Shown here in pieces: positions 1-64,000 of a DNA stretch of 64,000 bases. Origin of the DNA: Anadara kagoshimensis. Taxonomy: Eukaryota > Mollusca > Bivalvia > Arcoida > Arcidae. The translations under genes were made by a program, and so were the position numbers. Within the stretch, counting starts at the first letter, position 1. The number at the start of each line of letters is the position of its first letter. The DNA lies in the NCBI GenBank assembly GCA_021292105.1, contig CM037863.1:12940542-13004541 (forward strand), in the 5' to 3' direction. Under the pieces are notes generated by a model. It saw nothing but the letters and a program-made list of their open reading frames with translations, was not told the DNA's origin and searched no databases.

Positions 1-308
1 ATATCATGTTATAGTAATACTAATAGGTTTTTACGTTAAATGAAAATGCAAAATGTGAAAAATACTACTGTGGTACTATTACAGTGTGCATGAGGAAGAA
101 ATAACAGTCAAAGGTCTTCAAAAGGTCATGCAGTACATTATAGATACTGACATCTGTTTCTTACTAAAGTGACTCGGAGTCGCCTTAATTTAATGAAAGC
201 GATGGTAAACAATAAAAACAAAGAACAATGCATTATATCATTACATTCTTAAACGGTCACTTAAACTATTAACTCCCTCTTTCTAAAGAAAAGTAAAACC
301 AGATATTT
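1..308. other. AT-rich sequence, no feature seen
   Basis: No ORF, tandem repeat or inverted repeat was recognised in this stretch up to the first family A element. Confidence 0.5.
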
Positions 309-1211
309 ACAGACCTGTCGAAAGTTTAACACTGAACTAACGAAAAGGAGTCGATGCCCGGCTGCCTAGTTGTCGTGGTACGGATAGATATAGTGGGCAA
401 AAAGCTGCCGACAGACATATGACAGCTACCAAAAAAAGCCGGGAAGAGGTACCGAAGCTCGCCTGCCTAGTTGTCGTGGTACGGATAGATATAGTGGGCA
501 AAAAGCTGCCGACAGACATATGACAGCTACCAAAAAAAGCCGGGAAGAGGTACCGAAGCTCGCCTGCCTAGTTGTCGTGGTACGGATAGATATAGTGGGC
601 AAAAAGCTGCCGACAGACATATGACAGCTACCAAAAAAAGCCAAGAAGAGGTACCGAAGCTCGCCTGCCTAGTTGTCGTGGTACGGATAGATATAGTGGG
701 CAAAAAGCTGCCGACAGACATATGACAGCTACCAAAAAAAGCCAAGAAGAGGTACCGAAGCTCGCCTGCCTAGTTGTCGTGGTACGGATAGATATAGTGG
801 GCAAAAAGCTGCCGACAGACATATGACAGCTACCAAAAAAAGCCAAGAAGAGGTACCGAAGCTCGCCTGCCTAGTTGTCGTGGTACGGATAGATATAGTG
901 GGCAAAAAGCTGCCGACAGACAGGTGACAGCTACCAAAAAAAGCCAAGAAGAGGTACCGAAGCTCGCCTGCCTAGTTGACGTGGTACGGATAGATATAGT
1001 GGGCAAAAAGCTGCCGACAGACAGGTGACAGCTACCAAAAAAAGCCAAGAAGAGGTACCGAAGCTCGCCTGCCTAGTTGTCGTGGTACGGATAGATATAG
1101 TGGGCAAAAAGCTGCCGACAGACAGGTGACAGCTACCAAAAAGCCGAGAAAACCTGCCTATTGGCATTCGATCTATAGCTTGATGTCAAATTTCGACATG
1201 CCTGCACTGCA
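309..1211 (+). mobile_element. MITE family A copy enlarged by an internal 101-bp array
   Basis: The left end is the family A terminus acagacctgtcgaaagttta followed by the usual cactgaactaacgaaaaggag. A degenerate right end (caaatttcgacatgcctgca) closes the element near 1211. Typical copies here are about 210 bp with roughly 45-bp terminal inverted repeats whose outer bases read TACAGTACAGAC and GTCTGTACTGTA, consistent with a TA target duplication and a Tc1/mariner-like origin (superfamily inferred from the ends only). This copy is about 900 bp because its interior has been tandemly multiplied. No coding capacity. Confidence 0.8.
355..1150 (+). repeat. 101-bp tandem array, about 8 copies
   Basis: The motif ctgcctagttg recurs from 362 at exact 101-bp steps to 1069, and the last unit is truncated. 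The unit matches the interior of family A (tagatagtggccaaaaagctgccgagaga-like sequence). Copies 1-2 carry gccgggaagagg, while later ones carry gccaagaagagg. The last three carry acaggtgac instead of acatatgac, giving a gradient of variants. Repeated 72-codon reading frames on the minus strand are a by-product of the array. Confidence 0.95.
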
Positions 1212-2502
1212 CTTTTACTCAGTCTCATTAAAAGTTCATGAATAAAGAGGGGTTGTATAATATTAACTAGAGATCACCGCCAGTCAACATGACCAATGTG
1301 GGAAGATTGTTAATAATCTTAAAAATGACATTAATGATCTCATTATGAACGAGGTAATTAAACTGAATGAAAACAAAGTCAAAGTTGTGGCATATTTTAA
1401 TTTTTTTTTAATCGAGAAATAAAAGTGCATATACCAGACTTATATCGTGAGGTTACATCACTCCAGCACACGGCTTATGACATATGAGGGATGGTTATGT
1501 TTGAGGGTCCTTCAAAACTACTATAAGATTAGAACACTACTGGACATCAAATTTATTGTCAATCCAAAGTCGGAAGTTGTGGATAATCTACTGTAGGTTG
1601 ACATTAATGAATTTATTATGAATGAATGAAAACAAAGTAAAAGCTGCGGCAAATTTTGAAACTTTTGAGTCATTAAATAAAAGTACATATGGGTTTCTAT
1701 AGTACTATTAGTAACGTAAAGGTGAACACTTGTTCATATAAGTTACACAACTCTTGAATGATCAAGTAAATACTGGTAACCGTTGAATTGATAAAATAAA
1801 ACAATACTTGGTAATAACACATTTGTTATTGACACGTACGGGGCAATAACCACTTCGTAAAATAAAAGTACGTGTCTTGGTATCTAGTACTAATTTGGCC
1901 ACAGAATATCCATTTTTGACTTAATGATCTTGAACAACCATGGACTAACAAATTGCACAGTATTCGCCTGTTAGGAAATAGGACCACTGTAACCAACACG
2001 TGATTTATAACTTGCGGGGCATGGTTATGGATGAGGGTCATACAATACCACTATGACCACACCACTCCACATTTACATCAGTGTGACTGTTGGGAATCTG
2101 ATAATAAGTAATTCTTACATGTTTTGTTCTTTCCTTTCTTGTCTTGTGTTTCTGTTCCTATCATAAACTTGTGCTTTAGATTACTCAACCTCAAAGTCCT
2201 TGTAAATGACTTGGTACATGACCATGTTTTATTTCGAAATTCAATAAATTAACAAAACCCTAAAATTTCACCTTAACTTGGTTCAAGTTAAACTGATCCC
2301 GAAATGAAACAAAACTGTATGTTTATCACTTGTATAAAAGTGGGTTTGTCTTTCTTGGTGTATATTGAAGAAATATAAATATAAACTTAAAAGAAGATAT
2401 TAATTTTAATGGAGAAAATCTTTAACACAAGTACAAATATATTAAACTAATCCTTTGAATATGAAGTCAAATTTCAAAACATAGACAAACAAGCAAATAA
2501 AA

Positions 2503-2533
<31 letters not shown>

Positions 2534-2622
2534 ATATTAGGGCTTACCTTGATTTAACTTCAAGAGAATATACAGAAATGAAAATAAAATATAAAATTTT
2601 ATTATTTAGCATTTTGATAACA
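1212..2622. repeat. AT-rich region with diverged low-copy direct repeats
   Basis: The motif gacattaatga...gaatgaaaacaaagt...aaataaaagt occurs at about 1326-1440 and again at about 1597-1700, a spacing near 270 bp. A shared atggttatg-tgagggtc motif occurs near 1490 and 2021. These suggest an old tandem duplication. A pure AAAT microsatellite lies within 2492-2536. No coding signal was seen. Confidence 0.5.
2492..2536. repeat. (AAAT)n microsatellite
   Basis: Uninterrupted aaat/aataa units. Confidence 0.9.
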
Positions 2623-2625
2623 AGA

Positions 2626-3625
2626 TTAGATTAGGTGTTGTCTGGTACAGTACAGACCTGTCGAAAAATCAACACTGGTCCCGGTTGATTAGGTGTTGTC
2701 TGGTACAGGACAGACCTGTCGAAAAATCAACACTGGTCCCGGTTGATTAGGTGTTGTCTGGTACAATACAGACCTGTCGAAAAATCAACACTGGTCCCGT
2801 TGATTAGGTGTTGTCTGGTACAATACAGATCTGTCGAAAAATCAACACTGGTCCCGGTTGATTAGGTGTTGTCTGGTACAATACAGATCTGTCGAAAAAT
2901 CAACACTGGTCCCGGTTGATTAGGTGTTGTCTGGTACAATACAGATCTGTCGAAAAATCAACACTGGTCGCGGTTGATTAGGTGCTGTCTGGTACAACAC
3001 AGATCTGTCGAAAAATCAACACTGGTCCCGGTTGATTAGGTGTTGTCTGGTACAGGACAGACCTGTCGAAAAATCAACACTGGTCCCGGTTGATTAGGTG
3101 TTGTCTGGTACAATACAGATCTGTCGAAAAATCAACACTGGTCCCGGTTGATTAGGTGTTGTCTGGTACAATACAGACCTGTCGAAAAATCAACTCTGGT
3201 CCCGGTTGATTAGGTGTTGTCTGGTACAATACAGATCTGTCGAAAAATCAACACTGGTCCCGGTTGATTAGGTGTTGTCTGGTACAATACAGACCTGTCG
3301 AAAAATCAACACTGGTCCCGGTTGATTAGGTGTTGTCTGGTACAATACAGACCTGTCGAAAAATCAACTCTGGTCCCGGTTGATTAGGTGTTGTCTGGTA
3401 CAATACAGATCTGTCGAAAATTCAACACTGGTCCCGGTTGATTAGGTGTTGTCTGGTACAATACAGATCTGTCGAAAAATCAACACTGGTCCCGGTTGAT
3501 TAGGTGTTGTCTGGTACAATACAGACCTGTCGAAAAATCAACACTGTCCCGGTTGATTAGGTGTTGTCTGGTACAATACAGATCTGTCGAAAAATCAACA
3601 CTGGTCCCGGTTGATAAGGTGTGAT
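2626..3625 (+). repeat. 58-bp tandem array, about 17 copies, built on the family A terminus
   Basis: tctggtac recurs every 58 bp from 2641. Each unit contains acagacctgtcgaaaaatca followed by acactgg, which is the terminal inverted repeat of MITE family A with a few substitutions, joined to cccggttgattaggtgttgt. Units differ at a few positions (acaggacagacc, acaatacagatc, one acaacacag). A family A right half follows downstream at 3749-3953, so the array probably arose inside a family A copy. Confidence 0.95.
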
Positions 3626-3748
3626 CTTAAAAACGACACTTTAAATTCCAGAATATCTGGAAAATTAACAAAATTATGAAGATTTGAAATTTTGCAAGAT
3701 ATAAGTTAAGGAAAATCTTAGATAATGAATAATTGTGAAACCGGGGCC
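3626..3748 (-). mobile_element. Half copy of MITE family B
   Basis: Reading in reverse from 3748, the sequence begins ggccccggtttcacaat and continues with the ttaacttat...gatatt...aatttaaa pattern of family B. The 123-bp piece equals one half of the complete copy at 49037-49294 and aligns end to end with the 115-bp satellite unit at 51151-60654. It separates the 58-bp array from the family A right half. Confidence 0.7.
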
Positions 3749-3953
3749 TGAGCTAACAAAATAGTACCGAATCGACTGCTAACCTCGACATCTCGTTAGG
3801 TATATCTCGACAATGTTTCGGCAGCTGTTATCTATACATGTGTCTCTGCAGGTTTTTCGGCCATTAGCTAGCTATTTATATCTCGGACACTCGACAGTCG
3901 AGCTTTGGCTATTTTTCGTTAGTTCAGTATTAAACTTTCGACAATTCTGTACA
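3749..3953 (-). mobile_element. MITE family A right portion, reverse orientation
   Basis: Contains the reverse-orientation interior (cggcagctgttatctat, tttttcggcca) and ends in gttcagtattaaactttcga followed by caattctgtac, a mutated family A terminus. Its opposite terminus probably seeded the 58-bp array upstream. Confidence 0.7.
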
Positions 3954-3975
3954 GAATATATTAGTACTTTCTTAT

Positions 3976-4459
3976 AGGCAGCTTTTATCTATCTCTTGGA
4001 AGCATTCCGGACACTAACCACTGCGGTAGCTCAGTTGGTAGAGTGCTCGCTCCGTAAGTGAGAGGTCGTGGGTTCGATCCCCGGCGGGGTCTGACCCAAG
4101 ACTTGAAAGTGGGTAGTGACTGTTCTTTCGCTAAGCACTCGGCATTACGATATGAAAGTCACGGTTGTTTCGGATGGGAACTTAAAATAAAACGAGGTCC
4201 CGTGTCACGGTGGGCTTGGCACGCTAAAGTACCCTGTTGTATAATGTCATCAGCGCAACGCACAGGTAATATTTCTGCACTTTCGCCTATAGCTGGTGAC
4301 GTCTCGATATAAGTGAAATATTCTTGACTCGAACGTTAAACACCATTACTCAACTCAACTGATTACGGTCACTAGCTATCCATTTTCGGCCCCTCGGCAG
4401 TCGAGTTTTAACCATATTTTGTCAGTTCGTTGTTAAACTTTCGACAGGTCTATAGTGTG
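3976..4459 (-). mobile_element. MITE family A copy split by a SINE
   Basis: Family A interior (ggcagcttttatctatctct) precedes the SINE at 4020-4363. The interior resumes after it as ctagctatccattttcggcc and closes with gttaaactttcgacaggtct at about 4459. The left terminus is missing. Confidence 0.7.
4020..4363 (+). mobile_element. tRNA-derived SINE (SINE-1; tRNA-Thr-like head), full length
   Basis: The head at about 4022-4093 folds as a tRNA: A box tagctcagttggtagagtg, anticodon stem ctcgc/gtgag with loop tccgtaa (CGT, Thr-like), and B box gggttcgatcccc. A ~250-bp body and tail follow (gtcacggttg, gaggtcccgtgtcacgg, then tcttgactcgaacgtt). The same element lies inverted at 44473-44817. Flanks cggacactaac and cggtcactagc look like a diverged target duplication. 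The layout resembles molluscan V-SINE-type elements, but the family name is not certain. Confidence 0.8.
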
Positions 4460-4489
4460 TGTTTGGCACATGTACATATTATCTTTATT

Positions 4490-5600
4490 AAAAATGGGTT
4501 TGGCCGTTTGTGTTTTACGCCAAATTTCATTATTAAATAAACAAAAAATATTAAAAATCTAAATCACCTTGACTCCAACTTTAGAGACAATTTGGATGAA
4601 ATAAAAACAATGGTGAGCTTTATGATTAAAAACTTAATAAATTGACACAGACACTAGAATGAACAAAATATTTTTAATATTTGGCATAATCTAGATTCAA
4701 CTTCACAGACAATTTAAATGAAATAAAAACAAACGGCGAGCTTTATGATAAAAACTTATTACTTTTGACACAGACACAAGCATGAACAGAATAGTTTTAA
4801 TATTTGGCACAATCTTGATTCAACTTCACAGACAATTTAAATAAAATAAAACAAACAGTGAGCTTTTTGATAAAAACTTATTACTTTTGACACAGACACT
4901 AGCATGAACAGAATAGTTTTAATATTTGGCACAATCTTGATTCAACTTTACAGACAATTTAAATAAAATAAAACAAACAGTGAGCTTTTTGATAAAAACT
5001 TGTTACTTTTGACACAGACACTAGCATGAACAAAATATTTTTAATATTTGGCTTAATCTTGATTCAACTTTCAGACAATTTTAATGAAATGAAACATAAA
5101 TGGTAAGCTTTATGAAATTTTTTAAATTTTGACACGAAAGCTAGAATGAACTAAATATTTTTAATATTTGGCATAATCTTGATTCAAATTCAGTCACAGA
5201 AAATTTAAATGAAATAAAGCATCAATGGTAAGCTTCATGTAATTTTTTAATTTTGACACGAAAACTAGAACTAAATATTTTAATATTTGGCATAATCTTG
5301 ATTCAACTTTCACAGACAATTTAAATAAAATGGTAAATTTTAAGATTTTTTTAAATTTTAACACGAACACTAGAATGAACTAAATATTTTTAATAGTTGG
5401 CATAATCTTGATTCAAATTCAGAAACAATTGAAATGAAATGAAATAAAGCATAAACGGTATCCATTTTGATAATAAACTTTGTTATTAATTTGACACAGA
5501 CACTAGGCCAAATTTCATGAATAAACAAAATATTTTAATATCTACCATAACTTTGATTCAACTTAAATAAAATCATAAATGTTACGAAATTTAATACTTA
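4490..5600. repeat. ~121-bp diverged tandem array, about 8 copies
   Basis: The block tttttaatatttggcataat-cttgattcaactt-acagacaattta recurs with ttggc starting near 4681, 4804, 4925, 5048, 5168, 5287 and 5397, so the period is about 120 bp. Copies are well diverged, with indels, so the array is old. No reading frame is conserved. Confidence 0.85.
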
Positions 5601-6165
5601 CTTTTTTTAAAAAGAATTTACTATTTTGGCATCCGAACAATCGAAATTATAATATTTAGTCAAGCAGATTTGTGTAAAGAATTGCAAAAATTTGAAAATC
5701 AGTACAAAAATGTTTAAACCTACATTTTTATGATTTGAGCGGCCATTTGGAATTTTAAATCATCAGCGGATATATATGTAAAATAATAATCTGATCAAAA
5801 ACAAAATAATAAATCACTTCATATTTGTGAACAAAACGGGAAATAACAAATTTTAAATATTTTAAATACATTTTATGTGATTCAAGTTGGCCGCCATTCT
5901 GTCCGCCATATTGGAAATGACGGCCAAATTGGATTTTTTTGATAAATACATAGATAAATAAATATTTGTACGCATAAAACATAAAGTAAAAAGACAGATT
6001 TAATGGATTTACGTGTGACCACTGAACCTATCGAGCTAATGTGTAATATGTACGCCTTTTTAAAATAATGTATAAATGGACCAACAATGAAACAAGCCAA
6101 AATGAAATGAACAAAGTAAAATATTTACTATTTACCCGCATTTATCATTAATGCTAACAGATTAA
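5601..6165. other. AT-rich sequence, no gene
   Basis: A short inverted pair, ttggccgccat...atgacggccaa, lies at about 5887-5932 and may be a degraded element end. The reading frames here are low-complexity and resemble nothing I know. Confidence 0.4.
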
Positions 6166-6166
6166 T

Positions 6167-6276
6167 AGAATCTATCACAACTTGTGGTGCCAGATAGGAA
6201 AATCTCAACCAGAGTTCTAATATATTAGAACGAGGGTTGAGATTTCCTTATCTTGCACTACATGTAGTGAGATTCT
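6167..6276. mobile_element. 110-bp foldback element (near full-length palindrome)
   Basis: The left arm starts agaatctatcac and runs through aggaaaatctcaacc to the central ttctaatatattagaa. The right arm mirrors it (ggttgagatttcct...gtgagattct). Arms of about 55 bp carry a handful of mismatches and essentially no loop. Confidence 0.7.
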
Positions 6277-6459
6277 ACTTCTTGCATCAGAAAGTACAAT
6301 ATTTTTAATTTAAAACCAATTTCAACTCATCGATACACCTCTGATTTTGTTGATAACATTTTGCGGGGAAAACAGCGTGTATAGGCTATCTTGCACAGGG
6401 TGGTAAAAGATGATGATATCTTTTATCTCTCTTTTATGTTTATTTATCTTTGGTGCAAG

Positions 6460-7090
6460 AATCAGGTATGTAAAACCTCTAAGTTAAAACCACTGCCTTT
6501 CAGCAAGCAAATTGTCAAATTATAATTATGATATTCCCGAGTGGGATTCGAACTTAAGCAGTAAGAGACAATGTGATCCATAACTCGGTGCTTTAGACAA
6601 CTTGGTCATCAAGCCCCACACGAGGATAGACAAAGACGTAACAAACATTATAAAATATTTACTATTGACAAGATTTATTATAAATAATTACAAATTCAAG
6701 AGGCAATGTGATCCGTAATCCCGCAGACCACTCGGCCACCTTGACCCATATAAGGGACGACCAAGACGGAACGAAACAAAATAAAAAATAAAACATTTGC
6801 CATTTACTAGCATTTATCATTAATGATAACAGAATCAGGTATGTAAAACATGCAAGTCAAAACCACCGTCCCTTAGCAAGCAATTTGCCAAGCTTTTTTC
6901 AGATATTGATATGCCTAAGTGGGATTCGAACTTAAACGGTAAGAAACACTCTGCTCCGTTAGCCGGTGCTTTAGACAACTCGACCATCAATGCAAGGCCC
7001 TTTATGAGAGACAAAAAACGAACGAAATAAAATAGTTACTATTTCCCCGTATTTATCATTAATGATAACAGATTCAGTTTTTAGACGGTA
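6460..7090 (-). repeat. Cluster of three tRNA-Leu-like SINE-2 copies
   Basis: On the minus strand, tRNA class II-like heads occur at about 6534-6625, 6697-6752 and 6905-7005. They have A boxes of the form tggccgagtggtctgcggga or its variants, and the first and third have B boxes gttcgaatcccac. Each sits in a direct repeat that also shares atttatcattaatgataaca and gaatcaggtatgtaaaac. Substitutions throughout and missing parts in the middle copy argue against functional tRNA genes. Confidence 0.65.
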
Positions 7091-7144
7091 TGTTTGGCAC
7101 ATTTACAGAAACTGTTTATTAAAACTGGGTTTGTCTGTCTGTTT

Positions 7145-7262
7145 ATTTGGAGTTATCTTTGAGTGTATAATTAACGTGTCAGTTTTATAAGATAGCTTAG
7201 GTATGTTTCAACAATTTCAAAGTACGATTACATCACAATTATGTGATGAATGCAACATCTAG
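7145..7262 (+). repeat. Leader module, copy 1
   Basis: The module ttatctttgagtgtataat-aacgtgtcagtt...aggtatgtttcaac...tgatgaatgcaac recurs at about 8803-8960 and 9660-9830. Each copy stands directly 5' of a stretch rich in acgtct/tcacaa minisatellite words. Confidence 0.7.
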
Positions 7263-8275
7263 TCACAAAAACGTCTCACAATCACAACAACGTCTCACAA
7301 TCACAATAACGTCTCACAATCACAACGTCTCACAATCACAACAACGTCTCACAATCACAATAACGTCTCATAATCACAATAACGTCTCATAATCACAATA
7401 ACGTCTCACAATCACAATAACGTCTCACAATCACAACGTCTCACAATCACAATATGGTCTCACAATCACAATAACGTCTCATAATCACAATAACGTCTCA
7501 TAATCACAATAACGTCTCACAATCACAATAACGTCTCACAATCACAACAACGTCTCACAATCACAATAACGTCTCATAATCACAATAACGTCTCACAATC
7601 ACAATAACGTCTCACAATCACAACAACGTCTCACAATCACAATAACGTCTCATAATCACAATAACGTCTCACAATCACAACAACGTCTCACAATCACAAC
7701 AACGTCTCACAATAACAATACCGTCTCATAATCACAATAACGTCTCACAATCACAACAACGTCTCACAATAACAACAACGTCTCACAATCACAATAACGT
7801 CTCACAATCACAATAACGTCTAACAATCACAACAACGTCTCACAATCACAACAACGTCTCACAATCAAAATAACATCTACAGTCACAACAACGTCTCACA
7901 ATCACAATAACGTCTCATAATCACAATAACGTCTCACAATCACAATAACGTCTCACAATCACAACAACGTCTCACAATCACAATAACGTCTCACAATCAC
8001 AATAACGTCTCACAATCACAACAACGTCTCACAATCACAATAACGTCTCATAATCACAATAACGTCTCACAATCACAATAACGTCTCACAATCACAATAA
8101 CGTCTCACAATCACAACGTCTCACAATCACAATAACATCTACAGTCACAACAACGTCTCACAATCACAATAACATCTACAGTCACAACAACGTCTCACAA
8201 TCACAATAACGTCTCACAATCACAATAACATCTACAGTCACAACAACGTCTCACAATCACAATAACGTCAAACAT
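7262..8275 (+). repeat. 19-bp minisatellite, about 50 copies
   Basis: The unit is aacgtctcacaatcacaat with variants (cataatcac, ctacagtca, truncated cacaacgtctc). A 19-bp period cannot keep a reading frame, so the array is non-coding. Confidence 0.95.
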
Positions 8276-8370
8276 AACAACAAAATGTATAACAACATTC
8301 AACGTGTAATGACTACATAATCTACTACGCATTCATATGTATTTAAGTATTCAAAGTCGCATAATAATCG
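8276..8370. other. Unique AT-rich spacer
   Basis: Short unique sequence between the minisatellite and the next foldback element. Confidence 0.4.
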
Positions 8371-8513
8371 TGAATGTTCATATTTCTTTTTGTTATGGAA
8401 GTATGATAGAATTGGGCATTTTGCACATGGAATAATTCGCAGCGAATTATGTTACGTGTGTAATGTCCAATTCTTTCATAATTTCATAATTTCACAAAAA
8501 AGATAACTTCATT
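8371..8513. mobile_element. ~140-bp foldback element
   Basis: Arms mirror each other around gaattgggcattttgcacat...aattcgc|agc|gaattatg...gtaatgtccaattc. The pairing continues outward through ttttgttatgg and cataatttcac to gataac. It is imperfect but extends for about 65 bp per arm. Confidence 0.65.
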
Positions 8514-8802
8514 TCTTATAATTCAATATAAAAAAACAAATCAACAATTTAAATAACAATATAGCCGTAGCAAGTAAAACATACCATCGTTATGGCGTAG
8601 GAATTCAAATGTCTCTGTGCGCCATCCATAATAATATGACGTCAATGAGAGCCAATCCATTCATGCAAATGTAAGAGAAAAATATGACCAATCAAAATGC
8701 TTAAAACAAAGGACAATTGAATTAAAACTCATATAACGGTTATAACGACGTTTACAACATCATAAAAACCCTATTATTGTCCAACATATCATTTATTAAA
8801 AT

Positions 8803-8960
8803 CCTGGTGGACGTGGACAAAAGGTTTGAAGGTTGACTCTTGCTTATTTGCAGTTATCTTTGAGTGTATAATGAACGTGTCAGTTACATCAGATAACTTA
8901 GGTATGTTTCAACTATTTCAAAATAAGATTAAACAGAATTATGTAATGAATGCAATGCCT
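8803..8960 (+). repeat. Leader module, copy 2
   Basis: Contains tttgaaggttgactcttgc, then ttatctttgagtgtataatg and the rest of the module also seen at 7145 and 9660. A Thr/Ser-rich 123-codon frame (8826-9197) begins here, but it runs from the module into minisatellite sequence and is best explained by the acaacg/tctaca repeats. Confidence 0.65.
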
Positions 8961-9094
8961 CAGTCTACAGTCACAACAATGTCAAACATCACAACAAAAT
9001 GTCTTACAACAAGGTCTACAGTCACACCAATGTCAAACATCACAACAAAATTTATCACAACGTCTACAATCACACCAACGTCTGAAGTCATAAC
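8961..9094 (+). repeat. Irregular minisatellite-related sequence
   Basis: Irregular tctacagtcacaac / gtcaaacatcacaac words related to the 19-bp array. Confidence 0.6.
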
Positions 9095-9478
9095 AACGTC
9101 AACCATCACAAAAATGTCTCGCAATAAGGTCTACAATCACACCAAGGTCTTTGGTCACAATAACGTAAACCATCACAAAAATGTCTCACAACCATGACAA
9201 CAAAAATATCTCACAATAAGGTCTACAATCACACCAAGGTCTGTAGTCACAATAACGTCAACCATCACAAAAATGTCTCACAACCATGACAACAAAAATG
9301 TCTCACAATAAGGTCTACAATCACACCAAGGTCTGTAGTCACAATAACGTCAACCATCACAAAAATGTCTCACAACCATGACAACAAAAATGTCTCACAA
9401 TAAGGTTTACAATCACACCAAGGTCTGTAGTCACAATAACGTCAACCATCACAAAAATGTCTCACAACCATGACATTA
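9095..9478 (+). repeat. 92-bp tandem array, about 4 copies
   Basis: caccaaggtct recurs at 92-bp spacing near 9140, 9232, 9324 and 9416. Each unit is itself a compound of the shorter acgtc/tcacaa words. Confidence 0.9.
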
Positions 9479-9659
9479 AAAAAACATACAGTGCTCAACG
9501 TCTAAACAAATAATCATTTAAACATACATAAGTGTTACAATAGTAAGAGTTGCCTACCAGTCCGACAGATACTAGTATACTATTGTCCTTTGTTGCAACG
9601 TCAACGATCGCAGCAACGTCAAACACCTCACAATCAACAGATGATACACTACAATCCGG

Positions 9660-9880
9660 ATGGACGAGGCCAACTGAAGGTTTGAAGGTTGATTCTTGCA
9701 GGAAAATGTCTGTGCATTTGGATATATCTTTGAGTGTATAATCAACGTGTCAGTTGCATTAGATAACTGAGGTATGTATAATTTTTCAACATTATATTAC
9801 ATCAAAATGATGTGGTGAATGCAACGTCTACAGTCACACCAACGTATACAGTCAGACCAACGCCTCACCGCTGAACGTAT
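9660..9880 (+). repeat. Leader module, copy 3, with short repeat remnant
   Basis: Shares gaaggtttgaaggttgattc and atctttgagtgtataatcaa with the copies at 7145 and 8803, and is followed by a few tctacagtcacaccaacg words only. Confidence 0.7.
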
Positions 9881-9922
9881 TCAATGAAAACGGCGTCTAA
9901 AAATCTACTTAGTATTCATTTG

Positions 9923-10072
9923 GCCATTGAACAGTCTAAAAATGGATTTTATGGTGCCATAACGCCCATTGCCATGCAAAGCAAACTGAATACATGTAAT
10001 GTGATCAGTTTGTTTTGAACGGCAATGGGAGTTGTAGCACTATAAACGCCATCTCTAAAAACAGTTCAATGG
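9923..10072. mobile_element. 150-bp foldback MITE
   Basis: The left arm ccattgaacagtctaaaaat...gcccattgcc...caaactga is mirrored by tcagtttgtt...ggcaatggg...acagttcaatgg. Arms of about 66 bp flank a 15-18 bp loop. It has no coding capacity. Confidence 0.8.
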
Positions 10073-10130
10073 TTATAATTATATTTTGCACTTTTTTGAG
10101 AATCTTATTTTGGTTTTAATCCTACAATGT

Positions 10131-10190
10131 CGAGCTGAGTATTGACTCCTTTTTGTTAGCTCAGTGTTAAACTTTCGACAGGTCTGTGTT
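10131..10190 (-). mobile_element. Solo terminus of MITE family A
   Basis: gactcctttttgttagctca followed by gtgttaaactttcgacaggt and ctgtgtt. Only about 60 bp of one end survive. Confidence 0.75.
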
Positions 10191-10488
10191 ATATATTTAT
10201 GATCGTTGTTTATATGTTTTATAACACTATCAGGTAATATTGACCAGGTACCGACCTCGGTTATGTGAAAAATAATTAATACTCATCAATAAACCATCAA
10301 CCATAAAGTCTTCCGTGGCCAAAGTGCAGTCCCTTGATCCGTAGGTATTAAACAGTTCAAACCCAACCAATGACAATGTAAGCCATAGACCAATGTACTA
10401 AATTAACAAGTTGAATTATGTTTTACGCAAGTTTAAGATTTTTGAATATGTAATGTGTACCTAACGGTTATATATTCGGAATACAATT

Positions 10489-10550
<62 letters not shown>

Positions 10551-10815
10551 AATGAAAATGAAAATTTCAGCTGAATAAATCATACATTACTTTTGCAATA
10601 GACAGGAGTACCTAGAACACAGACAGAAATGATGGGCATACATATTAAAATGATACTAAGATCACTAATAAAAAAATTCCGACTTTCCCAACACAACTAA
10701 ACAATACATAATTCGATTAATAGAACAAAAAACTTACAATAAAAAGAAATGTGATGCCAGTCCTTGATAAAGGCCTAGATGTACGTTCATGTCATGTACT
10801 ACTATTGCATGTATC
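10191..10815. other. Unique AT-rich sequence with a CT microsatellite
   Basis: Apart from (CT)n at 10490-10549, no repeat or coding signal was seen. Confidence 0.4.
10490..10549. repeat. (CT)n microsatellite
   Basis: About 30 nearly pure CT units with one A interruption (ctatct). Confidence 0.95.
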
Positions 10816-11100
10816 TTTCATAAAAATTCAAAACTAGCACATGACATAGCTGCCGAAACGTAGAAATTGGGCTAGAATTGAATACAATTTATTAAATAAA
10901 TAAATGAATAAATAAATTCATTCAAAAGTAACACAGAACATAGGTGCCATAACGTTGGAAATTGATAATTTAATAGATTAATAAATAAATTCAAGTTATA
11001 AACACATGCTATAGCTGCCATGACGTTGGAAATTGAGCTAGAATTGGATATAATTTAATAAATGAATAAATAAATAAATAGATAAATAAATAAATAAAAT
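10816..11100. repeat. Three short direct repeats with AAAT-rich tails
   Basis: catagctgccgaaacgtaga, then cataggtgccataacgttgg, then tatagctgccatgacgttgg occur near 10845, 10939 and 11010. Each is followed by gaaattg and an AT/AAAT-rich tail, the last ending in (AAAT)n at 11058-11099. A related word is cagcacatggcag at 50540. Confidence 0.6.
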
Positions 11101-11261
11101 ACAAACACAGTTTAAAAGAATAATATTGCTTACCGTGCCATTTCCCATCTGTTATAACATGTGCACCACATGCACAGAGCTTAACGGAGACTATTTTCCA
11201 AATCGGAAATCCGTATGTGAAGGCATGTCGCTCCGACAGGTACGATTTATAACTCACTTCA

Positions 11262-11471
11262 TGTACAGTACAGACCTGTTGAAAGTTTAACACTGAGCTA
11301 ACGAAAAGGGTTCTAAGCCCAGCTGTCAAGTGATGAGTGGCTGGTAGCCAAAAAGCCGTCGAGAGATAGATAGCAGCTGCCGAGGTATGCGTAACAAGGA
11401 GCCTAGATGAGCAAACTTTTCGGCATTAAGTCGCAATCTCAGTGTTAACTTACGACAGGTCTGTATTGTAT
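11262..11471 (+). mobile_element. MITE family A, full-length copy
   Basis: About 210 bp. It begins tacagtacagacctgttgaa, has the interior agccaaaaagccgtcgagag / atagatagcagctgccgag, and ends cgacaggtctgtattgta. It serves as a reference for the family's normal size. Confidence 0.9.
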
Positions 11472-11892
11472 TATAACATGTCTCAATTACAACATTTAAC
11501 CATTAGTATAAATTTTGACATTTGAGAAACTTCACACATATTCAGAGTAACGTTACGTGTATGCATAAGGTATCTTTATTGTAAGAAAAAAATTCTAACT
11601 GAAAGAATGAAATTTATGTTATTTCCTCGTTTAAAGTTTAATGCAAAAAACAATGATTTTATTTTGACATTTTCACATTTTGTGGCGACTAACATAACAG
11701 AAACACGGAAACATGCATAAAATTTTTGAAAGGAAAAAACTTGTAACCGAAAACAAAACACACACGCACACACTATATCGTCACTTGTTTATTTCAACCG
11801 AAGAGAAGGGAATTAGCAACCGAAATATATACATTGTATTGATAATAGACAAAGCAACAAGTTATACGATTTGCAATGCAATTTAATGATAA
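11472..11892. other. AT-rich sequence, no feature seen
   Basis: The only reading frames are short, phenylalanine/lysine-rich and resemble no family I know. Confidence 0.4.
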
Positions 11893-11981
11893 TGTCATAT
11901 ACCGCTTTTTAAATTCAATCACAAAATACATTTAAAATGTGGCATATGACAATAAAATACATTCAAAAGTGGTATATGACA
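11893..11981. mobile_element. Small inverted-repeat element (family F)
   Basis: tgtcatataccgctttttaa is mirrored by ttcaaaagtggtatatgaca, with an extra internal copy gtggcatatgaca. A related copy is at 63334-63385. Confidence 0.6.
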
Positions 11982-12537
11982 ATAAAAAGAGCCAAACAGA
12001 GAAGACAAGGAAAAAACAAACAAACAGTTAAAGCAATATTTTGGTATTGATGTTACTTAGGACTAGCAATCATATAAAACGGATATTTTCCCTACGTAAA
12101 TTATAATGCTATATATCTTTAATCCACCATAAAACACGAAACAGTTTTAAATTAAGTGCAATAAACACCATCAGTAGTGTTAATGTCCCTTAATACTCTT
12201 TTAGCATGCTAATGTGAATTTTATATGACGTCACGGAATACAGTCAGTAACACTTAACAATAAACTGTTTTGACGTAATTACTGGAATAAAATGACTCAA
12301 CATAAACAACCCAGGGTACAGTAAACAATATCAATGTCTTTCCCGAGTTTTAGTTTCGATTTTAGCATATTTTTGTGAATTTTATACTAAATTATACCTG
12401 GCAAAGATATTATATGACAAACATGATAATTACTGGGATCATTAGACATGATTTTTACAATAATTTTTATTTGTGACACTTCGTTTTTGCTTTATAAGTT
12501 ACACAACAGAAATAGTGTAAAAAGAATATCTTAAAAG
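11982..12537. other. AT-rich sequence with a weak direct repeat
   Basis: ttttagcatgctaatgtgaattttat (near 12200) and ttttagcatatttttgtgaattttat (near 12360) are related and about 160 bp apart. No coding signal. Confidence 0.4.
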
Positions 12538-12748
12538 TACTGTAAACGTATTTGATTTCGCGTGTATTCATTATCGATGGATATGAAATTTAAACATATC
12601 CTCGTAGTTTAATTTTTGCGGTTTTTTTAAATGCACCACAACACAATAAGCACAGTATAATTTTCGCTAGGTATTAATTTTCGCAGAAAAATAAACGACT
12701 GCATTTTATGAGAAAATGTACACCGCAAATATAAATACGTTTATAGTA
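12538..12748. mobile_element. MITE family E, copy 1
   Basis: Terminal inverted repeats tactgtaaacgtatttgatt and aaatacgtttatagta, with TA at both outer ends; 211 bp, with ttcgc/gcgaa words inside. The second copy is at 49424-49621. Tc1/mariner-like ends are inferred. Confidence 0.8.
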
Positions 12749-12920
12749 ACTAAAAAACAAGAGCGCGAATTATTGAATTACAGAAAAAGATCATGCTCGG
12801 TAAAGCGCAATTAATAATACTAAATTCAAAGGGCACTGCACTCCATATTATAAGAAAGTTTAAGAAAGTTACGATCCATTATATTAAAGATTGCTATACC
12901 AATTCTTCAATAGATACATG
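12749..12920. other. Unique AT-rich spacer
   Basis: No feature seen. Confidence 0.3.
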
Positions 12921-13102
12921 TACAGTTAAACCTGTCTTAAAGACCACCTATAAATAAGGGCCACCTGCTTATAAAGGCCAGTAGAATTGTATCCCAATTG
13001 TTCTTTATTCATATTATTTGAACCTGTATATAAAGGCCACCTGCCCATAAGGGCCATTTTACTGGTTCCCATGGGTGGCCTTTATAGACAGGTTTGACTG
13101 TA
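12921..13102. mobile_element. MITE family D
   Basis: 182 bp. It starts tacagttaaacctgtcttaa and ends tttatagacaggtttgactg-ta. The interior has repeated taaaggccacctg words in both orientations. A diverged copy is at about 50939-51094, and similar words appear in the unique end of the foldback element (13785-13825). Confidence 0.8.
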
Positions 13103-13362
13103 CATCTACTTTAGTAGCCCCAAAAATTTTATATCAAGCATACACTCAAAATTGAAAACTTAATACAATAGTCTTGTGTACATTCTATTATTCTTACCTC
13201 GCAGGTAAAACCCTTGTTATTTTGTTGTTAATTTTTACTGCATGCAATGGTTTCACACTCATACACTAATAAATATTATATGTCCATTCCAACAAAACGT
13301 GAATACAAACTACGGATGTCTTATAAAAGAGATTGCTGAATGCTGATTATGTAAGAAACATA
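13103..13362. other. Unique AT-rich spacer
   Basis: No feature seen. Confidence 0.3.
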
Positions 13363-13581
13363 TACAGTACAAATCTGTCGAACGTTTAATACCGATCTAA
13401 CGAAAAAAGCCGAAGTTCGGCTGCCAAGTTACCGAAATATTAGCTAGTTGCCCCCAAAAAGCTGCAAAGAGATAGATAGCAACTGCCGAAAAAGCTTTCG
13501 AGCTATAGCTAACGAAATTGTATACCGATTTGCTACTTATTCGTTAGCTGAATGTTAAATTTTCGACAGGTCTGTACAGTA
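13363..13581 (+). mobile_element. MITE family A, full-length copy
   Basis: 219 bp. Starts tacagtacaaatctgtcgaa, has the interior agagatagatagcaactgcc and ends ttcgacaggtctgtacagta. The next copy begins 3 bp downstream. Confidence 0.85.
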
Positions 13582-13583
13582 AA

Positions 13584-13630
13584 TACAGTGTAGACCGGTC
13601 AAAAGTTTTACAATAAGTTAAGGAATAAGA
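13584..13630 (-). mobile_element. MITE family A, left fragment of the copy split by the foldback element
   Basis: tacagtgtagaccggtcaaa followed by agttttacaataagttaa is a family A terminus. It stops at 13630 with ggaataaga, where the foldback element begins. The remainder resumes at 39224. Confidence 0.85.
13622..13630. other. Target-site duplication, left copy (9 bp)
   Basis: ggaataaga stands immediately before the terminal actggtgtgaagc and is repeated exactly at 39224-39232 after gcttcacaccagt. Confidence 0.9.
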
Positions 13631-13857
13631 ACTGGTGTGAAGCTAGCCCGCAATTCTAGCCCGCAATTTTTTAAATATCATCAAGCGGGCAATTCGATTA
13701 TATTTAAATACGGTTAATCCTAATATCATTCCATTTATACATATTTGATATTTAGGGCGACCTGCTATTGCACACAACTTTTTATAAAGACCACCTGTAT
13801 ATTAAGACCACAGGAACCGTGATTCTAAGTGTGATAACGAAATTACGCATAGGGCGT
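13631..13857 (+). repeat. Unique terminal segment of the left inverted arm
   Basis: Starts actggtgtgaagc and includes a direct repeat of tagcccgcaatt, then gggcgacctgc, ataaagaccacctgta and ggaaccgtgattctaagtgt, up to gggcgtaaaatgcg, where the satellite begins. The mirror segment is 38998-39223. Differences are a few single bases, for example tgctattg versus tgcgattg and gtatatt versus gtagatt. Confidence 0.85.
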
Positions 13858-16800
13858 AAAATGCGTTTCCCCATCTAGGCCTTTTAATCACGGGTAGATC
13901 TATCAAATTGCAACATTTGGTGAAAATTTCAAGAACCCTAGAGGGGTAGAACGGGTCTTACGAGAGCTCAGAAAGACCATACCCCCCTTTTGATATGTGA
14001 TTTCGTAAGGACCTGCTACGTTTGAAGTAGCGTACACAGAGAAAATGCGTTTCCCCATCTAGGCCTTTTAACCACGGGTAGATCTATCCAATTGCAACAT
14101 TTGGTGAAAATTTCAAGAACCCTAGAGGGGTAGAACGGGTCTTACGAGAGCTCAGAAGGACCATACCCCCCTTTTGATATGTGATTTCGTAAGGACCTGC
14201 TACGTTTGAAGTAGCGTACACAGAGAAAATGCGTTTCCCCATCTAGGCCTTTTAACCACGGGTAGATCTATCCAATTGCAACATTTGGTGAAAATTTCAA
14301 GAACCCTAGAGGGGTAGAACGGGTCTTACGAGAGCTCAGAAGGACCATACCCCCCTTTTGATATGTGATTTCGTAAGGACCTGCTACGTTTGAAGTAGCG
14401 TACACAGAGAAAATGCGTTTCCCCATCTAGGCCTTTTAACCACGGGTAGATCTATCCAATTGCAACATTTGGTGAAAATTTCAAGAACCCTAAAGGGTAG
14501 AACGGGTCTTACGAGAGCTCAGAAGGACCATACCCCCCTTTTGATATGTGATTTCGTAAGGACCTGCTACGTTTGAAGTAGCGTACACAGAGAAAATGCG
14601 TTTCCCCATCTAGGCCTTTTAACCACTGGTAGATCTATCCAATTGCAACATTTGGTGAAAATTTCAAGAACCCTAGAGGGGTAGAACAGGTCTTACGAGA
14701 GCTCAGAAGGACCATACCCCCCTTTTGATATGTGATTTCGTAAGGACCTGCTACGTTTGAAGTAGCGTACACAGAGAAAATGCGTTTCCCCATCTAGGCC
14801 TTTTAACCACGGGTAGATCTATCCAATTGCAACATTTGGTGAAAATTTCAAGAACCCTAGAGGGGTAGAACGGGTCTTACGAGAGCTCAGAAGGACCATA
14901 CCCCCCTTTTGATATGTGATTTCGTAAGGACCTGCTACGTTTGAAGTAGGGTACACAGAGAAAATGCGTTTCCCCATCTAGGCCTTTTAACCACGGGTAG
15001 ATCTATCCAATTGCAACATTTGGTGAAAATTTCAAGAACCCTAGAGGGGCAGAACGGGTCTTACGAGAGCTCAGAAGGACCATACCCCCCTTTTGATATG
15101 TGATTTCGTAAGGACCTGCTACGTTTGAAGTAGCGTACACAGAGAAAATGCGTTTCCCCATCTAGGCCTTTTAACCACGGGTAGATCTATCCAATTGCAA
15201 CATTTGGTGAAAATTTCAAGAACCCTAGAGGGGTAGAACGGGTCTTACGAGAGATCAGAAGGACCATACCCCCCTTTTGATATGTGATTTCGTAAGGACC
15301 TGCTACGTTTGAAGTAGCGTACACAGAGAAAATGCGTTTCCCCATCTAGGCCTTTTAACCACGGGTAGATCTATCCAATTGCAACATTTGGTGAAAATTT
15401 CAAGAACCCTAGAGGGGTAGAACGGGTCTTACGAGAGCTCAGAAGGACCATACCCCCCTTTTGATATGTGATTTCGTAAGGACCTGCTACGTTTGAAGTA
15501 GCGTACACAGAGAAAATGCGTTTCCCCATCTAGGCCTTTTAACCACGGATAGATCTATCTAATTGCAACATTTGGTGAAAATTTCAAGAACCCTAGAGGG
15601 GTAGAACAGGTCTTACTAGAGCTCAGAAGGACCATACCCCACTTTTGATATGTGATTTCGTAAGGACCTGCTACGTTTGAAGTAGCGTACACAGAGAAAA
15701 TGCGTTTCCCCATCTAGGCCTTTTAACCACGGGTAGATCTATCCAATTGCAACATTTGGTGAAAATTTCAAGAACCCTAGAGGGGTAGAACGGGTCTTAC
15801 GAGAGCTCAGAAGGACCATACCCCCCTTTTGATATGTGATTTCGTAAGGACCTGCTACGTTTGAAGTAGCGTACACAGAGAAAATGCGTTTCCCCATCTA
15901 GGCCTTTTAACCACGGGTAGATCTATCCAATTGCAACATTTGGTGAAAATTTCAAGAACCCTAGAGGGGTAGAACAGGTCTTACGAGAGCTCAGAAGGAC
16001 CATACCCCCCTTTTGATATGTGATTTCGTAAGGACCTGCTACGTTTGAAGTAGCGTACACAGAAAATGCGTTTCCTCATCTAGGCCTTTTAACCACGGGT
16101 AGATCTATCCAATTGCAACATTTGGTGAAAATTTCAAGAACCCTAGAGGGGTAGAACGGGTCTTACGAGAGCTCAGAAGGACCATACCCCCCTTTTGATA
16201 TGTGATTTCGTAAGGACCTGCTACGTTTGAAGTAGCGTACACAGAGAAAATGCGTTTCCTCATCTAGACCTTTTAACCACGGGTAGACCTATCCAACTGC
16301 AACATCTGGTGAAAATTTCAAGAACACTAGAGGGGTAGAACGGATCTTACGAGAGCTCAGAAGGACCATACCCCCTTTTGATATGTGATTTCGTAAGGAC
16401 CTGCTACGTTTGAAGTAGCGTACACAGAGAAAATGCGTTTCCCCATCTAGGCCTTTTAACCACGGGTAGATCTATCCAATTGCAACATTTGGTGAAAATT
16501 TCAAGAACCCTAGAGGGGTAGAACGGGTCTTACGAGAGCTCAGAAGGACCATACCCCCCTTTTGATATGTGATTTCGTAAGGACCTGCTACGTTTGAAGT
16601 AGCGTACACAGAGAAAATGCGTTTTCCCATCTAGGCCTTTTAACCACGGGTAGATCTATCCAATTGCAACATTTGGTGAAAATTTCAAGAACCCTAGAGG
16701 GTGTAGAACGGGTCTTACGAGAGCTCAGAAGGACCATACCCCCTTTTGATATGTGATTTCGTAAGGACCTGCTACGTTTGAAGTGGCGTATACAGAGAAA

Positions 16801-19800
16801 ATGCGTTTCCCCATCTAGGGGTTTTAACCACGGGTAGATCTATCCAATTGCAACATTTGGTGAAAATTTCAAGAACCCTAGAGGGGTAGAACGGGTCTTA
16901 CGAGAGCTCAGAAGGACCATACCCCCCTTTTGATATGTGATTTCGTAAGGACCTGCTACGTTTGAAGTAGCGTACACAGAGAAAATGCGTTTCCCCATCT
17001 AGGCCTTTTAACCACGGTAGATCTATCCAATTGCAACATTTGGTGAAAATTTCAAGAACCTAGAGGGTAGAACGGGTCTTACGAGAGCTCAGAAGGACCA
17101 TACCCCCCTTTTGATATGTGATTTCGTAAGGACCTGCTACGTTTGAAGTGGCGTATACAGAGAAAATGCGTTTCCCCATCTAGGGGTTTTAACCACGGGT
17201 AGATCTATCCAATTGCAACATTTGGTGAAAATTTCAAGAACCCTAGAGGGGTAGAACGGGTCTTACGAGAGCTCAGAAGGACCATACCCCCCTTTTGATA
17301 TGTGATTTCGTAAGGACCTGCTACGTTTGAAGTAGCGTACACAGAGAAAATGCGTTTCCCCATCTAGGCCTTTTAACCACGGGTAGATCTATCCAATTGC
17401 AACATTTGGTGAAAATTTCAAGAACCCTAGAGGGGTAGAACGGGTCTTACGAGAGCTCAGAAGGACCATACCCCCCTTTTGATATGTGATTTCGTAAGGA
17501 CCTGCTACGTTTGAAGTGGCGTATACAGAGAAAATGCGTTTCCCCATCTAGGGGTTTTAACCACGGGTAGATCTATCCAATTGCAACATTTGGTGAAAAT
17601 TTCAAGAACCTAGAGGGGTAGAACGGGTCTTACGAGAGCTCAGAAGGACCATACCCCCCTTTTGATATGTGATTTCGTAAGGACCTGCTACGTTTGAAGT
17701 AGCGTACACAGAGAAAATGCGTTTCCCCATCTAGGCCTTTTAACCACGGGTAGATCTATCCAATTGCAACATTTGGTGAAAATTTCAAGAACCCTAGAGG
17801 GTAGAACGGGTCTTACGAGAGCTCAGAAGGACCATACCCCCCTTTTGATATGTGATTTCGTAAGGACCTGCTACGTTTGAAGTGGCGTATACAGAGAAAA
17901 TGCGTTTCCCCATCTAGGGGTTTTAACCACGGGTAGATCTATCCAATTGCAACATTTGGTGAAAATTTCAAGAACCCTAGAGGGGTAGAACGGGTCTTAC
18001 GAGAGCTCAGAAGGACCATACCCCCCTTTTGATATGTGATTTCGTAAGGACCTGCTACGTTTGAAGTAGCGTACACAGAGAAAATGCGTTTCCCCATCTA
18101 GGCCTTTTAACCACGGGTAGATCTATCCAATTGCAACATTTGGTGAAAATTTCAAGAACCCTAGAGGGGTAGAACGGGTCTTACGAGAGCTCAGAAGGAC
18201 CATACCCCCCTTTTGATATGTGATTTCGTAAGGACCTGCTACGTTTGAAGTGGCGTATACAGAGAAAATGCGTTTCCCCATCTAGGGTTTTAACCACGGG
18301 TAGATCTATCCAATTGCAACATTTGGTGAAAATTTCAAGAACCCTAGAGGGGTAGAACGGGTCTTACGAGAGCTCAGAAGGACCATACCCCCCTTTTGAT
18401 ATGTGATTTCGTAAGGACCTGCTACGTTTGAAGTAGCGTACACAGAGAAAATGCGTTTCCCCATCTAGGCCTTTTAACCACGGGTAGATCTATCCAATTG
18501 CAACATTTGGTGAAAATTTCAAGAACCCTAGAGGGGTAGAACGGGTCTTACGAGAGCTCAGAAGGACCATACCCCCCTTTTGATATGTGATTCGTAAGGA
18601 CCTGCTACGTTTGAAGTGGCGTATACAGAGAAAATGCGTTTCCCCATCTAGGGTTTAACCACGGGTAGATCTATCCAATTGCAACATTTGGTGAAAATTT
18701 CAAGAACCCTAGAGGGGTAGAACGGTCTTACGAGAGCTCAGAAGGACCATACCCCCCTTTTGATAGTGATTTCGTAAGGACCTGCTACGTTTGAAGTAGC
18801 GTACACAGAGAAAATGCGTTTCCCCATCTAGGCCTTTTAACCACGGGTAGATCTATCCAATTGCAACATTTGGTGAAAATTTCAAGAACCCTAGAGGGGT
18901 AGAACGGGTCTTACGAGAGCTCAGAAGGACCATACCCCCCTTTTGATATGTGATTTCGTAAGGACCTGCTACGTTTGAAGTGGCGTATACAGAGAAAATG
19001 CGTTTCCCCATCTAGGGTTTTAACCACGGGTAGATCTATCCAATTGCAACATTTGGTGAAAATTTCAAGAACCCTAGAGGGGTAGAACGGGTCTTACGAG
19101 AGCTCAGAAGGACCATACCCCCCTTTTGATATGTGATTTCGTAAGGACCTGCTACGTTTGAAGTAGCGTACACAGAGAAAATGCGTTTCCCCATCTAGGC
19201 CTTTTAACCACGGGTAGATCTATCCAATTGCAACATTTGGTGAAAATTTCAAGAACCCTAGAGGGGTATTAGAACGGGTCTTACGAGAGCTCAGAAGGAC
19301 CATACCCCCCTTTTGATATGTGATTTCGTAAGGACCTGCTACGTTTGAAGTAGCGTATACAGAGAAAATGCGTTTCCCCATCTAGGGGTTTTAACCACGG
19401 TAGATCTATCCAATTGCAACATTTGGTGAAAATTTCAAGAACCCTAGAGGTGGTAGAACGGGTCTTACGAGAGCTCAGAAGGACCATACCCCCTTTTGAT
19501 ATGTGATTTCGTAAGGACCTGTACGTTTGAAGTAGCGTACACAGAGAAAATGCGTTTCCCCATCTAGGCCTTTTAACCACGGGTAGATCTATCCAATTGC
19601 AACATTTGGTGAAAATTTCAAGAACCCTAGAGGGGTAGAACGGGTCTTACGAGAGCTCAGAAGGACCATACCCCCCTTTTGATATGTGATTTCGTAAGGA
19701 CCTGCTACGTTTGAAGTAGCGTACACAGAGAAAATGCGTTTCCCCATCTAGGCCTTTTAACCACGGGTAGATCTATCCAATTGCAACATTTGGTGAAAAT

Positions 19801-21547
19801 TTCAAGAACCCTAGAGGGGTAGAACGGGTCTTACGAGAGCTCAGAAGGACCATACCCCCCTTTTGATATGTGATTTCGTAAGGACCTGCTACGTTTGAAG
19901 TAGCGTACACAGAGAAAATGCGTTTCCCCATCTAGGCCTTTTAACCACGGGTAGATCTATCCAATTGCAACATTTGGTGAAAATTTCAAGAACCCTAGAG
20001 GGGTAGAACGGGTCTTACGAGAGCTCAGAAGGACCATACCCCCCTTTTGATATGTGATTTCGTAAGGACCTGCTACGTTTGAAGTAGCGTACACAGAGAA
20101 AATGCGTTTCCCCATCTAGGCCTTTTAACCACGGGTAGATCTATCCAATTGCAACATTTGGTGAAAATTTCAAGAACCCTAGAGGGGTAGAACGGGTCTT
20201 ACGAGAGCTCAGAAGGACCATACCCCCCTTTTGATATGTGATTTCGTAAGGACCTGCTACGTTTGAAGTAGCGTACACAGAGAAAATGCGTTTCCCCATC
20301 TAGGCCTTTTAACCACGGGTAGATCTATCCAATTGCAACATTTGGTGAAAATTTCAAGAACCCTAGAGGGGTAGAACGGGTCTTACGAGAGCTCAGAAGG
20401 ACCATACCCCCCTTTTGATATGTGATTTCGTAAGGACCTGCTACGTTTGAAGTAGCGTACACAGAGAAAATGCGTTTCCCCATCTAGGCCTTTTAACCAC
20501 GGGTAGATCTATCCAATTGCAACATTTGGTGAAAATTTCAAGAACCCTAGAGGGGTAGAACGGGTCTTACGAGAGCTCAGAAGGACCATACCCCCCTTTT
20601 GATATGTGATTTCGTAAGGACCTGCTACGTTTGAAGTAGCGTACACAGAGAAAATGCGTTTCCCCATCTAGGCCTTTTAACCACGGGTAGATCTATCCAA
20701 TTGCAACATTTGGTGAAAATTTCAAGAACCCTAGAGGGGTAGAACGGGTCTTACGAGAGCTCAGAAGGACCATACCCCCCTTTTGATATGTGATTTCGTA
20801 AGGACCTGCTACGTTTGAAGTAGCGTACACAGAGAAAATGCGTTTCCCCATCTAGGCCTTTTAACCACGGGTAGATCTATCCAATTGCAACATTTGGTGA
20901 AAATTTCAAGAACCCTAGAGGGGTAGAACGGGTCTTACGAGAGCTCAGAAGGACCATACCCCCCTTTTGATATGTGATTTCGTAAGGACCTGCTACGTTT
21001 GAAGTAGCGTACACAGAGAAAATGCGTTTCCCCATCTAGGCCTTTTAACCACGGGTAGATCTATCCAATTGCAACATTTGGTGAAAATTTCAAGAACCCT
21101 AGAGGGGTAGAACGGGTCTTACGAGAGCTCAGAAGGACCATACCCCCCTTTTGATATGTGATTTCGTAAGGACCTGCTACGTTTGAAGTAGCGTACACAG
21201 AGAAAATGCGTTTCCCCATCTAGGCCTTTTAACCACGGGTAGATCTATCCAATTGCAACATTTGGTGAAAATTTCAAGAACCCTAGAGGGGTAGAACGGG
21301 TCTTACGAGAGCTCAGAAGGACCATACCCCCCTTTTGATATGTGATTTCGTAAGGACCTGCTACGTTTGAAGTAGCGTACACAGAGAAAATGCGTTTCCC
21401 CATCTAGGCCTTTTAACCACGGGTAGATCTATCCAATTGCAACATTTGGTGAAAATTTCAAGAACCCTAGAGGGGTAGAACGGGTCTTACGAGAGCTCAG
21501 AAGGACCATACCCCCCTTTTGATATGTGATTTCGTAAGGACCTGCTA
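13858..21547 (+). repeat. 184-bp satellite array, left arm, about 42 copies
   Basis: atgcgtttccccatctaggc recurs at 13861, 14045, 14229 and 14413, an exact 184-bp period at first, with 1-4 bp indels later. Units include tagatctatccaattgcaac, gaaccctagaggggtagaac and the small palindrome gctacgtttgaagtagc. Units at 19.6-21.5 kb are almost identical. The array stops abruptly at 21547 within gacctgctat. There is no conserved reading frame, since 184 is not a multiple of 3. Confidence 0.95.
16780..19400 (+). repeat. Dimeric higher-order repeat (~367 bp) inside the left arm
   Basis: Two unit types alternate: gaagtggcgtatacagag with catctagggg(t)tttaa, and gaagtagcgtacacagag with catctaggccttttaa. 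The first type occurs near 16780, 17146, 17513, 17879, 18248, 18613 and 18978, so the true period here is two units, repeated about seven times. Array ends outside this block are of one type only. Confidence 0.85.
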
Positions 21548-23063
21548 TATTTTGGAACCCTACATATAAATAAGGTCCATTTTTGGTGTTTAAAAAGCTC
21601 GTTTAAAATACTACAAAATATGGGGAAAAATAACACCCTTAACAGATCGTTTTCGAGATAAATGACGTTCCGTCAAAGGTACAAAATAGCACTATTAACA
21701 TGTCGCATGAGACCATCATGAGCTGGCCGTAGATTCGTACACACACAACACAATTTACCGCTAGTTATATGTTCAAGTACGTTTCGCTGCATCTTCCTTT
21801 CTAATGTTTTTGATTTAATCATCATTTTCCGGTTGTTAGGGCAACAAGTCGTTGCTATGGCAATTTTCTTGATTATTTTTGAAGTTTAGACCGTGGACGA
21901 AAATACGAAACTCTTGTATGATACCTGAAGTGGCGTACATGGAGTAAAATAAGCCCTCGGTCTTTAGGCTTGTTAGGTAATCATATTACTACGCGAATAT
22001 CATATCACCGTATTCCAAACGTAATTGCCTTTCTAAATGAAAATATCATGGCTCTGTTTCCATACATTTGTAGTTCTATTTTTTTTATTAAAAAATCTTT
22101 GAACGAAGCACATGGCCGCATATTGTGTTACGCACTATTTGGGTCCCTTGCACGGAATTACCTAAAACTGGAGCGCACGGAAATATAATCATATTAAAAA
22201 CCCAACGTTGGTTTGCCAATATTCTTAGCCTACACTTTTTGAGGACTCTCTATGGAGTCTTTGTATGGAGTAAATTTCAAAGCTATTCATGAGAAATAAG
22301 CAACTTATGTAAAGAATGTATTAGTGAAATATTCCCTTAAAATAGTATTCCAAGGAATACTAATTCACTGAATTTTCTTGTTACGTTTCTTTTTCATCTT
22401 TTTTCACAAAAAATCATATGACCTTTGGTCATTCAGATGATGCGATATTTGACGTTTTAAGGATCTGAAACTTGTAATTTGTTCAGAGTGAAGGGTCAAG
22501 ATCATGACTTAATTCATTTATTCGTGTTTTGTTTGATTTTACATATTTGATATACATTTGTCTATAACTTTTTTATGTTTAGAAGCAATGATTTTTAACA
22601 CGAAGACAAAGTCGAACTCGACAATAAAAACTGTATTGTTGATAAACTTTTAAAACTTTATGTGAGCTTAGGCCATTTTTAGTTTTCATGTTTTCATAGC
22701 ATGGCATTCAAAACGGAGTAAATGTTAAAGCTCTGAATTAGTTTTGAAATTGTGAGCTTTTTCCTCTATATTTGTTACATTTCAATTTTGAGTTTTTACT
22801 TACACTGCTCTTTTACCATTGATCAAGTTTAAAAGCCAAGGTACTGACCTCATTTGAAAATTAATCCTGAAAATGCTAAATCTGGACTATATTTGTTGCA
22901 ATGGTCTTCATAATCATAATAGAGTTTTATATCTTTATGAGTTATAATTATGAATATATTTGAAGCCGATTTTAATTTAGATTTTAATTTTTGTAATTTT
23001 AAATAGACATTTTTGGTCATGTGTAATTCCATGACTAAGATATTGATTTCGTTTGTATAGTAT

Positions 23064-23120
<57 letters not shown>

Positions 23121-24900
23121 TTTATTTGGAAAAGCCGAGACTTCGAAGCTTTTTGGTAAATTCAAAAGAAGTAAGCTAATGGAATTTAGTCGAGTTTGCA
23201 AATAAGCATATGATAGACGCCAGGGTGGATGACGCATTGCAAAAAATGAGGTCAAAGGTCACTGAATGGAAAAAAAATTAATTATATCCTGGACATAATG
23301 TGCCCTTATCTTGCAAAAAACATATAACTTTTATTTGCAATAATTTTGAGATAAATAGAACATATTGTATAGTGATGATTGTTTTTAAAACTGCATGACG
23401 TTAAATAAACAAAATTTTAAGATAAATATTGCCAAAATCTTGTCCAAATACATGTAGAATAATTAATTTTTGAAACATAAATTTGTGAAGATGTAAGAAA
23501 AGATCATATCCACCAAGTTTACTATGCCAGTCTGCAAAAAACATATACATGTATATAGAAATTAATCAAAGTACTGAGAGTACTCTAGGTAGAGATTTAG
23601 CTTTTAGCTATATATAAAATATTAATATATGTTATGTTCTGAATGTTACAATAAAACAGAAGTAAAATAAATATTTTCATCAGATAATAATATTACTAAG
23701 GACATATGTTTAATCGATATGAATGTGATGTTTTCAATGGCGTTTAAGTAATATTTAGTGCTAAGATGCTGTTGATTTTGTGACAATTGGATTACTCTGA
23801 TTATCAAAATGGACATAGCGAACACTTATACACTTTTTAACGTAGTAATATAAAGGAGAAAAATTTGCAATTGAAAACATTTTTAATATCCTATGCAAAT
23901 AAGAATGTAAAACAATAAATGATTCAACAGACAAACAAGACCAGATAAATACATATCGGCACCACTGAGTATAAAATCCCGAGATTTGGACGGGAATCAC
24001 CAGTAGTTTAAAAGCAAAATCCGCTTTTTTATTAAAAAGTATATAGATGATAGGACAAAAACGAGGAATAAATAAATAAGGAACTATTATACCTTCTTTT
24101 GATGTTAGTTTCCTTAATGGCTGCCATTCATGTTTAAATAATTTTTTGAAATGTGTAGATCATCACTAGGGTTTGGTACTGAAGATCATAAAAAGGTCAA
24201 AGGTCAAATGAGTGAATTATATCATGAAATATACATATAAACTTTCTAATACTAGAAAATTCGGCATATTTATGAGTAATTACCTCAAAATAATATAAAA
24301 CTAAGTTTTAGAAGTATATATATGTATCAAACGAAATCGACCAGAATTTGCACTTGAGGTAGACCAAAGTATAGTGGATGAGTTAAATATTTTATTTTCA
24401 GTGTTGATGGCATATATTGTTTAACAATCTTGATGATATTAAAATATATATTAGTAATATTTGTTTTTATAATGCTTTGGGATTTTGGTTTAGACATGGA
24501 TTGGTATGTTTGTTATGATAACTTCATATTTATGATATGATGCAATGCTGAAAGCTATTATTCTTTTTCACTTTTTCTCGATTCTTGGAGGTTTTGACAG
24601 TTCTAAAGCAACTTTTTCCTTACTACTTTCCAAAAGAAAATTTATGTTTGAAATTGAAATTGTTGGAATTGTTCATTTTCTTACAGACATGACAATATCA
24701 TTATGATCATGTACTTGTGTTTTGACAAATATATTAACATTGATAATGATATGTAATGATTCCTTAAACTGTCTCAGTTTTTCAGCACTAGAAATCAGCC
24801 AAAATAGGCGCTTAGTAAGACCACTCGTGCATTTTGTATGTACTAATCTGTAAAAATTGGTGTAATGATGTTTTGGTGTTTATCTCAAAATGTGGTTGAT
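21548..24900. other. Centre of the foldback element, left part
   Basis: AT-rich unique sequence. No transposase motif was recognised, and frames such as 21970-22188 and 23761-24000 match nothing I know. A trace, tgaagtggcgtacatggagt at 21924-21943, resembles the 184-bp unit and may be a diverged copy. A (TTTA)n microsatellite lies at 23061-23126. Autonomous coding capacity could be hidden in introns, but I see no evidence of it. Confidence 0.5.
23061..23126. repeat. (TTTA)n microsatellite
   Basis: About 16 nearly pure ttta/attt units. Confidence 0.95.
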
Positions 24901-24924
24901 GACTTTTCGTGTCAATAACTTTAA

Positions 24925-26300
24925 GGCAGGAAGATATAACTTTTTCGCCTAAAAAAGAAACCAAAACATTTTCTGCAACATTAGGGCCCTATATCTTTTT
25001 AAATGTAGACTATAAAATTGCATCAACTGTGTTTGCTAAACGAATTAAAACAGTCCTGTATGGTTTCGGTGATTCAATAAATAAATTGTTTTAAAGCATT
25101 AAATTGAGTAGATTACTTCTCTGTCTGTTCCGGTTTAAAAGCTATTTTCGATAAAAACAAGTTATTTAGATGGGGTAAACGGGGTTGTGGTGATAAACTT
25201 AGAACTGACAGAAAAATAGAATGGAATTGAAAAGGAAATTTCAAACTTTTGGGTATAAAATATAATTGGGAGATATAGATTTTACCCAGAAAATTATACA
25301 GATTAACTTGAGTCCTTTAAGAAGCTTCTGTTCTGAATGATTTGTCATTCTTAAGTGCCAGATCTTCCAAACGACATAATAAATGAAATAAATAGATTGA
25401 TGTTCTCTTTCATATGGAACATCAAATTGAATAAAATAAAACGAGGTGTATTGGTTTTTTGAATTATGATGAAGGTAGTTTAAAGGTATCCCATATCAAG
25501 TTCTTTTGTCAAAAGATTTCATGGGTGCAGAAAATCCGCTCTGCCATTTTACCATGGAATGTCTGCTTCTGGATGATCTCGAAGAGTTCGAGGGTGCTAA
25601 TGTTTTTAAAGATGGGTTTGCTTCAATCACACCGTTGATTAATAAATTCTGGTGATCGGTGATCACTGCATGGGCCAATTTACCAAATAATTACATCACA
25701 AACACAAATACGTAATGTCACAATATCTCTGGTAAAATCCTAACATTAAAACAAATAAAACTTTTGGAAAATGTGGGCAAAAGAAAATATTAATTTTATA
25801 AAGGTTTTAACAAATGATGAAGGAAATATTATGTCTTATAATGAGTTTACAGCTAAGTTTGATTTTAATATTAATAATCTAAATTATTACACCTTGATTG
25901 ATACAATTCCGGAAATCTGGAAAAGTGCAATCCAGCTACAAGAAAATCCGCTTAGAGAAGTCAGAAATAGTTTTATAACTAAATTGAAATAAAGGAAAAT
26001 AGTTTCCAAAATGTTTTACATATATATCTAAAAGAAATTAGAAATTTTGCACAAAAATAAGAGATTGGATGTGTTGATTAATTATGTTTTCTTGTCACCG
26101 ATGAAACAAAAATCAAGATTTCCAGTATAAAATTAAACACAATATTAATTTTATAAGCAGCCGAACAATGAAATGCAAGCTTCTTGAAACTGAACTATGC
26201 AGTTTTTGTTGGAAAGTTAAAGAAACTGAACAACATTTATTTTTAGAATGTCAGTATGTAAAAATATTTTAAACATATTTTTCGATCAAGATAAAAATCA
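24925..26300 (+). pseudogene. Degraded LINE (L1/Tx1-like) reverse transcriptase and C-terminal region
   Basis: Frame fragments follow the order of a LINE ORF2. A reverse-transcriptase N-terminal block (FLNVDYKIASTVFAKRIKTV) lies at about 24999-25060. At about 25225 comes NFKLLGIKYN. A WNIKLNKIKRGVLV-like block followed by DEGSLKVSHIKFFCQKISWV lies at about 25420-25530. YNEFTAKFDF and YYTLIDTIPEIWKSA lie at about 25838-25932. A C-terminal CSFC...EQHLFLEC cysteine/histidine motif is near 26200-26255. There are many stops and frameshifts, and the catalytic FADD block between the first two pieces was not found, so a large internal deletion is likely. The element is dead. It lies within the centre of the foldback element. 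Clade placement is tentative. Confidence 0.75.
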
Positions 26301-29300
26301 AATCCCACGTGATTATAGAAAATGAAGTAAATAATGTTTATTTGGAAAGAAGCACAAAGTAATCATTTTTGGCATTTTTCATTTATGCATTTTAATAATT
26401 AAATAGTATATCCATATATGTAGAATGTCCAATACATTTCCCCAATACAATATTGCAATAGAAAAGATGTGTCTCTACAAACAGATCGAAATGTATTCCA
26501 TATATCAGTATTCCACGACAAGGGCACACAAAATTAGAATAAACTGGGAACATGTTGAGGTAGGCCCATACATTGAAAACATATTTTGAAATTTTAATAT
26601 GTTGTACATGGGCATTAACCACTCAACATGCCAAAATTTCAAGGTAGGTATTCAGAATACTTAAGAAAATTCTAAGCGCCATCTGGTGGACATTTTCACG
26701 ACATAAATGGTCAAAAATAATAAGCTTTAATACTTTTTGCCATGCTTAGAATCCAAAAGAGTCTTGCATTTAAATTTAACATTATGTCATAAAGATAATT
26801 TGGACTAATTGATTTTACTTCCGGACATGCGGTATTTTTCTACTGCGCCGCCTATCAAGAAAGAACATTAAAATTTCGGAAAACTAAAAGTAACACCCTT
26901 TCGTTATTTTGATGTTTTATAAAAAATACGATCGCTGATTTTAACATGTGTTGCGCATGAATATATAAGTTTAGAAAAAATAGGGGGTAGTCAAGCTACT
27001 TTTTTCATAAAATTGCATTAAAATCAAAACCAAGATTAGAAACCTTATTCCTTACATTAGAACTCACCATTAATGTCCTAGGATACAATTTTAAACTCAA
27101 TGTTTTTCGTTTGGTGTTAACAAATAAGCAAAAACAGTGATAATGAGCTATTTGGCTTTGCAAAACAAAACGAATTTGAAATACCATATTATCTGTACCC
27201 CTAGCAACCCTTACCAATACCAACGAATTAAATTGGAAAGAGGAGTCGTATACATTGATGAAGGGTTCTTGATTCTAGGCCGCTGAAATGAAAAGCAAAT
27301 ACAAGAGCATAGTCAAAATTTGACACTGAGAAAAATTATTATGAAGTATGTTTATTGAACAACCGTGCGTTTGCGTCGTACTATTTTTATTTGAATAACC
27401 CTTCTCCCAAAAAAGTCACATAAAGCAGCGATATAAAACACAGTACCTCAAATTTTAAACGACGTTCTCAAATCTTTCAAATATTTAGATTTGCGCCCTC
27501 AAAAGTGTAGATCTTCCTTATTTCCGTTAAATTATACATTTTGTTCTTTAAAAATAATACACAACATTGGTGTTGTGAATTATAAGCTTTTGTGAATGCA
27601 GATAATTATTCTAAATGATACGCATTAGAGCGTCCCGCCATAATTCGGTAGGTGCCGAACACCATTTATTCGTGACGTCATAGGTAGAAAGACGTAAAAT
27701 CGGAGAGTTTGTCCTTACGCACAAAACGACGACGTCACCATGGTATGGATATACCTTAAAAGATTGTGGGATTTATAAGTTGTTATAATAATAGATGTGT
27801 GTATAAATTGTTTTTGTTAATGCCTTTTAATTCTGTTCTGTAACATATACAGAGAAATAAAAAATATTTAGAGCACTGTATAAGGGTTTTTACACTCGCT
27901 AGTGTGTTTTTATTTTGTCAATTTCTGAATACGGTGTTTTTATACTCACTGAATAATGTTTTTTAGTTTTGATACTAACTGAACAAGGTGTCTTATTATA
28001 AAACGGAATACAAAAGTAAGTCATCCGGTTTCATTGAAATAACGATATTCTTATACAATCTGAAATCATTTTAATTATCTTTATTAATTAAACACTAGAT
28101 ATTTAACATTTTTATTACATTTATTCTGATGATCACATTACTAGTAAGTGAAACTCAAGTCAAGCATTAGCTAGAACAAAATGTCGCCTTAGTAATTTAG
28201 CTATAAAAATAGTGTAATGTAATTAATGTGCGATTACTTTTCGAGTTTGTTCAGTGGAATATGTCATTCAATTATTTATCTTACAAAAACTCGTCTGTAG
28301 TTTACGTTACATAATAAACATCATCAGAAACATCAATAGTGATGTACCGTAATTCGTCAGTCAGTTATTTAGTTATTAAAGGTGTACCCAGTAATTCAAA
28401 CAAGTGCGCGTCTAGTTGTTTGCAGAACAATTACACTAGGATTAAGATTTATTTATTTGAAATGTTTTGCAACTTTTACCCAATTGAGATTTAATGTTAA
28501 ATCTGTTCTTTCTCTGAATTATAATTAGACTCTAATGGTTGTGAAAAAGTGTCATTGAGAAATTAGGATATACGTTAGACAAAAGCATTGTATTCAAGAC
28601 ATCAGTATTCAGTTACATGTACACGTTAACGCTTAATATTGACAGTTCTTTTTAAATATATGTGATTTTGGCACTTTCAAAGCGGGTGTTATATAAACAA
28701 AATGTTAAACTACAACCACAATTTCCTTATTTCCGGTACTCATATTGCTTGTTTTATATAAGTATTCGAATGAAATGATCGTTAGAATTACACTTATTTG
28801 AACCTTTGACACCAAAATGACTTAACATCGTAACATCTGGATTGGAATCCACTCTAAAACCACTATATGTATCCCAAGCAAAAATTTCAGAATGAATTGT
28901 CAGTTATTGACCATTGACAAAAATATCATCAAATGTAAATTTAAGCATAAAAATAGAGTTGTCAGCCAGACTATTACATATTATTGTTTTGCAATGACTG
29001 TTTTAAAGATACAGTGCCAAAATGAGAAAATGCATTCGTCACTCGGTTTAGTTTTGAAATATTAATACATTGAGAATTTAACATTACATCACATACTTTT
29101 AATTATGTGTTTCCTCATACGGTGTGGCTGAATGATTTAGGGGTAAAAAACAATTATATCTTCTCAATGAATTTATTTGAAATTTGTCATACATCATTAA
29201 ATAACATAGTTATATATATACATGTATATAGTAACCCACTATAGGTATAGTTCATATGGTGTAATATTGTTGTGAAAATAATCCTGGAGTCGTTTGTGTA

Positions 29301-29951
29301 CATCCAACACCCAGATTTAACCTATCATTGACGTCATTGTCCTAACATCTTGACAGAATAGACACTTATCAATGAAATTTAAAACATCAGATTTTGCATA
29401 TAAATTACGGTTTTAGAATTTACTCTCATATTAATTATTTACCAAATAAAAATTTAACTTACAAAATTAATTCCATAAAACCACATTTAAAATAAACGGA
29501 CAACATTTCTACACTTAAAATTGTTTAAACGTACTTGGAAACGTTAAATTCATATCATTTAAACAGACGATTATGAGTATATGTATCTATCGCTTAAATA
29601 AACATGTTTTATATTAGTTGTTTTATTATAATTATGGTTACAGAATAAGTAAATGGTGATGTTGTATTTGCCGTTTAGAACTCATAGTCAACCTAATACA
29701 TAGAGCACTTTCAGTACTTTGATTAATTCTGTAAACTTTTTATATGTGCCATAATGCGTTTGAAAAGGTACACCTGGTGCATAATTATGCAGTTTCTTCT
29801 TACATCGACACTATAATTTTTATTTTATGGTTAAAATAAATAAACATTGTATTTAGTTTTTCAACTTGTTACATTTTGTAATAAATGTTGGAAATATGAT
29901 TTCCAACATTCCATGTAATTAAAAACAGAAAACTAGTTATCATAGTAATTC
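26301..29951. other. Centre of the foldback element, right part
   Basis: AT-rich unique sequence without a recognisable gene. Loose repeats of gtgtttttat-ctcactgaata words lie at 27885-28000, and a tatatacatgtatata palindrome is near 29215-29230. No transposase domain was seen. Confidence 0.45.
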
Positions 29952-32900
29952 CGAGCTCTTGTTAGTCCCGTTCTTCGCCTCTAGGGTTCTTGAAAACCAA
30001 ATGTTGCAATTGGATATATCTACCCGTGATTAAAAGCCCTAGATGGGGAAAGTAATTTTCTCTGTGTACGCTACTTCAAACGTAGCAGGTCCTTACGAAA
30101 TCACATATCAAAAGGGGGGTATGGTCCTTCTGAGCTCTCGTAAGACCCGTTCTACCCCTCTAGGGTTCTTGAAATTTTCACCAAATGTTGCAATTGGATA
30201 GATCTACCCGTGGTTAAAAGGCCTAGATGGGGAAACGCATTTTCTCTGTGTACGCTACTTCAAACGTAGCAGGTCCTTACGAAATCACATATCAAAAGGG
30301 GGGTATGGTCCTTCTGAGCTCTCGTAAGACCCGTTCTACCCCTCTAGGGTTCTTGAAATTTTCACCAAATGTTGCAATTGGATAGATCTACCCGTGGTTA
30401 AAAGGCCTAGATGGGGAAACGCATTTTCTCTGTGTACGCTACTTCAAACGTAGCAGGTCCTTACGAAATCACATATCAAAAGGGGGGTATGGTCCTTCTG
30501 AGCTCTCGTAAGACCCGTTCTACCCCTCTAGGGTTCTTGAAATTTTCACCAAATGTTGCAATTGGATAGATCTACCCGTGGTTAAAAGGCCTAGATGGGG
30601 AAACGCATTTTCTCTGTGTACGCTACTTCAAACGTAGCAGGTCCTTACGAAATCACATATCAAAAGGGGGGTATGGTCCTTCTGAGCTCTCGTAAGACCC
30701 GTTCTACCCCTCTAGGGTTCTTGAAATTTTCACCAAATGTTGCAATTGGATAGATCTACCCGTGGTTAAAAGGCCTAGATGGGGAAACGCATTTTCTCTG
30801 TGTACGCTACTTCAAACGTAGCAGGTCCTTACGAAATCACATATCAAAAGGGGGGTATGGTCCTTCTGAGCTCTCGTAAGACCCGTTCTACCCCTCTAGG
30901 GTTCTTGAAATTTTCACCAAATGTTGCAATTGGATAGATCTACCCGTGGTTAAAAGGCCTAGATGGGGAAACGCATTTTCTCTGTGTACGCTACTTCAAA
31001 CGTAGCAGGTCCTTACGAAATCACATATCAAAAGGGGGGTATGGTCCTTCTGAGCTCTCGTAAGACCCGTTCTACCCCTCTAGGGTTCTTGAAATTTTCA
31101 CCAAATGTTGCAATTGGATAGATCTACCCGTGGTTAAAAGGCCTAGATGGGGAAACGCATTTTCTCTGTGTACGCTACTTCAAACGTAGCAGGTCCTTAC
31201 GAAATCACATATCAAAAGGGGGTATGGTCCTTCTGAGCTCTCGTAAGACCCGTTCTACCCCTCTAGGGTTCTTGAAATTTTCACCAAATGTTGCAATTGG
31301 ATAGATCTACCCGTGGTTAAAAGGCCTAGATGGGGAAACGCATTTTCTCTGTGTACGCTACTTCAAACGTAGCAGGTCCTTACGAAATCACATATCAAAA
31401 GGGGGGTATGGTCCTTCTGAGCTCTCGTAAGACCCGTTCTACCCCTCTAGGGTTCTTGAAATTTTCACCAAATGTTGCAATTGGATAGATCTACCCGTGG
31501 TTAAAAGGCCTAGATGGGGAAACGCATTTTCTCTGTGTACGCTACTTCAAACGTAGCAGGTCCTTACGAAATCACATATCAAAAGGGGGTATGGTCCTTC
31601 TGAGCTCTCGTAAGACCCGTTCTACCCCTCTAGGGTTCTTGAAATTTTCACCAAATGTTGCAATTGGATAGATCTACCCGTGGTTAAAAGGCCTAGATGG
31701 GGAAACGCATTTTCTCTGTGTACGCTACTTCAAACGTAGCAGGTCCTTACGAAATCACATATCAAAAGGGGGGTATGGTCCTTCTGAGCTCTCGTAAGAC
31801 CCGTTCTACCCCTCTAGGGTTCTTGAAATTTTCACCAAATGTTGCAATTGGATAGATCTACCCGTGGTTAAAAGGCCTAGATGGGGAAACGCATTTTCTC
31901 TGTGTATACTTTCAAACGTAGCAGGTCCTTACGAAATCACATATCAAAAGGGGGTATGGTCCTTCTGAGCTCTCGTAAGACCCGTTCTACCCCTCTAGGG
32001 TTCTTGAAATTTTCACCAAATGTTGCAATTGGATAGATCTACCCGTGGTTAAAAGGCCTAGATGGGGAAACGCATTTTCTCTGTGTACGCTACTTCAAAC
32101 GTAGCAGGTCCTTACGAAATCACATATCAAAAGGGGGTATGGTCCTTCTGAGCTCTCGTAAGACCCGTTCTACCCCTCTAGGGTTCTTGAAATTTTCACC
32201 AAATGTTGCAATTGGATAGATCTACCCGTGGTTAAAAGGCCTAGATGGGGAAACGCATTTTCTCTGTGTACGCTACTTCAAACGTAGCAGGTCCTTACGA
32301 AATCACATATCAAAAGGGGGGTATGGTCCTTCTGAGCTCTCGTAAGACCCGTTCTACCCCTCTAGGGTTCTTGAAATTTTCACCAAATGTTGCAATTGGA
32401 TAGATCTACCCGTGGTTAAAAGGCCTAGATGGGGAAACGCATTTTCTCTGTGTACGCTACTTCAAACGTAGCAGGTCCTTACGAAATCACATATCAAAAG
32501 GGGGGTATGGTCCTTCTGAGCTCTCGTAAGACCCGTTCTACCCCTCTAGGGTTCTTGAAATTTTCACCAAATGTTGCAATTGGATAGATCTACCCGTGGT
32601 TAAAAGGCCTAGATGGGGAAACGCATTTTCTCTGTGTACGCTACTTCAAACGTAGCAGGTCCTTACGAAATCACATATCAAAAGGGGGTATGGTCCTTCT
32701 GAGCTCTCGTAAGACCCGTTCTACCCCTCTAGGGTTCTTGAAATTTTCACCAAATGTTGCAATTGGATAGATCTACCCGTGGTTAAAAGGCCTAGATGGG
32801 GAAACGCATTTTCTCTGTGTACGCTACTTCAAACGTAGCAGGTCCTTACGAAATCACATATCAAAAGGGGGTATGGTCCTTCTGAGCTCTCGTAAGACCC

Positions 32901-35900
32901 GTTCTACCCCTCTAGGGTTCTTGAAATTTTCACCAAATGTTGCAATTGGATAGATCTACCCGTGGTTAAAAGCCTAGATGGGGAAACGCATTTCTCTGTG
33001 TACGCTACTTCAAACGTAGCAGGTCCTACGAAATCACATATCAAAAGGGGGGTATGGTCCTTCTGAGCTCTCGTAAGACCCGTTCTACCCCTCTAGGGTT
33101 CTTGAAATTTTCACCAAATGTTGCAATTGGATAGATCTACCCGTGGTTAAAAGGCCTAGATGGGGAAACGCATTTTCTGTGTACGCTACTTCAAACGTAG
33201 CAGGTCCTTACGAAATCACATATCAAAAGGGGGTATGGTCTTCTGAGCTCTCGTAAGACCCGTTCTACCCCTTAGGGTTCTTGAAATTTTCACAAATGTT
33301 GCAATTGGATAGATCTACCTGTGGTTAAAAGGCCTAGATGGGGAAACGCATTTTTCTGTGTACGCTACTTCAAACGTAGCAGGTCCTTACGAAATCACAT
33401 ATCAAAAGGGGGGTATGGTCCTTCTGAGCTCTCGTAAGACCCGTTCTACCCCTCTAGGGTTCTTGAAATTTTCACCAAATGTTGCATTGGATAGATCTAC
33501 CCGTGGTTAAAACCCTAGATGGGGAAACGCATTTTCTCTGTGTACGCACTTCAAACGTAGCAGGTCCTTACGAAATCACATATCAAAAGGGGGGTATGGT
33601 CCTTCTGAGCTCTCGTAAGACCCGTTCTACCCCTCTAGGGTTCTTGAAATTTTCACCAAATGTTGCAGTTGGATAGATCTACCCGTGGTTAAAAGCCCTA
33701 GATGGGGAAACGCATTTTCTCTGTGTACGCCACTTCAAACGTAGCAGGTCCTTACGAAATCACATATCAAAAGGGGGGTATGGTCCTTCTGGCATTCGTA
33801 AGACCCGTTCTACCCCTCTAGGGTTCTTGAAATTTTCACCAAATGTTGCAGTTGGATAGATCTACCCGTGCATGAAAGCCCTAGGGGGAAACGCATTTTC
33901 TCTGTGTACGCCACTTCAAACGTATCAGGTCCTTACGAAATCACATATCAAAAGGGGGTATGGTCCTTCTGAGCTCTCGTAAGATCCGTTCTACCCCTCT
34001 AGTGTTCTTGAAATTTTCACCAGATGTTGCAGTTGGATAGTCTACCCGTGGTTAAAAGCCCTAGATGGGGAAACGCATTTTCTGTGTACGCACTTCAAAC
34101 GTAGCAAGTCCTTACGAAATCACATATCAAAAGGGGGGTATGGTCCTTCTCAGCTCTCGTAAGACCCGTTCTATCCCTCTAGGGTTCTTGAAATTTTCAC
34201 CAAATGTTGCAATTGGATAGATCTACCCGTGGTTGAAAGCCCTAGATGGGGAAACGCATTTTCTCTGTGTACGCCACTTCAAACGTATCAGGTCCTTACG
34301 AAATCACATATCAAAAGGGGGTATGGTCCTTCTGAGCTCTCGTAAGACCCGTTCTACCCCTCTAGTGTTCTTGAAATTTTCACCAGATGTTGCAGTTGGA
34401 TAGGTCTACCCGTGGTTAAAAGCCCTAGATGGGGAAACGCGTTTTCTCTGTGTACCACTTCAAACGTAGCAGGTCCTTACGAAATCACATATCAAAAGGG
34501 GGTATGGTCCTTCTGAGCTCTCGTAAGATCCGTTCTACCCCTCTAGGTTCTTGAAATTTTCACCAGTTGCAGTTGGATAGTCTACCCGTGGTTAAAAGCC
34601 CTAGATGGGGAAACGCATTTCTCTGTGTACGCTACTTCAAACGTAGCAAGTCCTAACGAAATCACATATCAAAAGGGGGGTATGGTCCTTCGTAGCTCTC
34701 GTAAGACCCGTTCTACCCCTCTAGGGTTCTTGAAATTTTCACCAAATGTTGCAATTGGATAGATCTACCCGTGGTTAAAAGGCCTAGATGGGGAAACGCA
34801 TTTTGACTGTGTACGCTACTTCAAACGTAGCAAGTCCTTACGAAATCACATATCAAAAGGGGAATGGTCTTCTGAGCTCTCGTAAGACCCGTTCTACCCC
34901 TTTAGGGTTCTTGAAATTTTCACAAAATGTTGCAATTGGATAGATCTACCGTGGTTAAAACCCCTAGATGGGGAAACGCATTTTTTCTGTGTACGCTACT
35001 TCAAACGTAGCAGGTCCTTACGAAATCACATATCAAAAGGGGGGTATGGTCCTTCTGAGCTCTCGTAAGACCCGTTCTACCCCTCTAGGGTTCTTGAAAT
35101 TTTCACCAAATGTTGCATTGGATAGATCTACCCGTGGTTAAAACCCTAGATGGGGAAACGCATTTTCTCTGTATACGCCACTTCAAACGTAGCAGGTCCT
35201 TACGAAATCACATATCAAAAGGGGGGTATGGTCCTTCTGAGCTCTCGTAAGACCCGTTCTACCCCTCTAGGGTTCTTGAAATTTTCACCAATGTTGCATT
35301 GGATAGATCTACCGTGGTTAAAAGCCTAGATGGGGAAACGCATTTTCTCTGTGTACGCCACTTCAAACGTAGCAGGTCCTTACGAAATCACATATCAAAA
35401 GGGGGGTATGGTCCTTCTGGGCATTCGTAAGACCCGTTCTACCCCTCTAGGGTTCTTGAAATTTTCACCAAATGTTGCAGTTGGATAGATCTACCCGTGG
35501 TTGAAAGCCCTAGATGGGGAAACACATTTTCTCTGTGTACGCCACTTCAAACGTATCAGGTCCTTACGAAATCACATATCAAAAGGGGGTATGGTCCTTC
35601 TGAGCTCTCGTAAGACCCGTTCTACCCCTCTAGGGTTCTTGAAATTTTCACCAAATGTTGCAGTTGGATAGATCTACCCGTGGTTGAAAGCCCTAGATGG
35701 GGAAACGCATTTTCTCTGTGTACGCCACTTCAAACGTAGCAGGTCCTTACGAAATCACATATCAAAAGGGGGTATGGTCCTTCTGAGCTCTCGTAAGATC
35801 CGTTCTACCCCTCTAGTGTTCTTGAAATTTTCACCAGATGTTGCAGTTGGATAGGTCTACCCGTGGTTAAAAGCCCTAGATGGGGAAACGCATTTTCTCT

Positions 35901-38900
35901 GTGTACGCCACTTCAAACGTAGCAGGTCCTTACGAAATCACATATCAAAAGGGGGTATGGTCCTTCTGAGCTCTCGTAAGACCCGTTCTACCCCTCTAGG
36001 GTTCTTGAAATTTTCACCAAATGTTGCAGTTGGATAGATCTACCCGTGGTTAAAAGGCCTAGATGGGGAAACGCATTTTGACTGTGTACGCTACTTCAAA
36101 CGTAGCAAGTCCTTACGAAATCACATATCAAAAGGGGGTATGGTCTTTCTGAGCTCTCGTAAGACCCGTTCTACCCCTTTAGGGTTCTTGAAATTTTCAC
36201 AAAATGTTGCAATTGGATAGATCTACCTGTGGTTAAAACCCCTAGATGAGGAAACGCATTTTTTCTGTGTACGCTACTTCAAACGTAGCAGGTCCTTACG
36301 AAATCACATATCAAAAGGGGGGTATGGTCCTTCTGAGCTCTCGTAAGACCCGTTCTACCCCTCTAGGGTTCTTGAAATTTTCACCAAATGTTGCAGTTGG
36401 ATAGATCTACCCGTGGTTAAAACCCCTAGATGGGGAAACGCATTTTCTCTGTATACGCCACTTCAAACGTAGCAGGTCCTTACGAAATCACATATCAAAA
36501 GGGGGGTATGGTCCTTCTGAGCTCTCGTAAGACCCGTTCTACCCCTCTAGGGTTCTTGAAATTTTCACCAGATGTTGCAGTTGGATAGATCTACCCGTGG
36601 TTAAAAGCCCTAGATGGGGAAACGCATTTTCTCTGTGTACGCCACTTCAAACGTAGCAGGTCCTTACGAAATCACATATCAAAAGGGGGGTATGGTCCTT
36701 CTGGGCATTCGTAAGACCCGTTCTACCCCTCTAGGGTTCTTGAAATTTTCACCAAATGTTGCAGTTGGATAGATCTACCCGTGCATGAAAGCCCTAGATG
36801 GGGAAACGCATTTTCTCTGTGTACGCCACTTCAAACGTATCAGGTCCTTACGAAATCACATATCAAAAGGGGGTATGGTCCTTCTGAGCTCTCGTAAGAT
36901 CCGTTCTACCCCTCTAGTGTTCTTGAAATTTTCACCAGATGTTGCAGTTGGATAGGTCTACCCGTGGTTAAAAGCCCTAGATGGGGAAACGCATTTTCTA
37001 TGTGTACGCCACTTCAAACGTAGCAAGTCCTTACGAAATCACATATCAAAAGGGGGGTATGGTCCTTCTCAGCTCTCGTAAGACCCGTTCTATCCCTCTA
37101 GGGTTCTTGAAATTTTCACCAAATGTTGCAATTGGATAGATCTACCCGTGGTTGAAAGCCCTAGATGGGGAAACGCATTTTCTCTGTGTACGCCACTTCA
37201 AACGTATCAGGTCCTTACGAAATCACATATCAAAAGGGGGTATGGTCCTTCTGAGCTCTCGTAAGACCCGTTCTACCCCTCTAGTGTTGAAATTTTCACC
37301 AGATGTTGCAGTTGGATAGGTCTACCCGTGGTTAAAAGCCCTAGATGGGGAAACGCGTTTTCTCTGTGTACGCCACTTCAAACGTAGCAGGTCCTTACGA
37401 AATCACATATCAAAAGGGGTATGTCCTTCTGAGCTCTCGTAAGATCCGTTCTACCCCTCTGGTTCTTGAAATTTTCACCAGATGTTGCAGTTGGATAGGT
37501 CTACCCGTGGTTAAAAGCCCTAGATGGGGAAACGCATCTTCTCTGTGTACGCTACTTCAAACGTAGCAAGTCCTAACGAAATCACATATCAAAAGGGGGG
37601 TATGGTCCTTCGTAGCTCTCGTAAGACCCGTTCTACCCCTCTAGGGTTCTTGAAATTTTCACCAAATGTTGCAATTGGATAGATCTACCCGTGGTTAAAA
37701 GGCTAGATGGGGAAACGCATTTTGACTGTGTACGCTACTTCAAACGTAGCAAGTCCTTACGAAATCACATATCAAAAGGGGGTATGGTCTTTCTGAGCTC
37801 TCGTAAGACCCGTTCTACCCCTTTAGGGTTCTTGAAATTTTCACAAAATGTTGCAATTGGATAGATCTACCCGTGGTTAAAACCCCTAGATGGGGGAAAC
37901 GCATTTTTTCTGTGTACGCTACTTCAAACGTAGCAGGTCCTTACGAAATCACATATCAAAAGGGGGGTATGGTCCTTCTGAGCTCTCGTAAGACCCGTTC
38001 TACCCTCTAGGGTTCTTGAAATTTTCACCAAATGTTGCAGTTGGATAGATCTACCCGTGGTTAAAACCCTAGATGGGGAAACGCATTTTCTCTGTATACG
38101 CCACTTCAAACGTAGCAGGTCCTTACGAAATCACATATCAAAAGGGGGGTATGGTCCTTCTGAGCTCTCGTAAGACCCGTTCTACCCCTCTAGGGTTCTT
38201 GAAATTTTCACCAGATGTTGCAGTTGGATAGATCTACCCGTGGTTAAAAGCCCTAGATGGGGAAACGCATTTTCTCTGTGTACGCCACTTCAAACGTAGC
38301 AGGTTACGAAATCACATATCAAAAGGGGGGTATGGTCCTTCTGGGCATTCGTAAGACCCGTTCTACCCCTCTAGGGTTCTTGAAATTTTCACCAAATGTT
38401 GCAGTTGGATAGATCTACCCGTGGTTGAAAGCCCTAGATGGGAAACACATTTTCTCGTGTACGCCACTTCAAACGTATCAGGTCCTTACGAAATCACATA
38501 TCAAAAGGGGGTATGGTCCTTCTGAGCTCTCGTAAGACCCGTTCTACCCCTCTAGGGTTCTTGAAATTTTCACCAAATGTTGCAGTTGGATAGATCTACC
38601 CGTGGTTGAAAGCCCTAGATGGAAACGCATTTTCTCTGTGTACGCCACTTCAAACGTAGCAGGTCCTTACGAAATCACATATCAAAAGGGGTATGGTCCT
38701 TCTGAGCTCTCGTAAGATCCGTTCTACCCCTCTAGTGTTCTTGAAATTTTCACCAGATGTTGCAGTTGGATAGGTCTACCCGTGGTTAAAAGCCCTAGAT
38801 GGGGAAACGCATTTTCTCTGTGTACGCCACTTCAAACGTAGCAGGTCCTTACGAAATCACATATCAAAAGGGGGTATGGTCCTTCTGAGCTCTCGTAAGA

Positions 38901-38997
38901 CCCGTTCTACCCTCTAGGGTTCTTGAAATTTTCACCAAATGTTGCAGTTGGATAGATCTACCCGTGGTTAAAAGCCCTAGATGGGGAACGCATTTTA
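29952..38997 (-). repeat. 184-bp satellite array, right arm (inverted), about 49 copies
   Basis: The same unit as 13858-21547 in reverse complement. It starts with a diverged partial unit (gagctcttgttagtcccgtt). Units from 30.1 to about 32.9 kb are nearly identical to each other and to the inner units of the left arm. From about 33 kb outward the units vary strongly, with indels and marker variants (ccttctgggcattcg, cccgtgcatgaaag, tctagtgttcttg, gttgcagttgg) arranged in multi-unit blocks. Confidence 0.95.
33480..38997 (-). repeat. Multi-unit higher-order repeat in the outer right arm
   Basis: The variant ccttctggg(g)cattcgtaag occurs near 33786, 35415, 36707 and 38338. The intervals are about 1.63, 1.29 and 1.63 kb, that is 9, 7 and 9 units. 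The variant cccctagatg followed by cattttttctgtgtacgc recurs near 34968, 36240 and 37885. The same succession of unit types is repeated, which points to block duplication rather than unit-by-unit growth. Confidence 0.75.
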
Positions 38998-39223
38998 CGC
39001 CCTATGCGTAATTTCGTAATCACACTTAGAATCACGGTTCCTGTGGTCTTAATCTACAGGTGGTCTTTATAAAAAGTTGTGTGCAATCGCAGGTCGCCCT
39101 ATATATCAAATATTTATAAATGGAATGATATTAGGATTAACCGTATTTAAATAAAATCGAATTGCCCGCTTGATGATATTTAAAAAATTGCGGGCTAGAA
39201 TTGCGGGCTAGCTTCACACCAGT
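38998..39223 (-). repeat. Unique terminal segment of the right inverted arm
   Basis: The inverted counterpart of 13631-13857, from acgccctatgcgtaatttcg to gctagcttcacaccagt. It is nearly identical over its full length. Confidence 0.85.
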
Positions 39224-39420
39224 GGAATAAGAGTGTAGAATTGGCAGCTCAATTCGACCTCTCGTTGGCTAAACCTCGACAGCTTTTTGGTAGCTGATAT
39301 CTGTCTCTCAGCCGGTTTTTTCAGCAATTATTTATATCCATACTTCGGCCATTTGACAGCCTAATCTTTGACTACTTTTAGTTAGCTCGGTGTTAAACTT
39401 TCGACATGCTTGTACGGTAC
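39224..39420 (-). mobile_element. MITE family A, right fragment of the split copy (with 9-bp duplication at its start)
   Basis: 39224-39232 is the second ggaataaga. The MITE then continues with gtgtagaattggcagctc, cgacagctttttggtagctg and ctcggtgttaaactttcgac, ending at about 39420. Together with 13584-13630 it makes one near full-length reverse-oriented copy of about 235 bp. Confidence 0.85.
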
Positions 39421-39644
39421 GTTATAAGTTTCTCTGACTTATGTACAACTCCCATCTTAATTAATGCTTAGATTACATAAGTACCAAGTTGTTCGAAACT
39501 TGATTAGTTTTTATCAATAAATTAGTGAAAATTTGTTTTTCTGAACACTTTCAAATATTTTGAGACATTCTTGGTGAAAAGGAGAAAACCACCAGCAAGC
39601 GAACTAACAAACCTACATACGGATAGTTAGTGACCAAAATGCTG
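39421..39644. other. Unique spacer
   Basis: No feature seen. Confidence 0.3.
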
Positions 39645-39835
39645 CAGTACAGACCTGTCGAAAGTTAACACAATTGTTGCGAATTCGACAGGAGTCGAAC
39701 TCGGTCGTTAGGTAGTCAAGATTTGGATACCAAGTAGCCAGAAAGCTGGCGACATATAGATAGCAGCTATCGAATAGATATAGCTTACGAGGGGCCGAGA
39801 TAAGCTTCTTATTAAGTACTAATTTGTTATCTCTG

Positions 39836-40141
39836 CTGGTGGCTGGTGCCCCGAAGATATCATCAACTCAGTCAGCAATAATGTCGTATTATTGTCAGAA
39901 ATATACTATAATTGTCTAAATTTCCTTAAAATTGAAAATTTCTCAAAACTAAGGTATACTCCCTCATGCAAATTATTTCCTTAGATTAATTTGGTAAAAT
40001 ATATTTTGGTCCTTTGGGTAGCTTTTCAGTATCTTCAAAATAATTTTGGTTTCATAATTTTGGTCCAAGCACTACTGATGAGGAATTGTATTCCGAAACG
40101 GCCGTCTAGTGCTGTGAAATTAAAACTGGTATAATATGTAA
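39836..40141 (+). mobile_element. 306-bp retrozyme-like element carrying a hammerhead ribozyme
   Basis: Inserted in a family A MITE. The flanks ttatctctg (39827-39835) and ttatctttg (40142-40150) form a 9-bp target duplication with one mismatch. The hammerhead lies near the 3' end. A fragment of the same element (tatactccctcatgcaaa region) is inverted at about 48930-48985, so the element is dispersed. No ORF, so it must depend on another element. Small non-coding retroelements with short-stem hammerheads (retrozymes) are known from molluscs and other animals; assignment here is inference. Confidence 0.65.
40068..40113 (+). ncRNA. Type I hammerhead ribozyme with minimal stem III
   Basis: All core elements are present in order. 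Stem I 5' strand is agcacta (40068-40074) and the core is CTGATGA (40075-40081). Stem II is ggaat-tgt-attcc (40082-40094), core GAAA is 40095-40098, and stem III is cgg/ccg without a loop (40099-40104). The T of the cleavage triplet at 40105 pairs with the last core A, and the cleavage site lies after C40106. The stem I 3' strand tagtgct (40107-40113) pairs perfectly over 7 bp with the 5' strand. A stem III this short usually needs a dimeric fold, as in newt satellite and animal retrozyme hammerheads. It is expected to self-cleave an RNA read from the plus strand. Confidence 0.9.
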
Positions 40142-40182
40142 TTATCTTTGAATTAAATTTTCGACAGGTCTGTACTGTAAAT

Positions 40183-40296
40183 AGCAGTTGTCGAAGAAAA
40201 GTTATCGAGATATGCCTAATGAGGGGACGATATAAACTGCCGATTCGGGCCTAATTTGTTGGATTAATGTTAAAATTTCGACAGGCCTGTACTGTT
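40183..40296 (+). mobile_element. MITE family A, right-half fragment
   Basis: agcagttgtcgaag, gcctaatgaggggacgatat and ttaaaatttcgacaggcctg followed by tactgt. The left half is missing. Confidence 0.65.
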
Positions 40297-40842
40297 TGTT
40301 TGCATAAGATATAGAAGGATAAGAGAAAAGAACTTAAAATACCACCTTCATATAGATAAAACCGCGCCAAAATCGAAATCGTTACAGAGGAGTTACAAAG
40401 TTTAAAAATTACTGACAGATGTCGAAAAGCTGTCGAGTTGTTGGTAACGAAAAGCCGAAATTAGATGTCGATTTGGTGTTAATTCGTTACGTCTTTAGGT
40501 TAGTTTGCACATTATGTTTTGTATAAGAAAAATGGACAAAAAGAAAAACAGATTCAGATAACCTTATAGAAGTGACAAAGTTAAAAAAAAAAAGGCCCTG
40601 AATGCACTCAGTAGCATGTCACAAAACATATAGATGGCAAATATCACTTAGAAGGATCAGAGAGAAATTGCAACAGAGAAGTTTAAAAAGGACGTGAACG
40701 CACTCAACAGCATGTCACAAAACACACAATAAAGGTGACTAAGGTTAAATATCTTTTTGAGAAAAGAATTACTTTAAATTGACGAAAAGATTAGATACGG
40801 TGTCTTCACATTAAAAATACATACATTATTTTTTATCATATA
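40297..40842. repeat. Family A remnant and ~95-bp direct repeat
   Basis: About 40400-40490 holds a worn family A interior (gatgtcgaaaagctgtcgag, ggtaacgaaaagccgaa). The block gaatgcactcagtagcatgt followed by cacaaaaca at about 40599 is repeated as gaacgcactcaacagcatgt at about 40694. No coding signal. Confidence 0.55.
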
Positions 40843-40844
40843 TT

Positions 40845-41034
40845 ACAGACATGTCGAAAGTTTAACATTGCGCGCTTACGAACAGAGGTCGGAACTCAAG
40901 TGCTGAGTGGTCGAAATATATATGGACAGCTGATTTCAGAAAAGCTACCGAGAGATTGATAAATACGCTGTCAAAATACATCCAACGAGGAGCCGAAATA
41001 AGCTAATTTGGCGTTCATTTTCGTTAGCTTAACC
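40845..41034 (+). mobile_element. MITE family A copy, right terminus truncated
   Basis: Starts acagacatgtcgaaagttta, continues with gtggtcgaaatatatatgga and gaggagccgaaataagc, and stops at ttttcgttagctta. Confidence 0.7.
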
Positions 41035-41120
41035 CTTTCAATACCAGAGGTTTGAAAATTTATTACCACTTTGGTAAAATACTTACAATCTGATTGGTTA
41101 AAACCTTATTTATACTATAA

Positions 41121-41257
41121 GTTATACAGGGCTTTGGCAGGTTATACGGCCCCATGTACCCCGTCAAAGATTTATGCACCCTGAGCCGCAGGCGAAGGGT
41201 ACATTCATCTTTGACGGGGTACATGGGGCCGTGTAACCTGCCAAAGCCCTGCATAAC
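41121..41257. repeat. Strong hairpin: 51-bp inverted repeat with 35-bp loop
   Basis: The left arm 41121-41171 (gttatacagggctttggcag...gtcaaagat) pairs with the right arm 41207-41257 with only two mismatches in 51 bp. The GC content is well above the surroundings. Confidence 0.9.
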
Positions 41258-41834
41258 GTTTTTGTCACCCTTCAAAGCGTAATTAGTTGGATCTTTTTAA
41301 CTTCCATTTCATATTTTGTGCGACTTGCGTACGTCGTCGCCATGTTTGTTACTGTAACTAGACGTCAGCGATGTACGAGTTACTTCCCTTTACCGCTAAA
41401 CGTCGCGTGCGTTCATGTACCCCGGCAGATTTCCGAACATAGTTCCATGTACCGCGGCAAGTTAACCAATCGCTATGCGAGAAATTTCTTTGAAGGGTGA
41501 CAAATCCCATATATTTAATTTTCCAAGGCAATACAGTCGCCTGAACGGGTAATACGGATACCACGTGATTGGGTAATACGGAGCTTCAAACCTGTCGGGT
41601 TATGGCCGCCCCCATGGTCCGCTTCAAGTATTGCAGTATATTTTTAACCTGTTGGTTTTCAAAAAGTATTAAAAGTAACATACGATTTTAATTTTATAAA
41701 TTACAGAATATTTTAAAATTAAAATTTTGTGTCTAACGTTTAAAAATAAGATTCAAAATTCGAGAGTTAAAAGTTCGTATCTGCGGCTAAAGGGGAACAA
41801 CTCGCATAGAACGTCGTTTGAAAAATGCAGATAG

Positions 41835-42195
41835 ATCAGTGATGACGATTTAGGGAAATTATATTCTAGCATTCACATGAATCCAAATACGCCCACGGGA
41901 CTGTTTAATAAAGTACATTTTGAATAACGTTTATATTTCTGTCGTCGGGGTGGTGAAAACATTCTTGAAATGTCGAAATCTACTTTTTCCTTGGCTACAG
42001 ATCCCTCTACAGGGGCCAAATTTGTGAAGAAAACTGTAGATGAGTTAAAAAAATCGTCGCGAAAATGAAAAGGAGAGATACACAGGAATAATGCCTGCTG
42101 ACAACACGCCAATGACAATGTGTCCTGTAGCTTCCTACGAAAAGTACATGTCCGTTTACTCTGCTGGAGAGAAAGGAACAACGCTAATATTTTAA
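41835..42195 (+). pseudogene. Crypton-type tyrosine recombinase remnant (KIAA1958/DUF3504-like)
   Basis: Three frame pieces line up with the catalytic domain of eukaryotic Crypton-type recombinases. From about 41838 the frame reads SDDDLGKLYSS then NPNTPTGLFNKVHFE up to an in-frame TAA at 41925. It resumes as LYFCRRGGENILEM, which contains the first conserved arginine region, then TDPSTGAKFVKKTVDEL up to TGA at 42066. One frame shift later comes ENEKERYTGIMPADNTP then CPVASYEKYMSVYSAGEK, ending at TAA 42193. Family proteins have CRRGREN and CPV-x(2)-[FY]-x-KY blocks at this spacing. About 115 codons survive; the C-terminal His/Arg/Tyr part is absent. Two internal stops and a frameshift make it non-functional. 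Assignment is from remembered motifs only. Confidence 0.65.
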
Positions 42196-42947
42196 AGATT
42201 TGAATGACACGGTATCAATCCTAATTTCGATCTAGTCCATACATTATAACTCCTTTAATACACCAAAGCGTATTTTGGATGGGTGTTTACAATGGTAAAC
42301 ATTTTGACAAAATGGCGGTGTCTTTCGTGTGACGTAATCATGACGGAAGAATTTATTCTTTGTGCACAAGGGGTACAATGAAGGGTAGCTCCAGTTTGAA
42401 GAGTTATAATTTTTAATAGGATAAATGACATTTTTTAAACTTATCTCAGAAATGTTAAATAAATTTAATATTTCCGTATTTTCAATTAATTAAATTTTGA
42501 TAGAAAAGATTAACTTGTTGAGTTGTTCCAATTTAATTATTTTATACTAATATTTTAAACCACATTACAACTTGAATATTCCAGTAAATGCAGCATAAGC
42601 TTAAATTTTCAAATGTTGATCGAGATCAGACCAAAGTGGTAATAAATTCGTTATTCGAGATTTTCCCGGGTATACGGGATGGTATGACCGTCTTGGGTTT
42701 CGTATTTCCTTCGGCTGCTAATAGTATTACGTCACATCATTATTGACGTGGAATTATCACGTCATCAGTGCCAGGAGTTTTCAGAAGCCGTAATTGGTTT
42801 GTGTAAATGTACACTTATGGTGCGCGTTTTTATAGCGTCATTCTGAATGTTAAAAACTCGTTAATACATGTTTAGATTCACCATTTACTTAAAATTTAAT
42901 GCTTCATAAACATGTCATTATGAGTAAATATGATGCCAAGAGAATAG
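42196..42947. other. Unique AT-rich sequence
   Basis: Contains the right end of the 41057-42648 segment at 42630. A few attattgacgtggaattatcacgtca-like short palindromes lie at 42740-42765. No coding signal. Confidence 0.4.
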
Positions 42948-42983
42948 TCAGCGGCTAAATTTTAGACAGGTCTTTACTGTACA
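42948..42983 (-). mobile_element. MITE family A terminus remnant
   Basis: gcggctaaattttagacagg then tctttactgtac, a worn right end. Confidence 0.55.
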
Positions 42984-43002
42984 AATGAAGTGATTATCTG
43001 TT

Positions 43003-43026
43003 GGGGGGGGGGGGGGGGGGGGGGGG
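43003..43026. repeat. 24-nt poly(G) tract
   Basis: 24 uninterrupted G residues 20 bp after a family A end. Such a run can form G-quadruplexes and is prone to sequencing error. Confidence 0.9.
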
Positions 43027-43173
43027 AGGACCAAAAACAGATTGCAATTTAATACTAATGTAAGACGGTTTTAAAGGTCTCTGATGTTCAAATGAATTAA
43101 AGATTCAATGAATAAATTTACATATGCCCGGCTGATGAACTTTAGGGATGTTAATTTTTGTTATTTTGACATC

Positions 43174-43371
43174 TACAGCACATGCCTGTCTAAAGTTTAA
43201 CACCAAGCTATCAATCCGGTTCCGAATCGGTAGCTTATGCATATCTTCTCGTTTAATAGGTGGCTGCTGTATATCTTTCGAGAGATCTTTGGTCTCTTGC
43301 TTAACTCTAAAGTTTAGATTCGACTTTTTTCAGAGTTAGCTATGTTAAATTTTCGACATGTTTGTAGTGTA
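43174..43371 (-). mobile_element. MITE family A copy, diverged
   Basis: Starts tacagcacatgcctgtctaa and ends ttaaattttcgacatgtttg followed by tagtgta. The interior is in reverse orientation (ggtggctgctgtatatcttt). Confidence 0.75.
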
Positions 43372-44119
43372 TTTTGTAAATAAGTTTTAATTTCCGAGTG
43401 CCCGGTCAATACTAATGAAATTGTACTCGAAACTCATCAGTTGTACAAGGTACATGTCCAAATCACGCTATTTAATGAACTCAGCCACTATGGTTTTCTA
43501 TGTGTACCGGCTTGCTGGCAGTGTGGTCCGGATCACAATATGTTTGAATACCTATCTGGTACACGTTTTAGTGTGGTGACAAATTCGCAAGGCTTAATAC
43601 TGCCATCCAAACAATAACTGATTGTGTAAACAGAAAACGCTTTAGTTCTCTGGTTTGTTTGGAGTTGTCCATCTAGTCGGTCACCATGAAATCTTCATTG
43701 CATCTAAGCACACCACATATATATATTGCATATTAAGCAATATTGTAACCGAAAAATGATAATATTTCTGAACGTCTTAAATAAACTGCAGACAAGACAA
43801 AAATCCTTTCATTTGACCACAACTCCGTATAACATTTTGTACCCATGTAAATTTCCCTGTGGTAGTTTTGAATGGTATTTTTTAAAAATAAAAATTCAAA
43901 AAAGCACATGACACCTATGAGCAGTTTCAGTTTATAGTCAGAGGTTTTTGATCGCAAAATGCTTTTTTTACATGTGTATTTGGAGTTTAAATTTTGACAT
44001 TTAGAACTTTACAGCAAAAACGTTTTCTTGGTCAAAACAGCCATGCACAGACCACATAAAATAATAAAAAAGAGAAAAAAGAAAAGACATGGAAGAAAGA
44101 AAAAAGACTGAATAAAGAG
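43372..44119. other. Unique sequence with a hammerhead-like trace
   Basis: At 43404-43440, ggtcaatactaatgaaattg then tactcgaaactcatcag resembles the ribozyme at 40068, but the core is CTAATGA and stems do not form. Otherwise no feature was seen; reading frames at 43726-43957 are short and overlap on both strands. Confidence 0.35.
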
Positions 44120-44190
44120 TTGAGTTGAGTAATGGTGTTTAAAGTCACAGTTAATAATATTTAACTTATAAACGAGACGTCGACTAGATA
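44120..44190 (-). mobile_element. SINE-1 tail fragment
   Basis: gagttgagtaatggtgttta, then ttaataatatttaacttata and gacgtcgac match the tail of the SINE at 44473-44817 with substitutions. Confidence 0.55.
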
Positions 44191-44379
44191 GAAAAAGGTG
44201 TAACAATGAAAATATTAAGCACTAAAAACAAAATATCTATAGATTTATATGTGGTTTATTATGGGGAAAATGGCGTGTGTGGTTGTTCAATTATAAAAAA
44301 AATGGAGTGGAGCAGAGATCGAGCAACATCCCAGTCAGAATTTGTTCAGTTATTTAAACATCGAGGTGGTCGATTCTTG

Positions 44380-44880
44380 GATATTGGAACACATCGACCT
44401 TCAGCAAGCGAGCCAAACAAGCTCTCTAAATCAGGATCTGCGAAAGTGGGATTTGAACCTAAGCATTGAGAGTGATTGAGTGTGTAATGATGTTTAACGT
44501 CCCAGTCGAGAATATTTCACTTATATCGAGGCGTCGGCAGCTAAAAGGCGAAAGTGCAGAAATTTTGTCTGTGCATTGCGCTTATGGCATTATACAGCAG
44601 GGTTCTTTAGCGTGCCAAGACCACCGTGACACGGGACCTCGTTTATTTTAAGTTCCCATCCGAAAGAACCGTGACTTTCATTTCGTAATGCCGAGTGCTT
44701 GGCGAAAGAACAGTCACTACCCACTTTTAAGTCTTGGGTCAGACCGACCGGGGTTCGAACCCACGACCTTCCACTTACGGAGCGAGCACTCTACCAACTG
44801 AGCTACCGCAGTGGTTCCCTAAGCATTGAGAGACGTCGCGATCTGTACAGTTTAGACCACATGGCCGACGAGAACCCAAT
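44380..44880 (-). mobile_element. SINE-2 (tRNA-Leu-like head) interrupted by SINE-1
   Basis: On the minus strand the head reads gtcggccatgtggtctaaac (A box), then a gap caused by the inserted SINE-1, then ggttcaaatcccac (B box). It belongs to the same family as the copies at 6460-7090, sharing ccttcagcaagc upstream. Confidence 0.65.
44473..44817 (-). mobile_element. SINE-1, full-length inverted copy with 15-bp target duplication
   Basis: cctaagcattgagag occurs at 44458-44472 and again at 44818-44832, an exact 15-bp duplication typical of LINE-mediated retroposition. The element reads in reverse from gaaccactgcggtagctcag (tRNA-Thr-like head, B box gggttcgaacccc) to the tail gttaaacatcattacacact. 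About 345 bp. Confidence 0.9.
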
Positions 44881-45232
44881 GATTCAAAATAATTGATCTT
44901 TCATATATTTTTAAGTATCTTACCTGTTTTCAATTATCTTCTAATCAAAATCACATACAACTTGTTAACAAGATTTTCGTTAAATATTTATCCAAAAGTG
45001 TCGCTGATTTTATATCATAATGGGTCCTTTTGATCTCGAGAAAAATTAAAAGTGTGTCGCTAAAACAAGATAATATCAATTTTAAAATAAACTTAACGAT
45101 AAAGAAATTGATATTTAAAACTTAACAACTTATATACATGTATATAATCTTCTACATTTAAAGAAATAAATTATATTTAAATATAGATATAAATATTAGA
45201 AAAATAGAAAAATCAATTTTGCACCCATACTT
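44881..45232. other. AT-rich sequence, no feature seen
   Basis: Short tatatacatgtatata-type palindrome near 45132; nothing else. Confidence 0.4.
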
Positions 45233-45448
45233 TACGGACCTGCCCAAAGTTTAACACTGGGCTAACGAAAAGGAGTCGAAGCTCGGCTGTCGATTGGCCG
45301 AAATATATGGATAGGCAGTGACCGAAAAGTTGCTGATAAAAAGCTACACAAGAGCTGTCATATTAAAGCTTACGGAGAGGGAGATAACCTGTCGATGAGG
45401 CACTTATTCGGTAGCTGGGTTCTAACATTTTGACATGCTTACACTGTA
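45233..45448 (+). mobile_element. MITE family A, full-length copy
   Basis: tacggacctgcccaaagttt, actgggctaacgaaaaggag, tcgaagctcggctgtc, and right end acattttgacatgcttacac-tgta. Confidence 0.85.
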
Positions 45449-45712
45449 GTTAAGTGAAATGATTAACAGCTTTTAAAAACTTTTAAAAGGAACGGCTATA
45501 TAATGAAGCGCTTAATTATTTTAATTCAACACAGAGTGAAATGCGACTTCGAATTCAGACTTACAAAACAGGAATGGTTGTTAATTGCAGTATACGGAAT
45601 TTGATATTAAATCATGATTTTGTCCAAAAATAATCACGGGGATAGTTTAAAGTGTATATTGTATTTGAATGACAAGCATTCAAAGGGAATGATTTACTTA
45701 ACATGTACATGT
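45449..45712. other. Unique spacer
   Basis: No feature seen. Confidence 0.3.
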
Positions 45713-45846
45713 GCAGTACAAACCTGTCAAAAATTTAGCTGACTAGATTGACGAAACTGAGTCGAAGCGAGAGGCCAAGATACAGATAGTCAATGGCTAA
45801 AAAGCTGCCGAGAGATAGATAAAATCTGTCGAAAAATGGCGAGATA
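45713..45846 (+). mobile_element. MITE family A, left-half fragment
   Basis: gcagtacaaacctgtcaaaa followed by gctgccgagagatagataaa. It abuts the next copy directly at 45847. Confidence 0.7.
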
Positions 45847-46261
45847 TACAGTACAGACCTGGTGTTAATACTAACCTAACTAATTAGTACCGAATCATCA
45901 GCTATTCTTGGCTTCTACAAATATCTCGATAGTTTTTCATCAGCCGCACTATATGCCTCTGCAGCTTTTCTGCTATCCATACCTCATCCACTCTGCAACA
46001 AAGCTTCGACTCAATGGGGTTCGCCCTGTACCACGTGATACCTTCTAACGTGTCTGCGAAACGCTTGTTTCCAATGGACATGGAATCGCACAATATGACG
46101 TTTACGTAAAAACGACGTTATTCCGGGAAATTGTGACGGTGACGGTGACGTTGACGTTTTCCAAAATGTTCCGCACAAACTTTAAGAGGTATTGACCACG
46201 TGGTACAGTGACGAACCCCATTTTGTTAGTTCAGTGTTAAATTTCGACAGGCCTGTACTGT
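45847..46261 (-). mobile_element. MITE family A copy containing a nested MITE (family G)
   Basis: Starts tacagtacagacctggtgtt and continues with atatctcgatagtttttcat and aagcttcgactcaa. It is interrupted by family G at 46015-46220 and resumes with ttttgttagttcagtgttaa and a right end at about 46261. Confidence 0.8.
46015..46220. mobile_element. MITE family G, 206 bp
   Basis: Terminal inverted repeats tggggttcgccctgtaccac and gtggtacagtgacgaacccc-a. The interior has gacggtgacggtgacgttga repeats. No clear target duplication. Confidence 0.75.
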
Positions 46262-46455
46262 TCATGTAATTATCTTTGAAATTATGTACGAATTTCTCAA
46301 AATATTAATCGATCACATGTAGACTTTTATTGTTTACATATCAATTGGTCGTATTTTAATAACAATTATTCGAAAGAGGGGGTTTACTTATACGTATCGT
46401 AAATTATTTGGAAACTATTGCTTTAGATATTATTAGGATTTGGTGCGTTTTAGTG

Positions 46456-46462
<7 letters not shown>

Positions 46463-46531
<69 letters not shown>

Positions 46532-46532
46532 T
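46463..46532. repeat. (AT)n microsatellite
   Basis: About 35 TA units with one aat interruption. The homologous site in the next duplicate (about 47297) has only a few units, so it expanded after the duplication. Confidence 0.95.
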
Positions 46533-46744
46533 TTAACTAACTTAGACTCTATTCATGATGAAGTATTTTAATATTACTGTTTTTAATAATTGCTCAAGAG
46601 TATAAAAATTTAAAAACTTTTGTTGACAGAATTTCGGTCTTGATGATACTGTACCTTAGCTGCTAAATTAAAAACAAACATACCAATCAATGCCCAAAAC
46701 ACAATCCAAAAGCAAAGTAAAAACTTTGAAACTGGCAAATTAGG

Positions 46745-46880
46745 CTAATACGTAAAATGGCGGGAATTTTAACCTTGCAATAATGTCAAAGCAATGTGCA
46801 GAGGGTTCTTTTACGTTCCACGCCTGAATTAATAACACGGCGTATCTGTTTTTAAGGTCTTTTCCAAAGGACTATAGCGG
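46745..46880 (-). mobile_element. SINE-1-like body fragment
   Basis: caatgtgcagagggttcttt, acgttccacgcc and ggtcttttccaaaggac match the SINE body in diverged form. A duplicate lies at about 47515-47625. Confidence 0.5.
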
Positions 46881-46961
46881 AGCAAATAAGAGTCATTTTT
46901 AGAAGAATCGTGCAAATGATGATACAAGCATCAAATTTGGCACAATTGATCTCTTGCTATT

Positions 46962-47042
46962 CAATTTTCGACCACTCAACAGTCAAGCTTCGGCGTAATT
47001 TCATTAGCTCAGTGTTAAACTTTCGACGGGTCTGCACTGTGC
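46962..47042 (-). mobile_element. MITE family A right half (duplicate 1)
   Basis: ttttcgaccactcaacagtc then ttagctcagtgttaaacttt, ending cgggtctgcactgt. Confidence 0.75.
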
Positions 47043-47712
47043 ATGAATCTATATTGATAAAATTGTCAATACTGTTTTAAAGTTATAGTGTACATGTGTG
47101 AGTTTGTCAAAACATTGACTCGATCACAAGAAGACTTTTTATCGTCTGTTTAGAGATCTTTAGGCGTATTTAATAATAACAGTTATTCGGAGAAAGGATT
47201 TTGCTTAAACGTGTCGTAAATTATTGAGAAGTTTTTTTTGAAATTGCTTTAGAAATTTGGCACAACATATCATTAGGATTTGGTGCGTTTTAGTAACATA
47301 TATATATTTGAAACTAACTTAGACTCTATTCTTGATGAAGTATTTAATATTACTGTTTTGAATAAATGTTTGCAGGGTATTTAATGACTTTTGTTGACGG
47401 AATTCCAGTCTTGGTGATACTGTACCTTAGCTGCATAATTAAAAAAAACAAACCAATCAATGCCCAAAACACAACCCAAAAGCAAAGTAAAAACTTTGAA
47501 GCTGGCAAATTAGGTTTATACGTGAAATGGCAGAAATTTTAACCTTGCAGTAAGGTCAAGGCAATGTGCAGAGGGTTCTTTTACGTTCCACACCTGTTTT
47601 TAAGGTCTCTTTCAAAGGACCTATAGTGGAGCAGATAAGAGTCATGTTTGAGAAGAATCGTGCAAATGATGATACACGCATCAAATTTGGCACAATTCAT
47701 CTCTTGCTATCC

Positions 47713-47793
47713 AATTTTCGACCACTCAGCAGCCGAGCTTCGGCGTAATTTCAATAGTTGAGTTTTAAACTTTCGACGGGCCTGTACTGTACA
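47713..47793 (-). mobile_element. MITE family A right half (duplicate 2)
   Basis: ttttcgaccactcagcagcc through cgacgggcctgtactgta. Its flanks match 46962-47042, so it was duplicated with them. Confidence 0.75.
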
Positions 47794-48374
47794 TTTATCT
47801 ATATTGATAATAATTATCATTAGTGTTTAAAAATTTATGTATGAATTTGTCAAAACATTGACTCGATCACAAGGAGACGGTTTTTATTGTTTAGAGATAA
47901 TTAAGGCGTATTTTTAATAACAGTTATTCGAAAGAGGGGTTTTACTTATACGTGTCGTAAATTATTTGGAAACTATTGATTTAGAAATTTTACACAACAT
48001 ATCATTTGGATTTGGTGCGTTTTAATAACACATTTGATTTTAATAAGACGCTATTCATGACGAAGTATTTTAATATTGCTGTTTTGAATTGGGTATTAAA
48101 GATATTTGTGATAGATTCAAGTCGTGATGATACTGTTCCTTAGCTACTACCGAAATATTTTCGAGACCTTGTGGTTCGTTACTACATATGTGGCACTATT
48201 TTGTTCCATTGTGACAGTTACTACATGTGTGGTAGATGTAGTTACTACATATAGGTTTCCTACACAGCTTCAAAGTTTTCACTTTGTTTTGGAATTGTGA
48301 TTTGGACATGGATTGGTATATTTCTTTTTAATTGTAAGTTTCTGTCATTTGTTCTTTGTTTTTGTTTGCATCAG

Positions 48375-48514
48375 CAAATGCAACACGAGTGTCTAACAGC
48401 GAACAAACAGCAAAAATTCTCGCATTAGAATCTGTTCAAGCGGAGTTCGAATCCAACCGGCGACAATTAACCGAGCTTTACAATGCAGAGCGACATGTTG
48501 TTAAGGGGAAATAA
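48375..48514 (+). CDS. Possible terminal exon of an unrecognised gene
   Basis: A pyrimidine-rich tract (tttgttctttgtttttgttt) followed by gcatcag at 48368-48374 makes a good splice acceptor. The next 46 codons are open, hydrophilic and helix-prone (NATRVSNSEQTAKILALESV, then QAEFESNRRQLTELYNAERH), ending at TAA 48512-48514. Codon use is unlike the AT-rich surroundings. AATAAA at 48510-48515 overlaps the stop. No upstream exon was found, and the ~200 bases before it look like intron or unique sequence. It could be the end of a split gene, a pseudo-exon, or chance. I do not recognise the protein. Confidence 0.3.
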
Positions 48515-48554
48515 ATCTTACAGAATTAAGGTATGCCAGACGAAAACGTATTCA

Positions 48555-48905
48555 TTGCTCGATTGAATAGTTTTTTACGTCCCAGTCAAGAATATTTCCT
48601 TATAACGACCCTTCATCGGCAATAGGTAAAGTTGCAGAAATATACGCTCAGGGCAATGTGCTCAGCTAGGAGGGTTCTTTAACATGCCACGCCTGTAGTG
48701 ACGCGGTATATTGAATGAATGGGGTTTTACTCCCAGTCAAGAATATTTCGCCAATATCGACCTTTATCAGCTATATACAGTTACAGTGCACATAGGACAT
48801 GTACGTGGAGAGTTGTTAGTAGCTTCAAAGGACCTAATGTCTTTTATTTCTAATTGCCGAACGCTTGACGAAAGAACAATTACTGTACCTATTTTCAAAT
48901 CTTAG
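48555..48905 (-). mobile_element. Two SINE-1-like fragments in tandem
   Basis: tacgtcccagtcaagaatat (48575) and ttactcccagtcaagaatat (48727) each begin the SINE tail in reverse. The first keeps gggttctttaacatgccacg. The second keeps caaaggacctaat and cgaaagaacaatta before ending near 48905. Confidence 0.65.
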
Positions 48906-48929
48906 TGATAAATAAACAAACTGAAATAC

Positions 48930-48985
48930 TTTTGCATGAGGGAGTATACTTTAGTTTCAAGTGAGGATTTTTCAAGTTTTAGTTA
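48930..48985 (-). mobile_element. Fragment of the ribozyme-bearing element
   Basis: Reverse complement of tttgcatgagggagtatact then ttagtttcaag matches actaaggtatactccctcat-gcaaa at 39950-39975. The hammerhead part is not present. Confidence 0.6.
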
Positions 48986-49036
48986 GCAGTAAATGAAGAC
49001 AGTAGTGTATTCTTACAATACAAAAGTAATACCTAT

Positions 49037-49294
49037 GGCCCCGGTTTCACAATCATTCCTTAGCTAAGGTTTTCCTTAGCTTAAATTTTGCAAAATTGCA
49101 TATCGTTATAATTTTGTTAATTTTCAAGATATTCAGGAATTTAAGGTATCAACTTTAACATCATTTCTAGATTAAAACATCTGCATTAGTTTTGACAAAA
49201 AACATTCATCGGTAGTTCCAAAAAGAGATTACCAAAATTTGCGGAATTTAAGTTAAGGAAAATTTTAGCTAAGGAATGATTGTGAATAATTGCC
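49037..49294 (+). mobile_element. MITE family B, complete copy (258 bp)
   Basis: The left end ggccccggtttcacaatcat followed by tccttagctaagg is mirrored by ctaaggaatgattgtgaata-attgcc at the right. Terminal repeats are about 55 bp. The left half corresponds to the 115-bp satellite unit at 51151-60654 and to the half copy at 3626-3748. Confidence 0.85.
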
Positions 49295-49423
49295 TGATAT
49301 ACAAGATTAAAACTCAAGATAACGTATTTTTGCTTTTTTTATTATTTTTAACAACAAACAAAAATTTAAAATGGAACACAATATAACATAGTTCATATAG
49401 TTTTATTTCAATAACATTTATTT

Positions 49424-49621
49424 TACTATAAACGTATTTATTTTCGTTGTGTTTTAGTTTTCCATAATTTCGCTGTCGTTTGTTTTGCGCGAAAATTATA
49501 TAATGCTTATTGTTTTAAAGTGCATTTAAAAAAAACAACGCGAAAATTTAACTACGCGGATATGTCTAAATTCCTTATAACTCGAAAATAAATACACGCG
49601 AAATTAAATACGTTTACAGTA
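49424..49621. mobile_element. MITE family E, copy 2
   Basis: 198 bp: tactataaacgtatttattt at the left and aattaaatacgtttacagta at the right. Same ends as 12538-12748. Confidence 0.8.
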
Positions 49622-50555
49622 GAACAAACATTAATCGATGAATTTTGGATACAAATGACGTCATCTTATTATGTGTAAACATTATTATTTTTTCTGAAAT
49701 GGAGATGGAAGGGGATGGAAAGATGTAATACAATTTAAAATTATCTAGTGTCTTGAAAAAGGCTTTTTAAAGCCGAAATATTGACTATGAGCAGTTTTAT
49801 ATTATTGTTTTTACAAAAGACAAACTATAAAATAGACTCTAATATATCATAAATTAACGAGAAGTACTAAAACATACAACACTGTTAAAAACAAGGAAAA
49901 TGCAATACAATAGAAACAGGTTATATATTATGTGAGAAAAATAAAAGGAAATGTCCCTGGATTTTACAGATACTCCGGTTTCCTCCACTAAAAACCACAT
50001 ATACAATAATAATAATAATAATTTATTTTATTTAAGTGTCACATATAAAAATTCAATGCTCACATACACATAAAAAACATGATTATAATTGTTTTTATAT
50101 CCGGCCACATATGGCCTACGAGACACTACATATTATATCTATAATTAAAATACAACACAAATTGTCCATAAAATTTAAAACATTTGATAATATAAATTAA
50201 AACATTTTACCATATAAATTGGTTGGACATGGATAAAAGTAACACTGCAGTTAACCGTTAAAAACATCATAAAAAGGCATTAAAAGATCTACGTCTGGTG
50301 GTCATATTGAATAAAAAAGATACCAAGTTTTTGTTGGACCTCATCAACTTTACAGGACATAGTAAAATTCAAATTATCCGAAGGGCTAAAATCATTAAAA
50401 CTGGAATTTATATTATTACATAAGTTAAAAAGTGAGTATCTAAAATCGCTATAAGAATGACAATTAATTAAAACATGTTGTTCGTTAGAACAGCTATGTC
50501 CAACTTTTGAATTTTTATAAAAAAATTACATTCAAAAGCAGCACATGGCAGAACC
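49622..50555. other. Unique AT-rich sequence
   Basis: At 49752-49792, gtcttgaaaaaggctttttaaagccgaaat has a hammerhead-like stem II (ggcttt-tt-aaagcc then GAAA), but the CTGATGA core is lost. (AAT)n lies at about 50006-50022. No coding signal. Confidence 0.4.
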
Positions 50556-50657
50556 TACAGTACAGACGTGTCGAAAGTTGAACACTGAGCCAATGCATTT
50601 TTTCTTGAGCTTATTTTTGTTAGCTCAGTGGTAAACTTCCGACAAGTCTGTACTGTA
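50556..50657 (-). mobile_element. MITE family A, internally deleted mini-copy (102 bp)
   Basis: Both termini are intact (tacagtacagacgtgtcgaa and aagtctgtactgta), but almost the whole interior is lost. It shows the TA-CAGTACAGAC...GTCTGTACTG-TA border most clearly. Confidence 0.85.
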
Positions 50658-50938
50658 GCTTAAATGTGGTCTTAATTTTCACATATTTAAGTTTAACTTG
50701 TGTTAACAAAACCTATGAAATATTTTGGCAATAATTAAAGGCATGGAATATTATGAAGAAAATAAGCTTAGCCGATATCGATCTAAACCCTTATGTAAAC
50801 TGGTTTGATTGGAAATGTTCATCTAGTCAGTCATGAAGAAGTAAGTTTTTCCATATGACGCAAAGTGTCTTTCACCAAATGTTACTAGACAAGCCATAGT
50901 ACTGCAGTTAAAATAGAATTATAAATGGAAAAAAGAAG

Positions 50939-51094
50939 TAAAACCTGCTATAGCCACTACCTCTAAATAGACAACCTGTCCAGTAATACCGATGTTATAA
51001 GATGTCTTTGCTTCAAAACTAACCTCTGTATAAGGACCACCTATATCTTAATTCCATATATGTCGGGTTATCTTTTTATACAGGTTTTACTGTA
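50939..51094. mobile_element. MITE family D, diverged copy
   Basis: aaaacctgctatagccacta at the left, gtataaggaccacctatatc inside, and tttatacaggttttactgta at the right; terminal repeats are worn. Confidence 0.6.
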
Positions 51095-54000
51095 AAAGTC
51101 TTAAATATTTTCTTAAACCACCACTGCTGACAAGAAGAATGAATGCGCAACTGCAACCCACGATCATTCCTTACCTAAGATTTCCCTTAACTTAAACCTA
51201 TAAAACGAACTCTGAAAACATAGTTAACTTTTAAGATATTTCTAAATTAAAGGTGCTTCTGCAACCCCAGTTTCACGATCATTCCTTACCTAAAATTTCC
51301 CTTAACTTAAATCTAACAAATGAACTCTGAAAACATTGTTAACTTTAAAGATATTTCTAAATTAAAGGTACTCCTGCAACCCCAGTTTCACGATCATTCC
51401 TTACCTAAAATTTCCCTTAAGTTAAATCTAACAAATGAACTCTGAAAACATTGTTAAATTTAAAGATATTTCTAAATTAAAGGTGCTCCTACAACCCCAG
51501 TTTTACGATCATTCCTTACCTAAGATTTCCCTTAACTTAAATCTAACAAATGAACTCTGAAAACATAGTTAACTTTTAAGATATTTCTAAATTAAAGGTG
51601 CTCCTGCAACCCCAGTTTCACGATCATTCCTTACCTAAAATTTCCCTTAACTTAAATCTAACAAATGAACTCTGAAAACATTGTTAACTTTAAAGATATT
51701 TCTAAATTAAAGGTACTCCTGCAACCCCAGTTTAACGATCATTCCTTACCTAAAATTTCCCTTAACTTAAATCTAACAAATGAACTCTGAAAACATTGTT
51801 AACTTTCAAGATATTTCTAAATTAAAGTTGCTTATGCAACCCCAGTTTTTAGATCATTCCTTACCTAAAATTTCCATTAACTTAAATCTAACAAATGAAC
51901 TCTGAAAACATTGTTAACTTTTAAGATAATTCTAAATTAAAGGTGCTCTGCAACCCAGTTTCACGATCATTCCTTACCTAAAATTTCCCTTAACTTAAAT
52001 CTAACAAATGAACTCTGAAAACATTGTTAACTTTAAAGATATTTCGTAAATTAAAGGTACTCCTGCAACCCAGGTTTAACGATCATTCTTACCTAAAATT
52101 TCCTTAAACTTAAATCTAACAAATGAACTCTGAAAACATTGTAACTTTTAAGATATTTCTAAATTAAAGGTACTCCTGCAACCCCAATTTCACAATCATT
52201 CCTTACCTAAGATTTCCTTTAACTTTAACCTAACAAATGAACTCTGAAAACATTGTTAACTTTAAAGATATTTCTAAATTAAAGGAACTCCTGCAACCCC
52301 AGTTTAACGATCATTCCTTACCTAAGATTTCCCTTAACTTAAACCTAACAAATGAACTCTGAAAACATTGTTAACTTTAAAGATATTTCTAAATTAAAGG
52401 TGCTCCTGCAACCCCAGTTTAACGATCATTCCTTACCTAAGTTTTCCCTTAACTTGAACCTAACAAATGAACTCTGAAAACATTGTTAACTTTAAAGATA
52501 TTTCTAAATTAAAGGTGCTCCTGCAACCCCAGTTTCACGATCATTCCTTACCCAAGATTTCCCTTAACTTAAATAAAAATGAACTCTGAAAACATTGTTA
52601 ACTTTTACGATATTTCTAAATTAAAGGAACTCCTACAACCCCAGTTTCACGATCATTCCTTACAAGATTTCCCTTAACTTAAATCTAACAAATGAACTTG
52701 AAAACATTGTTAACTTTCAAAATATTTCTAAATTAAGGCGCTCCTGCAACCCCAGTTTTACGATCATCCTTACCTAAGATTTCCCTTAACTTAACCTAAC
52801 AAATGACTCTGAAAACATTGTTAACTTTCAAAATATTTCTAAATTTAAGGCGCTCCTGCAACCCCAGTTTTACGATCATTCCTTACCTAAGATTTCCCTT
52901 AACTTAAACCTAACAAATGAACTCTGAAAACATTGTTAACTTTAAAGATATTTCTAAATTAAAGGTGCTCCTGCAATCCCAGTTTAACGATCATTCCTTA
53001 CCTAAGTTTTTCCCTTAACTTGAACCTAACAAATGAACTCTGAAACATTGTTACTTTAAGATATTCTAAATTAAGGTGCTCCTGCAACCCCAGTTTCACG
53101 ATCATTCCTTACCCAAGATTTCCCTTAACTTAAATCTAACAAATGAACTCTGAAAACATTGTTAACTTTCAAAATATTTCTAAATTTAAGGCGCTCCTGC
53201 AACCCCAGTTTTACGATCATTCCTTACCTAAGATTTCCCTTAACTTAAACCTAACAAATGAACTCTGAAAACATTGTTTAACTTTAAAGATATTTCTAAA
53301 TTAAAGGTGCTCCTACAACCCCAGTTTCACTATCATTCCTTACCTAAGAATTTCCCTTAACTTTAAACCTAACAAATGAAACTCTGAATACATGGTTAAT
53401 TTTTGAGATATTTTTTAAATTAAAGGTACTCCTGCAACCCCAGTTTCACGATCATTCCTTACCTAAGTTGTCCCTTAACATAAACCTAACAAATGAACTC
53501 TGAAAACATTGTTTACTTTAAAGATATTTCTAGATTAAAGGTGCTCCTACAACCCTAGTTTCACGATCATTCCTTACCCAAGATTTCCCTTAACTTGAAA
53601 ATAACAAATGAACTCTGAAAACATTGTTAACTTTTAAGACATTTTCTAAATTAAAGTGCTCTACAACCCCAGTTTCACGATCATTCCTTACCTAAGATTT
53701 CCCTTAAAAAACTCTGAAAACATTGTTAACTTTAAATATTTCTAAATTAAAGGAGCTCTGCAACCCCAGTTTCACGATCATTCCTTACCCAAGATTTCCC
53801 TTAACTTAAAACCTAACAAATGAACTTGAAAACGTTGTTAACTTTCAAGATATTTCTAAATTAAAGGTGCTCCTACAACCCCAGTTTTACGATCATTCCT
53901 TACCTAAGATTTCCCTTAACTTTAAACCTAACAAATGAACTTGAAAACATTGTTAACTTTCAAGATATTTCTAAATTAAAGGTGCTCCTACAACCCCAGT

Positions 54001-54699
54001 TTTACGATCATTCCTTACCCAAGATTTCCCTTAACTTAAACCTAACAAATGAACTTGAAAACATTGTTAACTTTAAAGATATTTCTAAATTAAAGGTGCT
54101 CTACAACCCCAGTTTAACGATCATTCCTTACCTAAGATTCCCTTAACTTAAACCTAACAAATGAACTCTGAAAACATTGTTAACTTTAAAGATATTTCTA
54201 AATTAAAGGTGCTTCTACAACCCCAGTTTTACTATCATTCCTTACCTAAGATTTCCCTTAACTTAAACCTAACAAATGAACTTGAAAACATTGGTAACTT
54301 TAAAGATATTTCTAAATTAAAGGTACTCCTACAACCCCAGTTTTACCATCATTCCTTACCTAAGTTTTCCCTTAACTTTAAACCTAACAAATGAACTCTG
54401 AAAACATTGTTAACTTTAAAGATATTTCTAAATTAAAGGTACTCCTGCAACCCCAGTTTTACGATCATTCCTTACCCAAGATTTCCCTTAACTTTAAACC
54501 TAACAAATGAACTTTGAAAACATTGTTAACTTTAAAGATATTTCTAAATTAAAGGTGCTCCTACAACCCCAGTTTTACGATCATTCCTTACCTAAGATTT
54601 CCCTTAACTTTAAACTTAACAAATGAACTTTGAAAACATTAATAACTTTCAAGATATTTCTAAATTAAAGGTGCTCCTACAACCCCAGTTTAACGATCA

Positions 54700-57600
54700 T
54701 TCCTTACCTAAGATTCCCCTTAACTTAAACCTAACAAATGAACTCTGAAAACATTGTTAACTTTCAAGATATTTCTAAATTAAAGGTGCTCCTACAACCC
54801 CAGTTTAACGATCATTCCTTACCTAAGATTCCCCTTAACTTAAACCTAACAAATGAACTCTGAAAACATTGTTAACTTAAAGATATTTCTAAATTAAAGG
54901 TGCTCCTACAACCCCAGTTTTACTATCATTCCTTACCCAAGATTTCCCTTAACTTTAAACCTAACAAATGAACTTTGAAAACATTGTTAACTTTAAAGAT
55001 ATTTCTAAATTAAAGGTACTCCTGCAACCCCAGTTTTACGATCATTCCTACCCAGATTTCCCTTAACTTAAACCTAACAAATGAACTCTGAAAACATTGT
55101 TAACTTTCAAGATATTTCTAAATTAAAGGAACTCCTGCAACCCCAGTTTAACGATCATTCCTTACCTAAGATGTCCCTTAACTTAAACCTAACAAATGAA
55201 CTCTGAAAACATTGTTTACTTTAAAGATTTTTAAATTAAAGGTACTCCTACAACCCTAGTTTTACGATCATTCCTTACCCAAGATTTCCCTTAACTTGAA
55301 CCTAACAAATGAACTCTGAAAACATTGTTTACTTTAAAGATATTTCTAAATTAAAGATGCTCCTACAACCCTAGTTTCACGATCATTCCTTACCCAAGAT
55401 TTCCCTTAACTTGAAAATAACAAATGAACTCTGAAAACATTGTTAACTTTTAAGACATTTCTAAATTAAAGGTGCTCCTACAACCCCAGTTTCACGATCA
55501 TTCCTTACCTAAGTTTTCCCTTAAGTTAAACCTAACAAATGAACTCTGAAAACATTGTTAACTTTCAAGATATTTCTAAATTAAAGGTGCTCCTACAACC
55601 CCAGTTTCACGATCATTCCTTACCTAAGTTTTCCTTTAACTTAAACCTAACAAATGAACTCTGAAAACATTGTTAACTTTTAAGATATTTCTAAATTAAA
55701 GGTGCTCCTACAACCCCAGTTTCACGATCATTCCTTACCTAAGATTTCCCTTAAAATGAACTCTGAAAACATTGTTAACTTTAAAGATATTTCTAAATTA
55801 AAGGTACTCCTGCAACCCCAGTTTCACGATCATTCCTTACCTAAGATTTCCCTTAACTTAAACCTAACAAATGAACTCTGAATACTTTGTTAACTTTCAA
55901 GATATTTCTAAATTAAAGGTACTCCTGCAACCCCAGTTTTACGATCATTCCTTACCCAAGATTTCCCTTAACTTTAAACCTAACAAATGAACTTTGAAAA
56001 CATTGTTAACTTTCAAGATATTTCTAAATTAAAGGTGCTCCTACAACCCCAGTTTTACGATCATTCCTTACCCAAGATTTCCCTTAACTTTAAACCTAAC
56101 AAATGAACTTTGAAAACATTGTTAACTTTCAAGATATTTCTAAATTAAAGGTGCTCCTACAACCCCAGTTTTACGATCATTCCTTACCCAAGATTTCCCT
56201 TAACTTTAAACCTAACAAATGAACTTTGAAAACATTGTTAACTTTCAAGATATTTCTAAATTAAAGGTGCTCCTACAACCCCAGTTTAACGATCATTCCT
56301 TACCTAAGATTCCCCTTAACTTAAACCTAACAAATGAACTCTGAAAACATTGGTAACTTTAAAGATATTTCTAAATTAAAGGTGCTCCTACAACCCCAGT
56401 TTTACGATCATTCCTTACCCAAGATTTCCCTTAACTTAAACCTAACAAATGAACTCTGAAAACATTGGTAACTTTAAAGATATTTCTAAATTAAAGGTAC
56501 TCCTGCAACCCCAGTTTCACGATCATTCCTTACCCAAGATTTCCCTTAACTTTAAACCTAACAAATGAACTTTGAAAACATTGTTAACTTTCAAGATATT
56601 TCTAAATTAAAGGTGCTCCTACAACCCCAGTTTTACTATCATTCCTTACCCAAGATTTCCCTTAACTTAAACCTAATTAATGAACTCTGAAAACATTGTT
56701 AACTTTCAAGATATTTCTAAATTAAAGGTGCTCCTACAACCCCAGTTTAACGATCATTCCTTACCTAAGATTCCCCTTAACTTAAACCTAACAAATGAAC
56801 TCTGAAAACATTGTTAACTTTCAAGATATTTCTAAATTAAAGGTGCTCCTACAACCCCAGTTTAACGATCATTCCTTACCTAAGATTCCCCTTAACTTAA
56901 ACCTAACAAATGAACTCTGAAAACATTGTTAACTTTAAAGATATTTCTAAATTAAAGGTGCTCCTACAACCCCAGTTTCACGATCATTCCTTACCCAAGA
57001 TTTCCCTTAACTTTAAACCTAACAAATGAACTTTGAAAACATTGTTAACTTTAAAGATATTTCTAAATTAAAGGAACTCCTACAAACCCAGTTTCACGAT
57101 CATTCCTTACCCAAGATTTCCCTTAACTTAAACCTAACAAATGAACTCTGAAAACATTGTTAACTTTCAAGATATTTCTAAATTAAAGGTACTCCTGCAA
57201 CCCCAGTTTTACGATCATTCCTTACCCAAGATTTCCCTTAACTTAAACCTAACAAATGAACTCTGAAAACATTGTTAACTTTCAAGATATTTCTAAATTA
57301 AAGGAACTCCTGCAACCCCAGTTTAACGATCATTCCTTACCTAAGATGTCCCTTAACTTAAACCTAACAAATGAACTCTGAAAACATTGTTTACTTTAAA
57401 GATATTTTTAAATTAAAGGTACTCCTACAACCCCAGTTTTACGATCATTCCTTACCCAAGATTTCCCTTAACTTGAACCTAACAAATGAACTCTGAAAAC
57501 ATTGTTTACTTTAAAGATATTTCTAAATTAAAGATGCTCCTACAACCCTAGTTTCACGATCATTCCTTACCCAAGATTTCCCTTAACTTGAAAATAACAA

Positions 57601-57960
57601 ATGAACTCTGAAAACATTGTTAACTTTTAAGACATTTCTAAATTAAAGGTGCTCCTACAACCCCAGTTTCACGATCATTCCTTACCTAAGTTTTCCCTTA
57701 AGTTAAACCTAACAAATGAACTCTGAAAACATTGTTAACTTTCAAGATATTTCTAAATTAAAGGTGCTCCTACAACCCCAGTTTCACGATCATTCCTTAC
57801 CTAAGTTTTCCTTTAACTTAAACCAACAAATGAACTCTGAAAACATTGTTAACTTTTAAGATATTTCTAAATTAAAGGTGCTCCTACAACCCCAGTTTCA
57901 CGATCATTCCTTACCTAATATTTCCCTTAAAATGAACTCTGAAAACATTGTTAACTTTAA
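54700..57960 (+). repeat. ~2.2-kb block duplication inside the 115-bp array
   Basis: The rare unit series taagatgtcccttaact, tttactttaaagatttttaa, ttgaaaataacaaatg, ctttaacttaaac, cccttaaaatgaactctg appears at about 55,160-55,770. It appears again, in the same order, at about 57,340-57,940. The shift is about 2.18 kb, that is 19 units. Confidence 0.75.
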
Positions 57961-58639
57961 AGATATTTCTAAATTAAAGGAGCTCCTGCAACCCCAGTTT
58001 CACGATCATTCCTTACCTAAGATTTCCCTTAACTTAAACCTAACAAATGAACTCTGAATACTTTGTTAACTTTCAAGATATTTCTAAATTAAAGGTACTC
58101 CTGCAACCCCAGTTTTACGATCATTCCTTACCCAAGATTTCCCTTAACTTTAAACATAACAAATGAACTTTGAAAACATTGTTAACTTTAAAGATATTTC
58201 TAAATTAAAGGTACTCCTGCAACCCCAGTTTTACGATCATTCCTTACCTAAGATTTCCCTTAACTTAAACCTAACAAATGAACTCTGAATACTTTGTTAA
58301 CTTTCAAGATATTTCTAAATTAAAGGTACTCCTGCAACCCCAGTTTTACGATCATTCCTTACCCAAGATTTCCCTTAACTTTAAACATAACAAATGAACT
58401 TTGAAAACATTGTTAACTTTCAAGATATTTCTAAATTAAAGGTACTCCTGCAACCCCAGTTTCACGATCATTCCTTACCTAAGATTTCCCTTAACTTAAA
58501 CCTAACAAATGAACTCTGAATACTTTGTTAACTTTCAAGATATTTCTAAATTAAAGGTACTCCTGCAACCCCAGTTTCACGATCATTCCTTACCTAAGAT
58601 TTCCCTTAACTTAAACCTAACAAATGAACTCTGAAAACA

Positions 58640-59840
58640 TTGTTAACTTTAAAAATATTTCTAAATTAAAGGCGCTCCTACAACCCCAGTTTTACTATCA
58701 TTCCTTACCTAAGATTTCCCTTAACTTTAAACCTAACAAATGAACTCTGAAAACATTGTTAACTTTCAAGATATTTCTAAATTAAAGGTACTCCTACAAC
58801 CCCAGTTTTACGATCATTCCTTACCTAAGATTTCCTTTAACTTAAACCTAACAAATGAACTCTGAAAACATTGTTAACTCTTTCAAGATATTTCTAAATT
58901 AAAGGCGCTCCTGCAACCCCAGTTTTACGATCATTCCTTACCTAAGTTTTCCCTTAACTTAAACCTAACAAATAAACTGTGAAAACATTGTTAACTTTCA
59001 AGATATTTCTAAATTAAAATTGCTTCTGTAACCTTAGTTTCGCGATCATTCCTTACCTAAGATTTCCTTTAACTTAAACCTAACAAATGAACTCTGAAAA
59101 CATTGTTTACTTTTAAGATATTTCTAAATTAAAGGTGCTCCTGCAACCCCAGTTTTACGATCATTCCTTACCTAAGATTTCCCTTAACTTAAACCTAACA
59201 AATAAACTGTGAAAACATTGTTAACTTTTTCAATATATTTCTAAATTAAAGGCGCTCCTACAACCCCAGTTTTACTATCATTCCTTACCTAAGATTTCCC
59301 TTAACTTTAAACCTAACAAATGAACTCTGAAAACATTGTTAACTTTCAAGATATTTCTAAATTAAAGGTACTCCTACAACCCCAGTTTTACGATCATTCC
59401 TTACCTAAGATTTCCTTTAACTTAAACCTAACAAATGAACTCTGAAAACATTGTTAACTCTTTCAAGATATTTCTAAATTAAAGGCGCTCCTGCAACCCC
59501 AGTTTTACGATCATTCCTTACCTAAGTTTTCCCTTAACTTAAACCTAACAAATAAACTGTGAAAACATTGTTAACTTTCAAGATATTTCTAAATTAAAAT
59601 TGCTTCTGTAACCTTAGTTTCGCGATCATTCCTTACCTAAGATTTCCTTTAACTTAAACCTAACAAATGAACTCTGAAAACATTGTTTACTTTTAAGATA
59701 TTTCTAAATTAAAGGTGCTCCTGCAACCCCAGTTTTACGATCATTCCTTACCTAAGATTTCCCTTAACTTAAACCTAACAAATAAACTGTGAAAACATTG
59801 TTAACTTTCAAGATATTTCTAAATAAAAGGCGCTCCTGCA
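58640..59840 (+). repeat. ~0.58-kb block duplication inside the 115-bp array
   Basis: gttaactctttcaagatatt followed by aaattgcttctgtaacctta and gtttcgcgatc occurs at about 58,874-59,045. It occurs again at about 59,453-59,626, a shift of about five units. Confidence 0.75.
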
Positions 59841-60654
59841 ACCCCAGTTTTACGGTCATTCCTTACCTTAGTTTTCCCTTAACTTAAACCTAACAAATGA
59901 ACTCTGAAAACATTGTTAACTTTCAAGATATTTCTAAGTTAAAGGTACTCCTACAACCCCAGTTTTACGATCATTCCTTACCCAAGATTTCCTTTAACTT
60001 AAACCTAACAAATGAACTCTGAAAACATTGTTAACTTTTTCAATATATTTCTAAATTAAAGGTGCTCCTACAACCCCAGTTTCACGATCATTCCTTACCT
60101 AAGATTTCCCTTAATTTAAACCTAACAAATGAACTCTGAAAACATTGTTAACTTTTAAGATATTTCTAAAATAAATTAAAGGTGCTCCTGCAACCCCAGT
60201 TTTACGATCATTCCTTACCTAAGATTTCCCTTAACTTAAACCTAACAAATAAACTGTGAAAACATTGTTAACTTTCAAGATATTTCTAAATAAAAGGCGC
60301 TCCTGCAACCCCAGTTTTACGATCATTCCTTACCTAAGTTTTCCCTTAACTTAAACCTAACAAATAAACTGTGAAAACATTGTTAACTTTCAAGATATTT
60401 CTAAATTAAAGGCGCTCCTGCAACCCCAGTTTTACGATCATTCCTTACCTAAGTTTTCCCTTAACTTAAACCTAACAAATAAACTGTGAAAACATTGTTA
60501 ACTTTCAAGATATTTCTAAATTAAAGGCGCTCCTGCAACCCCAGTTTTACGATCATTCCTTACCTAAGTTTTCCCTTAACTTAAACCTAACAAATAAACT
60601 CTGAAAACATTGTTAACTTTTAAGATATTTCTAAATTAAAGGTGCTCATTTAAA

Positions 60655-60775
60655 CTTATTACATTTATATTCCAGTTTTGCTGAACCATTTTTTTGTATT
60701 ATAATAAAATATTATGAAAATTTGCCAGAGTTAAGTTAATGAAATTCTCAAAAAAACGATTATAAAACTGGGGCC
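60655..60775 (-). mobile_element. MITE family B right half, closing the 115-bp array
   Basis: gaaaatttgccagagttaag, then ttaatgaaattctcaaaa and attataaaactggggcc at 60716-60775 is the inverted family B terminus. So the array of left halves is closed by one right half, as expected if it grew inside a single family B element. Confidence 0.75.
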
Positions 60776-60793
60776 AGGCTGCATGCAAATGCA

Positions 60794-61459
60794 GTGTTAC
60801 GCCACATAGCAGTGTTGCCGCATAAACGCTTCCAACACGTCTATGCGGGGAATTCAAACGCATAAAAAGGTCGGCCACGTTTATACGGTGGCGTTCAACG
60901 CATAAAGATGTGTCGCTTATATGCGGCGGAAGGGTGCCTTTTTGACGCATAAAGAGGACTAATTTAAACGAATCTTAAAAAGTTTTTATATCTCTCAACG
61001 GTGGTGGTGATATTGATTATACGTGTTGGTGGCAATACCATATCACTCCCCACCGTAATTAATCAACTGACTAAGTTTCAGCTCAATCGGATGTGCGGTT
61101 TTCTTTCAAATGCACGAAAACCGAATTACAGAGAGAGAGAGAGAGAGCTATTAATATACCCCCTCACCCCCGAGGGCGGGGAGATAATGATATAATGATA
61201 ATGATGGTGATCATCATATCATCGTCACGATGATAATGATAATGGTGGTGTTTTTAGTGAAGCTGGTAATTATGATGGAGGTATAGGTGATGATAGTGAA
61301 GGATATTATGGTATCGTGCTTTAAAGCTTTAAATGTTTTCTTTATGCGGCTGAAGGTAGTCTTTTTGCCGCATAAAAGTGTTCTCTTTATGCGTTGAAAT
61401 TTCCCGCATAGACGTGTTGGAACACGTTTATGCGACAACACCGCTATGTGGCGTAACAA
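60794..61459. mobile_element. Family C inverted-repeat element, copy 1
   Basis: The left end tgttacgccacatagcagtg then ttgccgcataaacg is mirrored by cgtttatgcgacaacaccgc then tatgtggcgtaaca. Flanks share atgcag (possible 6-8 bp target duplication). The interior carries several cgcataaa/tttatgcg words and gatgat-rich DNA. About 666 bp, no ORF. Confidence 0.8.
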
Positions 61460-61466
61460 TGCAGGC

Positions 61467-62019
61467 CTTGTAACGCTACATTGCGGTGTTGCCGCATAAA
61501 CGCGCCTAAGGCGTCTATGCGGGAAATTTCAACACCTAAAGAAGTTGGCCACGGTTATGCGGCGCAAGACTGCCTTTTTGACACATAAAAAGGACTGATT
61601 TTAACGGCTTAGTATGAATTTAAAAAGAGCTTATATCGTGACAGAAATCGTGTGGTGGTGACATTAATTATGACGACGACGGTGACGTGACGAGAATTTA
61701 TGTTGTTGTTGATAATATTTAATTGTAATAATAATTGTAAGGAGGAGATGGACGGAGACGATTAAAGCGCGACTACCGCGGTGGCGATGGTGACTGTTGA
61801 TGGTTGTAAAATTGTGATTTTGGCAGAATTTCGACTTTTGCTTTTAAATAATAATAATAATAATATAATGATGATCATCAGGATGATATTGATGGTGGTG
61901 GTGTTTTTAGCGAAGATAGTAATGATGGTGGAGGTGTAGGTGATGATAGTAAATGTTTTCTTTATGCAGCGGAATGTTGGAACACGTTTATGCGCCAACA
62001 ACGCTGTGTGACGTAACAA
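61467..62019. mobile_element. Family C inverted-repeat element, copy 2
   Basis: Starts about 8 bp after copy 1 with cttgtaacgctacattgcgg, same orientation, and ends gaacacgtttatgcgccaac then gctgtgtgacgtaacaag. The interior has the same gactgcctttttgac and gatggtggtg blocks as copy 1. Confidence 0.8.
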
Positions 62020-62397
62020 GGCCTTCAACTGGCTATAAATGCGCTGTAGGACAACTCATGACTGAAGAATCCGCATTAAATAGGTCAAATTAAATAAGGA
62101 TGCGGGATTTGAATAAATGGCTCAAATGCAAATAGAATTATAGAATTAAGTGGCTGATTAATAAATAAAAATAACACACATTAAGTGGTAATTAAAAAAT
62201 GCACTACCTGATTTCATAAAATTCATAATTGTTACGTTATAATAACCGAAATAAAATGTTGAACTTAATTATGTAATTATTTTTAATTGTTCCAACATTC
62301 CGAAGCAGCGTATTACAACATAATGATATTAAATTTTAATGAACACGAGTATAATTTAGAAAATTAGATAAAAGTTAATAATTATATAGCATATATT
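62020..62397. other. AT-rich sequence, no feature seen
   Basis: Nothing beyond short AT-rich words. Confidence 0.4.
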
Positions 62398-62582
62398 TAC
62401 AGACCTTTCGAAAGTTTAACACTAAGCTCATGAAAATAAATCGAAGCCCGGTTGCTGAGATTTTAAAGTCTAATGCCCAAAAACCTGCCGCGAGATAAAT
62501 AGCAGCTATAGCCGAAGTGAAGCCAATGAAAAGCCGAATTGAATTGCCGATTTGACACTAATCTGTTAGCGACAGGCCTGTA
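62398..62582 (+). mobile_element. MITE family A copy
   Basis: tacagacctttcgaaagttt, interior gcccaaaaacctgccgcgag and agatagcagc-like words, right end gttagcgacaggcctgta (the ttaaactttc segment is deleted). Confidence 0.8.
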
Positions 62583-62714
62583 TTACTCAATTTAATAATA
62601 AAATTAATAAATTTTAATAACAGTGATAATTGACAATTATAATATGGAACAGAAGTAATATTCCTAATAACAAGTTTAATAATGTTAAAGAAGATGCAAG
62701 AACGCGCTTAAAAT

Positions 62715-62929
62715 GCAGTGCAGACCTGTCGAAAGTTTAAGAATTGCTAAAGATTAATGCCGAATGGACAGCTCATCTCAGCCACTATTACTTATATATC
62801 GACAGCTGCTATCCTTCGCTCGATAGGTTTTTTTCGGCCACCAGCTATCCGTATCTCTGCTACTCGACAGCCTTTATTCGACTCATTTCGTTACCGAAGT
62901 GTTTAACTTCCGACACTGAGTTCTGTGCA
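62715..62929 (-). mobile_element. MITE family A copy
   Basis: gcagtgcagacctgtcgaaa, reverse-orientation interior (cgacagctgctatccttcgc, tttttcggccaccagctatc), end gtgtttaacttccgacactg. The overlapping short reading frame is incidental. Confidence 0.8.
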
Positions 62930-63333
62930 ATATGTGAAATTTTGTACCAGCATGACTGATAAATATTTCTTAACATAGAGTTTTTGGTTTTGGATTCCAC
63001 TCATTTTGCTAAAATGTAAATGAAATGTGTGTCTGTGTTGTTAATAATCATACTGAAACCACCGGAGGTTTATATCTCGCTTAATATACAATATACAATA
63101 TTAAAAACGCAATACAATACTTTGAGGCCTAATTCTTATAAAAAAGTTTGAATTTTGGCGGACATTGCTTTCCAATAACAAAGGATCTCATTTAAAGAAG
63201 CCCTTTTCTTGACCGTTCAGAAAATCCTTTCACTGAATGTAGAAATTGGTACCGGAAATGGATGCGTTCAGTTTTGGATCAGGCAAATAAGAGGGATTAT
63301 CAAACAATCGTTAATGACAGTCATAGTTGCTTT
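62930..63333. other. Unique sequence, no feature seen
   Basis: No repeat or coding signal recognised. Confidence 0.35.
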
Positions 63334-63385
63334 TGTCATATACCATTTTTAAATGCATTTTATTATTTTTTAAATGGTACATAAC
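63334..63385. mobile_element. Small inverted-repeat element (family F), copy 2
   Basis: tgtcatataccatttttaaa is mirrored by tttaaatggtacataaca; compare 11893-11981. Confidence 0.6.
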
Positions 63386-63548
63386 ACTTTGTTACTTCAG
63401 AGTGCTACCTCGTAAAATGACCAACTGACACCAGTGTTTGGGCACACGACTTTTAATAGTTAGGGAACAGAGGCATAAAAAAGAACATCGATACTGGCCT
63501 CCTTCAAAACAAGACTCGCAGTATATCAATCGGTCCTCGTATTTGACC

Positions 63549-63606
63549 TACCTACCTACCTACCTACCTACCTACCTATCCTCTTCGTCCCTGGTGGGAC
63601 ATTAGG
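63549..63606. repeat. (ACCT)n microsatellite with repeat-like tail
   Basis: Eight cctaccta-type units followed by tcttcgtccctggtgggaca, which looks like the end of a dispersed element. Confidence 0.7.
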
Positions 63607-63795
63607 CCACAACTTGTATTTGACAACAATATATAACGCTATACCATAAAATATATACATAGCGTATACATATTGTATAAGCTAAATTAACGTAAAAATC
63701 ATTTTACTACAAGACTAAAAAATAAAGGTGTTGATTTGAATAATAACTAGAACAGTGTAACAAGTGATTAGGTAATTTAATGCGTATACCTTCAA

Positions 63796-64000
63796 TACAG
63801 ACCTGTCGAAAGTTCCAATTACTAAAGCTTACGAATTCGTGCCAAATCAGCAAATCATGTCGGTCCCTTGTCAGGTGTACCTCGGCAGATCCTATTTACC
63901 TTTTGGTAGATCTTCAACCACTTACTATCCATAGCTCGGCCATTTGGAAAGAAAGCAACATATTTTCTCATTTGTTAGCTATCTGTTAAACTTTCGACAG
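63796..64000 (-). mobile_element. MITE family A copy, cut by the window end
   Basis: tacagacctgtcgaaagttc at the left; reverse interior (ctcggcagatcctatttacc, ttactatccatagctcggcc); the sequence ends within ttaaactttcgacag. Confidence 0.85.

Follow-up and report, generated by a model that had tools for sequence, protein, structure and literature searches.

Structure of the element

The window, a stretch of 64,000 nucleotides that covers positions 12940542-13004541 of contig C7 in the 1.115-Gb genome of Anadara kagoshimensis (36 contigs), contains a block in which mirrored ends and opposed tandem arrays enclose a core. From left to right, its features are as follows.

13553..13612, no strand: target neighbourhood, in which the 29-bp motif TACAGTACAGACCTGTCGAAAGTTTAACA is matched twice
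13622..13630, no strand: left target site duplication, GGAATAAGA
13631..13857, + strand: left terminal segment of 227 bp, which starts ACTGGTGTGAAGCTAGCCCGCAATT and contains the 13-bp direct repeat CTAGCCCGCAATT
13858..21547, + strand: left arm, 41.9 copies of a 184-bp unit (TRF)
21548..29948, no strand: core of 8.4 kb (8,401 bp), A+T-rich and apparently non-coding, with a LINE-like fragment
29949..38996, - strand: right arm, built of the left-arm unit in reverse orientation, 49.6 copies (TRF)
38997..39223, - strand: right terminal segment of 227 bp, with 97.4% identity to its left counterpart (BLAST)
39224..39232, no strand: right target site duplication, GGAATAAGA

The element itself spans 13631-39223 and is bracketed by the two copies of GGAATAAGA. 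The earlier note had described a single foldback block at 13622-39232, and each of the parts that it named was found: a perfect 9-bp duplication, mirrored ends of about 227 bp, and oppositely oriented arrays put at about 42 and 49 units. Its claim that the terminal inverted repeats (TIRs) are exact holds for the outermost 69 bp of the ends (ACTGGTGTGAAGC...), which are identical, but fails beyond them, with 6 aligned bases differing across the 227 bp. TRF reports 98% matches within the left array and 95% within the right one. The core has a G+C content of 29% overall (26-36% in steps of 500 bp) and no stop-to-stop frame longer than 132 aa.

A family of copies

The 13-mer at the tip, ACTGGTGTGAAGC, occurs at 359 places in the genome, whereas its reversed control occurs at 2. 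Chance is excluded, because of this excess and because the plan of the window element recurs in 15 other long copies. At least 26 convergent pairs of ends, 88 bp to 27.1 kb in extent and with the window element among them, are present among the 100 tip places listed of the 359. Nineteen of these 26 were examined, again including the window element: 16 long copies (5.6-27 kb) and three short ones (88-222 bp). Mirrored ends and inward arrays characterize all 16 long copies, the left end of copy C3a matching over 201 bp only. The anticipation that other copies would begin with actggtgtgaagc was therefore borne out, both by the tip places and by a search of the genome with the 227-bp end, which gave 269 first-look candidates; the 40 of these that were scored are all 97-100% identical, the two ends in the window included. 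If the candidates are real and paired, the family would number roughly 130 copies. The tip 13-mer is unevenly divided between the strands (132 versus 227 places), and five further patterns gave no explanation for this bias.

Arrays are present in every long copy examined, and their length is not constant. The left arm holds from about 3 to 55 units and the right arm from 4 to 50, for a total of 7-99 units per long copy, so that the satellite DNA in one copy can amount to about 18,000 letters. A 32-mer taken from the 184-bp unit has 4,501 exact matches in the genome (control 0). With 456 of these 32-mers lying within the 596 units of the copies examined, the genome total is estimated at about 5,900 units, or 1.1 Mb, provided that those copies are typical.

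Insertion as one block

A perfect duplication of exactly 9 bp flanks 12 of the 16 long copies, as well as the 88-bp element; copies C1a, C5c, C5d and C7c lack one. The two 222-bp elements are duplicates of each other and have a duplication of 8 bp. For the former empty site, the left and right flanks were joined with a single 9-bp copy and compared with the 500-bp flanks of the same element. In two young copies an adjacent tandem unit preserves this empty form, with 71 of 71 bases matching beside C7a (19.0 kb, 55 units) and 70 of 71 beside C1b. A match beside C3a is weaker (61 of 71), and no empty site is present in the 500-bp flanks of the other 16 of the 19 copies (31-38 of 71), some of which also lie beside tandem repeats.

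Long inverted termini with tandem repeats (16 of 16 long copies) and target duplications (12 of 16) are what defines a foldback-type element, and insertion of the whole as a single unit, which the earlier note had proposed, agrees with these duplications and with the empty sites beside C1b and C7a. A foldback-type transposon that inserted whole is strongly supported. One could instead suppose that the resemblance to a transposon is superficial, and that an inversion in an ordinary satellite locus, or the assembly, produced it: long arrays are hard to assemble, and C7c could be a misjoin. Neither version accounts for at least 26 convergent pairs among the 100 tip places listed, for the same anatomy in 16 copies, or for perfect duplications and empty sites, and we regard this explanation as very improbable indeed. 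The element is real, and it has been active recently.

The core

The middle is common to 15 of the 16 long copies, with a length of 7.4-9.2 kb except in C5d, where about 5.8 kb of additional inserted DNA bring it to 14.3 kb. In C3a it has shrunk by deletion to 323 bp. The core in the window is mostly 97-99% identical to that of the other copies that have one. Pairwise, cores differ by 0.2-16.7 substitutions per kb when C1a is left out; this old copy differs from the others by 52-58 per kb. The lowest value (0.2 per kb) belongs to C6b and C7c, a duplicated pair discussed below, and the next lowest is 1.3 per kb. When an 801-bp piece of the core was compared with the genome, 1,127 first-look candidates were obtained, and the 40 that were scored are 98-100% identical over essentially full length, the window copy and others already examined being among them.

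Judged from its reading frames, the core apparently does not code. No stop-to-stop frame exceeds 170 aa in the cores of the 16 copies, a figure that for C5d includes its insertion. A Pfam scan took in 45 of the 65 window-core pieces of at least 40 aa and met no transposase domain in those 45. One piece, placed by eye at 26105-26269 on the + strand, gave a weak zf-RVT match (E 0.00027), read as a LINE remnant, and four other Pfam families had single matches each (E 0.018 to 0.088). A transposase in the core is thereby ruled out for the pieces searched, and the element is taken as non-autonomous because these pieces hold neither long frames nor transposase domains.

Could the core be a split gene, and the element autonomous, with its transposase divided among short exons and thus hidden from a six-frame inspection? 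The sharing of the core by 15 of the 16 long copies would fit such a gene, and the search was confined to 45 of the 65 pieces of at least 40 aa. However, the youth of the copies alone explains the conservation of the core, no long frame exists in any of the 16, and the 45 pieces scanned yielded nothing stronger than the weak zf-RVT match. We consider a split gene improbable.

Source of the transposase

The earlier note had suggested looking for a longer copy that encodes a transposase; the cores of the 16 long copies have no stop-to-stop frame above 170 aa, and no transposase gene with ACTGGTGTGAAGCTAG ends was found. A search of the genome with the Mutator-type transposase profile PF10551, in which 150 of 152 candidates were scored, gave 76 matches. 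Every one of them is more than 147 kb from the 173 known end places and 23 further core places considered, in a genome with 359 tip places, and the nearest is 148 kb away. Ten of the matches carry an identical score of 35.0 bits, which suggests a young family of Mutator-like elements (MULEs). Copy L049, presumably a member of it, has a 34.8-bit match in an intact frame of 461 aa. Judged by the ends of this one copy, the MULE family was rejected as the partner of the foldback elements, there being no ACTGGTGTGAAGC-like tip within the 4 kb of L049 and its subterminal repeats being unrelated.

Helitrons are not known to make target duplications or to have TIRs, whereas both are present here. The duplication of 9 bp falls within the 8-10 bp allowed for Mutator, and 9 bp is a common size for MULE transposases according to the accessible part of the paper on the nematode element Tm1 (PMC3169594). 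On the strength of these duplications we infer mobilization of a Mutator-like kind, and the superfamily would accordingly be Mutator.

Transposases of the P/Galileo, hAT and Merlin types leave duplications of 8-9 bp, and one of them could be responsible in place of a Mutator-like enzyme. That no Mutator partner was found speaks for such a class, as do the two 222-bp relatives, one duplicating the other, with their 8-bp duplication; Galileo, of the P superfamily, also has long repeat-bearing ends in the portion of its description available (PMC3573991). Against it, the duplication is exactly 9 bp in all 12 long copies that have one, the size given as common for MULEs in the part of the Tm1 paper at hand (PMC3169594). 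Another class seems rather unlikely, with more in its favour than a split gene. The Pfam matches of the 45 window-core pieces include no P-type transposase with a THAP domain. The whole is very probably a young, non-autonomous transposon of the foldback type, made up of 227-bp ends, variable arrays of 184-bp units and an 8.4-kb apparently non-coding core, and presumably moved in trans.

Size, age and turnover of the arms

Compared with a single consensus, 266 of the 596 units are free of substitutions (indels uncounted). Age was rejected as an explanation of array length: with lengths taken from one assembly, private core substitutions and total units are uncorrelated (Spearman rho 0.02, n=15, leaving out C3a, which has no core), and the long-armed copies C7a, C4b and that of the window are among the youngest.

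Arrays and cores do not always tell the same age. The left arm of C7b has 2 substitutions in 8.8 kb, where 24 are expected from the core rate; once inserted, the array was therefore either made anew or exchanged for that of another element. The right arm of C2b has 1 private site against 20.5 expected and the left arm of C4b has 0 against 10.9, counts in which arrays were judged against 596 units and cores against 15 copies and which are not strictly alike. Counting all substitutions gives 34 for C2b, above the 20.5 expected, and 8 for C4b. Only in C7b is renewal after insertion well established, since the arms of C2b and C4b are poor in private sites and not in substitutions as a whole. The two arms of the old copy C1a show 33 and 43 substitutions, compared with 61.6 expected for each from the core. 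The opposite is seen in the window, where the right arm carries 177 substitutions against 6.5 expected. Its variants are mostly shared with other elements (123 cells, 54 private), so this diversity either predates the insertion or was imported. Some arrays look older than their own insertion and others younger.

Substitution-free units in the window adjoin the core, 11 on the left and 17 on the right, and the outer units of the right arm have 2-10 substitutions each. When arms are pooled, the mean per position shows a weak trend, and the right arm of C2b ends in a changed unit; these data no more than hint at growth from the core side. A derivation of the unit from the end segment, as in the Drosophila element Tetris, was rejected, the best match being no better than shuffles.

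The note had also proposed that the element seeds satellite DNA. Satellite is spread by the element, but no free 184-bp array is present among the 100 unit matches listed of 4,501 (contig C1, and C2 as far as 49.7 Mb). Apart from two solitary copies, each of these 100 matches belongs to an element arm or adjoins an end.

Exchange between elements

Visual inspection sorts the 227-bp ends into three haplotype groups, two of which occur together within each of C4b, C5c, C6b, C6c and C7b. Single unit variants are often common to different elements, and no unit haplotype with at least three substitutions is, so that no array is traceable from jump to jump. The copies C6b and C7c, on contigs C6 and C7, run colinearly for 12.4 kb with 99.4% identity, a stretch that takes in 500 bp of the C6b flank. 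Beyond it, another 4,001 aligned flanking bp show 2 mismatches and 10 gap letters, so that the common flank of at least 4.5 kb in all is a duplication that adjoins one arm and is found on two contigs. At the far side the ends, and the flanks there, differ; C6b has a 9-bp duplication and C7c has none. Ectopic recombination, or a copying event, that broke off within an arm would explain this most simply, but C7c could also be a misjoin of the assembly through repeats.

Choice of target

After removal of three flanks of duplicated copies, 17 of the 35 that were left have the 29-bp motif within 100 bp (at least 21 of 29 positions matching); they represent 13 of 18 loci, among them 9 of the 13 loci with a 9-bp duplication. 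At the other 5 of the 18 loci there is no match within 100 bp. The two matches to TACAGTACAGACCTGTCGAAAGTTTAACA in the window (24/29 and 27/29) lie 18 and 49 bp before the insertion, and the motif recurs in minisatellites, within the window at 2629-3622.

Enrichment was measured with a fixed 20-mer, allowing at most one mismatch. Within 80 bp of insertions it has 9 matches in 2.8 kb (3.2 per kb), at 8 of 18 loci, compared with 38,224 matches or 0.0343 per kb genome-wide. The excess is 94-fold (P = 3e-14, an optimistic value since the motif came from the same flanks), and it is too large to be due to the discovery of the motif there alone. Between 80 and 500 bp from insertions there are 10 matches; because this is still an excess of about 20-fold, the wider neighbourhood is rich in the motif as well.

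Comparison with known elements

FoldBack (FB/NOF) of Drosophila and FARE of Arabidopsis are Mutator-related and have fold-back arms with tandem repeats, the arms being far shorter than those described here. Both are named in the accessible parts of the Tm1 and Tetris papers (PMC3169594, PMC4079207).

The nearest parallel is Tetris of Drosophila virilis. Its long TIRs have three parts, among them a flanking domain on the outside and tandem repeats of about 220 bp that vary in number, and its middle is variable and without coding capacity; duplications are of 8-10 bp, no transposase was found, and the repeats feed satellite arrays, as far as the available text of its description goes (PMC4079207). 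The same text gives TIRs of up to 1,735 bp and three structurally complete copies, and raises the possibility that arrays of larger size interfered with transposition (PMC4079207). Both elements combine an outer end and tandem-repeat arms with a non-coding middle and target duplications, and for neither was a transposase found. On these descriptions, the family presented here is set apart by arms of up to about 10 kb, a unit of 184 bp and a fixed core, and, contrary to the suggestion for Tetris, its long-armed copies are as young as its short ones. From what is accessible on Tetris, the kind is similar and the scale here is well beyond it.

Galileo makes target duplications of a size other than 9 bp. 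Its long and internally repetitive TIRs measure about 1.2 kb, it encodes a P-type transposase, and in one subfamily each TIR has two or three direct repeats of about 210 bp, their number differing between ends; chimeric copies are treated, and inversions were caused by the element, in the part of that paper at hand (PMC3573991). Long repeat-bearing ends, unequal repeat numbers and mixed copies are shared with our family, which differs, to go by this portion, in its far more numerous repeats, its longer arms and the lack of a transposase in the core pieces. In Tm1 of root-knot nematodes the TIRs are composite and consist of tandem repeats that vary, most duplications are of 9 bp and there are non-autonomous groups, but its repeat is about 14 bp long instead of 184 bp, a Phantom-type transposase is known, and its authors saw no target consensus, where a motif is found here, according to the accessible sections (PMC3169594). 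Helitrons of the oyster and other animals likewise carry and spread satellite-like arrays, although in their central part and not in arms (PMC12628747, in part), and plant MULEs with multiple TIRs are the subject of a further paper (PMC3310237). The available portions of two later D. virilis papers (PMC12910113, PMC6922343) hold nothing further on array size.

In the literature surveyed, with most subscription papers outside its reach, there is no family with satellite arms of several kb in young, mobile and numerous copies, and the satellite arms here are larger than any in it. Within that literature, the idea of an undescribed family can stand as regards arm size, but Tetris and Galileo already illustrate the principle.

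Mechanism and meaning

A transposase made elsewhere, most likely Mutator-like, would recognize the tips and move the whole block of 5.6-27 kb, leaving a 9-bp duplication. Insertion prefers sites 13-58 bp from the dispersed core motif of minisatellites. Exchange among units, through unequal crossing-over, gene conversion or slippage, would alter the arms rapidly in length and sequence, before an insertion as well as after it. Since copies share the unit, arms would also recombine between elements, which may mix end types and sometimes rearrange chromosomes. More speculatively, and in our view doubtful, the element could be a self-dispersing satellite: transposition or repair would amplify the arms, perhaps from the core outward, each jump would rebuild 3-55 units from a few master-type units, and landing at minisatellites would spread a recombination-prone inverted satellite and create segmental duplications between chromosomes.

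It has long been asked how satellite DNA gets to scattered sites in a genome. In the present case, datable copies of 7-99 units each have carried or regrown their arrays, and at two sites the empty form is visible. For the family in Anadara kagoshimensis, the youth of long-armed copies speaks against the idea, put forward for Tetris, that transposition may be halted by large arrays. The seeding of satellites by transposons becomes measurable in each copy and is no longer inferred from remnants: the age of an array against that of its insertion, exchange between chromosomes and the choice of landing site can be followed copy by copy.

Orientation and arrangement of the element ends

Across the 1.115-Gb assembly, the 13-bp tip that forms the outermost sequence of the 227-bp end of the foldback transposon occurs 132 times in the forward and 227 times in the reverse orientation. 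On contigs C1-C7, however, the two strands are balanced (47 vs 50), and thus about 92 surplus reverse tips must lie on contigs C8 and higher. These are perhaps an array of element ends; pattern searches of the assembly did not find where such an array lies.

Other arrangements of ends were also observed. Three 227-bp ends lie on the same strand at intervals of 22 kb (C17:3310980, 3333076 and 3355094), and complete elements may be arrayed there in tandem. In a diverged subfamily, two ends point in the same direction 820 bp apart (C1:15933463-15934295; stretches L003/L004), and sequence resembling the 184-bp arm unit adjoins the end at C1:15933463. Two identical 222-bp solo elements (C3:65796358-65796579 and C3:66912238-66912459) lie 1.1 Mb apart in nearly identical flanks; together with these flanks, the pair is a segmental duplication.

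An intact MULE reading frame

The genome stretch L049 (C9:27403300-27407300) carries an intact frame of 461 aa (ORF 1172-2557) with a match to the Mutator-type transposase domain (PF10551), along with subterminal inverted ACCGCGACATT repeats. Since ten other such matches in the genome share a single score of 35.0 bits, this MULE family is probably young.

Tandem arrays and the landing-site motif

A 115-bp satellite forms a 9.5-kb array at 51159-60647 of the window, and single related stretches of 42-47 bp flank C2a, C6a2 and C6s, other loci of the foldback family. Short arrays of 19-bp and 92-bp units with strong strand skew occupy 7263-8269 and 9057-9482; both are built of mutually related TCACAA motifs.

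The motif CAGTACAGACCTGTCGAAAG is dispersed, with 38,224 copies genome-wide at ≤1 mismatch, and partly tandem, with spacings of 43, 86 or 97 bp. Scored at ≤3 mismatches, it is found in the window at:

2648-3593, motif CAGTACAGACCTGTCGAAAG
13365-13579, motif CAGTACAGACCTGTCGAAAG
39645-40294, motif CAGTACAGACCTGTCGAAAG
50558-50655, motif CAGTACAGACCTGTCGAAAG

This motif is the landing mark of the foldback transposon.
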